49,551 bases of DNA from a virus. The DNA lies in IMG/VR virus record IMGVR_UViG_3300044692_000144, positions 1 to 49,551 of that record, one strand, 5' to 3'. The number at the start of each line of letters is the position of its first letter. The stretch's first letter is position 1. Below, piece after piece: positions 1 through 49,551 of this stretch. A model generated the notes under the pieces. It was not told the DNA's origin, ran no database searches, and saw only the letters and a list, made by a program, of their open reading frames with translations. The translations under genes were made by a program, and so were the position numbers.

Positions 1-34
1 ACGACCGATCCCGCGGCGGGATGCGCCGGCAACC

Positions 35-83
35 GTTGATGGGCCGAAAACCCTCCTATATGGCCGGTTTTCGGCCCATCAAC
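35..83. repeat. Perfect 18-bp inverted repeat (hairpin)
   Basis: Arms at 35-52 and 66-83 are exact reverse complements (GTTGATGGGCCGAAAACC and its complement) around a 13-nt loop. It could end transcription in either direction; there is no clear T tract. Confidence 0.75.
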
Positions 84-177
84 ATCGGGGCGATGTGAAA
101 GGCGCACGTCTGCGGACGAAGGCTCACGGAAGGCCCGAGAAGCGAGGCTTCCGTGCGCCTTCCTCCCGACGGCCCGC

Positions 178-226
178 GGTGCGTTCGTCGCTTGTAGCCC
201 CATGGGATACAAACGACGAACGCACC
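178..226. repeat. 19-bp inverted repeat (hairpin)
   Basis: Arms at 178-196 and 208-226 pair over 19 positions with a single G-U type mismatch, around an 11-nt loop. It is terminator-like or a structured intergenic element. Confidence 0.75.
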
Positions 227-315
227 CGGAGGCGCGCACCGACCCCTCACGCCTTCCTCCCGGATCACACGCCTTCGTCCCGAAACACGCGCTTCTCCGA
301 AACCCCTCCCGCCCG

Positions 316-361
316 GCGGCTGATCGGCGACCATAGCCCGCCGGGGTCGGCGATCAGCCGC
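316..361. repeat. 17-bp inverted repeat with one mismatch
   Basis: Arms at 316-332 and 345-361 are complementary except for one central position, with a 12-nt loop. It is the third strong hairpin within 330 bp. Confidence 0.7.
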
Positions 362-464
362 GAGGCGACAGCAATCCCTGCGCACGGCCCCCGGGCGCCA
401 GCTGTCCCCGCCGCCCAGGCCCCGGGGCGCCAGCCGCCCGCCCGGCCGGCGGAATCACATCTAG

Positions 465-554
465 CGGAGAGGGTGGGATTCGAACCCACGAGGCGAGTCA
501 ACCCCGCCCACACGATTTCCAATCGTGCTCCTTAAGCCACTCGGACACCTCTCC
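465..554 (-). tRNA. tRNA-Ser (anticodon GGA)
   Basis: Read on the minus strand, a 7-bp acceptor stem GGAGAGG/CCTCTCC, the anticodon loop TTGGAAA on a 5-bp stem, a long variable arm and the T-loop GTTCGAATC are all present. The anticodon GGA and the long variable arm identify serine. No CCA is encoded. It lies in host DNA next to the phage insertion. Confidence 0.93.
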
Positions 555-630
555 AGGGACTCAGAGCCTAGCTAGGGAGAACCGTTTGGCGCCGCGTCGA
601 TAGGATCATCGTTTGCGCCTCGAACCCCGC

Positions 631-717
631 GGAGGGGTGCCGGAGTGGTTGAACGGGGCAGTCTCGAAAACTGTTGGCGTCGCAAGGCGCTCGTGGGTTC
701 GAATCCCACCCCCTCCG
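631..717 (+). tRNA. tRNA-Ser (anticodon CGA), likely phage attachment gene
   Basis: The acceptor stem GGAGGGG pairs with CCCCTCC, the anticodon loop is CTCGAAA, the variable arm is long and the T-loop is GTTCGAATC. Phage genes begin about 130 bp past its 3' end, and the integrase is the second gene in. Many tyrosine integrases use a tRNA 3' end as attB, so this is the probable attachment site. The matching copy at the other end is outside the window. Confidence 0.93.
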
Positions 718-845
718 CCTCATATCCCGCATCAGCACTGGGATAGCTCGCCGCCACGCCGCCGATCATGGCGACGCCGGCGGTCGGGCCGTTTCCGCTC
801 ACCACCGCTCCAGAACGCAGCGCATTGCAGCGCATGTGCAGCGCG

Positions 846-1067
846 CTAGGCATCAGCCTCAGCTCCCTCGTCACCGATAAGCCTGCCCTGATCGTCGAAC
901 CACGGCGCCTCGGCGAGGCTGCGCGCGAGCGGCGCGCCTGGACCGGGGCAGTCGTCGTGCGGCCACTGCACACCGATGTGCTTCTCGCACTGCCAGACCG
1001 TCAGGTCGTCACCCTTGGCCAAGCGGGCTTCCTCCTCGTCGAGCGACTCATGTAGACGCGCCGCCAC
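846..1067 (-). CDS. Small phage zinc-binding-like protein
   Basis: A 73-residue protein with a GTG start just after the integrase. It carries a Cys-His-rich stretch, WQCEKH...WPHDDCPGPG, like short zinc-binding proteins of actinobacteriophages; that match is from family style, not a search. It is the last gene before the tRNA, so it marks the left edge of the prophage. Function unknown. Confidence 0.6.
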   Translation of the reverse strand: MAARLHESLDEEEARLAKGDDLTVWQCEKHIGVQWPHDDCPGPGAPLARSLAEAPWFDDQGRLIGDEGAEADA

Positions 1068-1091
1068 TCAGGGTCGGCTGGAAGTTTGCGC

Positions 1092-2396
1092 TCACCCATC
1101 ACCCACCGCTGCCTTTCTCGCCGCCGTGTCGGATCGCTGTAGGTAGGCGTCGAGGGCGCTGGCGGCCGTCGCCTCGCTGCCGGGGAAGAGGTGGCCGTAG
1201 CGGTCGAGCGTGATGGCGATCGACGAGTGGCCCATGACTTTGGAGAGCAGCTTCGGGTTGAAGCCCTCTCTCGACTGCGCCATCGCCTCGATCATCATCG
1301 ACGCGTAGGTGTGGCGGCAGTCGTGGAAGGTGAGGCGGCAGAGCAACGGCGGCGCCGTGGTACCCGCGGCGGCGATCGCCGCCAGCAGCTGCTCGGCGTC
1401 CTGGTCGTCGACGTCGACGCCGAGGTCCTCGGCGGCCGCGCGCAGCCGGCGCAGGTTCTCCGCCTCCCAGGCGCGATCGGCCCGCCGCTGCAGCGCGCTG
1501 ATGTCGAAAGCGACGTCGACGTCGCGGCCGAAGAGCAGCCCCGTGGTCGGCGCGCCCGCCATCCGGTGCTCGAGCAGGTGGTCACGCAGCACGCCCGGCA
1601 CCGGCACCGCACGCTCGCCGGCGTCGGACTTCGGGTCGACGCGCCGGCGCTCGCCGCGATCCCAGTTCCACTCGACCGCGATCCGGCCGGTGGCGAGGTC
1701 GACGGCCTCGGCGCCGAGCGCCTGGATCTCGCCGATCCGCAGCCCGGCATACATCGCCACGGCCCAGACGGCGCGGTCGCCGGCCGGCACCGCGGCGAGC
1801 AGTTCGGCGGCTTCCTCGGGCGGCGCGATCCGCAGACGCTTGCCGGTGTCGGCCGGCAGCTCGAGGTGGTCCATCGGGCTGGCGAGGACCTCTTCGAGCC
1901 GCAGGAGCCGGCGATAGAGGACGCGGAGCGGCATCAGAATGTTCCGCACCGTCGACGGCGCGAGGCCCTCGGCGACCAGGCGGTCGACCAGGCGCTGGAC
2001 GTCGGAGCCGCGGAGGTCCTGCGGGCGGGCCGAGCCGAAGGCGGGCACGATGTGGTTGGCGGCGTCGCGCGAGTACTCGCGGATCACGCCGGGCTTGTAG
2101 GCGCGGCCCTTGCGGTTGCGGACGGTGCCGGCGCGCATCGCGTCGAAGAGCGAGTCCAACTCGACGCGGATGGTCGAACGGGCGCCGGGCCGGAAGGTGC
2201 CCTTGTCGATCGACAGCTCCTGTTCGGCGCGCCAGGCGATCGCTTCCTGTTCGCTCGGGAACGTCTTCGTCGGCCGCTTGCCGGTGCGCGGGTCCTTCTT
2301 CGCCTGCGCCTGGAAGGTCGGGGTGCAGCTGCAGCGCGAGCCGCCCTTCGCCTTGCTGCAGGTGCGGGAATGGCGCGGCGTGATGCCCTCGGCCAT
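1092..2396 (-). CDS. int: Phage integrase, tyrosine recombinase
   Basis: A 434-residue integrase. The N-terminal region has the usual actinobacterial opening with paired Cys residues (RTCSKAKGGSRCSC), then a SAM-like core-binding domain at about 75-180 and the catalytic domain at 190-425. Catalytic residues visible are R220 (AGLRIGE), K256, H358 and R361 (HDCRH), H390 (MGHSS) and Y400. The ATG at 2396 is chosen for an AGGAG 8 nt upstream and the family-like N terminus. A GTG at 2444 overlapping the excisionase stop (GTGA) is the alternative. It sits beside the candidate attachment tRNA and the excisionase gene, as expected for an integration cassette. Confidence 0.95.
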   Translation of the reverse strand: MAEGITPRHSRTCSKAKGGSRCSCTPTFQAQAKKDPRTGKRPTKTFPSEQEAIAWRAEQELSIDKGTFRPGARSTIRVELDSLFDAMRAGTVRNRKGRAYKPGVIREYSRDAANHIVPAFGSARPQDLRGSDVQRLVDRLVAEGLAPSTVRNILMPLRVLYRRLLRLEEVLASPMDHLELPADTGKRLRIAPPEEAAELLAAVPAGDRAVWAVAMYAGLRIGEIQALGAEAVDLATGRIAVEWNWDRGERRRVDPKSDAGERAVPVPGVLRDHLLEHRMAGAPTTGLLFGRDVDVAFDISALQRRADRAWEAENLRRLRAAAEDLGVDVDDQDAEQLLAAIAAAGTTAPPLLCRLTFHDCRHTYASMMIEAMAQSREGFNPKLLSKVMGHSSIAITLDRYGHLFPGSEATAASALDAYLQRSDTAARKAAVGDG

Positions 2397-2440
2397 GTGC
2401 TCGTCTCCTCTCGTCGGGGTCTCCGACGGGGACATTGCCG

Positions 2441-2656
2441 TCACGCGGCGCCTCCGAGCTCCATCTGCGCCTCCCGCTCCGACCACTTTGCGAGCTCGGC
2501 GACCGGGACGAGGGTGAGGTTGCCGCTTTTGACGAGCCGCAGGTGCGGGCGGACGTAGCGGTTGAAGTGGTCGTCCGACATCCCGAGCGCGATCGCCGCC
2601 TCGGGGATCCGGAGCGTGACACGAGGGATCGGGCGGTCGAGGGTGGCGCTAGGCAT
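2441..2656 (-). CDS. xis: Excisionase-like / MerR-type helix-turn-helix protein
   Basis: A 71-residue protein with one short winged helix-turn-helix (RIPEAAIALGMSDDHFNRYVRP...VPVAELAKW). This is the layout of phage excisionases and MerR-like DNA-binding proteins. It ends just before the integrase and starts within the end of the preceding gene (ATG overlaps TAG). Excisionase is inferred from size, fold and place beside the integrase; a small regulator is the alternative. Confidence 0.7.
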   Translation of the reverse strand: MPSATLDRPIPRVTLRIPEAAIALGMSDDHFNRYVRPHLRLVKSGNLTLVPVAELAKWSEREAQMELGGAA

Positions 2657-3050
2657 CGGCCAACTCCGCGAGGACGTCACCGTGGCAGGCCCTCGGCGCG
2701 CAGAAGCATGCGAGCCGCTTGCCGTGAAGCTCCGGGACCCGGGCGAGCAACGCCGGCTGGGAGGCGATCCAGCGCCGGTAGAGCGCGATCACCTGGTCGC
2801 GATCGCCGTCCCGGCCGATCTTGAACGGGTTGCCCCAGATCGACGGCCGCCCGATGAAGACGTCCCCGGGCCGCATGTCGCGGCGATGGATGACAGTCGT
2901 CGGGCTCGGCGCCGCGACAACCGCGATCCCGTCGCCAGGCGAGCACAGATCATCGACGCAGGTGCAGCGGGGCTCGACCTCCTTGCAGGTGCCGCCCCCG
3001 CAGATCTCGCAGACGAAGATCGTCCACCGGTCCCGTCCCGTCTGACTCAC
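2649..3050 (-). CDS. DUF4326 domain protein with N-terminal zinc ribbon
   Basis: A 133-residue protein. Residues about 10-30 carry CEICGGG...CTC, a possible zinc site. The C-terminal half (VFIGRPSIWGNPF...LACFCAPRACHGDVLAELA) matches the DUF4326 pattern common in phages, of unknown biochemical role. The GTG start overlaps the upstream stop (GTGA). The ribbon-plus-DUF4326 combination may be an accessory arrangement. Confidence 0.75.
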   Translation of the reverse strand: MSQTGRDRWTIFVCEICGGGTCKEVEPRCTCVDDLCSPGDGIAVVAAPSPTTVIHRRDMRPGDVFIGRPSIWGNPFKIGRDGDRDQVIALYRRWIASQPALLARVPELHGKRLACFCAPRACHGDVLAELADA

Positions 3051-3211
3051 TGCGTCGACCTCCCCCGGCAGACGATGCACCGGCCGCCGTCCACCCCCGG
3101 CTCGACCTTGCATTCGGGGCAGAGCTTCTCGGCCGGGATCTCGGCTTCGAAGATCGCCTCGAGGGCGAGACGTTCGTCGGCCTTCGGGGGCTGGTCGCGC
3201 GGGTCGGTCAC
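3047..3211 (-). CDS. Small zinc-ribbon protein
   Basis: A 54-residue protein with two CxxC knuckles (CPEC and CIVC) near its C terminus. It is translationally coupled to the helicase gene upstream through a GTGA overlap, and to the DUF4326 gene downstream the same way. It probably binds zinc; its partner is unknown. Confidence 0.6.
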   Translation of the reverse strand: MTDPRDQPPKADERLALEAIFEAEIPAEKLCPECKVEPGVDGGRCIVCRGRSTQ

Positions 3212-4857
3212 GCCGCCCTCCGGATCGCGGCACGGCGTTTCTCCCGCGCCAGTTCCTTCACCAGGTCCGGGTTGGCGATCGCCAACGAGGCGGTGCGCTC
3301 GCGTAGCCAGTCGAGCGCTTCGCCGACCAGTGCGTCCGAGGCCTCGGCATCGATGACCCCGACCGCCTCGGCCAGCTCGGCGTTCGCCGCCGGCAGCGCG
3401 AAGGTCGGCGTGTCGTGGCGACGCAGCCGCATGTAGACGTTGAGCAGCTGGTAGAGGTCGGCGCGATCGCGTTCGCGCTGCTCGCCCATCTCGCGTAGAT
3501 CGCGCGGCGAGGGTGGCAGCTCCGGTGCTGCGACATCGATGGGGTCCGGGACGGCGACGAGCTGGTCGGGCCGGGGGAGCGTCGGGCGGATGGCCCGCGG
3601 CGCGCCGGACGGGGTTGCGGCGAGGCATTCGACCTTTTTCGGAGCGCGGCCGCCACCGCCGTGGCGACCGCTCGGGCCGGAGTGGTCGTCCTTCCGTTTC
3701 GAAACGCCCGCGAGGACATCGAGCCGTTGCGCGTACTCGACGAGCTGCGGATCCGCGGGCATGTGGACGACGGCCGGCAGCTTCAGGTACTCGCGTCGAC
3801 CGCGAAGCGCGCGTCCGGCGACCTGACGCACCATCAACTCGGTCGACGACGTCGTCGCCCAGACGACGACGCCCAGGCGCGGGATGTCGACGCCCTCGGC
3901 GACCATCCGCACACTGACCAGCCACGGCTCGGTTTCCCTCGAGAAGGCGGCGATCGCCTGATGGCTGCGCGGCAGATCGCTGAGAGCGAGCGTCGGGACA
4001 GAGCCGTCGATCTCGGTGATCAGACGATCGACTTCGTGGGCGTGCTGCTGGCTGTCGCAGACGACGAGGCCTGCGGCATCGGGGATCTGCGTGCGGAGCT
4101 CGGCGAGGTCCTGGTTCGCCGCCTCGAGTACTCCACGCAGGTATGCCTGCGACGGATCGAGAGCCGCACGCAGTCGCCGTGGCCGGTCGGTGACCGCGAT
4201 GTCGTCGGTGAAAGCGGCACTGGCTTCTTCCTCGCCGGCAGACCAGGTGATCTCGCCGTCATGGACCCTGAACTCGACCGGCCTGCAGACGCCGTCGGCG
4301 ACGGCCCGGCGGTAGTCGTAGGAGAAGTCCGGGATGCACGCGCCGTCCTCGTCGTAGCGGACGAACGGGATCCGGTCGCGGTCGGAGCGGAACGGGGTCC
4401 CGGACAGGTGCAGCCTGAACTCGGCACCGGCGAAGGCCTCCTCTATCCCCGAGCCCCAAGTCAGCTTCGATCCGGCGTGGTGGACCTCGTCGAAGACGAC
4501 TACGGTCCGCCGCCGCTCACAGGCCTCGGCGAGGGCCTCGGCATTGAAGGCGGCCGCGGCGTAGGTCAGGCACACCCCGTGGACCCACGCCGGCCAGCCA
4601 CGCCCGGCCAGTCGATGCAGCATCCGGTAGCCGAGCTTGTCGAGCTCTGCCTCCCACTGGTCGCGCACGACCACGGTCGGGGCGACGATGACCAGCTGGT
4701 CGGCCTCACGTTCCTCGAGGACTTGCGCCACCCCGGCGCCGGCGGCGATCGTCTTCCCCGCCGCGGGGCAGGCGACCAGGAGGAAGTCGTCGGTCGGGTG
4801 GCTCGAGAGGACGTCGAGGAACTCGGCCTGCCAGGGCCGCAGGGTGAGCGAGGTCAT
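3208..4857 (-). CDS. SF2 DEAD/DEVH-box helicase
   Basis: A 549-residue helicase. Walker A is PAAGKT at 31-36, the Walker B box is DEVH at 123-126, motif III is LSGTP at 151-155 and motif VI is QVAGRALRGR near 345-354, giving both RecA-like lobes of a RecG/UvrB-type superfamily 2 enzyme. The last 150 residues are a non-conserved tail. It lies at the end of the early replication operon with an ATGA overlap to the gene before, so it probably remodels replication or recombination intermediates. The substrate cannot be told from sequence. Confidence 0.9.
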   Translation of the reverse strand: MTSLTLRPWQAEFLDVLSSHPTDDFLLVACPAAGKTIAAGAGVAQVLEEREADQLVIVAPTVVVRDQWEAELDKLGYRMLHRLAGRGWPAWVHGVCLTYAAAAFNAEALAEACERRRTVVVFDEVHHAGSKLTWGSGIEEAFAGAEFRLHLSGTPFRSDRDRIPFVRYDEDGACIPDFSYDYRRAVADGVCRPVEFRVHDGEITWSAGEEEASAAFTDDIAVTDRPRRLRAALDPSQAYLRGVLEAANQDLAELRTQIPDAAGLVVCDSQQHAHEVDRLITEIDGSVPTLALSDLPRSHQAIAAFSRETEPWLVSVRMVAEGVDIPRLGVVVWATTSSTELMVRQVAGRALRGRREYLKLPAVVHMPADPQLVEYAQRLDVLAGVSKRKDDHSGPSGRHGGGGRAPKKVECLAATPSGAPRAIRPTLPRPDQLVAVPDPIDVAAPELPPSPRDLREMGEQRERDRADLYQLLNVYMRLRRHDTPTFALPAANAELAEAVGVIDAEASDALVGEALDWLRERTASLAIANPDLVKELAREKRRAAIRRAA

Positions 4858-6197
4858 GCGGCGACCATCCGACCTACCTCATCGGGCCAACGCGGCTCGC
4901 CATGCTCGGCGATCATCAGCCAATAGGCGGTCTCGGCATCTGCCCGCGATCTCCAGCCCCGTCTGCGGAAGATCCTGACCAGCTGCCCGGTGAGGTTCTT
5001 CGGCGCCTTGTAGTGATCGGCGACGCCGCCGACGTTGCAGTCCCACAGCCGTCTGGCAGCCGCGGCGACGGTGGCGGAATGCCGGTACTCGTCGACGGCA
5101 AAGACGAGGATGGCATCGTTCAGGAAGCCGGGTTTCCCTGTCCGCGGTTTGCGCTCGCGGAAGACGATCCGGCGGCATTTGCAGCAGTAGCCCGACTCGT
5201 GGCGGGTGGTGACAGGGCACTGCTCACCTTTGCCGTTGACGTAGGCGCACTGCGTGCCGTAGTTCTCCGCCTCGAAGCAGGTGCGGCAGAGCTTCGAGCC
5301 ACTGTTCTTGTGGCCCCCACAGCCCGGGCACACGTAGATCGCACCGAGCGTCGGAGCCTCGAAGCCGTAGATCTCCTCAAAGGAGACGCCCACCTTCCCC
5401 GCGTAGTCCACCACGGATTTCGCACGGATCTGGGTGATCGGTTTCCCACGCTTCTTCCCTCCCTGCGCCCAGCGACCCAGCTGGGATACGTCGAGCTCGA
5501 GCTCCGAGGCCACCAGGTGCCAGCCTTCGCTGTTGTGGTGGAGCGCCTTGCCGGCGGCCGCTTGCTCGGATACCAGGCGATCGCGGAGATCGCGCAGCCA
5601 TCGCCCGAAGGGCTCGACCGGAACGAATTCGGCGGCGCGAGCGGCAGCGAGGCGGTGGCCGGTCTGCTCGCGCATGGCTCGGTACTCGGGCCGAGGGTCA
5701 TGATGCGGGCAGTAGTCGGAATCATCGAGGGCGGACTGCCCGCAAGGGGAGCCTTTCGGAGCCGGCCCGCTGCCGGTCGCGATCCCTTTGCAGATCCGCC
5801 CCCGGTAAAGACCCCCGTCGGCGGCCGCATCGCGGAGCGCGACGGTTTGGCCGATCGGGCGTTTGGGCCAGCGCTCCCGCTGCCACCAGGTCTGCAGCCG
5901 CTCGCGGACGATCGTCTCGTCGGTGCTGTCGCCGAGGCCGGCGGCGATGATCGCCCGGGCGCAGTCGGCCATCGTGCCGTGCTGGAGGAAATAGACCTGG
6001 CGCGCCAGCTCGAACGCCTCGGCCGGAAGTTTCGGGGCGACGCCTCGATAGCGGCGGACGATCTCAGTCACCGGCGTGGGAACCTCGATGTCGATCTCGG
6101 CCGGGACGGTCGAAAGGGTGGTGAGCGCCCGCGACTGCCGCGCCGCCTCCTTCCGGCTTCGGTAGGTCTCCGGATCGCGGGTTCGGGTCGCGCTCAT
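4854..6197 (-). CDS. Multi-domain zinc-finger and HTH DNA-binding protein
   Basis: A 447-residue protein of unknown role, starting at the ATG that overlaps the previous stop (ATGA). Residues 160-190 have a Cys-Cys-Cys-His knuckle (ICKGIATG...SPCGQ...YCPHHDP). The middle has a helix-turn-helix-like stretch (SELELDVSQLGRWAQG). The C-terminal third has several CxxC pairs (CPGCGG, CRTC, CCKC) and another helical repeat (SATVAAAARRLWDCN). The layout suggests a DNA- or RNA-binding regulator of early genes or replication. I do not recognise a named family. Confidence 0.7.
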   Translation of the reverse strand: MSATRTRDPETYRSRKEAARQSRALTTLSTVPAEIDIEVPTPVTEIVRRYRGVAPKLPAEAFELARQVYFLQHGTMADCARAIIAAGLGDSTDETIVRERLQTWWQRERWPKRPIGQTVALRDAAADGGLYRGRICKGIATGSGPAPKGSPCGQSALDDSDYCPHHDPRPEYRAMREQTGHRLAAARAAEFVPVEPFGRWLRDLRDRLVSEQAAAGKALHHNSEGWHLVASELELDVSQLGRWAQGGKKRGKPITQIRAKSVVDYAGKVGVSFEEIYGFEAPTLGAIYVCPGCGGHKNSGSKLCRTCFEAENYGTQCAYVNGKGEQCPVTTRHESGYCCKCRRIVFRERKPRTGKPGFLNDAILVFAVDEYRHSATVAAAARRLWDCNVGGVADHYKAPKNLTGQLVRIFRRRGWRSRADAETAYWLMIAEHGEPRWPDEVGRMVAA

Positions 6198-6370
6198 CGC
6201 GGAGCACCCCGGCGCCGCTTCGTCACGTCTGCGCGATCGCGCCGCTTCACCGTCACCTGCACCGTTCCGCTCTTCGGGAACGACTGCACATGGGTGACGA
6301 TGTGATCGGGTCCGCACCTGACCTCGAAGCCTTCTCCCCGGATAGCGTCGACCCGCACGTCGGCGCGCAT
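6194..6370 (-). CDS. Small basic hypothetical protein
   Basis: A 58-residue frame, MRADVRVDAIRGEGFEV at its start, with a basic tail. Both ends fit the operon exactly: ATG within TGATG of the gene upstream and a stop within ATGA of the gene downstream. It looks like a small beta-rich protein. No homology recognised. Confidence 0.65.
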   Translation of the reverse strand: MRADVRVDAIRGEGFEVRCGPDHIVTHVQSFPKSGTVQVTVKRRDRADVTKRRRGAPR

Positions 6371-6570
6371 CAGCGACGACCTGCGTTCCGGTTCGGCTTG
6401 TCCAGCCGAGCGCCGCGGTAGCGCTCCGTTTCGACGGCGCGCGCCGCGGCCGTCGACGCGGCCCCCGGGGGCAGCTGGGCGACGATGTCGGCGAGCAGCG
6501 TTTCGAGGCCTTCGACCCGTGCCTCGAGCGCGGCGAACTCCTCGATCGTCGGCGCGGCCGGGCGACTCAC
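6370..6570 (-). CDS. Small coiled-coil protein
   Basis: A 66-residue protein with a GTG start overlapping the upstream stop (GTGA). Residues about 8-30 (TIEEFAALEARVEGLETLLADIVAQL) form a heptad-like coiled coil. It is coupled to the DnaA-domain gene. Function unknown; oligomerization or an adaptor role is a guess. Confidence 0.6.
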   Translation of the reverse strand: MSRPAAPTIEEFAALEARVEGLETLLADIVAQLPPGAASTAAARAVETERYRGARLDKPNRNAGRR

Positions 6571-6983
6571 GCTGACCCCCAAGGCGCGGCGAAGCTGACC
6601 CGCCGGTAGGGCGTGACCTCGGCGAGCGCGGCGACGATCAGCGCCGAGTAGCGGCGCTCGGCCCACGCCCGGATCCCCTCCGGGGCGTGGAGGTAGAGCG
6701 TGTCTTCGATCGCGGCGACAGGGCGCAGCGGCTCCAGCCAGAGCTTGAAGGTCGACTCCGGGACCGCGGCCTGCAGCCGCTCGATCGCGGCCGGCCAGCC
6801 CTCGGCGGCGAGCGTCGCCATGGCGCCGGTGGCCTCGGCGTCGGCGGCGTGCGCCGCCATTTCCTTGCGCGCCCGGGCCTCCAGGGCCGCGCAGACCCGG
6901 CGGTGCCCGGCCAGGTCACGCTTGCGGTTCGAGCCCTCCTCCACGACCCGCCGGTACCGCTCCTGATCGGAAACCGGGGTCAT
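6567..6983 (-). CDS. DnaA N-terminal-domain-like protein
   Basis: A 138-residue protein with a good Shine-Dalgarno (GGAGG, 9 nt before ATG). Its C-terminal half (ERLQAAVPESTFKLWLEPLRPV...LYLHAPEGIRAWAERRYSALI) follows the DnaA domain I pattern, which in host DnaA contacts the DnaB helicase and other partners. There is no AAA+ or DNA-binding domain IV. It could recruit or redirect the host helicase to phage DNA. Neighbouring genes are replication genes. Confidence 0.75.
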   Translation of the reverse strand: MTPVSDQERYRRVVEEGSNRKRDLAGHRRVCAALEARARKEMAAHAADAEATGAMATLAAEGWPAAIERLQAAVPESTFKLWLEPLRPVAAIEDTLYLHAPEGIRAWAERRYSALIVAALAEVTPYRRVSFAAPWGSA

Positions 6984-7096
6984 GAGTCTCCACCTCCCAG
7001 GGTGGGGGGGGACACAAGGGGGGGGTTCTGTTCTTTTCCCTTCCTCTTCATGAAGTAATGCGTCACGAAGTGGGACACGTTTGCCTCGGAAACCAT
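6980..7096 (-). CDS. 38-residue ORF filling the gap between two replication genes
   Basis: The ATG lies in a TGATG overlap with the replisome-organizer-like gene and the stop in an ATGA overlap with the DnaA-domain gene, so it spans the gap exactly. The peptide is basic then Pro-rich. It may be real, or a coupling leader. Part of it covers the Shine-Dalgarno of the next gene. Confidence 0.45.
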   Translation of the reverse strand: MVSEANVSHFVTHYFMKRKGKEQNPPLVSPPTLGGGDS

Positions 7097-7518
7097 CAGG
7101 CCGCAACTCGTTCCTCGAGGCGCGCGCGGATCTGTTGACGGGCGCGCAGCTCTCGCTTACGGAGGCGCTCGCCCTCGGTGGAGGAGGCCTTCGGGTCGGG
7201 GTTGTAGAGCTTGAAGTTCGGGACCCACTCGCAGTCGAGCTCGTCGTCGCGGACGATCAGCGCGCGGGTGCGGAAGTGGTCGAGCGCCTTGAGGGTGACG
7301 GCGCGCTTGGAGTTGGCCGCTTTCTGGATGTCGAGCGAGGTGATCGGCTCGGCGGCCTTGTTCAGCAGGTGGCCGCGGATCGGCGACTGGGCGGCGAGCG
7401 CGAGCACGCCCGCCACCCAGACCCAGCGCTGGCCCTCCTCGACCAGCGCCAGGTCGACGTCGCCGCCGATACCGTTGGCGACCATGAATCGGTCGTATGG
7501 ACGAGGACGAGGTGGCAT
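7096..7518 (-). CDS. Replisome-organizer-like protein (winged helix)
   Basis: A 140-residue protein; the ATG at 7518 overlaps the SSB stop (TGATG). Residues 30-105 read as a winged-helix domain (WVAGVLALAAQSPIRGHLLN...LKALDHFRTRALIVRDD), then NFKLYNPDPKAS and a basic helical tail. This resembles the N-terminal domain of phage replisome organizers, which bind the phage origin. The assignment rests on pattern and on its place between SSB and the DnaA-domain gene. Confidence 0.5.
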   Translation of the reverse strand: MPPRPRPYDRFMVANGIGGDVDLALVEEGQRWVWVAGVLALAAQSPIRGHLLNKAAEPITSLDIQKAANSKRAVTLKALDHFRTRALIVRDDELDCEWVPNFKLYNPDPKASSTEGERLRKRELRARQQIRARLEERVAA

Positions 7519-8045
7519 CAAAACGGGATGTCGTCGTCGTCCCCGGCGAAGTTCTGGCCGGCCATCGCCGTCGCGAACTCGCTCTCGACCTTCTGCGCCT
7601 GGGTGGGCTCCGCCTCACCCGGCGTCCCGATCACTTCGTTGATGTAGGTGTTGCGGTACTCCCTTCCGTTCTTCTTCGAGGTGGTCGTGGCGACGCGGAT
7701 CGCGACGCGGGTTCTCTCCGCGAGCGGCTCCAGCCGGTCCTCCAGTTCAGAGAGGCGGATGCCCTCGAGGCCGAGCAGCTCGAGATAGCCCTTCGTCCAG
7801 GCGATCCGCTCTTCGTCCTCGAGCTCATGCCACACCGACGGCGGTGACTGCCCGGCATAATCACCCTCGGCGATCGACAGTTCGGTGATCAGCTTCAGCG
7901 GGCCGCCGCCGTCGGCTTCCCAGAAGTCGAAGCGCTCGATCATCGCCTCGTATTCGCCGTCCGGTACGCCGCCGCTGGCGGTTTTCGGAGCCGTGTCGGC
8001 ATAGACATCGTCCATGCCGGCGAGCCGGTCCGCATAGCCGCTCAT
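7518..8045 (-). CDS. Phage single-stranded DNA-binding protein (DUF669-like)
   Basis: A 175-residue protein with a beta-rich core, KNGREYRNTYINEVI near residue 125, and an acidic tail ending DDDDIPF. The D-D-D-I-P-F ending is the SSB C-terminal tail that recruits replication partners. The core resembles DUF669-type phage SSB-like proteins. It overlaps the Sak4-like gene by ATGA, so the two probably act together in recombination-dependent replication. Confidence 0.75.
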   Translation of the reverse strand: MSGYADRLAGMDDVYADTAPKTASGGVPDGEYEAMIERFDFWEADGGGPLKLITELSIAEGDYAGQSPPSVWHELEDEERIAWTKGYLELLGLEGIRLSELEDRLEPLAERTRVAIRVATTTSKKNGREYRNTYINEVIGTPGEAEPTQAQKVESEFATAMAGQNFAGDDDDIPF

Positions 8046-8869
8046 GCCGCGACGGGCTCGGTCTTACGGCCGCGCCCCCTCGTCGAGCCGGACTTCCCCG
8101 ACTGTTTTTTCTCCTCCGATTTCGAGCCCGACGCCTCCTGCGGTTTCTGCGCGTCGGTGATCGGCTTCATCGCCCGGGCGAAGTCGGCCGCGAGGGCCTT
8201 CGCGTCGAGCGGCAGCGGATCGGTGAGCGGCAGCGCCCCGCGGGGCATGCGACCACCGGCCTCGTGCTCCTCGGCGCCCTGCGTGCGCAGGACCCGGTTG
8301 CTCTTCTCCTCGTCGCCCTCCCAGGTGGCGAGGAAGATGAAGTCGACGAAGCCGGTGATGAACTGCCGGCCCTGCCCGGCGAGCGTCGACTGCGTCACCG
8401 TCTTCTTGCCGACCTTCTTTTTCACCTCGACGTCTTTGGCGTGGCTGATGAACCACAGCCCGAGGCCGAGGTTGGCGAGCTTGCCGACGCGCAGACGGAA
8501 CTCATCCGCCACGGCGCCCCAGCCCTTGCCGTATTCGGCGTCGGCCGGGTGGTCGATCTCCATTTTCTGGCAGACGTAGTCGCTGCACATCCGGTACAGC
8601 TCGTCCACCGTGTCGACGACGACGATCTTGAACGGGCCGGGGTCGGCTGCCAGGTCGTCGACCGCGCGACGGAACGTCGCCCAGTCGCGGACTTCTTCGG
8701 AGTACACCTCCAACGCACCCAGCCCCGGCTCGGTCGCCAGGAAAAGGGTGTTGTCAGGGAGCAGCTCCGACGCGAACGTACTCTTTCCGATCTTGGGCGG
8801 CCCGTAGAGCTGGACTTTCGCCCTGCTCAGCCGCAGACCGGGTTTCGACTTCTCCGTTGGGAGAGCCAT
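8042..8869 (-). CDS. Sak4-like RecA-family ATPase
   Basis: A 275-residue ATPase with Walker A GPPKIGKST at 23-31 and Walker B KIVVVDT at 81-87. The short single-domain RecA core followed by a Lys/Ser-rich tail is typical of Sak4 phage recombinases. It lies between SSB and a Cas4-like nuclease, the usual company of Sak4. It should promote single-strand annealing or strand exchange with the SSB-like partner. Confidence 0.85.
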   Translation of the reverse strand: MALPTEKSKPGLRLSRAKVQLYGPPKIGKSTFASELLPDNTLFLATEPGLGALEVYSEEVRDWATFRRAVDDLAADPGPFKIVVVDTVDELYRMCSDYVCQKMEIDHPADAEYGKGWGAVADEFRLRVGKLANLGLGLWFISHAKDVEVKKKVGKKTVTQSTLAGQGRQFITGFVDFIFLATWEGDEEKSNRVLRTQGAEEHEAGGRMPRGALPLTDPLPLDAKALAADFARAMKPITDAQKPQEASGSKSEEKKQSGKSGSTRGRGRKTEPVAA

Positions 8870-8989
8870 CTACTTCACCTCCGTTCCACAAGTCGGGCAG
8901 TCCGTGGACGGAGTGAGGTCCCAGTCTGAAGGCGCTGGTAGATCAACCAGCGTCCCGCACAGCGGGCACTCCACCTTTTCCCAATCCAT
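8870..8989 (-). CDS. 39-residue double zinc-knuckle protein
   Basis: A very short gene with a strong Shine-Dalgarno (GGAGG, 7 nt before ATG). Two knuckles, CPLC near residue 8 and CPTC near residue 31, form a complete zinc ribbon. Its TAG is immediately followed by the ATG of the Sak4-like gene. Probably a tiny zinc-ribbon accessory factor. Confidence 0.75.
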   Translation of the reverse strand: MDWEKVECPLCGTLVDLPAPSDWDLTPSTDCPTCGTEVK

Positions 8990-9001
8990 GACTACACCTC
9001 C

Positions 9002-9988
9002 TCACTGGTTTTTGGTGTTGTTGTTTGAACCTCGGTCGCTCTCGGGCTTCGGGCCGTACAGATGCACGGCGTCGGGGTCACCCGTGCAGAGCGGAAGGAA
9101 CGGACAGCCGCCGTAGTCGTGGCAGTGCGAGGAGTTGCGCGGGAAGACGAACTGACGCTCGGCGTCGCGCCGGTGCTGTGCCCACTGCCACAGTTCGGCC
9201 TCGATCCGGGTCAGGTCGAAGATGTCGAAGTCGAGCGGCTCCTCGTGGAGGTAGAACTCAGGCCGCTGCTCGTAGTCGGCGGCGAGCCGCTCGAGGAACT
9301 GGTCGATCGACTCACCTTTGCGCTGTTTGATCGACGGCTTGCGGGTGAAGCGGAAGAGGATCTTCGTCACCGGCTTGCCGGTTGCCCGCCAGATCCCGTA
9401 GCGGCTGAGCGCCAGCTGGCGGTCGAGCGGCAGGCGCTTCACCATCGACTCCTGGACGGCGCCGACCAGCTTGTCCTCGACCATCGTGGACTCGTCGCCC
9501 TCGTCGACCAGGCGGTCGGCATAGCCGAGCAGGTCGAAGGTGCGCGAGTAGGCCCCGGTCTCGGGATTGCGCAGCCGCACCCGGTACTCCCACTCGCGCT
9601 CGCCCGGCGAGATCTCGCCGTAGGCCGCGAGGTAGGCCTTCACCGCGGAGCCGACGGTTACCGCCTCGATCCGCATCTTGTCCTCGTCGGTCTGGGTGAG
9701 GACGATCGTGCGCTTCACGATCTCGTCGATCGCGACCTTCGGATCGCCGGCCTCGAGACCCTTGGCGAAGGCGCCGCCCATCCGCCGCGGCGATCCGACG
9801 GCGATCGGCGCGATCTTGTCGACGTATTCGTAGGCGTAGAGCTGCTGGCAGGCCAGCTGCGCGTTCAGCGAGGAGTGGGAGAGGTGGCGGCGGCCGACCT
9901 CCTCGTCGGTCAGGCCCGCGAGGTTCTCCGCCTCGGCGGCCCGAAGCTCGGGCAGGTCCTGCAGGACGGTGCTGATCGTGACGCTCAT
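9002..9988 (-). CDS. Cas4/RecB-like PD-(D/E)XK nuclease
   Basis: A 328-residue protein. The first half has the nuclease core (GGAFAKGLEAG, DLLGYADRLVDEG, VEDKLVGAVQE with the E-x-K pair). The C terminus has a Cys cluster, CHDYGGCPFLPLC, that can hold an iron-sulfur cluster as in Cas4 and AddB. It overlaps the preceding gene by ATGA and precedes the zinc-ribbon and Sak4-like genes. It is most likely the phage exonuclease that prepares ends for recombination. There are no CRISPR genes nearby. Confidence 0.85.
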   Translation of the reverse strand: MSVTISTVLQDLPELRAAEAENLAGLTDEEVGRRHLSHSSLNAQLACQQLYAYEYVDKIAPIAVGSPRRMGGAFAKGLEAGDPKVAIDEIVKRTIVLTQTDEDKMRIEAVTVGSAVKAYLAAYGEISPGEREWEYRVRLRNPETGAYSRTFDLLGYADRLVDEGDESTMVEDKLVGAVQESMVKRLPLDRQLALSRYGIWRATGKPVTKILFRFTRKPSIKQRKGESIDQFLERLAADYEQRPEFYLHEEPLDFDIFDLTRIEAELWQWAQHRRDAERQFVFPRNSSHCHDYGGCPFLPLCTGDPDAVHLYGPKPESDRGSNNNTKNQ

Positions 9989-10197
9989 GCGCGAGCCCTC
10001 CGGCGGCGCATGGGCGGGTCGACCCGCTCGACGACGTCGGCGATTCGGACCCGGCGCCAGGTGGGCCAGCGGTCGATCGGCTGGATCCGGACCCAGCCGG
10101 GCTCGTCGAGACCGGTCACGGTCGCCGCGAAGCGCTGGCGGCAGGCGTCGACCTTGACCTCGACCGTGTTGCCGACGTGGAGGAGGGAGCGGTTCAT
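9985..10197 (-). CDS. Small SH3-barrel-like protein
   Basis: A 70-residue protein with AAGGAG upstream. It is beta-rich (NTVEVKVDACRQRFAATVTGLDEPGWVRIQPI) with a basic C-terminal tail, consistent with a small barrel. Function unknown. Confidence 0.6.
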   Translation of the reverse strand: MNRSLLHVGNTVEVKVDACRQRFAATVTGLDEPGWVRIQPIDRWPTWRRVRIADVVERVDPPMRRRRARA

Positions 10198-10379
10198 CGC
10201 GACTCCTTCGCAAGCGACCGCAAGGCGGCCTCGAAGTCGATGTCTTGGTCGTCGGGCCCGGCCATGGGTTCGGTCGGGCGGGGCGGCGCGCACAGCCACT
10301 CATCCCAGTGACGGACGAAGTGGCGGACGACTGCGACGCCGCCGACGATTCCTACAGCGGGAAGGAGGTAGTCGATCAC
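10194..10379 (-). CDS. Small membrane protein
   Basis: 61 residues with one N-terminal membrane span (YLLPAVGIVGGVAVV) and an acidic soluble tail. Overlaps both neighbours by ATGA-type junctions. Role unknown. Confidence 0.6.
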   Translation of the reverse strand: MIDYLLPAVGIVGGVAVVRHFVRHWDEWLCAPPRPTEPMAGPDDQDIDFEAALRSLAKESR

Positions 10380-10762
10380 GCGAACTCGACCTCGTACTCG
10401 CGCTCGTCGAAGAGGGTGTCAGCGAAGCCGACGGGCACAGTCCTCCCAGCCCGTCGGCTCCGCGGTTGATCCTGAACCGGACGAGCGACCATCCCGTCCG
10501 ACTCCGCGCCGGGGTGAGGGCCCTGAGAGGAGCCACCGACGCGGAGTCCGACGGGTTCGGCCGCGAGGAAGTAGAGGGTGCCGTCGGCGACCCGTCTGGT
10601 CCGGATGAGGAAGCCTGCCTCGCGCAGCTCGTGGACGCAGCTGCCGACCTGCTCGAAGCCGGCGAGGATCAGCTCGCTGCTGTTGACGACGCCGCCGCGC
10701 AGCCGCGCGAGGATCACGCGCGTCGTCGGTTTCAGGCCGTCTTCGACGTTAGTCTGCGGCAT
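10376..10762 (-). CDS. Winged-helix-like protein
   Basis: 128 residues; the ATG lies inside the end of the previous gene (14-nt overlap). Residues about 15-68 form a winged helix (ILARLRGGVVNSSELILAGFEQ...HELREAGFLIRTRR), then a Pro/Gly/Arg-rich linker and an acidic tail. Possibly a DNA-binding early regulator; not assignable to a family. Confidence 0.6.
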   Translation of the reverse strand: MPQTNVEDGLKPTTRVILARLRGGVVNSSELILAGFEQVGSCVHELREAGFLIRTRRVADGTLYFLAAEPVGLRVGGSSQGPHPGAESDGMVARPVQDQPRSRRAGRTVPVGFADTLFDEREYEVEFA

Positions 10763-11348
10763 TGCGAGCACTCCCATGCTCGGCTTCGGCGCCGTCGCGG
10801 CTCGATCCCGCGGCGGCGCTTTTCTCGGTCAGCTCCCGCAGGACGCGGAACTTGGCGGCGCCGAGCTCGTGTGCGACCGCAGGGCTGAGCAGCATCAGGC
10901 GCGGGATCTCCGCGATCGCCTCGCGCACCTTGTGGCGCGCCTCGACGATCTCCGCCGGCGGCCGCCCCTCGAGGCGGGAGAGGATGTCGAGGGGCGGCCG
11001 AAGGTGACGGGCGATCGCCTTGGCGCCGAAGACCTGGCGGCTGCCGTTGCGCTCGCCGAAGCGAAGATCGCTGACCAGCTGGTCGGCCGCGCAGCAGAGC
11101 GCGAGCTCGGCGTAGGCCTCTTCGAGGTTGGAGTCGATCGCGGCTTCGACCTCGAGGAGGAGCTCCTCGCGCTCCGGACCGGGAGGAAGCCGGAGCGCGA
11201 GGGCCTGAATCCGCTCTAGATGCGAATCGACCGCGGCCGACGGATCGTACTGACGCAGGTTGTGGGCCCGGGCTTCCATCGCGTTCTCGAGGAACGCGCC
11301 GTTGATCGCCGAGGCCGAGACCGGGGAGGACGGGATCAGGCGGAACAT
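10749..11348 (-). CDS. Alpha-helical early protein, unknown
   Basis: 199 residues, almost all helical with Leu/Ala/Glu-rich heptads. It starts with an ATG touching the stop of the Cro-like gene. Second gene of the leftward early operon. I do not recognise the family. Confidence 0.7.
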   Translation of the reverse strand: MFRLIPSSPVSASAINGAFLENAMEARAHNLRQYDPSAAVDSHLERIQALALRLPPGPEREELLLEVEAAIDSNLEEAYAELALCCAADQLVSDLRFGERNGSRQVFGAKAIARHLRPPLDILSRLEGRPPAEIVEARHKVREAIAEIPRLMLLSPAVAHELGAAKFRVLRELTEKSAAAGSSRDGAEAEHGSARNAAD

Positions 11349-11563
11349 CAGAAGAGGCGCTCCGTCCCGGGGAAGACGTCGGAGATTTCCCGCCCAAGGG
11401 CCTCGGCGATCAGGGCCTTCTTATCGTCGGGGACGTGCAGTCCCTTGCAGTAGCTGTGGATCGTCGTCCGGCTGGTGCCGATGACTCGGCCGAGCCATGC
11501 CTGAGATCGACCCTCGGTGTCGAGGATCTCGGCGAGGCGGGTGAGGTAGGTCTTGGTCGGCAT
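11348..11563 (-). CDS. Cro/XRE-type helix-turn-helix protein
   Basis: 71 residues, nearly all one XRE helix-turn-helix (RSQAWLGRVIGTSRTTIHSYCKG). It is divergent from the larger HTH gene and is first in the leftward early operon, the Cro position of a lambdoid switch. The ATG at 11563 is chosen over TTG at 11575. No Shine-Dalgarno is seen, so the mRNA may have a very short leader. Confidence 0.75.
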   Translation of the reverse strand: MPTKTYLTRLAEILDTEGRSQAWLGRVIGTSRTTIHSYCKGLHVPDDKKALIAEALGREISDVFPGTERLF

Positions 11564-11588
11564 CGTTCGGAACAAGTTGTGCCGGACG

Positions 11589-11618
11589 ACAGTAGCCGCA
11601 CGGATAGACGTTTGTCAA
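11589..11618 (-). promoter_or_regulatory. Leftward early promoter
   Basis: On the minus strand TTGACA (11618-11613), an 18-bp spacer and TACTGT (11594-11589). The -35 is a perfect consensus. Transcription should start about 11580, just upstream of the Cro-like start at 11563, so the leader is short. It drives the early operon. Confidence 0.7.
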
Positions 11619-11647
11619 GTCGCTCCGTCCCGAAGTTGCATGACGGG

Positions 11648-12097
11648 ATGAGCGGAACGCCTCGTCCCTGGTTCGAGTTGGTCGACGAGTTGCGCGCGCA
11701 GACGCGCATGAGCCAGGACGATCTGGCCTACTCGGCGCGCCAGCATGGGGCGCCCTCGACGCTGACCGGTAGCTGGATCAGCCAGCTGAAGCTGGGGAAG
11801 CGGCCGCTCGCGATCGACATCCTCGAGGGGATGGCCGGCGCCCTCGGCGTCGACCCGAACATCTTCGTCGAGTACCGCCTGGCGATCGCCCGCCGGGCCC
11901 TCGACGAGAAGGAGGTCGGGCTACCTCAGGCCGCGGCGACGCTCACAGCACTCGGAGACGTGGTCGCCGGGGTTCCGGGGCCGCCTCCCGGCGAGCTCGC
12001 CCAGCTACTTCAAGACGCCGCGCCCAGCTCGAGAGATCGCGCGCGATCGGGCTCGTCGGCATCTCGGAAATCAGGTCGTCGGCCTCGGTCCGCATGA
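11648..12097 (+). CDS. XRE-family repressor-like protein
   Basis: 149 residues with an XRE helix-turn-helix in the first 75 (MSQDDLAYSARQHGAPSTLTGSWISQLKLGKRPL). It is rightward and divergent from the Cro-like gene, so it is the best candidate for the lysogeny repressor. The C-terminal 40 residues are Ser/Arg-rich and overlap a minus-strand gene. No peptidase domain for RecA-type cleavage is visible. A four-codon frame (ATGACGGGATGA) just upstream overlaps its start. Confidence 0.75.
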   Translation: MSGTPRPWFELVDELRAQTRMSQDDLAYSARQHGAPSTLTGSWISQLKLGKRPLAIDILEGMAGALGVDPNIFVEYRLAIARRALDEKEVGLPQAAATLTALGDVVAGVPGPPPGELAQLLQDAAPSSRDRARSGSSASRKSGRRPRSA

Positions 12098-12161
12098 ACT
12101 CGGCGACGCGCTCGAGCGCGGCCCCCTCGATCGACTCTGCCGTTTCCCTGCCGCGTTCCAT
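11943..12161 (-). CDS. Small helical protein overlapping the repressor gene
   Basis: 72 residues (MERGRETAESIEGAALERVAEF...), helical and protein-like at its N terminus, with GGGGGG close before the ATG. About 155 nt overlap the 3' end of the plus-strand repressor gene in antisense. One of the two ends may be wrong. Confidence 0.35.
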   Translation of the reverse strand: MERGRETAESIEGAALERVAEFMRTEADDLISEMPTSPIARDLSSWARRLEVAGRARREAAPEPRRPRLRVL

Positions 12162-12254
12162 CGCGCCCCCCAAGCGCTCGGGTTGAGAACTCCCCGCGTT
12201 TTAGCAGCGGCGGGTCGGCCGGTGGGGAGGAAATATTGAAGGGGCCCCGACCGA

Positions 12255-12836
12255 TCAGGGCTCCTCGAAGAGCATCGCCGCCTGCATCGCGTTGATCGTC
12301 GGCTGGCCGGGATCCTTCGCGATCCTGTTGGCGCTGTCCTCGCGGATGCGCATCGTTTCTTCATGGAGGTTGAGGTGGAGGTCGCAGAGTTCGCGCCAGC
12401 CTGTTTCATCGACCAATGCCGGGGTCCGCGTCAACGCACGCTCGGGCCGAGCATCGAAGCTGCCGGCGCTGACGGCCCGCGTGGCCGAAGCGACGATCAG
12501 CTGGAGGGTGTACGTGGTGAATGCGGTGCGGTGCTGAGGCTCAAGGCGGGCGAACTGCTCCTCGGTCAGAAGCGGCAACACGCGCGCGCGAAAGAAGTGC
12601 TCGACGGCGCCGCGGACCCTGCGCTCGTCGACCAGCTCGACCAGCTCGAGCGACTCAAGGCGACGCACGTGGTAGGCGACCTTGCCGACATCTCTGAGGC
12701 GGAGCTCATGCGCGATTTCGGTCGGGCTGGCCGTTCGTTGCGTCAGGACATCGAGTGCCTGGATGCGGATGGGGTGGCGGGCGATCGCGGCAAGGTCGAC
12801 CGACTTCGACCGGGTAGCGGTGGTGGACGAGTCCAA
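12255..12836 (-). CDS. ArsR-like winged-helix regulator
   Basis: 193 residues, TTG start with AGGAGG 7 nt upstream. Residues 10-70 are an ArsR-type winged helix (ARHPIRIQALDVLTQRTASPTEIAHELRL...VAYHVRRLESLELVELV). The rest is helical. This form is frequent in Thermoleophilia genomes. It is divergent from the plus-strand genes and lies beside the operator palindrome, so it may control that side of the switch. It could also be a cargo regulator. Confidence 0.75.
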   Translation of the reverse strand: MDSSTTATRSKSVDLAAIARHPIRIQALDVLTQRTASPTEIAHELRLRDVGKVAYHVRRLESLELVELVDERRVRGAVEHFFRARVLPLLTEEQFARLEPQHRTAFTTYTLQLIVASATRAVSAGSFDARPERALTRTPALVDETGWRELCDLHLNLHEETMRIREDSANRIAKDPGQPTINAMQAAMLFEEP

Positions 12837-12922
12837 TTCATTCCTCCTCTCAGGATTACTCGATCAAACCTAGTCGAGACGACGGCCGGCCGCCAGCCGA
12901 AATTGCAGGATCGCGCCTAAAT

Positions 12923-12940
12923 GTTGGAAGCGGTTCCAAC
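12923..12940. promoter_or_regulatory. LacI/GalR-type operator palindrome
   Basis: GTTGGAA at 12923-12929 and TTCCAAC at 12934-12940 flank GCGG. The core TGGAAGCGGTTCCA fits the LacI-family operator form TGGAAnCGnTTCCA, centred on CpG. It lies between the divergent ArsR-like gene and the plus-strand genes. No LacI gene is in the window, so the ligand would be a host regulator. Confidence 0.55.
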
Positions 12941-12992
12941 AGTCGATCGGGTCTGATCCGTCGAGCAAGTCCAGAGAGAGGAGGTGGTCGAC

Positions 12993-13052
12993 GTGAGGAT
13001 CGCAGTCACGGTCGCCGCGATGCCGGCAGTCAGCATCTCGAAGAGCACCTGA
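12993..13052 (+). CDS. 19-residue candidate small peptide
   Basis: GTG start with a strong Shine-Dalgarno (GAGAGGAGGTG). It encodes VRIAVTVAAMPAVSISKST and is followed at once by a strong hairpin. It may be a leader peptide or a chance frame. Confidence 0.3.
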   Translation: MRIAVTVAAMPAVSISKST

Positions 13053-13059
13053 GAGCTTG

Positions 13060-13089
13060 GCGGGCCGGCGCGCAGGGCGCCCGGCCCGC
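13060..13089 (+). terminator. Strong GC hairpin, terminator-like
   Basis: GCGGGCCGG (13060-13068) pairs with CCGGCCCGC (13081-13089) around a 12-nt loop. No T tract follows, so termination is uncertain. Confidence 0.5.
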
Positions 13090-13172
13090 GTTCTCCCCGC
13101 CGGAGGGGTGGACGATCGCGTACCGGTCTAGGCTCGCGCCACGTCCATCTCTGAAGATCTGGGAGGCTGACC

Positions 13173-13463
13173 ATGACCATCACCATCAGGCGTTCGACGG
13201 CGGCAGTTCTGATCGCGCTCGTCGGCGTCCTCGGCGGACTCGCGATCAGCAATGTGAGCGACGCCTTCTCCTCGAACCCGCCGGCGGCGGCATCTTACGC
13301 AAGCGCACCGTTCGAAAAGACGTTGACTCGGATAGAACGGCAACTCGGCGAAATCAGCGACGCTGTCGGGCATAGCGCGGGGATCTACAACATCCTCGCC
13401 GAAGTGGAGAAGATCCAGAGCAACACCGCCGGGTCTCGGTTCCGGGCGACGCAGGGGAGGTAG
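13173..13463 (+). CDS. Small secreted/anchored protein with coiled coil
   Basis: 96 residues, with GGGAGG 6 nt before the ATG. The first 30 residues are a signal peptide or membrane anchor (AAVLIALVGVLGGLAISNV). Residues 45-85 are amphipathic (KTLTRIERQLGEISDAV). It is plus strand with the gene after it, probably a two-gene lysogenic-conversion unit. Confidence 0.65.
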   Translation: MTITIRRSTAAVLIALVGVLGGLAISNVSDAFSSNPPAAASYASAPFEKTLTRIERQLGEISDAVGHSAGIYNILAEVEKIQSNTAGSRFRATQGR

Positions 13464-13467
13464 GAAG

Positions 13468-14241
13468 GTGAGGAGACCTAGTTACGCCGCGATCACCTCG
13501 ACGTTGGCGCTGATCGTGGCGATCGCCGCGCTCTGCGTCGGCGGAGCGATCGCCGGCGGCGTCCTGGTGACGTCGAAGCAGATCAAGAACGGCTCGATCC
13601 TCACTCAGGATCTGCACAAGAACGCCGTGAAGGGCAAGGACATCGCCGAAGGCTCGGTCGCCTCGAGCGACATCGGCGCGGGGCAGGTGACGGCCCCTGA
13701 CATCGGCGCCGACCAGGTGACCGCGCCGGCGATCGGCGCCGGGCAGGTCGACTCCGAAGCGATCGGCAACGGCGACGTTTCCTCGGCCGACATCGGCAAC
13801 GGCCAGGTACAGCCGCAGGACGTGACGATGCCCGAACCCGAACAGCTGAAGGAGGGCGACACCGCGGTGCTCGCCGCGCCGACCCTCGAATTCCAGAAGG
13901 TCGACGACGTCGGGACCTATTCGAAGGAAGACCCGGAATCCGAGCTCGAGGTCGACTGGACCGGCTCGGCGAGGGGCGAAAACGGCGGCGAAGTGTCCGG
14001 CTGTGTCTTCCAGCTGCGCGTCGACGGCCAGCCCGCGCCGGACGGTGGTGGCGAAGTCTTCGCCAAGGGCCTCACCAGCGTTTCCGCGACGGCGCTCTTC
14101 GGCCAGCTGGCCGTCGGTACGCACGCAATCGAAATTTGGGCCCGCATCACCATCGCGACGGGCATGGGGAACAGCTGCACCGTCGGGCCCGCGGCCGCGG
14201 GCATCGGCCAGACCGTCGTCGTCAGCGAGCAGGTCTTCTGA
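13468..14241 (+). CDS. Anchored repeat protein with 'DIGxGQV' repeats
   Basis: 257 residues with an N-terminal membrane anchor (LALIVAIAALCVGGAIAGGVLV), then KQIKNGSI and about six to seven copies of a short repeat (S/P-x-DIG-x-G-Q-V), and a beta-rich C-terminal domain. The KQIKNGSI-type start is common in Solirubrobacterales exported proteins. It is plus strand, facing the lysis genes, and ends 15 nt from the convergent holin gene. It is likely surface-exposed, made from the prophage. Confidence 0.7.
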   Translation: MRRPSYAAITSTLALIVAIAALCVGGAIAGGVLVTSKQIKNGSILTQDLHKNAVKGKDIAEGSVASSDIGAGQVTAPDIGADQVTAPAIGAGQVDSEAIGNGDVSSADIGNGQVQPQDVTMPEPEQLKEGDTAVLAAPTLEFQKVDDVGTYSKEDPESELEVDWTGSARGENGGEVSGCVFQLRVDGQPAPDGGGEVFAKGLTSVSATALFGQLAVGTHAIEIWARITIATGMGNSCTVGPAAAGIGQTVVVSEQVF

Positions 14242-14256
14242 GAGAGGGCGGCGGGG

Positions 14257-14496
14257 CTACTTCGCCGGCGACACGAGCCGGTGGGTGGCCTCGCCGCCGA
14301 GCAGGATCGGAACGACGATCTCGATGATCTGCAGGGCGCTGTCCGGCGCGACCACGATGCCGGCGGCGCCCGCCACGGCGACCACGCCGGCGGCGATGTA
14401 GGAGTTGGCGCGCGCGGGGTAGCGCCGGTATAGCGCCGCGGCCGCGGACGCCGCGCGCCTGCCCGCCGTGGCGAGCGCCCACAGCAGCGTGTTCAC
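14257..14496 (-). CDS. Holin-like membrane protein
   Basis: 79 residues, GTG start overlapping the endolysin stop (GTGA). Two membrane spans (SYIAAGVVAVAGAAGIVV and SALQIIEIVVPILLGG) and a short tail. The position right after the endolysin fits a holin that forms the membrane lesion for lysis. Confidence 0.75.
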   Translation of the reverse strand: MNTLLWALATAGRRAASAAAALYRRYPARANSYIAAGVVAVAGAAGIVVAPDSALQIIEIVVPILLGGEATHRLVSPAK

Positions 14497-15674
14497 GATC
14501 CACCTCGACCGATGTAGCGCGAGTGGTCGACGTCGCCGGAGACCCCGGCACAGTGCCAGTCGTCGCGGTCCTGCCAGAAGACGACGCGGTCGTGGTGGCC
14601 CTCCAGGTAGGGCTTCCAGTCGTCGACGTAGGCGGCGAACCAGATCCCGGCGAAATGCGGGACCGCGCCGAGGACCGGGTTCAGGCTCGACCCGTAGCCG
14701 TAGAGCATCGGGTCGACGTCGGTCATCGCCTTGAATTTTCGGGCGAAGTTCACGGCCCACTCCTTGGAGAAGGGCGCGGTCTCGAAATCGAGCACGCCGA
14801 TGACGCCCTGCTTGCCGGCCTTCCAGTCGGCGTAGCTGATGAACCGGCCCCCCGCGGCCTCGACGGTGCGGACGAAGTGCGCCGCCTCGGCGGCCGCGGA
14901 GTTGTTGTCGGGGCGGGCGAAATGGTAGACGCCGGTCCGCAGCCCGGCCTTCTGCATCGCCTCGAGGCGCGCGCCCGAGAAGCGGGAGTCGGTGAAGGTG
15001 GTGCCCTCGGTCGCCTTGCAGAAGGCGACGTCGACCTTGTGGGCGACCTTCTTCCAGTCGACGTCGCCCTGGGCCTCGGAGACGTCGATCGCCGCGCCGA
15101 GGCGGTCGGCCGCACGCTTGTTGCGCGAGGGACGCGGCGCGGGCTTGGCGTCGGCGAGCGCGTGCTTCGGCGACTTCCCCTTGCCGCCGAAGGCGTGGCG
15201 GAAAAAGGCGCGCCAACGGGAAGGCCTGCGGCGGAAGTTGAAGTGGTGCCGCTCGCTGCCAGACGAGTAAGGCCGGTAGAGATCCCAGCCGAGGCGCCGG
15301 GCCGCGGTTTCGATGCGCTCCGCTTCGGCCTCCTGTTCGGCTTCGGACCCCTTCAGGTTGATGTCGATCCCGCACCGCCACCACGGGAGCTTCTCGTGCA
15401 GCCGCCCGACCGTCCCGTCGCCGAGCAGGATGTGCGTCCCGCGATCCGGCGGGTTCGGGGTGCCGAGGACGCCCCACGCTGTGCGCTCGGCGGGCGTCGC
15501 CTCTGCGAGCTCGCGCTGCGAGTGCTTCCCGTTCGCGTGGAGTAGCGCCAGGGCGTCGTCGCCGCGATAGATGGACGAGTACTCGCAGCCCGTCAGCTTC
15601 TTCAGCTTGCGAAGGAGCGGATACATCGGCCGGGGGCACGGGCACCCATCGATCACGGCGAAGCGCAGAGCCAT
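14493..15674 (-). CDS. Two-domain endolysin: M15-like peptidase plus GH25 muramidase
   Basis: 393 residues. Residues 1-150 contain a peptidase M15-like core (CGIDINLKG at 101-109 and ERHHFNF at 141-147 as candidate zinc-site parts). Residues 150-193 are a Lys/Arg/Pro linker. The GH25 domain starts near 194 (D197, VLDFE with D296 and E298, ATEGTTF, YHFARPD). It should cut both the peptide stems and the glycan of peptidoglycan. The start lies directly after start-associated site S1. It sits between the XhlA-like and holin genes. Confidence 0.9.
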   Translation of the reverse strand: MALRFAVIDGCPCPRPMYPLLRKLKKLTGCEYSSIYRGDDALALLHANGKHSQRELAEATPAERTAWGVLGTPNPPDRGTHILLGDGTVGRLHEKLPWWRCGIDINLKGSEAEQEAEAERIETAARRLGWDLYRPYSSGSERHHFNFRRRPSRWRAFFRHAFGGKGKSPKHALADAKPAPRPSRNKRAADRLGAAIDVSEAQGDVDWKKVAHKVDVAFCKATEGTTFTDSRFSGARLEAMQKAGLRTGVYHFARPDNNSAAAEAAHFVRTVEAAGGRFISYADWKAGKQGVIGVLDFETAPFSKEWAVNFARKFKAMTDVDPMLYGYGSSLNPVLGAVPHFAGIWFAAYVDDWKPYLEGHHDRVVFWQDRDDWHCAGVSGDVDHSRYIGRGGS

Positions 15675-15690
15675 CGCCAGCGACTATCTG
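15675..15690 (-). promoter_or_regulatory. Start-associated site S1 (endolysin)
   Basis: CAGATAGTCGCTGGCG ends directly at the ATG at 15674. No Shine-Dalgarno. Slight variant of the element. Confidence 0.6.
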
Positions 15691-15701
15691 ACCGGGGCTC
15701 C

Positions 15702-15950
15702 CTAGTGGAGGAAGGAGGCGATGGTGGCGATCGCCATCAGGGCGAATGAGACCGTGGCGGTGACGAGCAGCCACTGGCCCCTGCCGACACTCGTCTTCAC
15801 CTGCTCGACGCTTTCGTCGATTTTCTCCAGCGTGTCGAGGAGGCCGCCCTTGCCGTTCACGCCGAACACCGCCCATTCGAGTCGGTTGATGCGGGTCTGG
15901 ATCGTCGGTTCATCCTGGTCACCTTTGTACCCCTGAGGCTCATCTGCCAT
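15702..15950 (-). CDS. XhlA-like small membrane protein
   Basis: 82 residues with a charged amphipathic middle (INRLEWAVFG, DTLEKIDESVEQVK) and one C-terminal span (LLVTATVSFALMAIATIASFL). This is the form of XhlA-type phage proteins involved in lysis. First gene of the lysis group, starting right after site S2. Confidence 0.65.
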   Translation of the reverse strand: MADEPQGYKGDQDEPTIQTRINRLEWAVFGVNGKGGLLDTLEKIDESVEQVKTSVGRGQWLLVTATVSFALMAIATIASFLH

Positions 15951-15965
15951 GCCGCGACTATCCGG
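15951..15965 (-). promoter_or_regulatory. Start-associated site S2 (XhlA-like)
   Basis: CCGGATAGTCGCGGC is followed at once by ATG at 15950. Confidence 0.65.
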
Positions 15966-15970
15966 TGGCC

Positions 15971-17608
15971 TCAACGGGTGATCGCCGCCGCCGAGGGAGG
16001 CAGTTCGGCGTTCTGGGCGAGGCGCGCCTGCAGGGCGGCGATCGCGTCCGCGCTCTGGTCGACCTCGACGCTCGCGACCGGGTTGGCCTTGCTCGAGGCG
16101 TCGACCGAGACTCGCTTGATCGGGAAGGTGGTGCGCCGGTTCGGCGTCTGGTCGAGCGCGAAGACCGAGGAGGCGGGGAGGATGCCCTGCACCTGGAAGG
16201 CCGAGCCGTCGGCCCGCATGTAGTGCGCCGGGAGCGGCCCGCGGTCGACGTGGAGGACCGGCCGCGAGATCGCCGCCGAGCCGCGCGCCGGGGCGAAGCT
16301 CCCCGAGAGCGCCAGGAAGGCGATACCGAAGGCTTCGGCCCCGGCCCTCGTCTCCTTGCCGATGTCGATCGCTTCGGTGCGATGCATGCCGTTCAGGTCC
16401 GGGACTTCGGCGGTGACGGTGACCGTGCGGGGAATGCCGGAGTTGTCGGTGTAGGTGACTTCGATCTTGTCGAAGAGCGTCGCCGTCTCGGAGGTCAGGT
16501 CGCAGCTGTCGCACTCCTCGCGGCGGACGATCCAGGTGGCTTCGTCGTCGATCGCGCGGTAGTCGAAGTAGCCGTCGAGGGTGTTGTCGAGCGGCGAGTC
16601 GGGACCCCAGGTCCCGAAGGTGCGGCGGTCGACCTCGAACCGGTTCATGTCGATGATGGCATCCTCGAGCTTCGTGGGCGTCGAGTAGACCGACTGCCTC
16701 ACGAGGAAGGCGGTTTCGTCAATGCGGCGGATAGTTATCCCGTCGGCGCGCGAGGCGGCGTCCTCGACCAGCTGGCCGACCGTGAAGCCGACTTCGAGGC
16801 CTTCCCCCTGGAGTGGGAGTCCGTGGCGGCCGATGACCACGAGTTGCCAATCGGCGCGCCATTCGCCGTCGCCGACGAACGCCGCGTTGTAGTAGAGCTG
16901 GACCGATGCGTAGATCGTGCCGGCGTTCATCACCAATTCGCCCTGCCCCAGGATCCCGGCGCGGTTGGCGCCTATGGATATGCCCCCTGCGATGCGATCC
17001 GCGGCGCCGAAGACCAAGGCAGTCCACGGGTTGCCGGAGGCCACGTTGATGAACTTCGTGTTCGCGAAGAGGACCTGAGCGATTTCGATCCCGCTCGCGT
17101 CATACCAGCTTTCGATAACCCCCTTCTGGCTTTCGGTGTTAGCGAGTCGCGTATAGATGTGGGAGAGCACCGACGCGCCATCATCGCCGGGACGAACTTC
17201 AGCGTTCCCCATGTCGGTGACCCAGATCGTCCCAAGCGCTTCGATCCGCTCGTTGGGAATCGATCCCCACTTCGAGAGGTCGGGGTCGACGTAGATCTCG
17301 CGCAGCGTTGAGTCCTTGAGCCTCGCGCCGAGTCCGTAGGCCGTGACGCCGATCGTCTCCGTGCTATCGCCGCCACGGTCGGCCTCCTCCACGCGGCCGC
17401 GCCAGAGGACGTCGACGCCGTCGAGGACCTGGAGCAGGTTGCCGCGTTCGATCTCGGGGCTGTCGGCGAACCAGCTGCGCTTCAGGATGAACGAGCAGCT
17501 CTCGTCGCCGCCGGGGTTGATCGAGGACCAGGTCAGGCCTTCGATCTGGTCGGTGAGGTCGTAGCCGATGCCCGCCCCCTGCTCGGTGGTGGCGACGACG
17601 CGGATCAT
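15971..17608 (-). CDS. Minor tail / tail-tip protein
   Basis: 545 residues, ATG within ATGA of the distal tail gene. It is beta-rich with aromatic and acidic blocks, as in siphophage tail-tip (Tal/gp-like) proteins: SFILKRSWFADSP near the start, ITIRRIDETAFLVRQ in the middle and an acidic Ala-rich C terminus. Its place between the distal tail and lysis genes supports the call. No enzyme motif is seen. Confidence 0.75.
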   Translation of the reverse strand: MIRVVATTEQGAGIGYDLTDQIEGLTWSSINPGGDESCSFILKRSWFADSPEIERGNLLQVLDGVDVLWRGRVEEADRGGDSTETIGVTAYGLGARLKDSTLREIYVDPDLSKWGSIPNERIEALGTIWVTDMGNAEVRPGDDGASVLSHIYTRLANTESQKGVIESWYDASGIEIAQVLFANTKFINVASGNPWTALVFGAADRIAGGISIGANRAGILGQGELVMNAGTIYASVQLYYNAAFVGDGEWRADWQLVVIGRHGLPLQGEGLEVGFTVGQLVEDAASRADGITIRRIDETAFLVRQSVYSTPTKLEDAIIDMNRFEVDRRTFGTWGPDSPLDNTLDGYFDYRAIDDEATWIVRREECDSCDLTSETATLFDKIEVTYTDNSGIPRTVTVTAEVPDLNGMHRTEAIDIGKETRAGAEAFGIAFLALSGSFAPARGSAAISRPVLHVDRGPLPAHYMRADGSAFQVQGILPASSVFALDQTPNRRTTFPIKRVSVDASSKANPVASVEVDQSADAIAALQARLAQNAELPPSAAAITR

Positions 17609-19611
17609 CGGAGGTAGGTGAACTGCTCGCGCACCGCGGCGACGAAGTCGCATCCGTCGTTGCCGACGAAGTTGTCGATCTCGCCGGCGAGGAAGACGAC
17701 CTGCGCGGGGCCGGTCGGCATCGGCGAGCCCACCGCGGGGAGTCGGGGGAGGTCGCCACGGTGATCGCGGGTGCGGTCGGCGCGGAAGACGGAGGCGTTG
17801 CCCTGGAAGACGCGCTTCTCCGGGTAGGACTCGAAGCGAAACCACTCGCGCGCCCCGATGTCGACGGCGGTCGCTGCACTGTTCGCGACGGCGAAAGGGG
17901 CGTTGACAGAGAACGGCGCCCCGATCTGGGAGCCACCATTGAAGACTCGCAATGCGGGATTACCCAGCTGTCCTATCACCGCATTCGAGGCGCTGAGGAT
18001 CGGGCTGGCGGGTAACGGACCGGTCGCAAACCAGATGTCGGCCCTCGCACCTAGGATGCGCAGCGTCAAAAGGTGAGCCTGGCCTTGATAGACGCCCGAT
18101 GCCAGCGTGCTAGCGATACCCGCCGAGGCAAGGACGGTTGCAGTCGATCCATTGCCCGACAGCAGCTGAAGGGTCTGGGATGGCCCATACATCATTCGTG
18201 CCCAGACGCCCGCCGATGCGAGTCCGGGGTTGCGCTTCGCCCAGATCTCGATCGCGATGCCACTTGCCTGCGAGGGAGAAGTGACGTTGGGCCCGAGCTG
18301 CAGCGGGGCTCCGACGGTGACATCGGCATAGAGCGCGCCGCTCGCGACATCGTAGAAGGCCGTCGCTCCGGCCAGGTGCTGGGAGAGGAAACCGAGGTAG
18401 ATGGTCCGGCCCCGCTTGAAGAGCTGGCCTCCGGCGGTGCGAGACCAGACTTGCCCCGTGTCGGCGGGGACTTTTTCCAGAGGAACGTCGAAGCCTTCTT
18501 CGGCGGTGGCGAAGGAGTCCTTCAAGATCGGCGGCTGGCCGCCCCTGGTGCGCATGATCCCGGCCGAGTGGTCGAGCGGAAGAAACATGAGGCTGTCCAG
18601 ATGGAAGGCGGGCGATGCGTTGATCAGCGCACCTGAGGCACCCCCCACGACCAGGCTCACGGACTGCGTCGGTACTGGCTCCTGTCCCGGCATTCGACTC
18701 GGCACCTGCACCTCGCCGAGATCGAGGACCTGCCACTTGTTGACGTCGGTCTGCGTCGCAAGGGCGGTCGCGCCGAGCGCGGCACCAAAGCGATCTTCGG
18801 CATAGATCGATAGAGGCACGTTCAACCCCGACCGCCCGATCGCCAGCACCCGGTGGCGTCCCACGTGTGCGTCGGGGGGCGTGAGGAAGGCGGTGTAGGC
18901 GACGCCCGAGGCCGTCGTCGGGGACACCGGGATCGCGAGGAACTGCGAGCCGACCGCCCCTGACGCGCCCCGCATGATGGCACCCGGCTGGGCGAGCCCG
19001 GGCGTCGGGGAGTGCAGCCCGTTGAAGGAGGGATGGGGGTGGACCGCGTACGCGGCGATTCGCCCGTTCGAGGCAGCCGCCAAACCGACGCGGATCTCGA
19101 AGTTGGCGAGAGCGGGGCGGTCGCCGATGATGCCGGTTGCCGGCAGCTGCATCACGGCGGCGGAGCCCGCGGCCACCGAGACCACCTGGCGCGTCGTGCC
19201 GGTCGTCCCGCGAGGTCTAGTCCAGAGGTGGAGCGTCCCCCGCGCCTTCGCCGCCTGGTCGAGCCAGAACTCGAATTCGATGTCCAGGCGCCCCGCCTCG
19301 AGGTCGAAGAAGGTCGACTGGCTCGCACCGCCGGAGCGGAACTCCACCTGGTTGCCCTTCACCAGTTCGGCGTCGATCTCCCGGATCTGTTCGTAGAGCG
19401 CGTCGGTGTTGGGCGCCGAGATGATCACGGGGAACGGCATCAGCCGGTTGTTGACCGACTCACCGGCGAACTCCTGGCCCTCGCCGAAGGCAGGTGAGCC
19501 CGAGAACTGCGGTTCGGAGTACTCGGAGTCGGCCGGGTCCATGCCGTCCTCGTGGGCGACCCGGACGAACGGAGAGACGTCGAATTCGCCGACTTTCAGA
19601 ACAAGCGCCAT
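17605..19611 (-). CDS. Distal tail protein with carbohydrate-binding-like region
   Basis: 668 residues. The first 120 follow the distal tail protein pattern (SRLMPFPVIISAPNTDALYEQI, VEFRSGGASQSTFFD). The middle third (HLWTRPRG, LPATGIIGDRPALANFEIRV) and later parts are Gly/Ser-rich jelly-roll-like, likely carbohydrate-binding. It is directly downstream of the tape measure gene, which matches siphovirus order. It starts at site S3. It could dock the tail tip to the host wall. Confidence 0.75.
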   Translation of the reverse strand: MALVLKVGEFDVSPFVRVAHEDGMDPADSEYSEPQFSGSPAFGEGQEFAGESVNNRLMPFPVIISAPNTDALYEQIREIDAELVKGNQVEFRSGGASQSTFFDLEAGRLDIEFEFWLDQAAKARGTLHLWTRPRGTTGTTRQVVSVAAGSAAVMQLPATGIIGDRPALANFEIRVGLAAASNGRIAAYAVHPHPSFNGLHSPTPGLAQPGAIMRGASGAVGSQFLAIPVSPTTASGVAYTAFLTPPDAHVGRHRVLAIGRSGLNVPLSIYAEDRFGAALGATALATQTDVNKWQVLDLGEVQVPSRMPGQEPVPTQSVSLVVGGASGALINASPAFHLDSLMFLPLDHSAGIMRTRGGQPPILKDSFATAEEGFDVPLEKVPADTGQVWSRTAGGQLFKRGRTIYLGFLSQHLAGATAFYDVASGALYADVTVGAPLQLGPNVTSPSQASGIAIEIWAKRNPGLASAGVWARMMYGPSQTLQLLSGNGSTATVLASAGIASTLASGVYQGQAHLLTLRILGARADIWFATGPLPASPILSASNAVIGQLGNPALRVFNGGSQIGAPFSVNAPFAVANSAATAVDIGAREWFRFESYPEKRVFQGNASVFRADRTRDHRGDLPRLPAVGSPMPTGPAQVVFLAGEIDNFVGNDGCDFVAAVREQFTYLR

Positions 19612-19627
19612 CGCCGCGACTATCCGG
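19612..19627 (-). promoter_or_regulatory. Start-associated site S3 (distal tail)
   Basis: CCGGATAGTCGCGGCG is followed at once by ATG at 19611. A second GGATAG lies about 15 bp upstream. Confidence 0.65.
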
Positions 19628-19629
19628 TC

Positions 19630-22600
19630 CTATCCGCGGCCGGGCGCGGTGTGGCGGCGGCGGGCGTCGCGGCCGAGCGTCGTGTTCACCTTGGCGAGCT
19701 TGCCGTCGACCCGCGCGTCGACCAGCTCGACCAGCTCACCGGAGCGATCGCGGAAGGTCAGGTTGACCTCGTGGTGCGCGGGGCCCGCCGCGCCGGCGGC
19801 CGCGAACTGCGAGTTGGCCGGGCCCTTCGGGTCGGGGACGACCATCTCGTCGCGGTGCAGCATCGCTATCCCGGTGCGGCCGACGCGGAGGCCGCCGGTG
19901 CCGGTCATGAAGGCGCCGAGGTAGGGGACGCCAGGCCCCAGTTCGGAGAAGAACTGGCGGAAGGTCGCGAGCTCGCCCTGGCCGAGCAGGTAGTTCTGCT
20001 GGCGTTCGAGGGAGATCGCTTCCTTCGCCGCGGTCCAGGCGCTGATGTCGGGTTCGACTTCTTCGGGTTCTTCTTCTTCGAGTTCGTTCAGCTGGGCGCC
20101 TTCGGCGATCCGCGCCATCTGTTCGGTGATCTTCAGGCCGAGGCCCTGGATCGCTTCCTGCGTGTCCCAGATAGCACCTCCGAAGCTCCCCGCCTGCGGC
20201 ACCGTCGGGAGCGCTTTCAGGCGTTCATGGAGGGCCGGCCAGTAGTCGCCTTGGACTTCGGCCAGGTCGTCCTCGAAGGTCCCGGTCCCGGCGCGCGGCG
20301 GTGCGGGGTCCTTCACCCCGGCGCCGCCCGGGTAGAAGGCTTCGCGGGCGGTCGTCAGGCTGCCCGAGACGCCCCGGTCTTCGTAGCGGAGCATCGGCAG
20401 CTTGGAGAGCTGTTCGTGGATGTACTTCGCCGGGTGGGCGGCCCCGCCGGGGTCGAGGAACAGCGTGTGTTCGGCGAGCATCTGCCGCAGTGCCTTGAGC
20501 GCGCCGTCATGGTCTTCCCACCACTCTTCGGTGTGGGGTGGAGGCAGTTCTCCGATGACGTCGATGTGCTTGCGGATCTTCGTCAGCCGGTCTTCGAAGT
20601 TGCCCTCCATCCCGCCGATCGCGCCGCTCGCCCAGTCGCCGGCGACGAGCGACTCGCCTTTGAGCACGAGGTTGCGCCAGTCGGCCTCGGCGCCGAGGAC
20701 GTTGGCGTAGGCGCCGCCCTCCTGGATTTCGATGTAGCCGATCAGCCCGCGCTCGAAGGTTCGTTCTTCGTCGCGGCGGCGCAGGTTGTACGCGTTTTCG
20801 GCTTCGGTGTTGCGCCGTTCCCAGGCCTTGAGCACCTTTTCGCGCTCTTCCCGCTTCATGCCCTTCGTCGACGGGCGCGGCTCCGGGACGAAGGGTGCGG
20901 CTTCTGCTTCGACCGGCTCCAAGTCGACGACGTGGCCGGCGTATTCGTTCAGGTGCGCATAGCGTTCCTGCGCGCCTTCGATCATCGCCTCGGCGCCGGT
21001 GATCTTCGCCAGCTGGCGGGCGAGCTTGCGGGTCACCTTCTTCTTCGCGATTTCGCGCCGTTCCTTGGCCCGTTCGCGTTCGAGCTGGTGGATCTGCCCT
21101 TCGATCGCGGTGATGTTGTGGCGGAGGGCCTGCGCGATCGCCGGGCGGTCTTCCTTGCGCGCGGCCGCCGCGGCGGATTTGTAGCGCGGCAGTTCGGCCC
21201 GCCATTTGTGCAGTTCGCGTTCGATGCCTTTCAGCGATTTCGGCGAGCCGAAGTTGATGCTTTCCTTGCACTTGCAGCCCCGATATTCGGCGGGCACTTC
21301 TTCTTTGTAGGTGTGTTCCTTTTCTTCCTTCGCGTCCTCTTCTTTGCCGCTGGTCGAGACTTCGATGTCGGCGTTCCCCGACCAGCCGAGTGCGTCGGCG
21401 ATCCGCTGGTGGAGGTCGACCTTGTAGTGCGGGTCGCCCGCCTGCCCGGAGCCGACGTCGTTCTTGTACATCACGAGGTTCTTCTTCGAGCCCGGCATCC
21501 GCACGTGGATCGGGGTCCCCATCGCCATCCCGTAGTCCTGGCCTTCGGCGATGTAATGCGGCGGCCCGATGCCGAGCGTCGCCGTCAGCGACTGCGACTT
21601 CAGGTTGCGGTTCGCGCCCGCCTGCAGGAGCTCGGCGAAGCTCATCCCGCCGTGGTTGGAGTAGTTGGGGTTGCCGTACTCGGGGTCGATCGTCGCGCCG
21701 ACCTTCACCCAGCCGCCCTTGTCGAAGCCCCAGCCGACGAAGTGCGGGGACCTCGGGTCGAAGGCCTCGCGGCCGTATTTGGCGATCGCCTTCCGCGCGC
21801 CGGCCGGCGCGGCCTTTTCGATCTTCGGGTCGACGAAGCCGCCGCCCTTCGGGTCGACGAAGCCGCCCTTCGCGTAGCCCGGCATGTGGCGGAACTGGAA
21901 GGCGCCGTCCCAGCCCGAGTCTTCGTGCGCGCCGCCGCCGGAGCCACCCGACTCGAAGAAGCCCCAGGTGCCGTTCGGTTTGCGGACCGAGATCATGGTG
22001 TGGGCGTTCATGCCGCTCGTGCCGCGCACGCCCCAGGTGAAGAACTTGCCCGGCCCGGGCACGCCGAGGGTGTAGAGCCCCGAGCCCTGCTGCACCGACA
22101 TCGGCGTGTCGATGAAGCCGCCGGCGTGGAGGATGAAGCTGACGAGGCCCGAACAGTCGACGGGCTGGATCCCGAAGCTGCCGTGGCCGCCGCCGTAGAC
22201 GTAGGGGAAACCCATCGAGGTGATGGCTTCGCCCGCTTTCAGCATCGCCAGCACGCGCTGGGGCTCCATGTGCGCGCGGAGGTATTTCTGCGCGCCGGCG
22301 AAGCCGAGGTTGAGCGCGTCCTGCGCGAGCGTGCGGGTCGGTTCGGGGCCTTTCAGGAACGGATGCGGGAGCGTCCCGGTCGTGCCCGTGCTCCCGTCGG
22401 CGAAGCCGCCCTTGGCGAAGTAGTTGGGCTTGCGCGGACCGGAGAAGAGTTCCCCGAGCGAGCCGTTGCGGGTGATGCCGAGGGCCTTGCCGACCGCGAG
22501 GCCGGCCTGCACTTCAGGCTGGTCGTGGACGGTGAGGATCGCCTCGCGGCCGCCGAGCACCGCGGGCACGTGGTCGCGGCGATCACTGCCGGGCACGAAG

Positions 22601-25600
22601 CCCCCGTGTGCGAACCCCTTCTCAGTCGCTTCGCGGGCGTGGTGGTACTGCGAGGCGATCGACAGCTGCGTAGCCGTGAACTTCGGGATTTTCGACGAGC
22701 CGACCGCGGCCAGCGCGTTGGCGAGGTTGTCGAAGATGTTCGTCAGCCCGCCGCTGACGTTGGTCGCGCCTTCGCCCACCGACGTCGCGATGTTCGACAT
22801 CGCCGAGGCCGTGGACTGTTCGACCTGTTTGTTCGTCGCCCCGAATTTCGCCGCGATCGCCGAGGTCAGCTTCTGGGTCGAGCCTTTGACCAGCTGGCCC
22901 TTCGCTTCCAGCGAGTGGGCCATGCTCACCATCGCGTCGACGGCGGTTTCGCGGGCGTCCTTCGGCATCTTGCCGAGGTCGGTCTTCACCTTCGCGATCT
23001 GCTGCTTGTTGACGTCGCCGGCCTTCTTCCAGCTCGAGGCGAAGCCTTCGGCGATGCCGAGCGGGTCGGAGCCTTCGACCAGCTTGATTTCGCGAAGGAT
23101 CTGTTGGATCTCCTTCTTGCCCTTACCGGCCTTGATCACACTCGCGTCCATCCCGGCCTGGATGGCGTCGATCATCGACTGCATGTTCTTGGCGGTCGCT
23201 TCTCGCCAGCCGGTCGAGCCCTGGCTCCAGGAGGAGGCGATGAGCTTCGTGTTCTGGTCGAAGACCTTGCGGATGTCGGCCATCCGGGTGACGACACCCG
23301 AACGCAGGTTGTCGATGCCGGCTTCGAACTGCCGGAAGGTCTTCGGGTCGGTCTGCAAAGTGACTGGCGGCGCTTCGATGTGGAAGCGATCGGCGACGTG
23401 CTGGGCCTCGATCAGCGAGCTGCGCACGGTGCGGGCCAACAGCTTTTCTTCGGGCTTCATCTGGTCCCATAGGCCGCCGAAGAGCTCCTTCACCGACGGG
23501 TAGCGCGCCTTCACCTGCGAGCCGAGCCGGCTCATTTCCTCCTCGAAGAGGCGCGTCCACTTCTCCCCGCCGACCGGTTCGAATTCGGGGAGTTTCGTCG
23601 TGGCGTTCGCCTTCGCCACCTTTTCGATGTTGCCGGTCGGGACCTGTTTGGTCAGGGTGCCGCCGATCAGCAGCGTGTGGAGGGTCCGGCTGAAGCCCTT
23701 CTGGAATTCTTCGCCGGTCGTTTCGCCGAGGTCGATGCCGAACGAGTGGACGAGGCCGACGCCGAAATCGTGGAAGGCACCCGAGAGCCCGGTCTGGCGA
23801 TCGCCGTTTTCGATCGCGGCCTGCATGCCCCCGATCAGGCCGTTGACCGCGAGCACGACGCCCACGCCTTTGGCGACGCTGGTGAGCGTCGAGAGGCCCG
23901 ACTTGAACTTCGTCGCCATGGTCGTCCCGCCGACCTCGCGCCCGACGGCATCCGCAGCGCTCTGACCGAGGGCGGTCCCGGCCTTCGCGCCGACCGTCTT
24001 GGCGGCGACCACGGTGCCGGAGGAGTTCGCGATCAGCAGCTGCCGGCTCGAGGCGGCCTCGGCGGCGCCGGCCCTGACCGCGCTCGCCGCGCCGGTGGCG
24101 CCGACCCCGGCCTCCATGCTGGTGGCCATGCCCGTCGCGACCTCCGCGCCCGCCCGGGCGCCCGCCGCCTTCAGGGCCGCGAAGCCGCCGAGCTTCGTGA
24201 AGAGCCATGCTCCGATCACCAGTCGGCCGAGCGCGTCGCTTTCGAAGAAGCCCTTGACGAGCGCTTCGGCCGCACCCAGACCGGCCTTCCCGGCAGCATC
24301 GGCGATCTTCGGGAGCGCCCAGTTGAAGGCCTTGACGAGCCCTTCGCGGATGTCGTCGCCGATCCCGCTCGTCGACCAGACTTCGCCGACCGCGTCGGCC
24401 AGAATTTCGGCCTTCTTGCCGAGGTCGCCGTTCTTGAATTCCGGCGTAGCCATCGCCTTCGACAGCGCTTCCTGGAGGGCGTCCCCCTCCTGGTTGACGA
24501 AGTCGGTGGCGTCTTTCAGCGCGCCTTTCAGCTGCGGCGCGAACTTTTCGAAGACCTCGATCTCCATCGTTTCGAAGGAGCCTTTGAGTTCTTCGAACGC
24601 ACCTTTGACGGTGTCGTTCATCGTTTCCGCGGCTTTTTTGCTGGCGCCGTCGGAGTGTTCGAATTCCTCGGTGAGTTTGTGCAGCTTGCCCGGCCCGGCG
24701 TCGACCACTTTGAGCATCCCCGACAGCGCTTCGTTGCCGAAGATCGAGGCCAGAGCGAAGTTCTGCTGGGACTTGCTCAGCCCCTGCATCCCGCCCTGGA
24801 GCTTCCCCACAAGCTCGGGCAATGGGAGAAGTCCGTTAGGCCCCTGCAGATCGGATGCGTCGAGGCCGAGGGCCTTCAGCCCCTCGGTCACCTGTTTGGT
24901 CGGCTTGACGAGTTTCAGGAGGCCCGCGCGCAGCGTCGTGCCCGCCTGCTCACCCTTGATCCCGGCGTCGCCCATCAGCGACACGGCGGCGATCATCGAC
25001 TCGAAGCTCTCGCCGGTCGCGCTGGCGACGGGGCCGATGTACTTCAGCGAGAGTTGCAGGTCCTGCATCTCGACGCTCGAGCTGTTGACCGACTGCGCGA
25101 GGACGTCGGCGACGTGCGTCGATTCCGAGGATGCGAGGTTGAACCCTCGCAGTGCGTTCGAGTTGATTTCGGCGGCTTCGGCCAGGCCGACGCTGGAGGC
25201 GGCGGCGAGCGCGAGGACGCCGGGCAGCGCGGCCTGGGTTTCCTTCACGTCGAAGCCCGCGGAGGCGAGCTCGTACATCGCTTCGGCCGCCTCGCCGGCG
25301 GAGAACTTCGTGTCGGCGCCGAGCTTGATCGCGAGCCGGCGCAGTTCCCCCATCTCGGCGCCGGTCGCGCCGGTCACCGCCTGGACGCGCGCCATCTGCG
25401 ATTCGAAGGCGGCGCCGGTCTTCACCATCGAGGCGACGGCGAGCGCCGCGCCGCCGGCGACGCCGACCGAAGCGATCTTCGCCACGGACATCAGCCCGTG
25501 GAGCGATTCTTTCTGCTTGTCGACGGCGGCGCTGAAGCCGGCGGCGGCCGGGGTCTCCCGGCGAACCGTCTCGCCGAAGATCTTGACCGTGCCGCTCGCG

Positions 25601-25665
25601 CTGCCGAGCTCCCGCCGAAGCGGGCCCGCGTCGGCGTCGACGATGACCTTCAGGTCATCGGCCAC
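19630..25665 (-). CDS. Tape measure protein with NlpC/P60 and RlpA-like domains
   Basis: 2,011 residues. The first 400 match the TP901-type tail tape measure core (PhageMin_Tail: GAAFESQMARVQAVTGA, MYELASAGFDVKET). A hydrophobic helix region lies near 450-620. Around residues 1150-1240 is an NlpC/P60 peptidase (catalytic Cys in DCSGLV near 1167, His in NAHTMI near 1221). Around 1350-1420 (GMAMGTPIHVRM...NDVGSGQ...KVDLHQRIADALGW) is an RlpA-like double-psi barrel. Charged coiled coil follows. The size suggests a long tail. GTG at 25665 is chosen for its Shine-Dalgarno; TTG at 25671 is the alternative. Confidence 0.9.
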   Translation of the reverse strand: MADDLKVIVDADAGPLRRELGSASGTVKIFGETVRRETPAAAGFSAAVDKQKESLHGLMSVAKIASVGVAGGAALAVASMVKTGAAFESQMARVQAVTGATGAEMGELRRLAIKLGADTKFSAGEAAEAMYELASAGFDVKETQAALPGVLALAAASSVGLAEAAEINSNALRGFNLASSESTHVADVLAQSVNSSSVEMQDLQLSLKYIGPVASATGESFESMIAAVSLMGDAGIKGEQAGTTLRAGLLKLVKPTKQVTEGLKALGLDASDLQGPNGLLPLPELVGKLQGGMQGLSKSQQNFALASIFGNEALSGMLKVVDAGPGKLHKLTEEFEHSDGASKKAAETMNDTVKGAFEELKGSFETMEIEVFEKFAPQLKGALKDATDFVNQEGDALQEALSKAMATPEFKNGDLGKKAEILADAVGEVWSTSGIGDDIREGLVKAFNWALPKIADAAGKAGLGAAEALVKGFFESDALGRLVIGAWLFTKLGGFAALKAAGARAGAEVATGMATSMEAGVGATGAASAVRAGAAEAASSRQLLIANSSGTVVAAKTVGAKAGTALGQSAADAVGREVGGTTMATKFKSGLSTLTSVAKGVGVVLAVNGLIGGMQAAIENGDRQTGLSGAFHDFGVGLVHSFGIDLGETTGEEFQKGFSRTLHTLLIGGTLTKQVPTGNIEKVAKANATTKLPEFEPVGGEKWTRLFEEEMSRLGSQVKARYPSVKELFGGLWDQMKPEEKLLARTVRSSLIEAQHVADRFHIEAPPVTLQTDPKTFRQFEAGIDNLRSGVVTRMADIRKVFDQNTKLIASSWSQGSTGWREATAKNMQSMIDAIQAGMDASVIKAGKGKKEIQQILREIKLVEGSDPLGIAEGFASSWKKAGDVNKQQIAKVKTDLGKMPKDARETAVDAMVSMAHSLEAKGQLVKGSTQKLTSAIAAKFGATNKQVEQSTASAMSNIATSVGEGATNVSGGLTNIFDNLANALAAVGSSKIPKFTATQLSIASQYHHAREATEKGFAHGGFVPGSDRRDHVPAVLGGREAILTVHDQPEVQAGLAVGKALGITRNGSLGELFSGPRKPNYFAKGGFADGSTGTTGTLPHPFLKGPEPTRTLAQDALNLGFAGAQKYLRAHMEPQRVLAMLKAGEAITSMGFPYVYGGGHGSFGIQPVDCSGLVSFILHAGGFIDTPMSVQQGSGLYTLGVPGPGKFFTWGVRGTSGMNAHTMISVRKPNGTWGFFESGGSGGGAHEDSGWDGAFQFRHMPGYAKGGFVDPKGGGFVDPKIEKAAPAGARKAIAKYGREAFDPRSPHFVGWGFDKGGWVKVGATIDPEYGNPNYSNHGGMSFAELLQAGANRNLKSQSLTATLGIGPPHYIAEGQDYGMAMGTPIHVRMPGSKKNLVMYKNDVGSGQAGDPHYKVDLHQRIADALGWSGNADIEVSTSGKEEDAKEEKEHTYKEEVPAEYRGCKCKESINFGSPKSLKGIERELHKWRAELPRYKSAAAAARKEDRPAIAQALRHNITAIEGQIHQLERERAKERREIAKKKVTRKLARQLAKITGAEAMIEGAQERYAHLNEYAGHVVDLEPVEAEAAPFVPEPRPSTKGMKREEREKVLKAWERRNTEAENAYNLRRRDEERTFERGLIGYIEIQEGGAYANVLGAEADWRNLVLKGESLVAGDWASGAIGGMEGNFEDRLTKIRKHIDVIGELPPPHTEEWWEDHDGALKALRQMLAEHTLFLDPGGAAHPAKYIHEQLSKLPMLRYEDRGVSGSLTTAREAFYPGGAGVKDPAPPRAGTGTFEDDLAEVQGDYWPALHERLKALPTVPQAGSFGGAIWDTQEAIQGLGLKITEQMARIAEGAQLNELEEEEPEEVEPDISAWTAAKEAISLERQQNYLLGQGELATFRQFFSELGPGVPYLGAFMTGTGGLRVGRTGIAMLHRDEMVVPDPKGPANSQFAAAGAAGPAHHEVNLTFRDRSGELVELVDARVDGKLAKVNTTLGRDARRRHTAPGRG

Positions 25666-25667
25666 CG

Positions 25668-25952
25668 TCAACGCCTCCCGCGGATTTCGTCCTGCTTACG
25701 TCGCTGTTCGGCCCACCAGTGGTCGTTCTCGGCGCCCGCCCAGGAGTCGGGGTCGGTGGTGCCCTGTCCGGCCCGGGCCTTTCGGGCACGGGTGAGCTCG
25801 CGGAGCCACGCTCGCAGCCGTCGCCAGCCCATCCGTTCCCAGAAGTCGGGCTCCCATCCATAGAACTCGCAGAGCGCCCCTACGACTTCGAAGAAGCTGA
25901 TCTCTTCGACCGCTTCGGTTTCGTACTCGGCGTCCCAGCCGCCTTGGGAGGG
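25668..25952 (-). CDS. Tail assembly chaperone, frameshifted C-terminal part
   Basis: This frame has no start of its own and lies -1 relative to the preceding gene. It encodes an acidic Trp-rich stretch (EAVEEISFFEVVGALCEFYGW) and a helical tail, like the T part of lambda G/T chaperones. It would be made by a programmed frameshift from the gene at 25880-26281. It ends just before the tape measure gene, the usual place. Confidence 0.75.
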   Translation of the reverse strand, partial: PSQGGWDAEYETEAVEEISFFEVVGALCEFYGWEPDFWERMGWRRLRAWLRELTRARKARAGQGTTDPDSWAGAENDHWWAEQRRKQDEIRGRR

Positions 25953-26281
25953 CGGGCGTCATCACCGCCATCCGCATCGGCCGCGCCGCTGTAGAGGTGG
26001 ACGATCAGCGCGCCGAGACGCTTCGGGCCGATCGGGAGGCTCTCCAGGTCCGGCTGGTGGACCTGGAAGATCTCGAGGACCTTCTCGTAGAGGGCCTGCA
26101 ACTTCTCGCCGCCGGTGCCCTCGGCCTCGGGATCTTCGAGGTCGTTCACGAGGCGTTCGAGCTCGATGAAGTCCGGGATCGGGATGTCACCCGGAAGCTG
26201 GTAGACGGGCCCTTCGTGCTCGAGGCGGACGGGAAAGGTCTCCGGTACGGCCTCGCTCAGGTCCGTGATCTGCTGCGGCAT
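25880..26281 (-). CDS. Tail assembly chaperone, first part (G-like)
   Basis: 133 residues, ATG with GGAGG 8 nt upstream, preferred over GTG 9 nt earlier. Acidic and helical (SEAVPETFPVRLEHEGPVY, DFIELERLVNDLEDPEAEG), with a Lys/Ser tail. It lies between the tail tube and tape measure genes. A CCCTCCCAAGG stretch (25952-25942) is where -1 slipping would join it to the T-like frame. No classic X-XXY-YYZ heptamer is present, so the exact site is uncertain. Confidence 0.8.
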   Translation of the reverse strand: MPQQITDLSEAVPETFPVRLEHEGPVYQLPGDIPIPDFIELERLVNDLEDPEAEGTGGEKLQALYEKVLEIFQVHQPDLESLPIGPKRLGALIVHLYSGAADADGGDDARPPKAAGTPSTKPKRSKRSASSKS

Positions 26282-26357
26282 GGTTGCCACCTCCGTGATT
26301 CGCGTCCTGCGTGGGAGGTGGTGCCGCGACGTCGACGCAGTTCGAACGCCCGCCCTC

Positions 26358-26376
26358 GGCCGCGACTATCCGACGC
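26358..26376 (-). promoter_or_regulatory. Start-associated site S4 (chaperones)
   Basis: GTCGGATAGTCGCGGCC lies about 76 nt before the ATG at 26281, which here has its own Shine-Dalgarno. This is the one copy not touching a start codon, which fits a promoter better than a translation signal. Confidence 0.6.
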
Positions 26377-26379
26377 GGG

Positions 26380-27387
26380 TCAGAAGGCGCCGCTCGAGGC
26401 GGTCTGCACGCGCGTGAAGACCTGCGTGGTGGCGCCTTTGACGCCCATCGCCGTCACGTCGATGTACATCGTTTTGCCGTCGGGGTCGAGCTTGTTGACC
26501 CGAGCGCCGGTGAAGACGATGCAGGTGTGGTTGATCTCGAAGAAGCGCAGCGCGGTCCCGGCGCCGAATTCGGAGTAGGCCTTGAACGAGCCGGTCGCGA
26601 GGCCCATCGCGTTCGGGGAGATCGTGGTGCCCGACAGGTAGTGGATCTGGTCGTAGAGCGCCGCTTCTTCGTACTTCAGGGTGAATTCCAGGGTGGTGTC
26701 GAAGTTGAGCGCGACGACGTCCTCACGGAAGAGCGAGGTGGTGCGGATCGCGTCGTCGACGTTGCGCTGGATCGTCGATTTGAACTTCGTGATCTTGGTG
26801 TTCCCCGCGCCGTTGAGGACGTAGGAGCCGCCCGGGAAGAAGTGCGGCTGGGAGACCTCGCGGGTGGGGGTGAGCGCGGAGGCTTCGCCGTTGCGGCGGT
26901 AGGGAGTGCCGCCGGCGATGAAGGAGTTGGTGATTTTCAGCGGCCGCCCGGCTTCGCCTTCGACCACCATGCTGGTGAAGAAGACGTTCGAGACGCGCTC
27001 GATGACATCGCCCCACTTCTGCTCGATGGTCAGGTAGGGCTGCGAGGAGGTCGGGATCGCGATGTGGATCTGGGCGGCACCCGAGGCTTCGCCCGCGCCG
27101 GGTTCGACTTTGTCGGAGCCGAAGGTCCAGGCCGCCCCGCGCGCGCTGCGCTCCGGGCGCGAGTTGGCGACGAGTTCCCCGTCGGCGGCGATCGCCGACT
27201 TGTAGACGAAGCCGACTTCCTGGCCGTCGCCGCCCTCGCGGACGCCTTCGGTGGTCTCGTCGACCTCGAAGCCCGAGCCGTCGAGGTGCTTGGCGAAGTA
27301 GAAGGTGGTGGCCTCTTCGTTGCGGGCCGGCTGCTTGCCGATCGCGATGTAGTTGCTCGGCTCGTTGGTCGCGCGTCCGCCCGGCAT
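26380..27387 (-). CDS. Major tail tube protein
   Basis: 335 residues, beta-rich with repeated ExxF/ExxT strands (NFDTTLEFTLKYEEAALYDQIHY; TMYIDVTAMGVKGATTQVFTRV). The length and the place right upstream of the chaperones and tape measure fit the tail tube of a siphovirus. Starts in TGATG overlap with the previous gene. Confidence 0.8.
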   Translation of the reverse strand: MPGGRATNEPSNYIAIGKQPARNEEATTFYFAKHLDGSGFEVDETTEGVREGGDGQEVGFVYKSAIAADGELVANSRPERSARGAAWTFGSDKVEPGAGEASGAAQIHIAIPTSSQPYLTIEQKWGDVIERVSNVFFTSMVVEGEAGRPLKITNSFIAGGTPYRRNGEASALTPTREVSQPHFFPGGSYVLNGAGNTKITKFKSTIQRNVDDAIRTTSLFREDVVALNFDTTLEFTLKYEEAALYDQIHYLSGTTISPNAMGLATGSFKAYSEFGAGTALRFFEINHTCIVFTGARVNKLDPDGKTMYIDVTAMGVKGATTQVFTRVQTASSGAF

Positions 27388-27794
27388 CAGTCCTGGCTCC
27401 CGTCGTCATCGGTGGTGGCTTCGTCGCCGGGCTCCTCGTCGGTGTCCTGCGGGGCGCCGGCGGCCGCGGCGGCCTCTTCGTCGGCGATCTCCTGGCGCCG
27501 CTCGGCGATCAGCTCTTCGACGTCGGCCTTCTTCGCCCGGGACGAGACCTCGATGCCGAGGCCCTCGGCCTCCTTGACCAGGTCGGCCCTGGTCACCTTG
27601 CCGTCGTCGTCGGAGACGACCTCCCAGTTCTCGGAGGCGATCGCCTCGGGCTCGGGGATCTGGACGACGGTCTCGCCGGGGATCAGGATCTGGCCGCTCG
27701 GCAGTTGCGCTTCGAAGTGGGCGATCCAGCGCGCGTCGACCAGCTGCACCGGCGGCGCGTCGGCGGGAACGGTGAGATCGGTGGAGTCGGCCAT
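27387..27794 (-). CDS. Acidic structural-region protein with SAP-like helix
   Basis: 135 residues. The first 75 are beta-rich (WIAHFEAQLPSGQILIPGETVVQI). Then a SAP/Rho-N-like helix pair (TRADLVKEAEGLGIEVSSRAKKADVEELIAE) and a very acidic tail. It starts directly after site S5. Possibly a tail or head accessory; not assignable. Confidence 0.6.
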   Translation of the reverse strand: MADSTDLTVPADAPPVQLVDARWIAHFEAQLPSGQILIPGETVVQIPEPEAIASENWEVVSDDDGKVTRADLVKEAEGLGIEVSSRAKKADVEELIAERRQEIADEEAAAAAGAPQDTDEEPGDEATTDDDGSQD

Positions 27795-27811
27795 CGCCCG
27801 CGACTATCGGA
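27795..27811 (-). promoter_or_regulatory. Start-associated site S5
   Basis: TCCGATAGTCGCGGGCG is followed at once by ATG at 27794. Confidence 0.65.
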
Positions 27812-27814
27812 CGG

Positions 27815-28300
27815 TCACTCTTCGTCCCGCTTGGCCCAAAGCCGGATCCCCGACCAGGAGAGCCACTCCTGCGGGTTGTCGGGGTTGTCGACGAGCGTCG
27901 GCCCTGGGACGGATTTGATGAGGCCCGTGCCCCAGGCGCCGTCACCGAGGTTCCGGCCGCGGAGGGCGACCGTGGCGATCGCTGAAGTCCAGCGGCGCAG
28001 GAGCCAGGCGAGCGCATCCTGGTCGGAGGACTGTTCGTAGACGACGATCAGCAGTTCGTGGCGGCCCGTCGCGGCGAAGCCCTCGTCGTCTTCGAGCTCG
28101 CTCGGGCCGTCCCCGATGCCGATGGTCGGCGGCTGCAGGCGTTCGGACGGCGGCGGGATGTGGGTGAGGACCTGCGTGGTGTCGAGATCCGGGAGAAGGA
28201 TCCCGTCGTCGACGCGTTCGTTCACCGCGGCCGCCGCGGTTGGCAGCTCGTCGACCAGGCGCTGGTGCAGCGCGCGGATGACGGGCTCGTTCAGTTCCAT
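27815..28300 (-). CDS. Tail terminator-like protein
   Basis: 161 residues, starting right after site S6. It has an alpha/beta pattern (ELNEPVIRALHQRLVDELP; GRHELLIVVYEQSSDQDALAWLLRRWTSAIATVALRG), like phage tail terminators (gpU-like). It lies between the Mu-G-like tail completion protein and the tail tube, the usual place. Moderate confidence. Confidence 0.55.
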   Translation of the reverse strand: MELNEPVIRALHQRLVDELPTAAAAVNERVDDGILLPDLDTTQVLTHIPPPSERLQPPTIGIGDGPSELEDDEGFAATGRHELLIVVYEQSSDQDALAWLLRRWTSAIATVALRGRNLGDGAWGTGLIKSVPGPTLVDNPDNPQEWLSWSGIRLWAKRDEE

Positions 28301-28316
28301 CGCCCGCGACTATCCG
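28301..28316 (-). promoter_or_regulatory. Start-associated site S6
   Basis: CGGATAGTCGCGGGCG is followed at once by ATG at 28300. A TTTCTGAAG box lies just upstream, near 28317-28325. Confidence 0.65.
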
Positions 28317-28327
28317 ACTTCAGAAAT

Positions 28328-28384
28328 CTGCGGATCTGCCAGATCGGAAGACTCGCGGAATACAGCTCGTATTCAGATCCGCAG
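28328..28384. repeat. Nested inverted repeats in a short gene gap
   Basis: An outer 10-bp arm pair (28328-28337 and 28375-28384, CTGCGGATCT/AGATCCGCAG) encloses an inner 6-bp pair (GAATAC at 28358-28363, GTATTC at 28369-28374). It lies in one of the few true gaps of the tail operon, just downstream of the 28373 stop. Possible terminator or RNA structure. Confidence 0.55.
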
Positions 28385-28867
28385 CCCGGCGAGGCGCTCG
28401 CGGCGGATGCTGTTCAACCAGGTGGCGAAGATCCGGTCGACGGCGCGGCGCTCGGAGCCGGGGATCTCGACCATCTTGCGCTGGGGGAGCCCACGCTCTT
28501 CGTCGCCCTGCTGGTGGCGGATCGCGTAGTCGGGCGCGTCGGGGTCGTATTCCATCCGCCGCGGCGAGACATGCACGGCGGAGCGCGCCATCATCGCTTC
28601 GCGCATCTTGCCGCTGAAGACCAAGATCGGCTCGACGCCGACCTGCTGCTCCTTCCACCGTTCGTAGTCGGTGTTGAGCGGGGTCCATTTGGATCCGTGG
28701 CCGAAGGCGCCCTCGCTGCGGAACTGTTCGCCGACGTCGCGCACGACCAGCTCGCCGACCGCGGTCAGCGGCTCGGTCAGGTCGCGGACCTCCTCGGCCA
28801 GCGCGTCGAAGGCGCGCGAATACTGCACGTCCCCCGCGACCTCGAAGCGGAAGACCTGGCGGGCCAT
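28373..28867 (-). CDS. Tail completion / virion morphogenesis protein (Mu G / HK97 gp10-like)
   Basis: 164 residues. The conserved part is SKWTPLNTDYERWKEQQV...ILVFSGKMREAM and later DYAIRHQQGDEERGLPQRKMVEI, the pattern of phage virion morphogenesis proteins that join head and tail. Its place between connectors and tail terminator supports it. Confidence 0.8.
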   Translation of the reverse strand: MARQVFRFEVAGDVQYSRAFDALAEEVRDLTEPLTAVGELVVRDVGEQFRSEGAFGHGSKWTPLNTDYERWKEQQVGVEPILVFSGKMREAMMARSAVHVSPRRMEYDPDAPDYAIRHQQGDEERGLPQRKMVEIPGSERRAVDRIFATWLNSIRRERLAGLRI

Positions 28868-28869
28868 CG

Positions 28870-29349
28870 CTACAGGACCATGTCGCGCGTGAAGAACGGC
28901 GTCGGCGCCGAGGCGAAGCCGCCCCGCGGCCTTCGGACCTCGAGGTCGACCGGCAGGTCGAGCTCGATGACGCCGTTAGCCAGCATCTTCTGCGCCGATT
29001 CCCACATCGACCTGGCGTCTTCGTACTGGGCCTTGTCGCGGGTCTTCGCCGCGCGCTCGACGTAGTAGGCGGCGCCCAGCGCGTTGAAGTTCTCCAGCGT
29101 CACCAGGACCGAGGTCGGCGCCGTGGTGGGGACGGGGGTGACGTAGCCCTTCTCCCGCAGCAGCCCGTCGATGACGCCCGCGGTCTGGGAGAGGAAGCCC
29201 TCGACGTCGCCGATCGTCGTCACGCCGCTCGTCGACGTCGCCGGGAACGGCGGCCGTCCCTTGTTCAGCCGTTCGACGTCGCCGACGTCGGCGTAGGCGA
29301 GCCGCGTCTCGACAGGGAGGTCGGCCGGGAATTCCTGGAATTCGGTCAT
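28870..29349 (-). CDS. Head-tail connector-like protein
   Basis: 159 residues, starting with ATGA overlap. It has an N-terminal acidic-aromatic block and helices (TIGDVEGFLSQTAGVIDGLLREKGYV; ALGAAYYVERAAKTRDKAQYEDARSMWESAQ). The helical profile and place right before the tail completion gene suggest an adaptor. No strong family motif. Confidence 0.55.
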   Translation of the reverse strand: MTEFQEFPADLPVETRLAYADVGDVERLNKGRPPFPATSTSGVTTIGDVEGFLSQTAGVIDGLLREKGYVTPVPTTAPTSVLVTLENFNALGAAYYVERAAKTRDKAQYEDARSMWESAQKMLANGVIELDLPVDLEVRRPRGGFASAPTPFFTRDMVL

Positions 29350-29693
29350 TCGAGATCCCCGGGCTGGCCGAGGTCTTCGACCACCTCGATCTCGAAGTAG
29401 CCGTCGTTGGGGAAGGTCTGGACCGTGTCGTCGGCGCGCGTGACCTCGACCTCGGCACGATAGGTGCCGGCCTGTTTCAGGTCGCCGTCGGCCCATGCGT
29501 ATTCGATCTTGCCGTCTTTGCCATCGGTGACCTTCGCCAGCGGTCCCGTTTTCACGAGCAGCGTCGGCTGGTCACATTTCATGAACAGGTGCATGGCTTT
29601 CGCCGTGCTGACGTCGGCCGCTCCGCTCGCGTCTTCGAGGGTGATGACGATCGCGGGCGCGGTGTCGTTGCGCTTGATCGTGAAGTCGGCCAT
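29346..29693 (-). CDS. Small beta-rich structural protein (BppU N-terminal-like)
   Basis: 115 residues starting right after site S7. The pattern FTIKRNDTAPAIVITLED...KIEYAWADGDLKQAGTYRAEVEV resembles the N-terminal domain of baseplate-upper proteins. It is directly before the connector gene. Confidence 0.55.
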   Translation of the reverse strand: MADFTIKRNDTAPAIVITLEDASGAADVSTAKAMHLFMKCDQPTLLVKTGPLAKVTDGKDGKIEYAWADGDLKQAGTYRAEVEVTRADDTVQTFPNDGYFEIEVVEDLGQPGDLE

Positions 29694-29710
29694 CGGCCGC
29701 GACTATCCGA
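29694..29710 (-). promoter_or_regulatory. Start-associated site S7
   Basis: TCGGATAGTCGCGGCCG is followed at once by ATG at 29693. Confidence 0.65.
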
Positions 29711-31082
29711 CCTCGACCCCCGCGGAGCGGGGCGCGACCTTGACCTTGGCCGCTGTCCCGGCCACCTGGGCGCCGGCCGAGTGCGGCGCCACGGTCACCG
29801 CCGCCGAGGCCTCGTCGACGTCGACTGCGGCGGTCACCGTGGCGATCGCCACCGCCGCGGACCGCTCCACGACCTTCACCCTCCCGGTGACGGCGGCCAC
29901 GGTGACCGACGTCGGCAACTTGATCGGGGGCGCGGCCACGGCGGGCAGCTCGAGCACCAGGCCGGCCGTCGCGGAGCCCGTCGACGGGCCCAGCGGGACC
30001 TGCGCGGGCGCGGTGAGGCGCATCGAGGGAGCAGTTGCGCCCGCGGCTGGGCCGAGCACCAGCTGCACCGGCGCGCGCAGCTGGAGGCTGGGCGCGGCCG
30101 CGCCAGTGCTCGCCCCGAGCTGCAGCTGGACCGGACCGGCCATCTGCAGCGACGTGCTCCCGGATCCCGAGCTCGCGCCCAGGAGCAGCTGCGTGGGCGC
30201 GGAGATCGAGAGCGACGTCGACGCAGCGCCCGCGGTGGTCAGCGCCAGGAGTGCGGGCGCGGTCAGCGCGGCGGTGGGCGCCGCGGCGCCCGAGGTGGCG
30301 CCGAGCGTGAGCGACGTCGCCGCCGTGAGCCTGGCGGTCGGCGCGGCGACGCCGCTGCCGGCCGCCAGGGTGACCGTGGTCGCCGCGGTGAGCGCGAGGC
30401 TCGGCGCGGCGGATCCCGACGATGCGCCGAGCGCGAGTTCGGCGCCCGCCGCGGCGTCTTCGCCCATGACCTCGATCGCGGCGATCGTGTACTTCTGGCC
30501 GCTCGGCGCGGTCATCCCGACCGTGTATTCGCCTTTGGCTCCGGCTTCGGCGTAGAAGCCGCCATAGATCGTGTAGAAGCCGCTGTCTTCGATGTGGTTT
30601 TTCTCGGTGAAGGCTCCGGCGCCGGCGCGGTAGGTGGCCGCCCCGGTTTTCGCATTCCAGTCGCCGACGCACATCGCGATCGCGCTGCCCGATCTTTCGG
30701 TCGTCATCGCCAGCGACGGCGCGCCTTCGGTGTTGGTCGAGCCGGCGATCACCCCGAACCCCGAGGCTTTCCGCCAGACCTGTACCGCGCCGCCGTAGTG
30801 CTGGGTCGTCCCGCCTTCGCGGGTGAATTTCACCTTGAACGATTTGGCTTCGCCCGCCGTCGCGGTCCACAACGACAGGAAGACGTTGTTGGCGGTGTTG
30901 AATTTTTTCTGCTGGGTCCAGGTCAGCCCGCCTGAGATCGCGACCGCGACGGAGTTGGCCTCCGAGATCCCGAAGGCGACCAGCCGGTCACCGGCCTGCA
31001 CGGTGAGTTCTTCGGTTTCCTTCGGCGTGGTGCTCGTGTTCCAGGGCACCGCGGTCTGCGTGACGGCTTCGGGTTTGGCCAC
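29703..31082 (-). CDS. Repeat-rich structural or adhesin-like protein
   Basis: 459 residues, GTG start. Residues 1-210 form a jelly-roll-like domain (LTVQAGDRLVAFGI; GGAVQVWRKASGFGV). Then about eight tandem 21-residue repeats (LGASSGSAAPSLALTAATTVT type) at about 215-380. The end is Val/Ala-rich with beta strands. It is between the fibre-like gene and small structural genes, so it may be a virion spike or decoration. I do not recognise a family for the repeat. Confidence 0.6.
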   Translation of the reverse strand: MAKPEAVTQTAVPWNTSTTPKETEELTVQAGDRLVAFGISEANSVAVAISGGLTWTQQKKFNTANNVFLSLWTATAGEAKSFKVKFTREGGTTQHYGGAVQVWRKASGFGVIAGSTNTEGAPSLAMTTERSGSAIAMCVGDWNAKTGAATYRAGAGAFTEKNHIEDSGFYTIYGGFYAEAGAKGEYTVGMTAPSGQKYTIAAIEVMGEDAAAGAELALGASSGSAAPSLALTAATTVTLAAGSGVAAPTARLTAATSLTLGATSGAAAPTAALTAPALLALTTAGAASTSLSISAPTQLLLGASSGSGSTSLQMAGPVQLQLGASTGAAAPSLQLRAPVQLVLGPAAGATAPSMRLTAPAQVPLGPSTGSATAGLVLELPAVAAPPIKLPTSVTVAAVTGRVKVVERSAAVAIATVTAAVDVDEASAAVTVAPHSAGAQVAGTAAKVKVAPRSAGVEVG

Positions 31083-31103
31083 GTCGGCCGCCCTGCCGGG
31101 AGG

Positions 31104-31658
31104 TCAGTCCTCGTTGCCGACGAGGCCTTCGATCGGGACGATCGGCGGCGTCTGCGTCGTCGAGATCACCGTCGAGCTGCAGGTGCCCCAATAGAGCATG
31201 TTCCCGGCCGAGCTCGCGTCGACCGTCGCCCAGCCGACCGCGGTGCCGGATCCGCCGGTGCACCCGGCGAGTTCGAGTTTGGAGCTGTTCTTGCTCGAGC
31301 CGCTCGCCGCCGACCCGAACATCGACGCTTCTAGTTTGAAGCGCTGGTAGCCGGTGTAGGCCAGCTCGGTGATGGTCGACCCGGTTTTGCCGTCTTCCGG
31401 CACCACCGAGCAGAGCGCCAGCCAGGGCTGCGGCTTCGACGTTTCGGCCTTGCCCGAGAAGAAATGGTCGAGGACCTTGTTCTCGAGGTAGTCGGACTTC
31501 GACGCATACTCGAGGCCCATCAGCCAGCGGGCGGCGTCGGGGATCCCGGACTCCTCCTCGAGCCTGCGACGCAGGTAGTCCGACATGTGCGCCTTCGAGA
31601 AGTCGATCTCGAGGCGGACCACCTCGAGCTCGCCGCAGGGGATCAGCAGCTCAGGCAT
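31104..31658 (-). CDS. Tail-fibre-like protein domain
   Basis: 184 residues; the ATG lies inside the end of the previous gene (8-nt overlap). Residues 60-180 follow the common phage fibre/tip domain (KVLDHFFSGK...PWLALCSVVPEDGKTGSTITELAYTGYQRFKLE...AVGWATVDAS). It may bind the host or decorate the virion. Confidence 0.65.
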   Translation of the reverse strand: MPELLIPCGELEVVRLEIDFSKAHMSDYLRRRLEEESGIPDAARWLMGLEYASKSDYLENKVLDHFFSGKAETSKPQPWLALCSVVPEDGKTGSTITELAYTGYQRFKLEASMFGSAASGSSKNSSKLELAGCTGGSGTAVGWATVDASSAGNMLYWGTCSSTVISTTQTPPIVPIEGLVGNED

Positions 31659-32073
31659 CTTCGGCTTCCAGTTCGGCGCGGTAGACGGCGACTTTGTCGG
31701 CGATCTCCTGCTCGCGCGCGGCGGCCGCCTCGGGCTTCGCGGCGAGTTCGGCGTTGCGCGCCTCTTCGGCCTCGAGCGCCGCGCCCTCGAGTGGGGGCGG
31801 CTCGTTGGCGATCGGGCCCGTCAGCTTCCCGAAGCCGGCTTTGGTCTGGCGCCAGCCGGCTTTGGATTCGCTCGCATCGCCGCCTTCGCCGAGCTCGTCG
31901 AGGACCTCGAGCAGCTGGTCGGTCTCGGTGAAGTCGGTCGGATCGTCGGTGTGCATCCGGACCAGGAGGTCCTCGACGGCGAGCGGGTCGTCGCCCGGGA
32001 CCGGCAGGTGCGCCAGCACCCGGCGGTGCGCGTCGGTGGGGAAGATTCCGGCCGGATCGGCGATCGCGATCAT
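31651..32073 (-). CDS. Hypothetical phage protein, acidic
   Basis: 140 residues starting right after site S8. Ala/Glu-rich helices in the second half (ALEAEEARNAELAAKPEAAAAREQE). Unknown role, next to the fibre-like gene. Confidence 0.5.
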   Translation of the reverse strand: MIAIADPAGIFPTDAHRRVLAHLPVPGDDPLAVEDLLVRMHTDDPTDFTETDQLLEVLDELGEGGDASESKAGWRQTKAGFGKLTGPIANEPPPLEGAALEAEEARNAELAAKPEAAAAREQEIADKVAVYRAELEAEDA

Positions 32074-32090
32074 CGCCGGCGACTATCCGA
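32074..32090 (-). promoter_or_regulatory. Start-associated site S8
   Basis: TCGGATAGTCGCCGGCG is followed at once by ATG at 32073. Confidence 0.65.
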
Positions 32091-32096
32091 CGCGGG

Positions 32097-33665
32097 TCAG
32101 GCCGGGTTCAGTACTTCGCCCTCGATCAGCGCGGCGATCGAGCCGGCGACGCCGTCCCAGCCGAGGTCCTCGGCGACCTTCGGCCCCGCCGTCTGCGCCC
32201 GGTACTGCACCTTCTCGTTGGTCAGCCCGGTGACGATCTCCTTCACGAAGGCGTCCCGCCAGCGGTCGCTCAGCGGCGGCGGGTCGATCAGCATCCCGAC
32301 CCTGACGGTCTCCTGCAGCGCGCCCCAGTTCGAGGCGACGACGTCGCAGCCCGCGGCCTGTGCCTCCATCGCCCCGATGCAGCTGGTCTCGTGGAAGGGC
32401 TGGCCGTGCGCCGTGGCGTAGGAGGGGTGGGCCCAGACGAGCGACTCGCACATCAGCTTCGCGAGCTCGGGCTGGGAGAGCGAGCCGAGCGCCTCGGTGT
32501 TGGTCGTGGCGGCCGCGAGCTCGCGGATCCGCTCGCGATGCGCGGCGACGGTCGGATCCTGGTTGGCGATCGCGTCGTAGACCTCCGAGTAGCAGTACTC
32601 GAGCTTCGCGTCCGGGACCTCCTCGAGCACCCGTGGCCACAGCTCGAGCAGGACGTCGAGGCCTCGGTCCGGAGAGGAGGTGTAGAGGACGCGTTTCTGC
32701 CGATCTCCGTATTTCCGGAAATAGGCCCGTTCGATGCCGTTGCGGATCCGACGCAGACGGCCGCGCAGGAACGGGTACATCCCGCTCACGTGTTCCGCGT
32801 GCCAGCGGCTGAGCACCAGGGCGTGGTCGAAGGCCTCGGCGCGGCGGGCGGTGAGGCGATCGCCGCAGTCGGTGTCGTGCAGCCACAGCAGGCGCGAGCG
32901 GCAGTTCAGCCGCTTGTCGCCGACCTCGGGGATCCGCGAGGCGATCACCGCCAGGCGCCGCTCCATCGGGTCGAAGACGGAGTGGTGGCGGTAGATCACC
33001 TGCTGGTAGGCGCCTGGCTGGACCTCGCCATAGACGGAGACGACGTAGCCGAGCTCGGAAAGCTCCTGAGCGACGCGGACGGCGGCCGTCTCCGAGCCGC
33101 CGAGCCCGCGGCGCTCGATGTCGTGCGGCGACCAGGTCTCCCAGCCGGGGCCGGTGTAGATGGCGATCTCGCCCCGACGCTCGGCGGGGATGTAGCTGGC
33201 GGCCGTCACGCCGTCCTGTCCTACAGCCATATCCATCAGCTTCCCCCTGCGGCGGAGGAGATCGGCCAGGTCGACGGCGCGAAAGACCCGAAGATGGTGA
33301 GGATTCTGCCCGGTGCCGAAGGTGCCGTCGGGCGTGGACAGGTAGATCCGGCCATCCGGCTTCGCCATGGTCTCCAAAGCCTCAAGCAGAACTTCAGGCT
33401 TCGGGACGTGCTCGATCACCTCGAAGCAGACGACGGCGTCGTAGCTGCCCGGGTTCAGGTCGATGTGGAAGGGAGCGTCTAGGACGTTGCCGACGACGAA
33501 CGTGCCGGCGAAGCCCTCGGCGTTGAAGCGAGCCTGCGCGGCGTCGACGGCGTCGGGGTTCAGCTCGATGCCGTCGATCGTCACCTCGTGGCCCTGCTCG
33601 CGCAGCCGGCGGGCGAGCCAGAGCGCGACGTAGCCGTCGTGGGAGCCGCAGTCGAGGATCCTCAT
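32097..33665 (-). CDS. Methyltransferase-glycosyltransferase fusion
   Basis: 522 residues. Residues 1-140 are a class I SAM methyltransferase (motif I ILDCGSHDGYVA at 3-14, VVCFEVIEHV near 85-95). It lacks the usual N-terminal extension. Residues 190-510 are a GT-B glycosyltransferase of the GT4 type (GLGGSETAAVRVAQEL, RVLYTSSPDRGLDVLLELWPRVLE, MEAQAAGCDVVASNWGALQETV). It may modify virion proteins or host glycans. ATGA overlap with the neighbouring gene. Confidence 0.85.
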   Translation of the reverse strand: MRILDCGSHDGYVALWLARRLREQGHEVTIDGIELNPDAVDAAQARFNAEGFAGTFVVGNVLDAPFHIDLNPGSYDAVVCFEVIEHVPKPEVLLEALETMAKPDGRIYLSTPDGTFGTGQNPHHLRVFRAVDLADLLRRRGKLMDMAVGQDGVTAASYIPAERRGEIAIYTGPGWETWSPHDIERRGLGGSETAAVRVAQELSELGYVVSVYGEVQPGAYQQVIYRHHSVFDPMERRLAVIASRIPEVGDKRLNCRSRLLWLHDTDCGDRLTARRAEAFDHALVLSRWHAEHVSGMYPFLRGRLRRIRNGIERAYFRKYGDRQKRVLYTSSPDRGLDVLLELWPRVLEEVPDAKLEYCYSEVYDAIANQDPTVAAHRERIRELAAATTNTEALGSLSQPELAKLMCESLVWAHPSYATAHGQPFHETSCIGAMEAQAAGCDVVASNWGALQETVRVGMLIDPPPLSDRWRDAFVKEIVTGLTNEKVQYRAQTAGPKVAEDLGWDGVAGSIAALIEGEVLNPA

Positions 33666-33937
33666 CGCGATTGCTCCGGCGCGGTGCGGCGCCTGATCTG
33701 ACTCCTGCGGACGGTGATCGACCTCATCGACCGACCCAGTTCCTCCGCAAGCTGTCGGTCTGGCACGGCTTGCTCCAGCACGCGCTCCTCTTCAGCCGAA
33801 GTCCAATATTTCCGACCGCGTAGGTGGCCGCCGAAATCACCGGAGAGGGAACCGGTCCGCTGACTCCGTCGCCGTGCCTCGGCGGCATATCGATCCGGGT
33901 GTCTCCGTCGATATCGCTTCTGGCGCACGCCGCTCAT
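33662..33937 (-). CDS. SANT/Myb-like helix-turn-helix protein
   Basis: 91 residues with a basic N terminus (RQKRYRRRHPDRYAAEARRR) and a helical C-terminal half (WTSAEEERVLEQAVPDRQLAEELGRSMRSI) like a SANT/Myb DNA-binding domain. Between two glycosyltransferase genes; likely DNA-binding. Confidence 0.55.
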   Translation of the reverse strand: MSGVRQKRYRRRHPDRYAAEARRRSQRTGSLSGDFGGHLRGRKYWTSAEEERVLEQAVPDRQLAEELGRSMRSITVRRSQIRRRTAPEQSR

Positions 33938-34113
33938 CGCTGCGACCTTGCCCTCGGCAGGTGGATCCCGCATTTCGTGCAGAGCCGGATGCGCTCGCCC
34001 TGCGTCGTTTCCCGGAGCGCGGTGTAGGAGCGCGTGCCGCAGTGCTCGCAGGGCAGGTAGCCGATCGCGTTGACCGCGCTCGCGGCGCGGCGCTCGTCGC
34101 GGGTCAGGCTCAT
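33934..34113 (-). CDS. Small zinc-ribbon protein
   Basis: 59 residues with CEHC near 22 and CTKC near 45, a full zinc ribbon. ATGA overlap with the glycosyltransferase and the SANT-like gene. Confidence 0.7.
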   Translation of the reverse strand: MSLTRDERRAASAVNAIGYLPCEHCGTRSYTALRETTQGERIRLCTKCGIHLPRARSQR

Positions 34114-35537
34114 GCCGGCGCTCCGAGTTGCTCGAGCACGCCTTCGAGGAGGAAGCCGCACCGCGGCAGCGCCGCGCCGAGCTCGTCGACCTTCTCGTCG
34201 GGGATGAAGTCCTCGGGCTTGGAGCCGCCCGACACGTAGTGCTCGTCGTACTCGCCCTGGTCGAGGAGGGGATAGACCCGTTCGCGGATCTCGGTGCGCA
34301 GAGCGACGATCTCGGCGTGGTCCTGGGCGAAGTGGGGGACGGTCTCCTCGATCAGCCGCAGCGCCTTCAGCTGCTCGTCGTGGTTGACCAGCTGGCGCGC
34401 GCACTTCGCCCAGGTCTGGGCGGTCGCCTCGCGCTGTCCCTGGGCGATCCAGGCCTGTCGCTGCTGCTGGAGGCCCAGATGGTCGGGGACGATCGCCAGG
34501 ACCTCCTCGGCGACCGCGAGCGCCTCCTCGAGGCGGCCGAGCTGGCCGAGCGAGGAGGCCAGGACCAGGCGCGGCGTCACCGTGTAGTCCATCGGGTTGA
34601 CGATCAGCATCGTCTGCGGCTGGCCGCGGCGCAGGACCTCGCCGGCCCACTCGATTGCCTTCGCCCACTCGCCCTTCTCGTGGTAGGCCTCGGCCAGCGT
34701 CAGGTAGCTGTCGGGCCACTGCGGCATCAGCCGCATCGCCTCCATCGCGGTGTCGATTGCCTCGTCGTGGCGGCCCTGGTGGATCCGCACGACGCCGAGC
34801 TTGCGGTGGATCTGCGCGCGCTCCTCGTCCCAGCCGGTCTTCAGCGCCAGGTAGCGCTCGAAGTACTCGCCCGCCTGGTCGTGCTCGGCGCGGATCATCA
34901 GCTCCGTGCCGAGGTAGCCGACGACGCGGGGATCCTCGGGCGCCTCCTCCACCCACGCCTCGAGGATGCGGATGTTCCGCTCGTTGGAGTCGGTCGGGTC
35001 CGGCGGGTGGTTGTGGACCCACTCGGTGACGTCGGGGCTGACCATCTGCTGGCGGCCGCGCACCAGCTGGGACTCGTGGACCCGGCCGAGCCACTCGCCG
35101 GCGCCGCGGCGCACCAGGCGCTCGCGGACGAGGTAGCAGGCGCAGTTGCCGTTGGCGTCGCGGGCGTAGTCGTAGCCGAAGATGAAGCTCTGCAGGTCCG
35201 CCGGCGCGCCGGCGGCCAGGCCGCGCAGGTTCTCGGCGCCGCGGATGACGTCGTCGGCGTCGGCCCAGCAGGTCCAGTCGGTCTTCAGGAACGAGTCGGC
35301 GTAGGTGCGGGCGGCTGCGAAGTCGTCGATCCACTCGAAGGCCTGCGCCCGATAGGTGAAGTCGGGGTGGCGCTTGTGCTCCTTCCGCGCCCAGTTGCGA
35401 AAGACGGCGACGGTCCGGTCCTCGCTGCCGGTGTCGACGAGCACCACCTGGTCGAAGGCGCCCTCGATCGAGGCGAGCAGCTGCGGCAGCGTCTCTTCCT
35501 CGTCCCGGACGATCAGCGCGAGGCCGACGGTGCTCAC
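34110..35537 (-). CDS. Glycosyltransferase family 2 with TPR region
   Basis: 475 residues. The N-terminal half is a GT2 catalytic domain (LALIVRDEEETLPQLLASI at the start, the DxD-like ADADD near residue 93, FDQVVLVDTGSEDRTV). The C-terminal half has tetratricopeptide repeats. It is coupled by GTGA to the gene before. A virion glycan or host-surface role is inferred from the structural position. Confidence 0.85.
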   Translation of the reverse strand: MSTVGLALIVRDEEETLPQLLASIEGAFDQVVLVDTGSEDRTVAVFRNWARKEHKRHPDFTYRAQAFEWIDDFAAARTYADSFLKTDWTCWADADDVIRGAENLRGLAAGAPADLQSFIFGYDYARDANGNCACYLVRERLVRRGAGEWLGRVHESQLVRGRQQMVSPDVTEWVHNHPPDPTDSNERNIRILEAWVEEAPEDPRVVGYLGTELMIRAEHDQAGEYFERYLALKTGWDEERAQIHRKLGVVRIHQGRHDEAIDTAMEAMRLMPQWPDSYLTLAEAYHEKGEWAKAIEWAGEVLRRGQPQTMLIVNPMDYTVTPRLVLASSLGQLGRLEEALAVAEEVLAIVPDHLGLQQQRQAWIAQGQREATAQTWAKCARQLVNHDEQLKALRLIEETVPHFAQDHAEIVALRTEIRERVYPLLDQGEYDEHYVSGGSKPEDFIPDEKVDELGAALPRCGFLLEGVLEQLGAPA

Positions 35538-35776
35538 CCGCCACCTTCTTCTTCCGCCGGCGCCTCGATCGGCACCCAGGCCTGCGCGGTATGCGCGCGG
35601 ACGAGCGTGACCACGACTTCGTCACCGCCGTCCAGCAGCTGCTCGGCCAGCTCGGGGGTGATGGTCTCGTTCAGCGCGTCGACCTGCGCCTGCGACGGCG
35701 CAGGCTGCTCACTGGCGCCGGGAAAACCGCGGGGCACGATCGTCACCGCGAAGCGCGGCTGGACCATGTCGGCCAT
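35534..35776 (-). CDS. Hypothetical small protein
   Basis: 80 residues; ATG at 35776 in a TGATG overlap, with an alternative ATG at 35785. Acidic Pro/Glu tail. Unknown. Confidence 0.5.
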   Translation of the reverse strand: MADMVQPRFAVTIVPRGFPGASEQPAPSQAQVDALNETITPELAEQLLDGGDEVVVTLVRAHTAQAWVPIEAPAEEEGGG

Positions 35777-36033
35777 CAGCGCCATTCCCCCCGCTTGCGC
35801 TGGCGGGCCCGTCGCTTCCGGCGGCTGGCCGCTTCTTTGTCGAGCGCCTTCTGGCGGGGGCGCGACTGGTCGAGGACCTGCGCGAAGAGCGCGCCGAAGA
35901 GGTGCTGGCCGCGGGCGACCTTCCGCTCCATACGCTCGGCGGCCGCAGCGCGATCGCCGCGGCGCAGCCGCCGACGTCGCCGCGCCTGACGCCGCTCGCG
36001 CCGACGGTGGATCTCGGCCGGCGAGGCCTTCAC
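35776..36033 (-). CDS. Highly basic small protein
   Basis: 85 residues with dense Arg/Lys runs (HRRRERRQARRRRRLRRG; ASRRKRRARQRKRGE) and a hydrophobic centre (HLFGALFAQVL). It may bind DNA in the capsid or act as a scaffold. The GTG start overlaps the upstream stop. Confidence 0.5.
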   Translation of the reverse strand: MKASPAEIHRRRERRQARRRRRLRRGDRAAAAERMERKVARGQHLFGALFAQVLDQSRPRQKALDKEAASRRKRRARQRKRGEWR

Positions 36034-36245
36034 ACCGCCACCAGTTCGTCGGCGTGGCACTGGACGATCGGGCGCACCTCGTCGAACTTGACGCGGTAGA
36101 GATCGGTTCCGTCGAGCTGCTCGACGACGTAGCCGATCAGGGCCTTGCCGACGGGCGCCGACTCGAGGATCGCGCCGGCGGGCGAGTGGTCGGGGTGGCA
36201 GAACCACCGCACCTCCAGGCCCGCGGGGAAGCTGGCCGCGCTCAC
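36030..36245 (-). CDS. Hypothetical small beta-rich protein
   Basis: 71 residues (GLEVRWFCHPDHSPAGAILE...LIGYVVEQLDGTDLYRV). Between the basic protein and the HTH gene; unknown. Confidence 0.5.
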   Translation of the reverse strand: MSAASFPAGLEVRWFCHPDHSPAGAILESAPVGKALIGYVVEQLDGTDLYRVKFDEVRPIVQCHADELVAV

Positions 36246-36463
36246 GTCGCCCAGAGCTCCTCGACCGGCGAGCCGAGTACCGCGGCGATGCGCCCCTGTA
36301 CCGCCGGCGGCGGAACGAGGCCGTGCTCGATCATCGACAGGTAGCTGGTCGAGATCTCCGCCGCCGCGGCGACGTCGACCAGGCGGTGGTCCTTTGCGCG
36401 GGCGAGGCGAGCGGCCTTCACGGGGTGGTCGGCGGCCTGATTGCGAAGTTCAGAACTTCCCAT
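36242..36463 (-). CDS. XRE-type helix-turn-helix protein
   Basis: 73 residues. The HTH is VDVAAAAEISTSYLSMIEHGLVPP with trailing IAAVLGSPVEEL. It starts right after site S9, so it is a head-region regulator placed at a fresh start. Confidence 0.7.
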   Translation of the reverse strand: MGSSELRNQAADHPVKAARLARAKDHRLVDVAAAAEISTSYLSMIEHGLVPPPAVQGRIAAVLGSPVEELWAT

Positions 36464-36480
36464 CGCCCGCGACTATCGGA
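36464..36480 (-). promoter_or_regulatory. Start-associated site S9
   Basis: TCCGATAGTCGCGGGCG is followed at once by ATG at 36463. TTTCTGAAACGCG lies directly upstream, near 36481-36493. Confidence 0.65.
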
Positions 36481-36497
36481 CGCGTTTCAGAAACGGA

Positions 36498-36752
36498 TCA
36501 GGCTTCGTTCTCGGGGACCTCGCCGGCCGCGTCCTCGGCGGTTGACGCTGGTCCCTCCAGCGCTTCCGCGAGCGCATCGCGGTCCGACTCGGCGGCCGCG
36601 GCGGCCTCTTCGGCCGCTTCTACGCCTTCCCGGGCGTGCTCAGCGGTCTCGTAGGCCTCGCTGGAGGCCAGGATCTCGCCGTTGGCGGCGATCAGGTGCC
36701 AGTAGTGCTGCCCGTCGGCGCCTTCGAAAACCTCGTAGCGAGGCTTCGTCAC
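36498..36752 (-). CDS. DUF1508 (YegP-like) domain protein
   Basis: 84 residues. The first 45 match DUF1508 (RYEVFEGADGQHYWHLIAANGEILASSEAYET). A long acidic Ala/Glu tail follows. Unknown role in virion assembly. Confidence 0.65.
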   Translation of the reverse strand: MTKPRYEVFEGADGQHYWHLIAANGEILASSEAYETAEHAREGVEAAEEAAAAAESDRDALAEALEGPASTAEDAAGEVPENEA

Positions 36753-36759
36753 GATCGCC

Positions 36760-37179
36760 TCAGGAGGCTGCGAGAGCGGCGTCGGCGTCGGTGAGCGTCT
36801 TCACCAGGTCCGCCTTGACGACGTCGCCGTCCTTGCCGGTTCCGGTGACCTCGAGCGCGGCCTTGCGGGCCTCGATCACCTGCTCGAGCTGCTCGACCTT
36901 GAGCTTGTCATAGTCGAAGGGCGCGGGCGGGGTGTAGTCGTCGCGCGCCTCCAGCTCGGCGACCAGGTCCTCGGTGGAGACGTCGCCGATCGACGGCGCG
37001 GTCGCGGCGGGATCCGCGCCGGCCGGCGCGGCCGCGGGCGACTCGGTCGTCGAGACGCGCTTTTCCTCGAGCAGCTGCTGTTCGGCCGCGGAGTCGAGCG
37101 CGATCACGTCGCCACGGACATAGGAGCGTCCGGCGTAGACGAGGCCGTCGTCGATCACGTAGAGGGTCTTGCGGCTCAT
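36760..37179 (-). CDS. Head-associated protein, unknown
   Basis: 139 residues. The first 40 are beta-rich (KTLYVIDDGLVYAGRSYVRGDVIAL). A Pro/Ala middle and a SAP-like end (VKADLVKTLTDADAALAA) follow. Directly after the major capsid gene with TGA/ATG overlap. Confidence 0.55.
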   Translation of the reverse strand: MSRKTLYVIDDGLVYAGRSYVRGDVIALDSAAEQQLLEEKRVSTTESPAAAPAGADPAATAPSIGDVSTEDLVAELEARDDYTPPAPFDYDKLKVEQLEQVIEARKAALEVTGTGKDGDVVKADLVKTLTDADAALAAS

Positions 37180-38204
37180 GCGAGCACGTCTTCCAGGACG
37201 TAGGCGACGTCGGGAGCGGTGACTTTCTCCTGCTTCTTCTCCCAGGCGCGGACGTAGTCGACCGGCGGATCGGCGGTCGCCCACTTGTCGATGACGAAGG
37301 CGCCGCCGCCTTCCGACGTCGAGCGGGCGGTGCGGCTCTCGCTGGTCGCCGCGACCTGGCCCTCGAGGCTGTAGATGGTCGACGGTTCGTCGAGATCGTC
37401 GCCGCCGCGCTTGATGAAGCGCACGGTGTCGTCCCAGACCGATTTGAGCGCCAGCGGCGAGCCTTTGCGGGCCGTGTTGTACATCGTCCCGTCGGCGATG
37501 ACGACGTTCAGGCCGAAGAGGTTCTTGGGCAGGATCGCCTCGCCGCGCGAGATGATCATGTTGCCGTCGACGGTGTACTTGATGATTTCGCGGATCGCCG
37601 GGTCGAGGGAGATCGCGTAGGCGACGTCCCAGTCGATGACCATCGTGTCGACGTGCTGCCCGGTCGCGTCGTGGACGGCTTTCCGGGCGGCTTTCACGTC
37701 GAGCTCGATCGTGGCTTCTTTTTCGCCCCACTTGTGGACCACGCCGCCGCCGAGGGTCAGCTGGCCGCCCGCGGTGGTCTTGCGCAGGGCGGCCGCCAGG
37801 CGGCGCTCGCGGCGCAGGGTCATGCGGCGGATCAGGCCTTTGACTTTCGTTTCTTCGAAGCGCAGCTCGTCGGCGGCCTGCGAGCGCTCTTCCGGCGTGA
37901 TCGAGACCTTGAGGCGGTAGTTCCGCAGCAGGTAGTCCCGCATTTCGACACCGAAGTCGATCTCGGGCGTCTCGGCGCGATCGTCGACCTCGGACTCGAC
38001 GTCGTCGCGGAGCAGGTCCTCGAGCTTCCAGACCGGGTACTGGCCCGAGTTCTTGGCGATGCCGCCGGGCAGTTTGGCGACGATCTGGTCGTAGACGAAG
38101 CCCTGCGGGAAGTAGCGGATCCCGAGGTTGGTCAGGATCGGGTCGATTACCTGCAGCCCGTTGGGGTCGCGAGGCTGGATATCGGCTGCACCGAAGCGCG
38201 TCAT
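37176..38204 (-). CDS. Major capsid protein
   Basis: 342 residues in the style of phage E-like major capsid proteins (VWKLEDLLRDDVESEVDDRAETPEIDFG; VHDATGQHVDTMVIDWDVAYAISLDP; NVVIADGTMYNTARKGS). It lies after the scaffold and cement genes in canonical order, and its start overlaps the cement stop. Confidence 0.85.
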   Translation of the reverse strand: MTRFGAADIQPRDPNGLQVIDPILTNLGIRYFPQGFVYDQIVAKLPGGIAKNSGQYPVWKLEDLLRDDVESEVDDRAETPEIDFGVEMRDYLLRNYRLKVSITPEERSQAADELRFEETKVKGLIRRMTLRRERRLAAALRKTTAGGQLTLGGGVVHKWGEKEATIELDVKAARKAVHDATGQHVDTMVIDWDVAYAISLDPAIREIIKYTVDGNMIISRGEAILPKNLFGLNVVIADGTMYNTARKGSPLALKSVWDDTVRFIKRGGDDLDEPSTIYSLEGQVAATSESRTARSTSEGGGAFVIDKWATADPPVDYVRAWEKKQEKVTAPDVAYVLEDVLA

Positions 38205-38608
38205 CAGGCCAGGCCTCCCAGCACCCGCGGGCGCACGTAGAGGGCGAAGTACTCGCCGGGGTTGGCCGGCGTCATGGTCACGCCGACCGAGGCCCGCAGG
38301 ACGCCGGAGGCGCCGGCGACCGGGGCGAAGCCGTTGCTCGGCACCTGGAAGGCGACCTCGGCACCCTGGCCGACCGAGGCGGCCGCGAGGGCCTCCACGA
38401 CGGCGCCGTGCTCGTAGACGGTGACCGGGTCACCGGCCGAGGCCGCGCCGACGCGGGTGTCGATCATGCCGACGGCGACGATGTTGTTCGAGGCGACCGG
38501 GATGACGCCGCGCTCGACGCCGCCGCCGAAGACGACGGGGACGCCGGGGTTGATCGCGGAGCCGGCGATCGCCGGGAAGCCTTTGTAGCGGTCGAGCGTG
38601 CCGGACAT
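38204..38608 (-). CDS. Capsid cement/decoration protein (DUF2190-like)
   Basis: 134 residues, beta-rich (PAIAGSAINPGVPVVFGGGVERGVIPVA; VTVYEHGAVVEALAAASVGQGAEVAF). Typical of DUF2190 capsid cement proteins; it is between scaffold and major capsid genes. Confidence 0.75.
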   Translation of the reverse strand: MSGTLDRYKGFPAIAGSAINPGVPVVFGGGVERGVIPVASNNIVAVGMIDTRVGAASAGDPVTVYEHGAVVEALAAASVGQGAEVAFQVPSNGFAPVAGASGVLRASVGVTMTPANPGEYFALYVRPRVLGGLA

Positions 38609-39216
38609 CAGCTCTTCTCCTCGGCGCGCACCTTGCGGAGCGCCTCCTCGTAGGAGCAGTCGTCCTTCGCCATCCGCGCCTCCACCTTCTCGTTGAGCTC
38701 GAAGCGCTCCTGGTCGACGTTGTCGGGCGCGTCGGCCGCCGGGCCCTCGCCGGAGCCGCGGGGCTTGGCGTTGGCGACCTTCGGCAGGGCGTCCAGCCGT
38801 TTGATCGTCTGTTCGGGCGCCAGGTCGTAGAGCTCCTGCCACTCGGTGCGGGTCTCGTCTTTCGCGTCGACCCGGAGCTCCTCGAGCGCCTTGTCGAAGG
38901 CGCGGTCGAACTTGTCCTGCTTCAGCTCGGCGGCCGCGGCCTTGCCGGCGGCGGCGTTCGCTTTCGTCTCCGTCCACTCGGAGGCGTCGACGACGACTTT
39001 GCCCTCGGCCTTCGCTTTGTCCTCGAGCGAGACCTCGGTGTCGTCGGCGCCGAGCTTCTCGATCGCGGCGACCATGTCATCCGCGGAGGCGTCCTCTTTC
39101 AGATCGAGCGCCTTCAGCAGCTTGGAGTTGTCGAGCTTCGAGGAGAGCGCCTCGACGATCTGGTCGTCAGTCGCCTCGGCGTCGAGGCCCAGCAGCTTGA
39201 TCAGTTTCTCCTTCAT
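38608..39216 (-). CDS. Scaffold-like capsid assembly protein
   Basis: 202 residues, acidic and helical (DNSKLLKALDLKEDASADDMVAAIEK; KFDRAFDKALEELRVDAKDE). The length, charge and place just before the cement gene fit a scaffold in the Mu-like style. It starts right after site S10. No protease motif is visible. Confidence 0.65.
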   Translation of the reverse strand: MKEKLIKLLGLDAEATDDQIVEALSSKLDNSKLLKALDLKEDASADDMVAAIEKLGADDTEVSLEDKAKAEGKVVVDASEWTETKANAAAGKAAAAELKQDKFDRAFDKALEELRVDAKDETRTEWQELYDLAPEQTIKRLDALPKVANAKPRGSGEGPAADAPDNVDQERFELNEKVEARMAKDDCSYEEALRKVRAEEKS

Positions 39217-39235
39217 GCAGCCGCGACTATCGGAC
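39217..39235 (-). promoter_or_regulatory. Start-associated site S10 (scaffold)
   Basis: GTCCGATAGTCGCGGCTGC is followed at once by ATG at 39216. The opposite-strand gene starts 23 bp away. Confidence 0.6.
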
Positions 39236-39258
39236 GGTCGTGCGGCTACGCTGTCGCC

Positions 39259-39465
39259 ATGGACAGCGAGCAGATCAAGAGCAAGCTGAAGGCGATCCCG
39301 ACCGGGTCGAAAGTGCGCCTCGAGTTGGAGGACGGCGCCGAGGTGGCCGGCCTGTTCAACGGCATCGGCGATGACGACCTGGTCCACGTCGCAGGCAACG
39401 ACGACGTCGGCGTCGGCAAGGTCAAGATGGTCCGGATCGACGTCGCCAGCGACGGCGTCGAGTAA
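39259..39465 (+). CDS. Small Sm-like/barrel protein on the opposite strand
   Basis: 68 residues on the plus strand inside the head operon (SKVRLELEDGAEVAGLFNGIGDDDLVHV...VKMVRIDV). The pattern looks like a small Sm-type barrel. The antisense frame is low-complexity, so this frame is preferred. No Shine-Dalgarno; TACGCT lies 7 nt before ATG, so a leaderless transcript is possible. A hairpin follows. Confidence 0.6.
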   Translation: MDSEQIKSKLKAIPTGSKVRLELEDGAEVAGLFNGIGDDDLVHVAGNDDVGVGKVKMVRIDVASDGVE

Positions 39466-39553
39466 CGAACTGCCACGGGGTCGCCGGGTGGCGAGTATCC
39501 CCGCCGGATCGGGCTGAGCCCGACGCAAGCACAGACTGTTCCGGCGAACCGGT

Positions 39554-39583
39554 CGACGAGGCGCCCTTCGGGGCGCTTCGTCG
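39554..39583. terminator. UUCG-loop hairpin between convergent genes
   Basis: CGACGAG-GCGCCC (39554-39566) pairs with GGGCGC-TTCGTCG around a TTCG loop, with one G-U pair. It sits after the plus-strand gene and right at the end of the portal gene, so it can end both. No T tract. Confidence 0.7.
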
Positions 39584-39584
39584 T

Positions 39585-42491
39585 TCAGCGCAGACCGCGG
39601 GTGGCAAGGAACCGGTCGAAGGCCTCGGCGATCGGCTGGAAGTCGGCGTCGGACCAGTAGATGTTCGGCTCGGCTTCCAGCCGGGCGACGATCTTCGCCT
39701 TCAGCACTTCGTTGCCGGAGCGCAGCGCGATGTACTGCTCGTAGCTGCGGGCGAGCAGCTCGCGGATTTCCCGCTGGTAGTCGGAGCCTTCGGCTACGAG
39801 GCCGCGGTAGGCGGCGCTGTTGGTGACCGCTTCGCGCCACTCGATCATCGCCGGCGTCGACGAGAAGAGGTCGCGGCCGCCGCTGTTGGCGATCGCCGCC
39901 ACCGGCGTCCCGTCGCCGAAGCCATGCCCGTCGAGCGAGTGGCCGACCTCATGGACCGCGGAGGTGAGCGGCGGCTTGCGCCGTAGCGCCTGCGCCGAGA
40001 GGGCGATTTCCTCGTCGTGCCAGTTGCCTTCGAGGTCGATCGAGCCATTCCAGTAGCCGAGCCGTTTGCCTTTCCCGCTGTCCAGGGTCGGCTTGATCTT
40101 GATCGGCACGCGCCCGACCGACTTCGGGATCCGGTGGACCTGGTCGATCGCCGCCAGCTGGTCGGCGACCAGCGCCTTCATCTGCGCCGTGCCGCCTTCG
40201 ACGTCGAAGTGGTCGGCCGCCAGGCCGCCCGGGCCTTCAGGCGGTGACAGCGGCGGCTCGGGCGGAGGCGTGCCGCCGCCGTAGCCCGGCGCCTCGTCCT
40301 TCAGCTCGAAGAATTCCATGCACCTGCAGCGCCCGCCGCCCTGGCAGTCGGGGTTCGGCGGGATGTGGGAGAGCCGCACCGGGTCGTCGAGGCGGCGCAG
40401 GACGTCGTCGTCGTCGGCCGCGCAGGCGTCGCAGCGGCGGCTGTCGAGGATCGAGGTGTAGCGCGCGCCCTCGATCTCGTCCTTGGAGATCTCGGCCTGG
40501 TCGTTGCGGCCTTCGTTCAGCGCGCCGGCGGCGTGCAGCTGCGCCTCGCCGCGCAGCGCCGCGGCCGCCTCGGCTTCGCCCGCCTTCTGGGCCCGGGCGC
40601 GATCGCCGGGCTTCCCGATCACGGCGTGGCTGACCTTCTGCCAGATACGCGAGGCGATCGACTGCGCCGAGAGCTTGGCCCGTTCGCGCAGTCGTCTCGC
40701 CGCCTGCGATTCGACGTCGGCCGCCGCGACCGCGGCGTCGCCGGCGCCGGGGCGCTGGGCGTTCAGCTCGTCGACCACGGTCGAGCGGCCGGTGCGGTAG
40801 AGCCGCGCCATCTCGTTGTAGAGGGCGGAGGCCAGCTGGTCGTCGGCCTTCGGCGTCAGCGTCTTCCCCGCGAGCGCCGCGTCGGCCATCTCGGAGGCGA
40901 GTCGGCGGGCGTGCTCTCCGCCGGCGGATTCGAAGCGGCCGCGGGCGGAGTCGATCGCCGTCTCGATCTCGTCGAGCGACATCAGCTCCTCCCACCAGCG
41001 CATCTGGCGGCGTTCGCCTGCGTCCTCGGCTTTCGGTTTCGGTTCTGCCGGTTTGCCCGGCGCCGGCGCCGGCCGGGGCCGCGGATCGGCGGCAGCAGGC
41101 GCGGGCGGCGCCGGGTCTCCCGGCCGCGGCGCGGGGGCGGGTGGCGCTTCGGCCGCCTTCTTCTGCAGTTCGCGCGCCTCTTCGGCCTGCTTCTTCCGTT
41201 CCTCGCGCTCCTCGGCGTCGGCCGGTGGCAGGTCGCCCCGCTGGCGGAGGAAGTCCTCCAGCTCGTCGTCGGGGTGGATCACTTCTTTTTCCACCAGTTT
41301 CGCGACGAATTCGCTGAGTTCGGCCAGCGACGTCGAGTCGACGGTCGACATCTTGACCTTCGGCGGTCGGTCGCCGTCGAAGTTCAGTTCGGCGAAGCGC
41401 TTGGCCAGGGGCTTGAGGGGTGATTCGACTTCGCCGGCGAGGGCCTCCGCGCTGGCGAGGAAGGGGTTTTCCTGCGAGTCGGCGGTTGCCCGGGCGCCGC
41501 TCGCGGCCTGACCCTGGCCGAGGCGCATGAAGTCCTCGATGAAGGCGCCGCTGATTTTGTCGCCCTGCATTTCGATCGACGGGCGGACGTCGACCGTCGC
41601 TTCGCCGGAGCCGATGCCGAGGATTTCGAAGCGCCAGCCCTGGCCCTCGAGCGTTTTGCGCAGGTCCTGCGCGTGCGGGCCCGGGGCGATGATGAACCCC
41701 TGCTCCGCGGCGCGGATCCCGCCGAGGATCCGTTCGACCTCGTCGATCTGCTCGACCGTCGCGTCCTTCGGCGGGTAGGCGATCGGGATCCCCATCGCGA
41801 GGCGCTCGTTCTTGATCACGTCGATCCGTTCGAGCTTGTCCTTCAGGAACCACGGCTTGTAGGCGGCGCGCAGCATCGAGCCGCCCTCCCAGTTGTCGCC
41901 CTCGGCGCCGATCCGGTAGTAGACGAGGTCCTCGAGCGGCAGATCGACGTAGCCCTGCGTCGGCAGGAACTGCACCAGCGTCTGCAGCTGGTTCATGTCG
42001 TCGGACTCGAAGCGCTGGATCGTCCGTGGCAACCGCAGTTCGAGCGAGCGCGGCGCGATCAGCGGTTTCCCTTCGAACTCGGTCGCCTCCCATACTCCCT
42101 CGAAGGGGGCGAAGCCGGAGCGCACCAGCACAGGCAGCGCTTCGGCCAGGTGGCCGCCGAAGTCCGGCGACATGAACTCGAAGAGCGCCCACTTGAAGGC
42201 CTCGGCCGCCTTCACGTCGTTCTCTTCGGCTTCCTCACCACCGAAGGGCTCGACCGACCACGTGCCGCCGGCGACCAGATTGACCACCATCCGCACCGCC
42301 CGCCGCACGTCCGGGTCGGTCCGGTACATCCGGTCGAAGATCCGCAGCCCGTAGGGGAAGCGGAGTTCGAAGTTCTCCTCTTCGAGTTCGAGGAAGCCGC
42401 CGTAGTGGTTGCGCCCGGAGCCGCCCCGCGGCTTGGTCGGAGGCGGCGCGGCGTCGGCGGCGCGGAGGCGGAGGCGATCGAGGAAGCCCAT
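39585..42491 (-). CDS. Portal-MuF-zincin fusion protein
   Basis: 968 residues. The first 450 match a Mu gp29-like portal (DUF935). Then a Pro/Ala-rich linker, a MuF head-morphogenesis domain at about 500-730 (Cys near 687, CDACAADDDD, and a CRC motif) and a C-terminal domain with HEVGH at 847-851, the HExxH zinc protease signature. Normally portal and MuF are separate genes. The fusion suggests the minor head protein and a metallopeptidase are delivered on the portal. It starts right after site S11. Confidence 0.85.
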   Translation of the reverse strand: MGFLDRLRLRAADAAPPPTKPRGGSGRNHYGGFLELEEENFELRFPYGLRIFDRMYRTDPDVRRAVRMVVNLVAGGTWSVEPFGGEEAEENDVKAAEAFKWALFEFMSPDFGGHLAEALPVLVRSGFAPFEGVWEATEFEGKPLIAPRSLELRLPRTIQRFESDDMNQLQTLVQFLPTQGYVDLPLEDLVYYRIGAEGDNWEGGSMLRAAYKPWFLKDKLERIDVIKNERLAMGIPIAYPPKDATVEQIDEVERILGGIRAAEQGFIIAPGPHAQDLRKTLEGQGWRFEILGIGSGEATVDVRPSIEMQGDKISGAFIEDFMRLGQGQAASGARATADSQENPFLASAEALAGEVESPLKPLAKRFAELNFDGDRPPKVKMSTVDSTSLAELSEFVAKLVEKEVIHPDDELEDFLRQRGDLPPADAEEREERKKQAEEARELQKKAAEAPPAPAPRPGDPAPPAPAAADPRPRPAPAPGKPAEPKPKAEDAGERRQMRWWEELMSLDEIETAIDSARGRFESAGGEHARRLASEMADAALAGKTLTPKADDQLASALYNEMARLYRTGRSTVVDELNAQRPGAGDAAVAAADVESQAARRLRERAKLSAQSIASRIWQKVSHAVIGKPGDRARAQKAGEAEAAAALRGEAQLHAAGALNEGRNDQAEISKDEIEGARYTSILDSRRCDACAADDDDVLRRLDDPVRLSHIPPNPDCQGGGRCRCMEFFELKDEAPGYGGGTPPPEPPLSPPEGPGGLAADHFDVEGGTAQMKALVADQLAAIDQVHRIPKSVGRVPIKIKPTLDSGKGKRLGYWNGSIDLEGNWHDEEIALSAQALRRKPPLTSAVHEVGHSLDGHGFGDGTPVAAIANSGGRDLFSSTPAMIEWREAVTNSAAYRGLVAEGSDYQREIRELLARSYEQYIALRSGNEVLKAKIVARLEAEPNIYWSDADFQPIAEAFDRFLATRGLR

Positions 42492-42508
42492 CGCCCGCGA
42501 CTATCGGG
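42492..42508 (-). promoter_or_regulatory. Start-associated site S11 (portal)
   Basis: CCCGATAGTCGCGGGCG is followed at once by ATG at 42491. TTCTGAAA lies about 11 bp upstream, near 42519-42526. Confidence 0.65.
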
Positions 42509-42531
42509 CGAGGGCGGATTTCAGAAGTCGG

Positions 42532-42753
42532 CTAGGTGTCGCCGGCGGCGAGCTTCAGCAGCTCGGCCCGGGCGCGGTCAGCGCGGGCCTGTTCCTTCGC
42601 GTGCCAAAGCGCCTCGCCGACCCTCACCCGCGGTGAGCGGGTCGCCCGCAGTTGCGCGAGCTCGGCGTCGGCCCGCTTCTGCGCCTCGTCGATCTCGTCG
42701 GCGAGCTCCTGGGCCCGCTCGTCGTAGGCGAGACTGAAGTATTCGTCGCTCAT
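42532..42753 (-). CDS. Small coiled-coil protein
   Basis: 73 residues, mostly one amphipathic helix (AYDERAQELADEIDEAQKRADAELAQL). TGATG overlap with the gene before. Unknown, perhaps a head accessory. Confidence 0.55.
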   Translation of the reverse strand: MSDEYFSLAYDERAQELADEIDEAQKRADAELAQLRATRSPRVRVGEALWHAKEQARADRARAELLKLAAGDT

Positions 42754-43118
42754 CAGACCATCGTTTCGCCAGGCGGGACGTACTCATACGCGCCGGTAAG
42801 CCGGGTGGCGGCGGCGAGGTTCTCCGCCATCACCTCCATGGCAGTCGGGGCAACGATCTCGGCTGCTGCGTGAACGACGTCATCGAGCTCGGCGAGCTTC
42901 GCGTCGATCTCCTCGTGGGCGAGGCTGTCGCTGCACATGCCGCGGATCCACTGCACCTTCCCGTGGATCGGTCCCTTCAGCTGGGCATGGACTTCGCGTG
43001 CCTTCCTCCGTTCGGCGGCGGCCGTCGCATAGCCGTTCGCCGCTTCGACCCGCAGCTTCGCCGCCCGCACCTCCTCGCCGGTGATGGTGCGGAACCAGGC
43101 CGCGATCCGCCGCCTCAC
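42753..43118 (-). CDS. Hypothetical helical protein
   Basis: 121 residues, helical (ITGEEVRAAKLRVEAANGYATAAAERRKAREVH), with conserved-looking GYATAAAE. GTG start overlaps the preceding stop (GTGA). Unknown. Confidence 0.55.
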   Translation of the reverse strand: MRRRIAAWFRTITGEEVRAAKLRVEAANGYATAAAERRKAREVHAQLKGPIHGKVQWIRGMCSDSLAHEEIDAKLAELDDVVHAAAEIVAPTAMEVMAENLAAATRLTGAYEYVPPGETMV

Positions 43119-43288
43119 CGCGCCCGCTCCGCGAATTCCGCGTGTCGCTCGCGCCGCTCGCCCTCCTGCAGCCAGACCAGTCCGGTCTCGACGTTGGTGA
43201 TGGCAATCGCCCGCTCGCGGGTCGGCTCGACGTGCTGCTTCAGCTGCAGCTGCTCGAGCGCCTGCTTGATCAAGTCCTCCGAGGTCAC
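43115..43288 (-). CDS. Acb2-like small protein (anti-CBASS candidate)
   Basis: 57 residues, GTG start with a TAATCT -10-like element 7 nt upstream and no Shine-Dalgarno. The helix RERAIAITNVETGLVWLQEGERRER has the style of Acb2/Tad1-type proteins that bind cyclic oligonucleotides and block CBASS. It sits between the terminase and the head gene. The match is from pattern, and needs a structure or profile search. Confidence 0.5.
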   Translation of the reverse strand: MTSEDLIKQALEQLQLKQHVEPTRERAIAITNVETGLVWLQEGERRERHAEFAERAR

Positions 43289-43462
43289 TTACGAAAGATT
43301 AGGAACGGGGACGGTCGGCGCCTTACCAACGCGCATATGAGCAACAAGCCGCCCACGGCGGCGGTGGTAAAGAAATACGACCTCGGCGTGTACTGCATAC
43401 CAAGTGGGCGCCGACGATCACGACTGGGAGGATCCGCGGCGCCGACGCCCTGGGCTGGGATT

Positions 43463-43486
43463 GTGCTACAGCGTACGTTGTAGCAC
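43463..43486. repeat. 24-bp near-perfect palindrome
   Basis: GTGCTACA (43463-43470) and TGTAGCAC (43479-43486) flank a CGTACG centre; one pair is mismatched. It lies in a 200-bp gap between the terminase and the Acb2-like gene. It could be an operator, a terminator hairpin or a packaging-related site. Confidence 0.6.
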
Positions 43487-43492
43487 CGACCG

Positions 43493-45016
43493 CTAAAGCT
43501 GCTTCGTCCCCAGCCCGCCGCTGATCGTCTGGCCCCGATCGCGCTGCGCCTGCCGCTGCTGGGCGGGTGGGATGTCGGGCAGCGCCCGGGCGGCGTAGGA
43601 GAGCGTGTCCACCTGGTCGTCGTGCTCGCCGGCGGGGAAGGCGAGCAGCTCGGCCTCGTAGTCGTGCAGCCACTCGGCGCCGCGGCGGTGGTAGACCTTG
43701 CCGCCCTTGTAGAGCGCGGCCGCGACGCCGGCGCGGGTGACCTTGTCTTTGTCGGGGAAGACCGGCTCGGCCGGGAAGCCGCGGCGCAGCAGCGCCCGCA
43801 CCATCCCCGACTGGTAGCCGATCGACTCGATCTTGGCGACGGCGCCGGTGTGATGGTCGAGGAAGAAGTCGGGCTGGTCGGTGACCGGGATGTGGTCGCG
43901 GGTGACGCTGTTCAGCAGCAGGTCCTTGTCCGGGGTCACCCACCACTCGCTGAGCACGGTGTAGTCGCCCTGCTCTTTCTCCGACGCCGCCAGGTCGGCG
44001 GTCTGGAATTTCGCGATCCAGTCGAGGCCGTAGCTTTGCTTGGCGCCGCCGGGCCGCGTGAGGACGACCAGGCCGTTCTCGACCTCCCAGTAGTGGAAGT
44101 ACTTGCGGCCGAAGATGCCGCCCTCGTCGGGCGTGGGCTTGCCCTGGTACATCGCGCTGAACCAATACGGGCCGAGGACCTTGCGCGTGTGGAGCAGCCA
44201 TTCGGCCGAGTAGCGCTGCGGCCAGAGCGCTTCCCCGACCGGGCGGCCGAGCGGGTCGTCCTCCTCGGCGATCGCGGGCAGGCGGATCTCCGTGACGGGG
44301 TCGCCGCCTTCCTCGCTCGAGGCGAGCATCCGGCCGGCGATGTCGTCCTCGTGCCAGCGGGTCAGGAGCACGATGACCACGGCGCCGGGCTGCAGCCGCG
44401 TGCGCGCCGTCGAGAGCCACCAATCCCACTGCTTCTCCCGGATCACCTCCGACATCGCCTGCTCGGCGTTCTTGATCGGGTCGTCGATGATCAACAGGTC
44501 GGCGCCCATGCCGGTGATGGGGCCGCCGACGCCGGCGGTGATCATCCCGCCGCGATGGCCGCGCAGGCCCCAGCGCTTCGCCGAGGACGACCGCGGGTTG
44601 AGCTCGACGCCATAGAGGTCGCGGCCGTGCTCTTCGAGGATCGTCCGCGCCTTCAGGCCCCAGCTCGAGGCGAAGTCGCTCTCGTAGCTGCAGAGGATGA
44701 CGTGGCGGTCGGGGAAGGTGCCGACGAACCAGGCGGGGGTGTATTCGCTGATCTCGGTGGACTTGCCGTGGCGCGGGGGGACCTCGATCAGCAGGATCTC
44801 CGGGCGATCGTCGACCGGCTCCCCGGCGGCGGCGCGGCGCTGCCGTTCGTGGGCCCGCGCGACCGCGGCGACAATTTCGCGGTCGATCAGCCGGATGTGG
44901 TCCGGGTAGGCGTAGCGCTTCGCCGCGCCCTGATCGACCAGGCGTTCGTCGACCGCCAGCGCCAGGCCCGCGGGGCTAGCCCTCGCGAGCGTCGGCAACG
45001 GCAGCGACGAGACCAT
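43493..45016 (-). CDS. terL: Terminase large subunit
   Basis: 507 residues. Walker A is PPRHGKST at 80-87, Walker B LLIIDDP at 174-180. The C-terminal RNase H-like nuclease has GLDWIAKF and HDDQVDTLSYA near 475. It cuts and pumps DNA into the head. The start overlaps the small subunit gene by 41 nt. Confidence 0.95.
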   Translation of the reverse strand: MVSSLPLPTLARASPAGLALAVDERLVDQGAAKRYAYPDHIRLIDREIVAAVARAHERQRRAAAGEPVDDRPEILLIEVPPRHGKSTEISEYTPAWFVGTFPDRHVILCSYESDFASSWGLKARTILEEHGRDLYGVELNPRSSSAKRWGLRGHRGGMITAGVGGPITGMGADLLIIDDPIKNAEQAMSEVIREKQWDWWLSTARTRLQPGAVVIVLLTRWHEDDIAGRMLASSEEGGDPVTEIRLPAIAEEDDPLGRPVGEALWPQRYSAEWLLHTRKVLGPYWFSAMYQGKPTPDEGGIFGRKYFHYWEVENGLVVLTRPGGAKQSYGLDWIAKFQTADLAASEKEQGDYTVLSEWWVTPDKDLLLNSVTRDHIPVTDQPDFFLDHHTGAVAKIESIGYQSGMVRALLRRGFPAEPVFPDKDKVTRAGVAAALYKGGKVYHRRGAEWLHDYEAELLAFPAGEHDDQVDTLSYAARALPDIPPAQQRQAQRDRGQTISGGLGTKQL

Positions 45017-45494
45017 GCAGCGCCTCCCTCACCGCCGGGTCGGAGAAGTCGAGCTCGGTCTTCACGGGTCCACCGTCGTCGCCCGTCAGCTCGAGCGGCT
45101 GCCTGGGCTTGCCATACACCAGCTGCATGGCGAGCTTGGTGGCTTTCATCCCGAGCTCGGGATCTGCGACGTAGATGATTTTGTGCTCGCCGCGGCTGGC
45201 GCTCCAGGTCTGCATCGGCTTCGACGCGCCGAGCGCTGCCTCGAGCGGCGCCAGCCAGCGGTCGATGTCGTTCTCGATGCGCTCGCGCAGGACCTCGTGG
45301 GGCCGCGGCAGCCGCGGGCGGCCGCCGAGCTTGCCAGCGGCCCCCGCCTGCTCCGGCGATCCAAACCGGGTCGAATCGGGTGAAAGCGGATGGGCCGCAC
45401 AGCGCTTGGTGCCCTTCAGCGGGGCAGCCTTACAGCGCTTGCCGGTGGTGACCGACGTGCCGGTGCAGCGGGGTTTGGCCTTCCTCTTCGCCAT
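44976..45494 (-). CDS. terS: Terminase small subunit-like protein
   Basis: 172 residues. The N terminus carries a Cys3-His zinc pattern (RCTGTSVTTGKRC...RCAAHP), then basic and helical parts. Place directly upstream of the large subunit supports the role in recognising the packaging site. It starts right after site S12. Confidence 0.75.
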   Translation of the reverse strand: MAKRKAKPRCTGTSVTTGKRCKAAPLKGTKRCAAHPLSPDSTRFGSPEQAGAAGKLGGRPRLPRPHEVLRERIENDIDRWLAPLEAALGASKPMQTWSASRGEHKIIYVADPELGMKATKLAMQLVYGKPRQPLELTGDDGGPVKTELDFSDPAVREALHGLVAAVADAREG

Positions 45495-45511
45495 CGCCCG
45501 CGACTATCCGG
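45495..45511 (-). promoter_or_regulatory. Start-associated site S12 (terminase small)
   Basis: CCGGATAGTCGCGGGCG is followed at once by ATG at 45494. TTCTGAAA lies just upstream, near 45518-45525. Confidence 0.65.
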
Positions 45512-45611
45512 TCGCGTTTCAGAACCCCGGCGCCGGGTAGACCGCGGCCGAACGGCGAGACAGCCGATATTCACTCACGCCGCAGGTAGAAGCGGGCCGC
45601 GTGTCGCGCGA

Positions 45612-45830
45612 CTACGCCAGATCGTGCCCGACGCGCCGCAGCCGCTCGATCGCCGCCCGCACCTCGGCACCGCCGGCGCCCAGGCGCTCCGCGATCTCGC
45701 CGCGATTCATCCCCGCAGCCGCGAGCACGCCGACCCGCGCCGTGAACTCGACCTCGCGCCGCGCGTCCTCCTCGAGAGCGGCGACCAGGTCACGCAGGAA
45801 TTGGCTGCGCGGCTTGCTGCGAGACTGGCC
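45612..45830 (-). pseudogene. Sigma region-4-like fragment, shifted frame
   Basis: The 3' part of the sigma-like gene in a frame shifted by +1 from the region-2 part. RSQFLRDLVAALEEDARR leads to a helix-turn-helix (GMNRGEIAERLGAGGAEVRAAIERLRR). It has no good start codon of its own. It would be expressed only by frameshifting, or the gene is broken. Confidence 0.5.
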
Positions 45831-46233
45831 GGATGTGTGCCTCGGCGTTGAGCCGTCGCCCCTCGAGGCCGCTGTGCTCGTCGATCGTCTCGAGGTAACT
45901 GTCGAGCGAGATCGGCGTGTCGAGATAGACCCAGCGCCGCTTCCCATCGGGACCGGCGACTCGGACGTGGCTGGGGTTCCGTGAGTGCCACGCGTCGCCG
46001 AGTCGGCGGGGGAGGAACTGCGCCGCGAATCCGCTGAAACGCCCTGGCTGGGAATAGCCGGGGCGGTGCGGCTCGAACTGCTCGGCGAGCCGGTAGAGGA
46101 TGAGGATCCCGTCACCGACGAGCTCTTCCTTCTCGTGTGCCGCGACTGCTCCAAGGCCTGCCTTCTCGATCGTGGCGCACACGAAGCCTTCGACGTCGTC
46201 GATGTCGTGCAGCCGGACCGTGGTCGGGAGCAA
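45790..46233 (-). CDS. Sigma-70-like region-2 protein (phage sigma candidate)
   Basis: 147 residues from a TTG start (weak). EELVGDGILILYRLAEQF...RFSGFAAQFLPRRLGDAW follows the sigma region 2 pattern that binds core RNA polymerase and the -10 element. The sequence RWVYLDTPISLDSYLE is like the segment after region 2. The region 4 part lies in the next frame. It sits between the recombinase and the terminase, at the start of the late block. Confidence 0.5.
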   Translation of the reverse strand: MLPTTVRLHDIDDVEGFVCATIEKAGLGAVAAHEKEELVGDGILILYRLAEQFEPHRPGYSQPGRFSGFAAQFLPRRLGDAWHSRNPSHVRVAGPDGKRRWVYLDTPISLDSYLETIDEHSGLEGRRLNAEAHIRPVSQQAAQPIPA

Positions 46234-46241
46234 CGATAGGC

Positions 46242-46301
46242 CTACTGGAATTCGGCGCCGCGGCGGACGAGCTGGGCGGCGGGGAGGTTGCAGAGGTCCA
46301 T
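46242..46301 (-). CDS. 19-residue ORF after site S13
   Basis: M-D-L-C-N-L-P-A-A-Q-L..., ATG directly after site S13. The frame differs from the sigma region-2 frame by one base. It may be a leader peptide, or the first codons of the sigma gene before a frameshift. Confidence 0.3.
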   Translation of the reverse strand: MDLCNLPAAQLVRRGAEFQ

Positions 46302-46320
46302 CTCCCGCGAGTATCGGACG
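46302..46320 (-). promoter_or_regulatory. Start-associated site S13 (variant)
   Basis: GTCCGATACTCGCGGGAG, with GATACT in place of GATAGT, precedes the ATG of the 19-residue frame. TTTCAGAAG lies just upstream. Confidence 0.5.
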
Positions 46321-46358
46321 CGACTTCTGAAAGGGGGTACCGAGAATTAGGGCAACCG

Positions 46359-46937
46359 TCAGCCGCGGGAACGGATCTTGCGCGCCAGGTCGGCCTCGAA
46401 GATGTGGGTGTAGATCACCGTCGTGCGGATGTCGGAGTGGCGGAGCAGCTGTTGGACCTCGCGGACGTTGAAGCCTTCGCGCAGCAGCTCGGTCGCATAG
46501 GTGTGGCGGAGCATGTGCGGGTTGACATCGCGGTCGATTCCGGCGCGGCGGGCGTAGCGGCGCATCATCGCCCAGACGTATTTCCGCGACACCGGGCCGC
46601 CGGCGAGCGTGGTGAAGAGGTGCGGTTTGCGACCGATGCCGAGGCCTCGGCGCACCGCGATCCACGCGCGCAGCAGCTCGACCGCCTGGTCGTCGAGATA
46701 GGCGTAGGCCTCCTTGCCGCCCTTCGCCACCTCGGGCCGAAGGTGGACCTGGCCGTCGTCGAGGTGGGCGTCGCGCAGACCGACGCCGCAGGCCTCGCTG
46801 ACACGCAGACCCGAGCGGTGCATCAGGGTCAGGATTGCGAGGTTCCGAAGGCCGGTCGGCGCCGAGCGATTCGGCACCGCGAAGAGCGCCGCGATCTCGT
46901 CAGCGGAGAGGATCTTCGGCAGTTTGCGCGGCGCCAT
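46359..46937 (-). CDS. Compact tyrosine recombinase
   Basis: 192 residues, only the catalytic domain: R45 (SGLRVSE), K72, H141 and R144 (HMLRH), H167 and Y176 (TTVIYTH). No N-terminal core-binding domain. It is the second recombinase in this prophage. It starts after site S14 and lies next to a lox-like inverted repeat. It may act as an invertase, resolvase or a second integration factor. Confidence 0.85.
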   Translation of the reverse strand: MAPRKLPKILSADEIAALFAVPNRSAPTGLRNLAILTLMHRSGLRVSEACGVGLRDAHLDDGQVHLRPEVAKGGKEAYAYLDDQAVELLRAWIAVRRGLGIGRKPHLFTTLAGGPVSRKYVWAMMRRYARRAGIDRDVNPHMLRHTYATELLREGFNVREVQQLLRHSDIRTTVIYTHIFEADLARKIRSRG

Positions 46938-46953
46938 ATAGGCGACTATCGGC
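46938..46953 (-). promoter_or_regulatory. Start-associated site S14 (recombinase)
   Basis: GCCGATAGTCGCCTAT is followed at once by ATG at 46937. Confidence 0.6.
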
Positions 46954-46981
46954 GCCCCCGCTCTGCGCCGCGCCGCCGCCC

Positions 46982-47062
46982 GCATAGAGGGGACATTGCA
47001 TACGGAATGTCCCCTGGATCAGGGCACCGCGGCGGCCAGCGCGTGCGATGTCCCCTCTATGC
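46982..47062. repeat. Lox-like inverted repeats beside the recombinase
   Basis: AGGGGACATT (46988-46997) and AATGTCCCCT (47006-47015) are perfect 10-bp arms around an 8-bp asymmetric spacer GCATACGG. A further ATGTCCCCTCTATGC (47048-47062) is an exact inverted copy of GCATAGAGGGGACAT (46982-46996). Arm-spacer-arm spacing of this kind is what tyrosine recombinases use. Confidence 0.7.
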
Positions 47063-47067
47063 AGTCG

Positions 47068-47775
47068 CTATGACCAGTAGGTGTAGAGCACCGGTCGCAG
47101 CTGCAGCCACGCCTTGTCGTCGGTGAACAAGTCGAGAAACGTCGCGACGTTTTTGATGTCCCGTGGCACCACCGGGGCGACGTTCTCCCAGGCATCTGCG
47201 CTGCTCTCGAACCCGGCATATTGCGCCAGCACGTCGAGTTCGCTCTCGGCCAATTTCTTCTCCGCATTGGTCCCGCGGATCCAATTGAAGATTTTGTCGT
47301 CGACTCCCTCGCCGGTCCGCTTGTCCATGTAGCCGATGAATGGATAGATGCCGTGGCGAAGCGTCTCGATGTGGTTTGCCTGCGGCTCCTCGGCTGGCTT
47401 CCGTAAGTACGTCTCCTCGATGTAGTCGATCGCATCATCGAAGCGTGACCACCGCCGCTGATAGGTCGGCGGGCAGATGACGAGGACGTTCGGCATGCCG
47501 AACTCGCCCTGGTGGACGATCGCGGTGTCGAGGTCGAAGCGGGGGTCGCCCGGTTCGGGTTCACGGAGGAATGAGAGTTCAAGGTCGATCTCGATGTCGC
47601 CGGACTCGCGTTGAGCTTCAAGCCAGGTCCGGTATTCATCGATCGACGGGGCCGTGTAGGTGAGGCCTGGCGACTTCGAGTTGACCCGCGGGTCGTCGAT
47701 CTCCCACTCGCGATCGGCACTCGTTGCGATGTCGGTCAACCCGTAGCCGAGCAGCTTGTGGACGCGGATCCCCAT
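47068..47775 (-). CDS. Hypothetical protein
   Basis: 235 residues (MGIRVHKLLGYGLTDIATS). Mixed alpha/beta with an acidic start, no recognised family. It is the last gene of the accessory operon before the recombination site. Confidence 0.6.
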   Translation of the reverse strand: MGIRVHKLLGYGLTDIATSADREWEIDDPRVNSKSPGLTYTAPSIDEYRTWLEAQRESGDIEIDLELSFLREPEPGDPRFDLDTAIVHQGEFGMPNVLVICPPTYQRRWSRFDDAIDYIEETYLRKPAEEPQANHIETLRHGIYPFIGYMDKRTGEGVDDKIFNWIRGTNAEKKLAESELDVLAQYAGFESSADAWENVAPVVPRDIKNVATFLDLFTDDKAWLQLRPVLYTYWS

Positions 47776-47776
47776 G

Positions 47777-47995
47777 TCAGATGACGCTCGGCGCCGGGGT
47801 CGACGCCTGCTCGAGGAACGCATCGACGTGCGCCTTCATCCTCGGGTCATCGCTGCGCGCATCGCGGATCACGGCGGCGAGGTTTGCTTCGGCGCTGAAC
47901 CCGCCGAGCTGCTTGACCAGCCGGCAGAAGGCGTAGGGGTGGTAGCCGCCTTGGCCAGCTCCGGGTTGGGTGTGTCCGCAGGTGGTGCACATCAT
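47777..47995 (-). CDS. Small zinc-finger-like protein
   Basis: 72 residues with CTTCGH and a further Cys (FCRL). ATGA overlap at the start. A possible zinc-binding accessory. Confidence 0.5.
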   Translation of the reverse strand: MMCTTCGHTQPGAGQGGYHPYAFCRLVKQLGGFSAEANLAAVIRDARSDDPRMKAHVDAFLEQASTPAPSVI

Positions 47996-48177
47996 GTCCT
48001 CCTCTTCTTGCGCCCGCGGGTCGGTACCCGCAGGCTGGTGATGTGGAAGTGGCGGCAGTGGCGGCAGAAGTAGACGCGGAATCGGTTGTGCACCGTCTTC
48101 GCCCCCTGCTTCGCCGCGCGCTTCGATTCGAAGCAGCGCTTGCCGGTCTTCGGGCAGATCGGGCGCTCGGTCCTCAC
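47992..48177 (-). CDS. Small zinc-ribbon protein
   Basis: 61 residues with C-P-K...C near 8-15 and CRHC near 38-41, and a very basic tail (RGRKKRRT). GTG start immediately after the previous stop. Confidence 0.6.
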   Translation of the reverse strand: MRTERPICPKTGKRCFESKRAAKQGAKTVHNRFRVYFCRHCRHFHITSLRVPTRGRKKRRT

Positions 48178-48480
48178 CTAGGCCACCGCCTTGAACTTCG
48201 GCTCGCCGCGGACCGTGTACGTCCAGTGCAGGTGACAGCCGCGGCCGCGGCCCGACCGGACGCAGGTGAACGCCGGGCCGGACTCGCGGTGGTAGATGTG
48301 CAGGACCTCGCCGATCAGCGGCATGTCGCCGGGCTCGTCGAGCACCGCGGAGACACCGTCGGCCGAGGACACCGCGCGCAGATGGTCGGGCGGCTCGGCG
48401 AAGGCGGTGTCGTAGAAGCCCTCGGCGGGGCCGTCGACCAGGTGGACGGTGACGCCGGCGAAGGTGCGGACGGCGCTCAC
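48178..48480 (-). CDS. Hypothetical protein
   Basis: 100 residues; GTG start overlapping the ASCH stop. Beta-rich (TFAGVTVHLVDGPAEGFYDT; LHWTYTVRGEPKF). Unknown. Confidence 0.55.
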   Translation of the reverse strand: MSAVRTFAGVTVHLVDGPAEGFYDTAFAEPPDHLRAVSSADGVSAVLDEPGDMPLIGEVLHIYHRESGPAFTCVRSGRGRGCHLHWTYTVRGEPKFKAVA

Positions 48481-48968
48481 CCGCGGACCCCCGCTAGCGG
48501 GATCTCGCCTTCGGTCTCCCAGAGGCCCTGCTTCCCGCGCGCCGGCACCGGCGGCAGTACCGGTTCGCGACCGCACATCACCCAGGCGAAGCGGCCCGGC
48601 GAGTAGTCGCCGAACGCTCGCTCATGGAGACAGGGGTGGATGCCGGTGATCCGCATCACTTCCGTGCTGGCCCTGCACGCCGCGATCTCATCGGTCGGGT
48701 AGCAGCCGACCAGCTCCATCACGGCGACGATCGCGCCGCGAGGTAGGTCATCGATGTCCGGATATCCAGCGTCGGTGAGCTTCGCCCGGAACGGCTCCTG
48801 CGCGCAAAGCGCGCGCAACCCCGCCTCGCCGCCGACCGCGCCGAGGTTCTTCCCCGCATGGATCGCGAGCGGCCCGCGGTACGGCGTCGACCAGCTGCGC
48901 GTCTCGAAGCGCTTGGCGCCGATCGCGACCAGCGTCGCCCAGGGCTGGGTGAGGGTGAGGGCCTTCAC
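48477..48968 (-). CDS. ASCH-domain protein
   Basis: 163 residues. LTLTQPWATLVAIGAKRFETRSW at the start is the ASCH pattern, a PUA-like fold linked to RNA binding. AIVAVMELVGCYP continues the fold. Common in phages; the RNA target is unknown. Confidence 0.8.
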   Translation of the reverse strand: MKALTLTQPWATLVAIGAKRFETRSWSTPYRGPLAIHAGKNLGAVGGEAGLRALCAQEPFRAKLTDAGYPDIDDLPRGAIVAVMELVGCYPTDEIAACRASTEVMRITGIHPCLHERAFGDYSPGRFAWVMCGREPVLPPVPARGKQGLWETEGEIPLAGVRG

Positions 48969-49177
48969 CGCCGCGACTCCTGCCTGTCCGCCTCGGGCGT
49001 GCCGCCGCCATGCTGGACGGCGCCCGCGAGACGCGCCGCGGCGATGCCGACGAACTCCTGCATGAACTCGCCGATTCGCCGGGCGGTCGAGTCGTAGTCA
49101 CCGGGGGCATCCCAAGCGTCATAGTCGCAGAGGCGATCCATCGCGCCGTGTGCGATTTCCTGCGGCGTCTGGCTCAT
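48965..49177 (-). CDS. Hypothetical small protein
   Basis: 70 residues, helical with AHGAMDRLCDYDAWDAPGDYD. Overlaps the ASCH start by ATGA. Unknown. Confidence 0.5.
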   Translation of the reverse strand: MSQTPQEIAHGAMDRLCDYDAWDAPGDYDSTARRIGEFMQEFVGIAAARLAGAVQHGGGTPEADRQESRR

Positions 49178-49551
49178 ATCGCCATCGCCTTCCGCACGTC
49201 GTCGTCGAGGTCCTCACCGGCCACCGCGGCGTAGCGCTCGAGGACCTCGCGGACGTCGTCAGCGAATGAGTGCTGGTGGTTCAGCTTGAACGCGAGCTGG
49301 TGCGCCAGGTCGTCGAGCAGCTGCCGGTCGACCGTGGCGGCCGCGGGCTCCGCCGGCGCCTCGCCGGTGATGCACTCGATCGCCGCCCGTGCCAGCAGCA
49401 GGTAGCGCCGCTGCGTCCCGGCGCCCAGTTCGTCGAGGCACTCGGGCAGCTTGTCGAGCGCCGGATGATCGCCCTTGCCGCCCTGATACATCGCTTCGGC
49501 GACCTCGACGACGGACGGGGTGCGGCGTAGCTCGGCGGTGGCGGCGGTCAC
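49174..49551 (-). CDS. Hypothetical protein, possibly truncated by window edge
   Basis: 125 residues to a GTG at the last bases of the window, so the true start may lie outside. Helical (PSVVEVAEAMYQGGKGDHPALDKL; LLDDLAHQLAFKLNHQHSF). Unknown. Confidence 0.5.
   Translation of the reverse strand: MTAATAELRRTPSVVEVAEAMYQGGKGDHPALDKLPECLDELGAGTQRRYLLLARAAIECITGEAPAEPAAATVDRQLLDDLAHQLAFKLNHQHSFADDVREVLERYAAVAGEDLDDDVRKAMAI

What the first reader, a model, noticed from the sequence alone, without database searches (positions are those of the whole stretch)
15675..46953. A start-associated sequence family repeated 14 times in the late region
The element CGGATAGTCGCGGGCG occurs 14 times (13 with GATAGTCG, one with GATACTCG), all in minus orientation, 13 directly touching a start codon. 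None lies in the early region below 15.6 kb. A random 8-mer would be expected about 0.76 times per strand in 49.5 kb if base composition were even. The sites fall exactly where genes are not coupled by ATGA overlaps. Known relative: the start-associated sequences of cluster K mycobacteriophages, which however contain a Shine-Dalgarno; this one does not. GATAGT, about 8 nt before ATG, looks like a -10 element giving leaderless mRNA. The variable distance to an upstream TTCTGAA box argues against a standard -35.
Basis: partly seen in the sequence, partly recalled or inferred. Interest (0 to 1): 0.85.

Follow-up and report, generated by a model that had tools for sequence, protein, structure and literature searches.

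The report
Phage leaderless late promoters, split sigma
A virus of uncultured soil bacteria (Solirubrobacterales) puts the same 8-letter DNA word just before most of its late genes; it looks like a promoter that starts the mRNA at the gene's start codon, probably read by a two-piece sigma factor that the virus itself encodes, a layout until now best known from the unrelated phage T4.

Summary
The repeat is real. GATAGTCG occurs 13 times on the minus strand, 0 times on plus (shuffles: mean 0.28, max 2), plus one GATACTCG. Thirteen of the 14 sites have ATG 4-7 nt downstream; the invariant part is the 8-mer, not the 16-mer. Six related IMG/VR contigs carry 9-19 copies each; of 96 sites, 78 precede ATG (50 at exactly 6 nt), none of the 78 with a 5-mer Shine-Dalgarno, and nothing is conserved at -35. 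The host is Solirubrobacterales, whose genes show TANNNT 6-7 nt before starts; TAGTCG sits in that register but with G for T at -7, and the 8-mer is rare in hosts. At one gene in three phages GATAGTCG lies 81-98 nt upstream of an ATG that has its own GGAGGTGG: a promoter, not a ribosome signal. The phages encode a conserved gene pair beside the terminase genes: a divergent sigma-region-2-like protein and a small HTH protein. Searching by that protein alone recovered two further contigs, one with start-associated GATAGTCG, one with GATAGTCA (4/4). The pair's own promoter is a one-mismatch variant in five phages. Best reading: leaderless late promoters read by a phage split sigma, like T4 gp55/gp33. 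No experiment yet.

The parts
46943..46950 (-). GATAGTCG, 5 nt before ATG 46937 (short tyrosine recombinase, 46359-46937)
46308..46315 (-). GATACTCG, one-mismatch variant promoter of the sigma-like operon, 6 nt before a 19-codon leader ORF (46301-46242)
   Evidence: GATAATCG, GATACTCG, GATAGTCA, GATAGTCC at the same place in G001, G002, G013, L184
45790..46233 (-). sigma region 2-like protein (147 aa, TTG start), likely promoter-recognition subunit
   Evidence: alignment A4; fold match to sigma domain 2; PHROG sigma factor E 0.0068 for one homologue
45612..45836 (-). small HTH (sigma region 4-like) protein in an overlapping frame; start codon not settled
   Evidence: alignment A5, model pLDDT 90, fold search
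45501..45508 (-). GATAGTCG, 6 nt before ATG 45494 (small protein just before TerL, terminase small subunit candidate)
42498..42505 (-). GATAGTCG, 6 nt before ATG 42491 (portal)
39224..39231 (-). GATAGTCG, 7 nt before ATG 39216 (202 aa; internal in-frame start in two relatives)
36470..36477 (-). GATAGTCG, 6 nt before ATG 36463 (Xre-type HTH regulator); TTTCTGAAA boxes on both sides of its start
36242..36463 (-). Xre-family HTH regulator (73 aa), candidate binder of the TTTCWGAAA box
   Evidence: HTH_3 E 1.9e-5; homologues in all seven phages
32080..32087 (-). GATAGTCG, 6 nt before ATG 32073
29700..29707 (-). GATAGTCG, 6 nt before ATG 29693; orthologous gene in G001/G002 has the site 38 nt upstream plus an SD-like GGAG
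28307..28314 (-). GATAGTCG, 6 nt before ATG 28300 (tail region gene)
27801..27808 (-). GATAGTCG, 6 nt before ATG 27794
26363..26370 (-). GATAGTCG without adjacent ATG: 81 nt upstream of ATG 26281, which has its own GGAGGTGG paired with CCACCTCC in a predicted hairpin; conserved in G001 and G002
19617..19624 (-). GATAGTCG, 5 nt before ATG 19611 (668 aa, next gene after tape measure)
15955..15962 (-). GATAGTCG, 4 nt before ATG 15950 (82 aa, before endolysin)
15681..15688 (-). GATAGTCG, 6 nt before ATG 15674 (endolysin, GH25)

Best explanation
GATAGTCG is the whole recognition element of the phage's late promoters. It works as a -10-only promoter: RNA polymerase starts about 7 nt downstream, at or next to the A of ATG, so most late mRNAs are leaderless and are translated by the host's ordinary leaderless route. 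Specificity comes from a phage-encoded split sigma: a sigma-2-like protein (45790-46233) that reads the 8-mer, and a small HTH/sigma-4-like partner (ending 45612). Their operon has an off-consensus copy of the promoter, so the pair probably feeds back on itself after first being made from another promoter. A GTTTCWGAAAC palindrome just upstream of the element at a minority of the sites is probably the operator of the late Xre regulator (36242-36463). Shown: the element, its position, its conservation, the gene pair and the association between the two. Inferred: transcription start, sigma function, pairing of the two proteins, operator role.
For: Non-random and start-linked. Six relatives have 9-19 copies on the late strand; of 96 sites 78 precede ATG, 50 at exactly 6 nt; one-mismatch forms are rare. 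No -35 information. No SD at any of 78 sites, no complementary stretch in host 16S rRNA. Host Solirubrobacterales identified by flanking tRNA-Ser; host TANNNT peaks 6-7 nt before starts, 37 and 29 vs background 4, the register of TAGTCG; 8-mer+N6+ATG only 0-4 per host genome. Leadered exceptions with their own SD. Sigma-2-like/HTH pair in 8 contigs; roughly 40 of the 50 listed fold matches are sigma factors; phrog_351 sigma factor E 0.0068, Sigma70_r2 E 0.078, in-register hhalign P 0.0064. Protein-only search found L184 (start-associated GATAGTCG) and L182 (GATAGTCA, 4/4). One-mismatch promoter ahead of the sigma-like operon in five phages.
Against: No transcript or binding data. Sigma assignment is remote: no Pfam hit above cut-off, Foldseek E-values 0.07 and up, model pLDDT 67; the HTH partner matches generic HTH proteins as well. 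G040 has the motif but no sigma-2 in the held contig (its terminase genes lie at the contig edge, so it may be cut off). No one-mismatch site found ahead of the pair in G017, G026, L182. In G000-G002 and L182 the HTH ORF has no obvious start codon.
Confidence: 0.68

Rival explanations
1. GATAGTCG is a leaderless late promoter read by the host's own sigma (principal or alternative), perhaps with a phage activator such as the Xre protein; the sigma-like pair does something else.
For: Host promoters use the same register and favour TAG at the start of the hexamer; hosts carry 23-30 Sigma70_r2 matches each.
Against: G replaces the near-essential T at -7; the 8-mer+N6+ATG occurs only 0-4 times per host genome but up to 11 times per 50 kb phage; near-invariance across phages with about 45% identical terminases; motif and pair travel together.
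Confidence: 0.2
2. GATAGTCG is a translation-initiation signal in a long polycistronic late mRNA, read by 16S rRNA or a phage/host RNA-binding factor (the reading proposed in the literature for cluster K SAS).
For: Constant distance to ATG; SD absent at these starts.
Against: No complement in host 16S; conserved copies 38-98 nt upstream of starts with their own SD, useless for translation; register equals host leaderless -10.
Confidence: 0.08
3. Operator, stoperator or packaging/replication repeat that merely sits at gene starts.
For: Asymmetric repeats on one strand exist in other actinophages (stoperators of cluster A, mentioned in PMC3203893).
Against: Fixed spacing to ATG, no palindrome in the 8-mer, absence from the early region, recurrence at starts of orthologous genes in distant relatives.
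Confidence: 0.03
4. Chance or composition artefact.
For: None found.
Against: 13 vs mean 0.28, max 2 in shuffles; recurrence in relatives.
Confidence: 0.01

Closest known systems
T4 late transcription (gp55 + gp33, late promoter TATAAATA; PMC2988020)
   Same: Short near-invariant -10-only promoter, no conserved -35; promoter-recognition protein resembling sigma domain 2 only, plus a separate small sigma-4 mimic; that review itself calls the two a split sigma.
   Different: GC-richer element GATAGTCG; mRNA predicted to start at the start codon; no sequence homology found; no sliding-clamp link tested; temperate 50-kb tailed phage of Actinomycetota; gp33 does not recognise DNA, the role of the HTH partner here is unknown.
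Cluster K mycobacteriophage SAS/ESAS (GGGATAGGAGCCC; PMC3203893, PMC11373665)
   Same: Asymmetric repeat, 11-19 copies, one orientation, within a few nt of ATG; about half with an upstream inverted repeat; contains GATAG; rare in hosts.
   Different: SAS contains AGGAG (Shine-Dalgarno), lies with non-structural genes and is thought translational; ours has no SD and lies with late/structural genes. ESAS carries a SigA-like -35/-10; our upstream box is a short palindrome.
B. subtilis SigO-RsoA two-subunit sigma (PMC8103513)
   Same: Sigma-2 and sigma-4 parts on separate proteins.
   Different: Cellular, different promoter; no sequence relation tested.
phiEco32 / 7-11 phage sigma factors (PMC4331800)
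   Same: Phage sigma reading short, well conserved promoters; also placed upstream of the sigma gene itself.
   Different: Not described as split into two proteins; Gram-negative hosts.
phiKZ/AR9 late promoters (PMC5312081)
   Same: Very short late promoter close to the transcription start.
   Different: Read by phage multisubunit RNA polymerases, none seen here.

Membership tests
T4-type late promoter system | near-invariant -10-only element without -35 | tested here: met
T4-type late promoter system | phage sigma domain 2-like recognition protein | tested here: inconclusive
   fold and weak profile matches
T4-type late promoter system | homology to gp55/gp33 | not tested
   gp55/gp33 sequences were not compared directly; Pfam, PHROG and PDB-sequence scans of the sigma-2-like protein did not name gp55
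T4-type late promoter system | activation by the sliding clamp | not testable with these tools
   no clamp gene was noted in the parts scanned; needs biochemistry
Sigma-70 family (region 2) | region 2.1-2.4 sequence/fold | tested here: inconclusive
   sigma domain 2 dominates fold hits but at E 0.07 or worse; phrog_351 E 0.0068 in one of 8 members
Cluster K SAS | GGGATAGGAGCCC consensus with SD core | tested here: not met
   element is GATAGTC[G/A] without SD
Leaderless actinobacterial promoter | -10 hexamer 6-7 nt before the start codon | tested here: met
   position met for TAGTCG; the T at -7 is replaced by G
Leaderless actinobacterial promoter | transcript 5' end at the start codon | not testable with these tools
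   needs dRNA-seq

The most novel reading that the evidence does not exclude
An uncultured group of Solirubrobacterales phages runs its late programme with its own two-subunit sigma that reads an 8-bp -10-only element joined to the start codon, so that one short word sets both the transcription start and the leaderless translation start; it arrived at the T4 gp55/gp33 design independently, and cluster K SAS elements may be a related solution in another actinobacterial phage group.
Probability: 0.55. Interest if true: 0.82.

Novelty: new variant of a known kind. Interest (0 to 1): 0.72.

Why it matters
If right, it gives a phage late regulon readable straight from sequence (the 8-mer marks late start codons), another natural split-sigma phage system beside T4, and a compact sigma/promoter pair for GC-rich actinobacteria. 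It also makes the open question about cluster K start-associated sequences (unexplained since 2011) testable with a concrete alternative: promoters, not ribosome signals. And it supports leaderless transcription as a common mode in Solirubrobacterales, where I know of no transcript maps.

Tried and rejected
TerL as a single query in viral contigs found nothing; relatives came from DNA patterns. The ORF first listed as 45612-46154 is in the wrong frame in its first half: the conserved DNA there belongs to the sigma-2-like ORF in another frame, which is how the split pair was found. GATAGT as -10 hexamer: possible, but its distance to ATG (8 nt) is off the host peak (6-7), so TAGTCG is preferred. 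TTCTGAA as -35: rejected, variable distance and absent at many sites. ECF-type -35/-10: rejected, no -35 information. 16S pairing: rejected. Single-subunit or multisubunit phage RNA polymerase: not seen among the scanned proteins. Contigs with a single GATAGTC..ATG match among the 45 tested look like chance hits. Sigma-2 search of 232 host-order genomes found only one decayed remnant. No sigma-2 relative in 50,697 phage records. PDB sequence search with the profile gave nothing.

Full report
Observation. On the minus strand GATAGTCG occurs 13 times from 15681 to 46950 and never on the plus strand; GATACTCG adds one start-linked site at 46308. Thirteen of the 14 have ATG 4-7 nt downstream. Dinucleotide shuffles give mean 0.28, maximum 2. 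The 16-mer of the finding is not the unit: only the 8-mer is invariant; the six bases after it vary.

What the window is. Structural genes lie on the minus strand: TerL 43493-45016, portal 39585-42491, major head protein 37176-38204, tape measure 19630-25671, GH25 endolysin 14493-15674; integrase 1092-2486 and Sak4, helicase and exonuclease genes lie in the early part. The left end carries two tRNA-Ser genes. A 22-nt piece of one tRNA found ten MAGs labelled Solirubrobacterales, Thermoleophilia or Actinobacteria/Actinomycetota, and in one of them 261 bp of the flank match at 94%. So this is most likely a prophage of a Solirubrobacterales host, with a host junction at the left.

Relatives. IMG/VR pattern scans gave six contigs with many copies: G001, G002 (TerL about 76% identical), G013, G017, G026, G040 (39-46%). 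Together with the window: 96 exact sites, 78 with ATG 4-9 nt downstream, 50 of them at exactly 6. One-mismatch forms at the right distance number about ten. Upstream of the element only a few adjacent bases (G, C/T, C at -4 to -2 of the element) are preferred; nothing at -35. None of the 78 has a 5-mer Shine-Dalgarno within 20 nt of ATG. The logo was taken from exact matches, so its 8 central positions are fixed by selection; the mismatch count is the unbiased measure.

Promoter or translation signal? In 704 kb of host DNA, TANNNT is enriched 6 and 7 nt before candidate start codons (37 and 29 against background 4): hosts appear to use leaderless promoters, and TAGTCG of the phage element sits in that same register, with G where hosts have T at -7. 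The 8-mer with N6 and ATG is found 0-4 times per host genome in 232 genomes. Three genomes keep a site without adjacent ATG at one gene: the start lies 81, 92 and 98 nt downstream and has its own GGAGGTGG, which can pair with an upstream CCACCTCC. At another gene the window has GATAGTCG-N6-ATG, whereas G001 and G002 have the element 38 nt upstream and an SD-like GGAG before ATG (orthology is modest, E about 1e-6 at best). The element therefore stays where transcription should start, and an SD appears when a leader appears. Host 16S has no complement to it.

Who reads it? Immediately upstream of the terminase genes lies a conserved pair in overlapping or adjacent frames: a 147-aa protein (45790-46233) with EELxxDGxxxLxxLAxxFEP...GRFSGFAAxFLPRRLGDAW, which has the pattern of sigma regions 2.1-2.4, and a HTH protein of about 75 aa ending at 45612. 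Roughly 40 of the 50 listed Foldseek matches of the first are sigma factors, E 0.07 to 2; phrog_351 'RNA polymerase sigma factor' matches one member at E 0.0068, Sigma70_r2 one at 0.078; a profile of 30 host sigma region 2 sequences aligns in register, P 0.0064. Each is weak; they agree. The HTH model is confident (pLDDT 90) and its top match is 9a4r_A, described as an RPSH-RPOB model (taken here as sigma-H), but most hits are generic HTH. In L184 the two genes are over 500 nt apart, so they are separate proteins there.

Independent test. Searching IMG/VR with the sigma-2-like alignment alone returned the known relatives and two new contigs. L184 has start-associated GATAGTCG with TTCTGAAAC boxes. 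L182 has none, but its late starts carry GATAGTCA, 4 of 4 and none on the other strand. The pair's own operon is preceded, 74-84 nt upstream, by GATACTCG, GATAATCG, GATACTCG, GATAGTCA and GATAGTCC in five phages: always one base off, which suggests a weaker, self-regulated promoter. No such site was found in G017, G026 and L182.

The second box. TTCWGAA, core of GTTTCWGAAAC, lies within 30 nt upstream of 27 GATANTC sites in nine contigs. It flanks the start of the late Xre gene on both sides in the window, G001 and G002, and the Xre gene is kept in all seven phages. Its operator role is inferred.

Comparison. Functionally this resembles T4 late transcription, where gp55 resembles sigma domain 2, gp33 mimics sigma 4 and promoters lack -35 (PMC2988020). 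It also resembles cluster K SAS in copy number, orientation, closeness to ATG and an upstream inverted repeat (PMC3203893), but SAS carries an SD and lies with non-structural genes, so membership is not met.

Limits. All evidence is sequence-based; sigma homology is remote; G040 lacks the pair in the held fragment; the HTH start codon in the window is unsettled.

Noticed in passing
window 1-730: Left end looks like host chromosome with tRNA-Ser(gga) 464-554 and tRNA-Ser(cga) 631-719, the latter next to integrase 1092-2486: likely attachment site; host Solirubrobacterales.
   Followed up: partly
window 46359-46937: Second, short tyrosine recombinase (192 aa from its GATAGTCG start) at the head of the late region, conserved in four relatives; role unknown.
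   Followed up: no
window 46242-46301: 19-codon leader ORF right after the variant promoter of the sigma-like operon; similar short ORFs (MPCNPFPGQL.., MPRCKSFPGQL..) in G001 and G002: possible leader peptide control.
   Followed up: partly
window 45612-45836: HTH ORF lies +1 relative to the sigma-2-like frame without an obvious start codon in G000-G002 and L182: either an unusual start or +1 frameshifting that would fuse the two sigma parts.
   Followed up: no
window 26281-26370: 81-nt leader with CCACCTCC able to pair with the GGAGGTGG ribosome site, conserved in G001 and G002: possible translational switch of a tail gene.
   Followed up: partly
G001 14921 and 14989; G002 9065 and 9133: Two GATAGTCG-ATG starts 68 nt apart in the same frame: nested gene giving long and short forms; the window keeps only the inner one.
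   Followed up: partly
window 32097-35537: Two glycosyltransferase-like genes in the late structural region, among the best conserved genes of the group (34-78% identity).
   Followed up: no
L219 2350-2600: Decayed sigma-2-like remnant in a genome of the host order, the only match in 232 genomes.
   Followed up: yes

Follow-up and report, generated by a model that had tools for sequence, protein, structure and literature searches.

The Cre/loxP system of phage P1 has inverted arms around an asymmetric 8-bp spacer, a recombinase gene close by and one site per genome, near packaging functions; loxP lies near pac and is included in the terminal redundancy of some packaged molecules, which can then cyclise. 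The loxP site has no accessory arms, and Cre carries a core-binding domain. FimB/FimE-type invertases are catalytic domains of about 200 amino acids without a core-binding domain, and they use two inverted sites around a promoter. In general, simple recombinases usually have a core-binding domain (PMC8138268). The irs site of the Tn3-family transposon Tn4430 comprises four subsites for one protein, TnpI, upstream of tnpI, with accessory arms that are direct repeats (DR1 and DR2), and in Tn5401 TnpI modulates expression from irs (PMC7157771). There are precedents for a surplus phage recombinase with an inverted-repeat site close to structural genes: Gp50 of Tyrovirus is an additional tyrosine recombinase encoded among structural genes, with a nearby site, downstream of its gene, in which 6 bp separate two 11-bp repeats; the site varies little among the phages of one host group, and no accessory arms are reported for it (PMC9703825). 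MrpR of SPbeta has a tyrosine-recombinase fold and a core-binding domain, keeps few of its catalytic residues and binds repeated elements located throughout the prophage (PMC10516654).

Our analysis concerns a 49,551-nt stretch of viral DNA (IMG/VR record IMGVR_UViG_3300044692_000144; hereafter, the window), in which four 15-bp arms, designated A to D, precede or overlap the start of the gene for a compact tyrosine recombinase (Table 1). B and C face each other across an asymmetric 8-bp spacer, forming a core, and A and D stand one on each side of it. Among the described systems, irs of Tn4430/Tn5401 is nearest in layout and Cre-lox of P1 in proposed use. As in irs, the recombinase gene lies directly downstream of the site, and an inverted core pair plus two accessory arms make up four subsites, presumably for one protein and with likely self-regulation; this likeness is one of layout. 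The two differ in that A and D are mutually inverted across the core rather than direct repeats, in that the Tn3 transposase TnpA (PF01526) is absent from the 12 phage records, and in that the phage recombinase lacks an N-terminal domain. With Cre/loxP the phage site shares inverted arms, spacer, nearby recombinase gene, single copy and packaging neighbourhood, but it has accessory arms, and its protein is XerD-like and consists of the catalytic domain only. By these tests it is a member of neither system, but it probably works like them. Gp50 is likewise an extra phage tyrosine recombinase with a close inverted-repeat site; FimB/FimE enzymes are similarly compact, but the phage protein scores below the cut-off of that family and its genome holds a single core; and MrpR likewise has a tyrosine-recombinase fold that acts on phage DNA, whereas the phage enzyme described here retains all its catalytic residues.

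The site and its recombinase in the window

A preliminary description of this DNA had proposed a lox-like site, and the elements on which it rested are present. The asymmetric 8-bp spacer GCATACGG (46998-47005) has a perfect 10-bp arm on each side, AGGGGACATT (46988-46997) and AATGTCCCCT (47006-47015), and the 15-bp sequence GCATAGAGGGGACAT (46982-46996) recurs in inverted form at 47048-47062, about 51 bp distant. The 45-bp gap to a catalytic-domain-only recombinase also holds, with the start codon placed from relatives, as does the full integrase near the left end. What changes is the place of the third arm: it corresponds to arm A, one of two accessory arms, the other of which, arm D, was absent from that description. 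At the window locus A matches the core arms at 14/15 positions and D at 11/15, each the top of 76 offsets.

Table 1. Positions of the site, its recombinase and other genes in the window.
Feature	Position	Strand	Sequence	Remarks
Arm A	47047..47061	(-)	CATAGAGGGGACATC	Accessory; orientation as B; starts 41 bp before B
Arm B	47006..47020	(-)	GATCCAGGGGACATT	Left core arm, read along the recombinase gene; 12/15 complementary to C
Core spacer	46998..47005	(-)	CCGTATGC	8 bp, asymmetric; given on the recombinase strand; strand-exchange region predicted from sequence
Arm C	46983..46997	(-)	AATGTCCCCTCTATG	Right core arm; inverted relative to B
Arm D	46935..46949	(-)	ATAGTCGCCTATATG	Accessory; orientation as C; starts 48 bp after C; overlaps the start codon
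Compact tyrosine recombinase	46359..46937	(-)		192 aa, catalytic domain only; start ATG at 46937; longest ORF reaches 46985
Gene in small terminase subunit position	44976..45494	(-)		Directly upstream of terL; assignment inferred from position only
Terminase large subunit (TerL)	43493..45016	(-)		PF03237 and PF17289; 75-77% identical in L002 and L003; downstream of the recombinase, same strand
Second, full-length tyrosine integrase	1092..2486	(-)		464 aa; PF00589, E 2.9e-12; PHROG integrase

Taken alone, the core palindrome of the window is at chance level and not significant: 1.2 perfect palindromes of the form 10-(6..10)-10 are expected in a window of such composition. Perfect inverted pairs of 15 bp no more than 120 bp apart are rarer, with 0.09 expected. 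The significance of the site comes from its relatives, which conserve the arm spacing and the matching of arms within each locus, and not from the window by itself.

The search for other copies of the arms that the preliminary description had proposed returned none. The exact core pattern has no further copy in the viral contigs; in a scan of the window for a second core of the same geometry the site itself scores 37 and the next matches, in GC-rich coding DNA, score 30; and a search of eleven contigs, those of the window and of ten relatives, revealed no further arm cluster. That description would have read a lone copy as pointing to an operator or terminator. This does not follow, because cyclisation and multimer-resolution sites occur once per genome and because arm D is spaced from the core.

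PF00589 is the only domain of the recombinase (E 1.2e-39 for the 208-aa ORF), and the start at the ATG at 46937 is supported by relatives, whose N-terminus is conserved from there. The full R-K-H-R-H set and nucleophile of tyrosine recombinases are present (R45, K72, H141, R144, H167 and Y176) and invariant in eight sequences. The AlphaFold model has a mean pLDDT of 92; its best PDB match is XerA, and the closest solved folds are those of XerA, IntI4 and XerH. The protein aligns to the catalytic part of XerD alone, with the site occupying the region upstream of the gene, and the N-terminal core-binding domain of Xer-like proteins is absent. Scores against NCBIfam models fall far under the cut-offs of the XerC, XerD, XerA, integron and Fim-type families (170 bits against 330 for XerD, 152 against 220 for XerA).

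Arm geometry in related phages

Searching viral contigs with the recombinase protein and its alignments yielded twelve related phage contigs, from several samples, that carry close relatives; two remote homologues, L011 and L026, are additional to the twelve. The relatives share between about 48% and about 77% of their residues with the window protein. L008 and L009 are identical across the upstream stretch and were counted once, and L010 ends at a contig edge; the comparison covers 11 loci, namely the window and ten others whose upstream region is complete.

All 11 loci have a spaced palindrome (about 15-8-15) in the stretch upstream of the recombinase. With the register of the B-C core placed by hand, matches to the core arm were scored at each offset on both sides. 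Across the 11 loci, the score for an additional arm is highest exactly 41 bp before B (z 6.0, runner-up 1.9) and exactly 48 bp after C (z 5.2, runner-up 1.7). The B-C gap was assigned as 8 bp in 9/11 loci and as 10 bp in L020 and L023. The same 41/8/48 spacing holds in L056, which was obtained after the geometry had been fixed.

Arms mostly start with ATAG or ATG and finish with CATT or similar, and their middle letters differ. These letters vary between phages and agree within each phage, most clearly for B-C (permutation P 5e-5) and A-C (P 3.5e-4), followed by C-D (P 0.006), A-B (P 0.009) and B-D (P 0.013), with no significant match for A-D among the 11 loci; the loci are related by descent and not phylogenetically independent, and these P values are guides only. 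Individual loci depart from the pattern: the core is poor in L006 (6/15), arm D lies at +60 in L004 and is weak at +48 in L020, and in L019 and L056 the A arm is dissimilar to their own core arms. In L003 the core pairs poorly (8/15), whereas the A-C pairing is nearly perfect. The remote, AT-rich relative L011 has coding sequence immediately upstream of its recombinase and no visible arms.

The position of arm D relative to the gene varies. Its end ranges from 23 bp before the start codon to 26 bp inside the gene, covering the start codon in the window, L002, L003 and L007 and lying within the gene in L008, whereas its distance from the core is 48 bp in most loci. Such spacing, set by the core rather than by the start codon, fits a recombination complex and would not be expected for a promoter operator. 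The recombinase is the sole gene common to all 11 loci of the gene-content comparison, so it is the recombinase that the arms track. Since arm letters vary along with the recombinase in phages that have no other common neighbour gene, the recombinase itself is the probable binder.

The core spacer CGGTGYGA is common to L002, L003, L019 and L056 despite their differing arms, and the window, which is nearest to L002 and L003, has CCGTATGC instead. The common spacer may hint at a common partner site. The pattern CATTCGGTGYGAAVTG has 50 matches in the viral contigs, about the chance expectation for a collection of this size; two of them, L061 and L073, have palindromic flanks without a matching A or D arm, and all matches with the full geometry are among the loci known already.

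Genome context and competing explanations

In all phages with an identified TerL (G000, G001, G002, G003, G005, G006/G007, G008, G010 and G011), its gene lies on the strand of the recombinase and about 0.6-4.9 kb downstream, an arrangement that spans several unrelated phage backbones; no TerL was identified in G004, G012 or G013. The gene directly upstream of terL in the window has no PHROG match, and its homologues sit at the equivalent place in L002 and L003. In G005, a second, weaker terminase-large-subunit match lies upstream of the recombinase (L007, 292-2085), besides the downstream match to the TerL ATPase.

Synteny of the window (G000) with its two nearest relatives, G001 and G002, extends to the recombinase and ends there. 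Upstream of arm A, the gene content of the window (47068-49551) is unrelated to that of L002 and L003, though the phages are otherwise syntenic; these unrelated genes beyond arm A indicate that the site borders the conserved backbone. Three contigs end in the site or gene or within about 200 bp upstream: L051 (G008) at 1-13, L049 (G003) at its right end and L026, a remote homologue, at position 1. This is more than chance would give, and assembly forks arising from recombination there are a possible cause. A further contig end, in L029 (7047-7500, about 47.0-47.5 kb in G001), consists of a long tandem array of GCGGTGGACGGC-like units.

Larger, integrase-type tyrosine recombinases are present in G002, G005, G007 and G010 as well as in G000, which makes the small enzyme an extra recombinase in these phages. 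Beside the large integrase of the window lie two complete tRNA-Ser genes (464-719; GGA and CGA anticodons) in opposite orientations. Near the left end of the record (35-83), about 18 bp are repeated perfectly in inverted form around a short loop (TTGATGGGCCGAAAACC ... GGTTTTCGGCCCATCAA); this is perhaps a terminator or a piece of the large integrase's attachment region. In G012 (L043-L046), a record of 71 kb whose ends carry a 123-bp direct repeat, the compact enzyme is the only tyrosine recombinase, and no serine integrase was found in the records searched, G012 included. The partition genes ParA (AAA_31) and ParB_N are absent from every record; a plasmid prophage is thus not indicated.

That the element is the recombination site of the small recombinase is well supported by the sequence and, in our judgement, very probable. 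The conserved spacing, the match of arms within each phage, the complete catalytic residues and the presence of a second, full integrase in the window's phage support this part of the original lox-like proposal. How the site is used is less certain. The main rival reading, which we consider unlikely, is that it is an attP through which the small recombinase integrates the phage at a host site with an identical core, the large integrase being a second or alternative enzyme. A recombinase gene beside its site is the usual int-attP layout, and the status of the compact enzyme in G012, the spacer common to four phages and the start of the G008 contig inside arm C would all agree with integration. 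However, most of the longer records have a further integrase-type enzyme, and both arms and spacer differ strongly between phages. Since nearly every locus has arms A and D, none resembles an attL or attR half. Searches of bacterial genome contigs, made with few peptide patterns, found no close relative, only a single distant recombinase and a single match to a short fragment.

It is less probable still that the four arms are solely an operator set through which the recombinase represses its own gene, in the manner of MrpR of SPbeta. MrpR does provide a precedent for a repressor of recombinase fold (PMC10516654), TnpI modulates expression from irs (PMC7157771), and D lies over the start codon in four of the loci. 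Against this, the catalytic residues are complete, whereas MrpR has lost most of them (PMC10516654); D is spaced relative to the core, whatever the position of the start codon; an operator would require neither a spaced core nor arms placed at set distances on either side of it; and scattered operators were not found elsewhere in the eleven contigs.

The abrupt change of gene content at the site and the spacer common to some phages could also reflect the exchange of modules between phages, or gene capture at an integron-like or cassette boundary. We regard this as improbable: no second site or array was found in the genomes scanned, and mosaic boundaries beside packaging genes are common without site-specific recombination. 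An invertible switch, raised in the preliminary description, or excision between two sites in one genome would suit a compact enzyme that scores to the FimB/FimE-type invertase models, if under their cut-offs; it is largely refuted by the single core in the record, in which A and C form an inverted pair 51 bp apart and A has no partner arm at 8 bp, and by the lack of a second site in the ten relatives' contigs. A chance palindrome, expected about once in such a window, or a transcription terminator is refuted by the comparative data, namely a conserved geometry with arms matched within loci; scans for terminators and sigma-70 promoters found nothing, including no T-run terminator, and the poor core pairing of L003 beside its nearly perfect A-C pairing is unlike a hairpin under selection.

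A proposed role in handling phage genome copies

In the reading that we prefer, an XerD-like small tyrosine recombinase would recognise a cognate site directly upstream of its own gene. B and C around the 8-bp spacer would form the core at which strands are exchanged, and the same protein, bound to A and D, would assemble an accessory complex governing synapsis, in the manner of TnpI on irs of Tn4430/Tn5401. Because each phage genome has one site, recombination would take place between genome copies or between repeated ends of one packaged molecule. We give even odds to the proposal that the site acts between copies of the phage genome. The outcome would be the cyclisation of entering DNA or the resolution of multimers, as with Cre-lox in P1, and the position of the site just upstream of the terminase genes fits this analogy. 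The bound recombinase probably also limits its own expression via D, which overlaps or adjoins the start codon in most members. As a whole, a cognate site with two accessory arms that cyclises or resolves genomes and regulates its own recombinase has, in our estimate, a probability of roughly 0.5. The spacer CGGTGYGA common to four phages counts against it, as pure self-recombination would not need a spacer common to phages with different arms.

More tentatively, these phages may share a mobile lineage of catalytic-domain-only recombinases that move between unrelated phages together with a four-arm, 41-8-48 site upstream of packaging genes, and that cyclise or resolve genomes with protein-bound arms on both sides of the core. 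If true, this would be a minimal site-specific recombination system in which one 192-residue protein works without the usual DNA-clamping domain, and in which the arms diverged between phages while their spacing stayed. The eleven protein-site pairs would then offer a ready-made series in which to study how an isolated catalytic domain recognises its arms, and possibly a set of orthogonal recombinases. The system would also give a testable role to the unexplained second recombinase of temperate phages.
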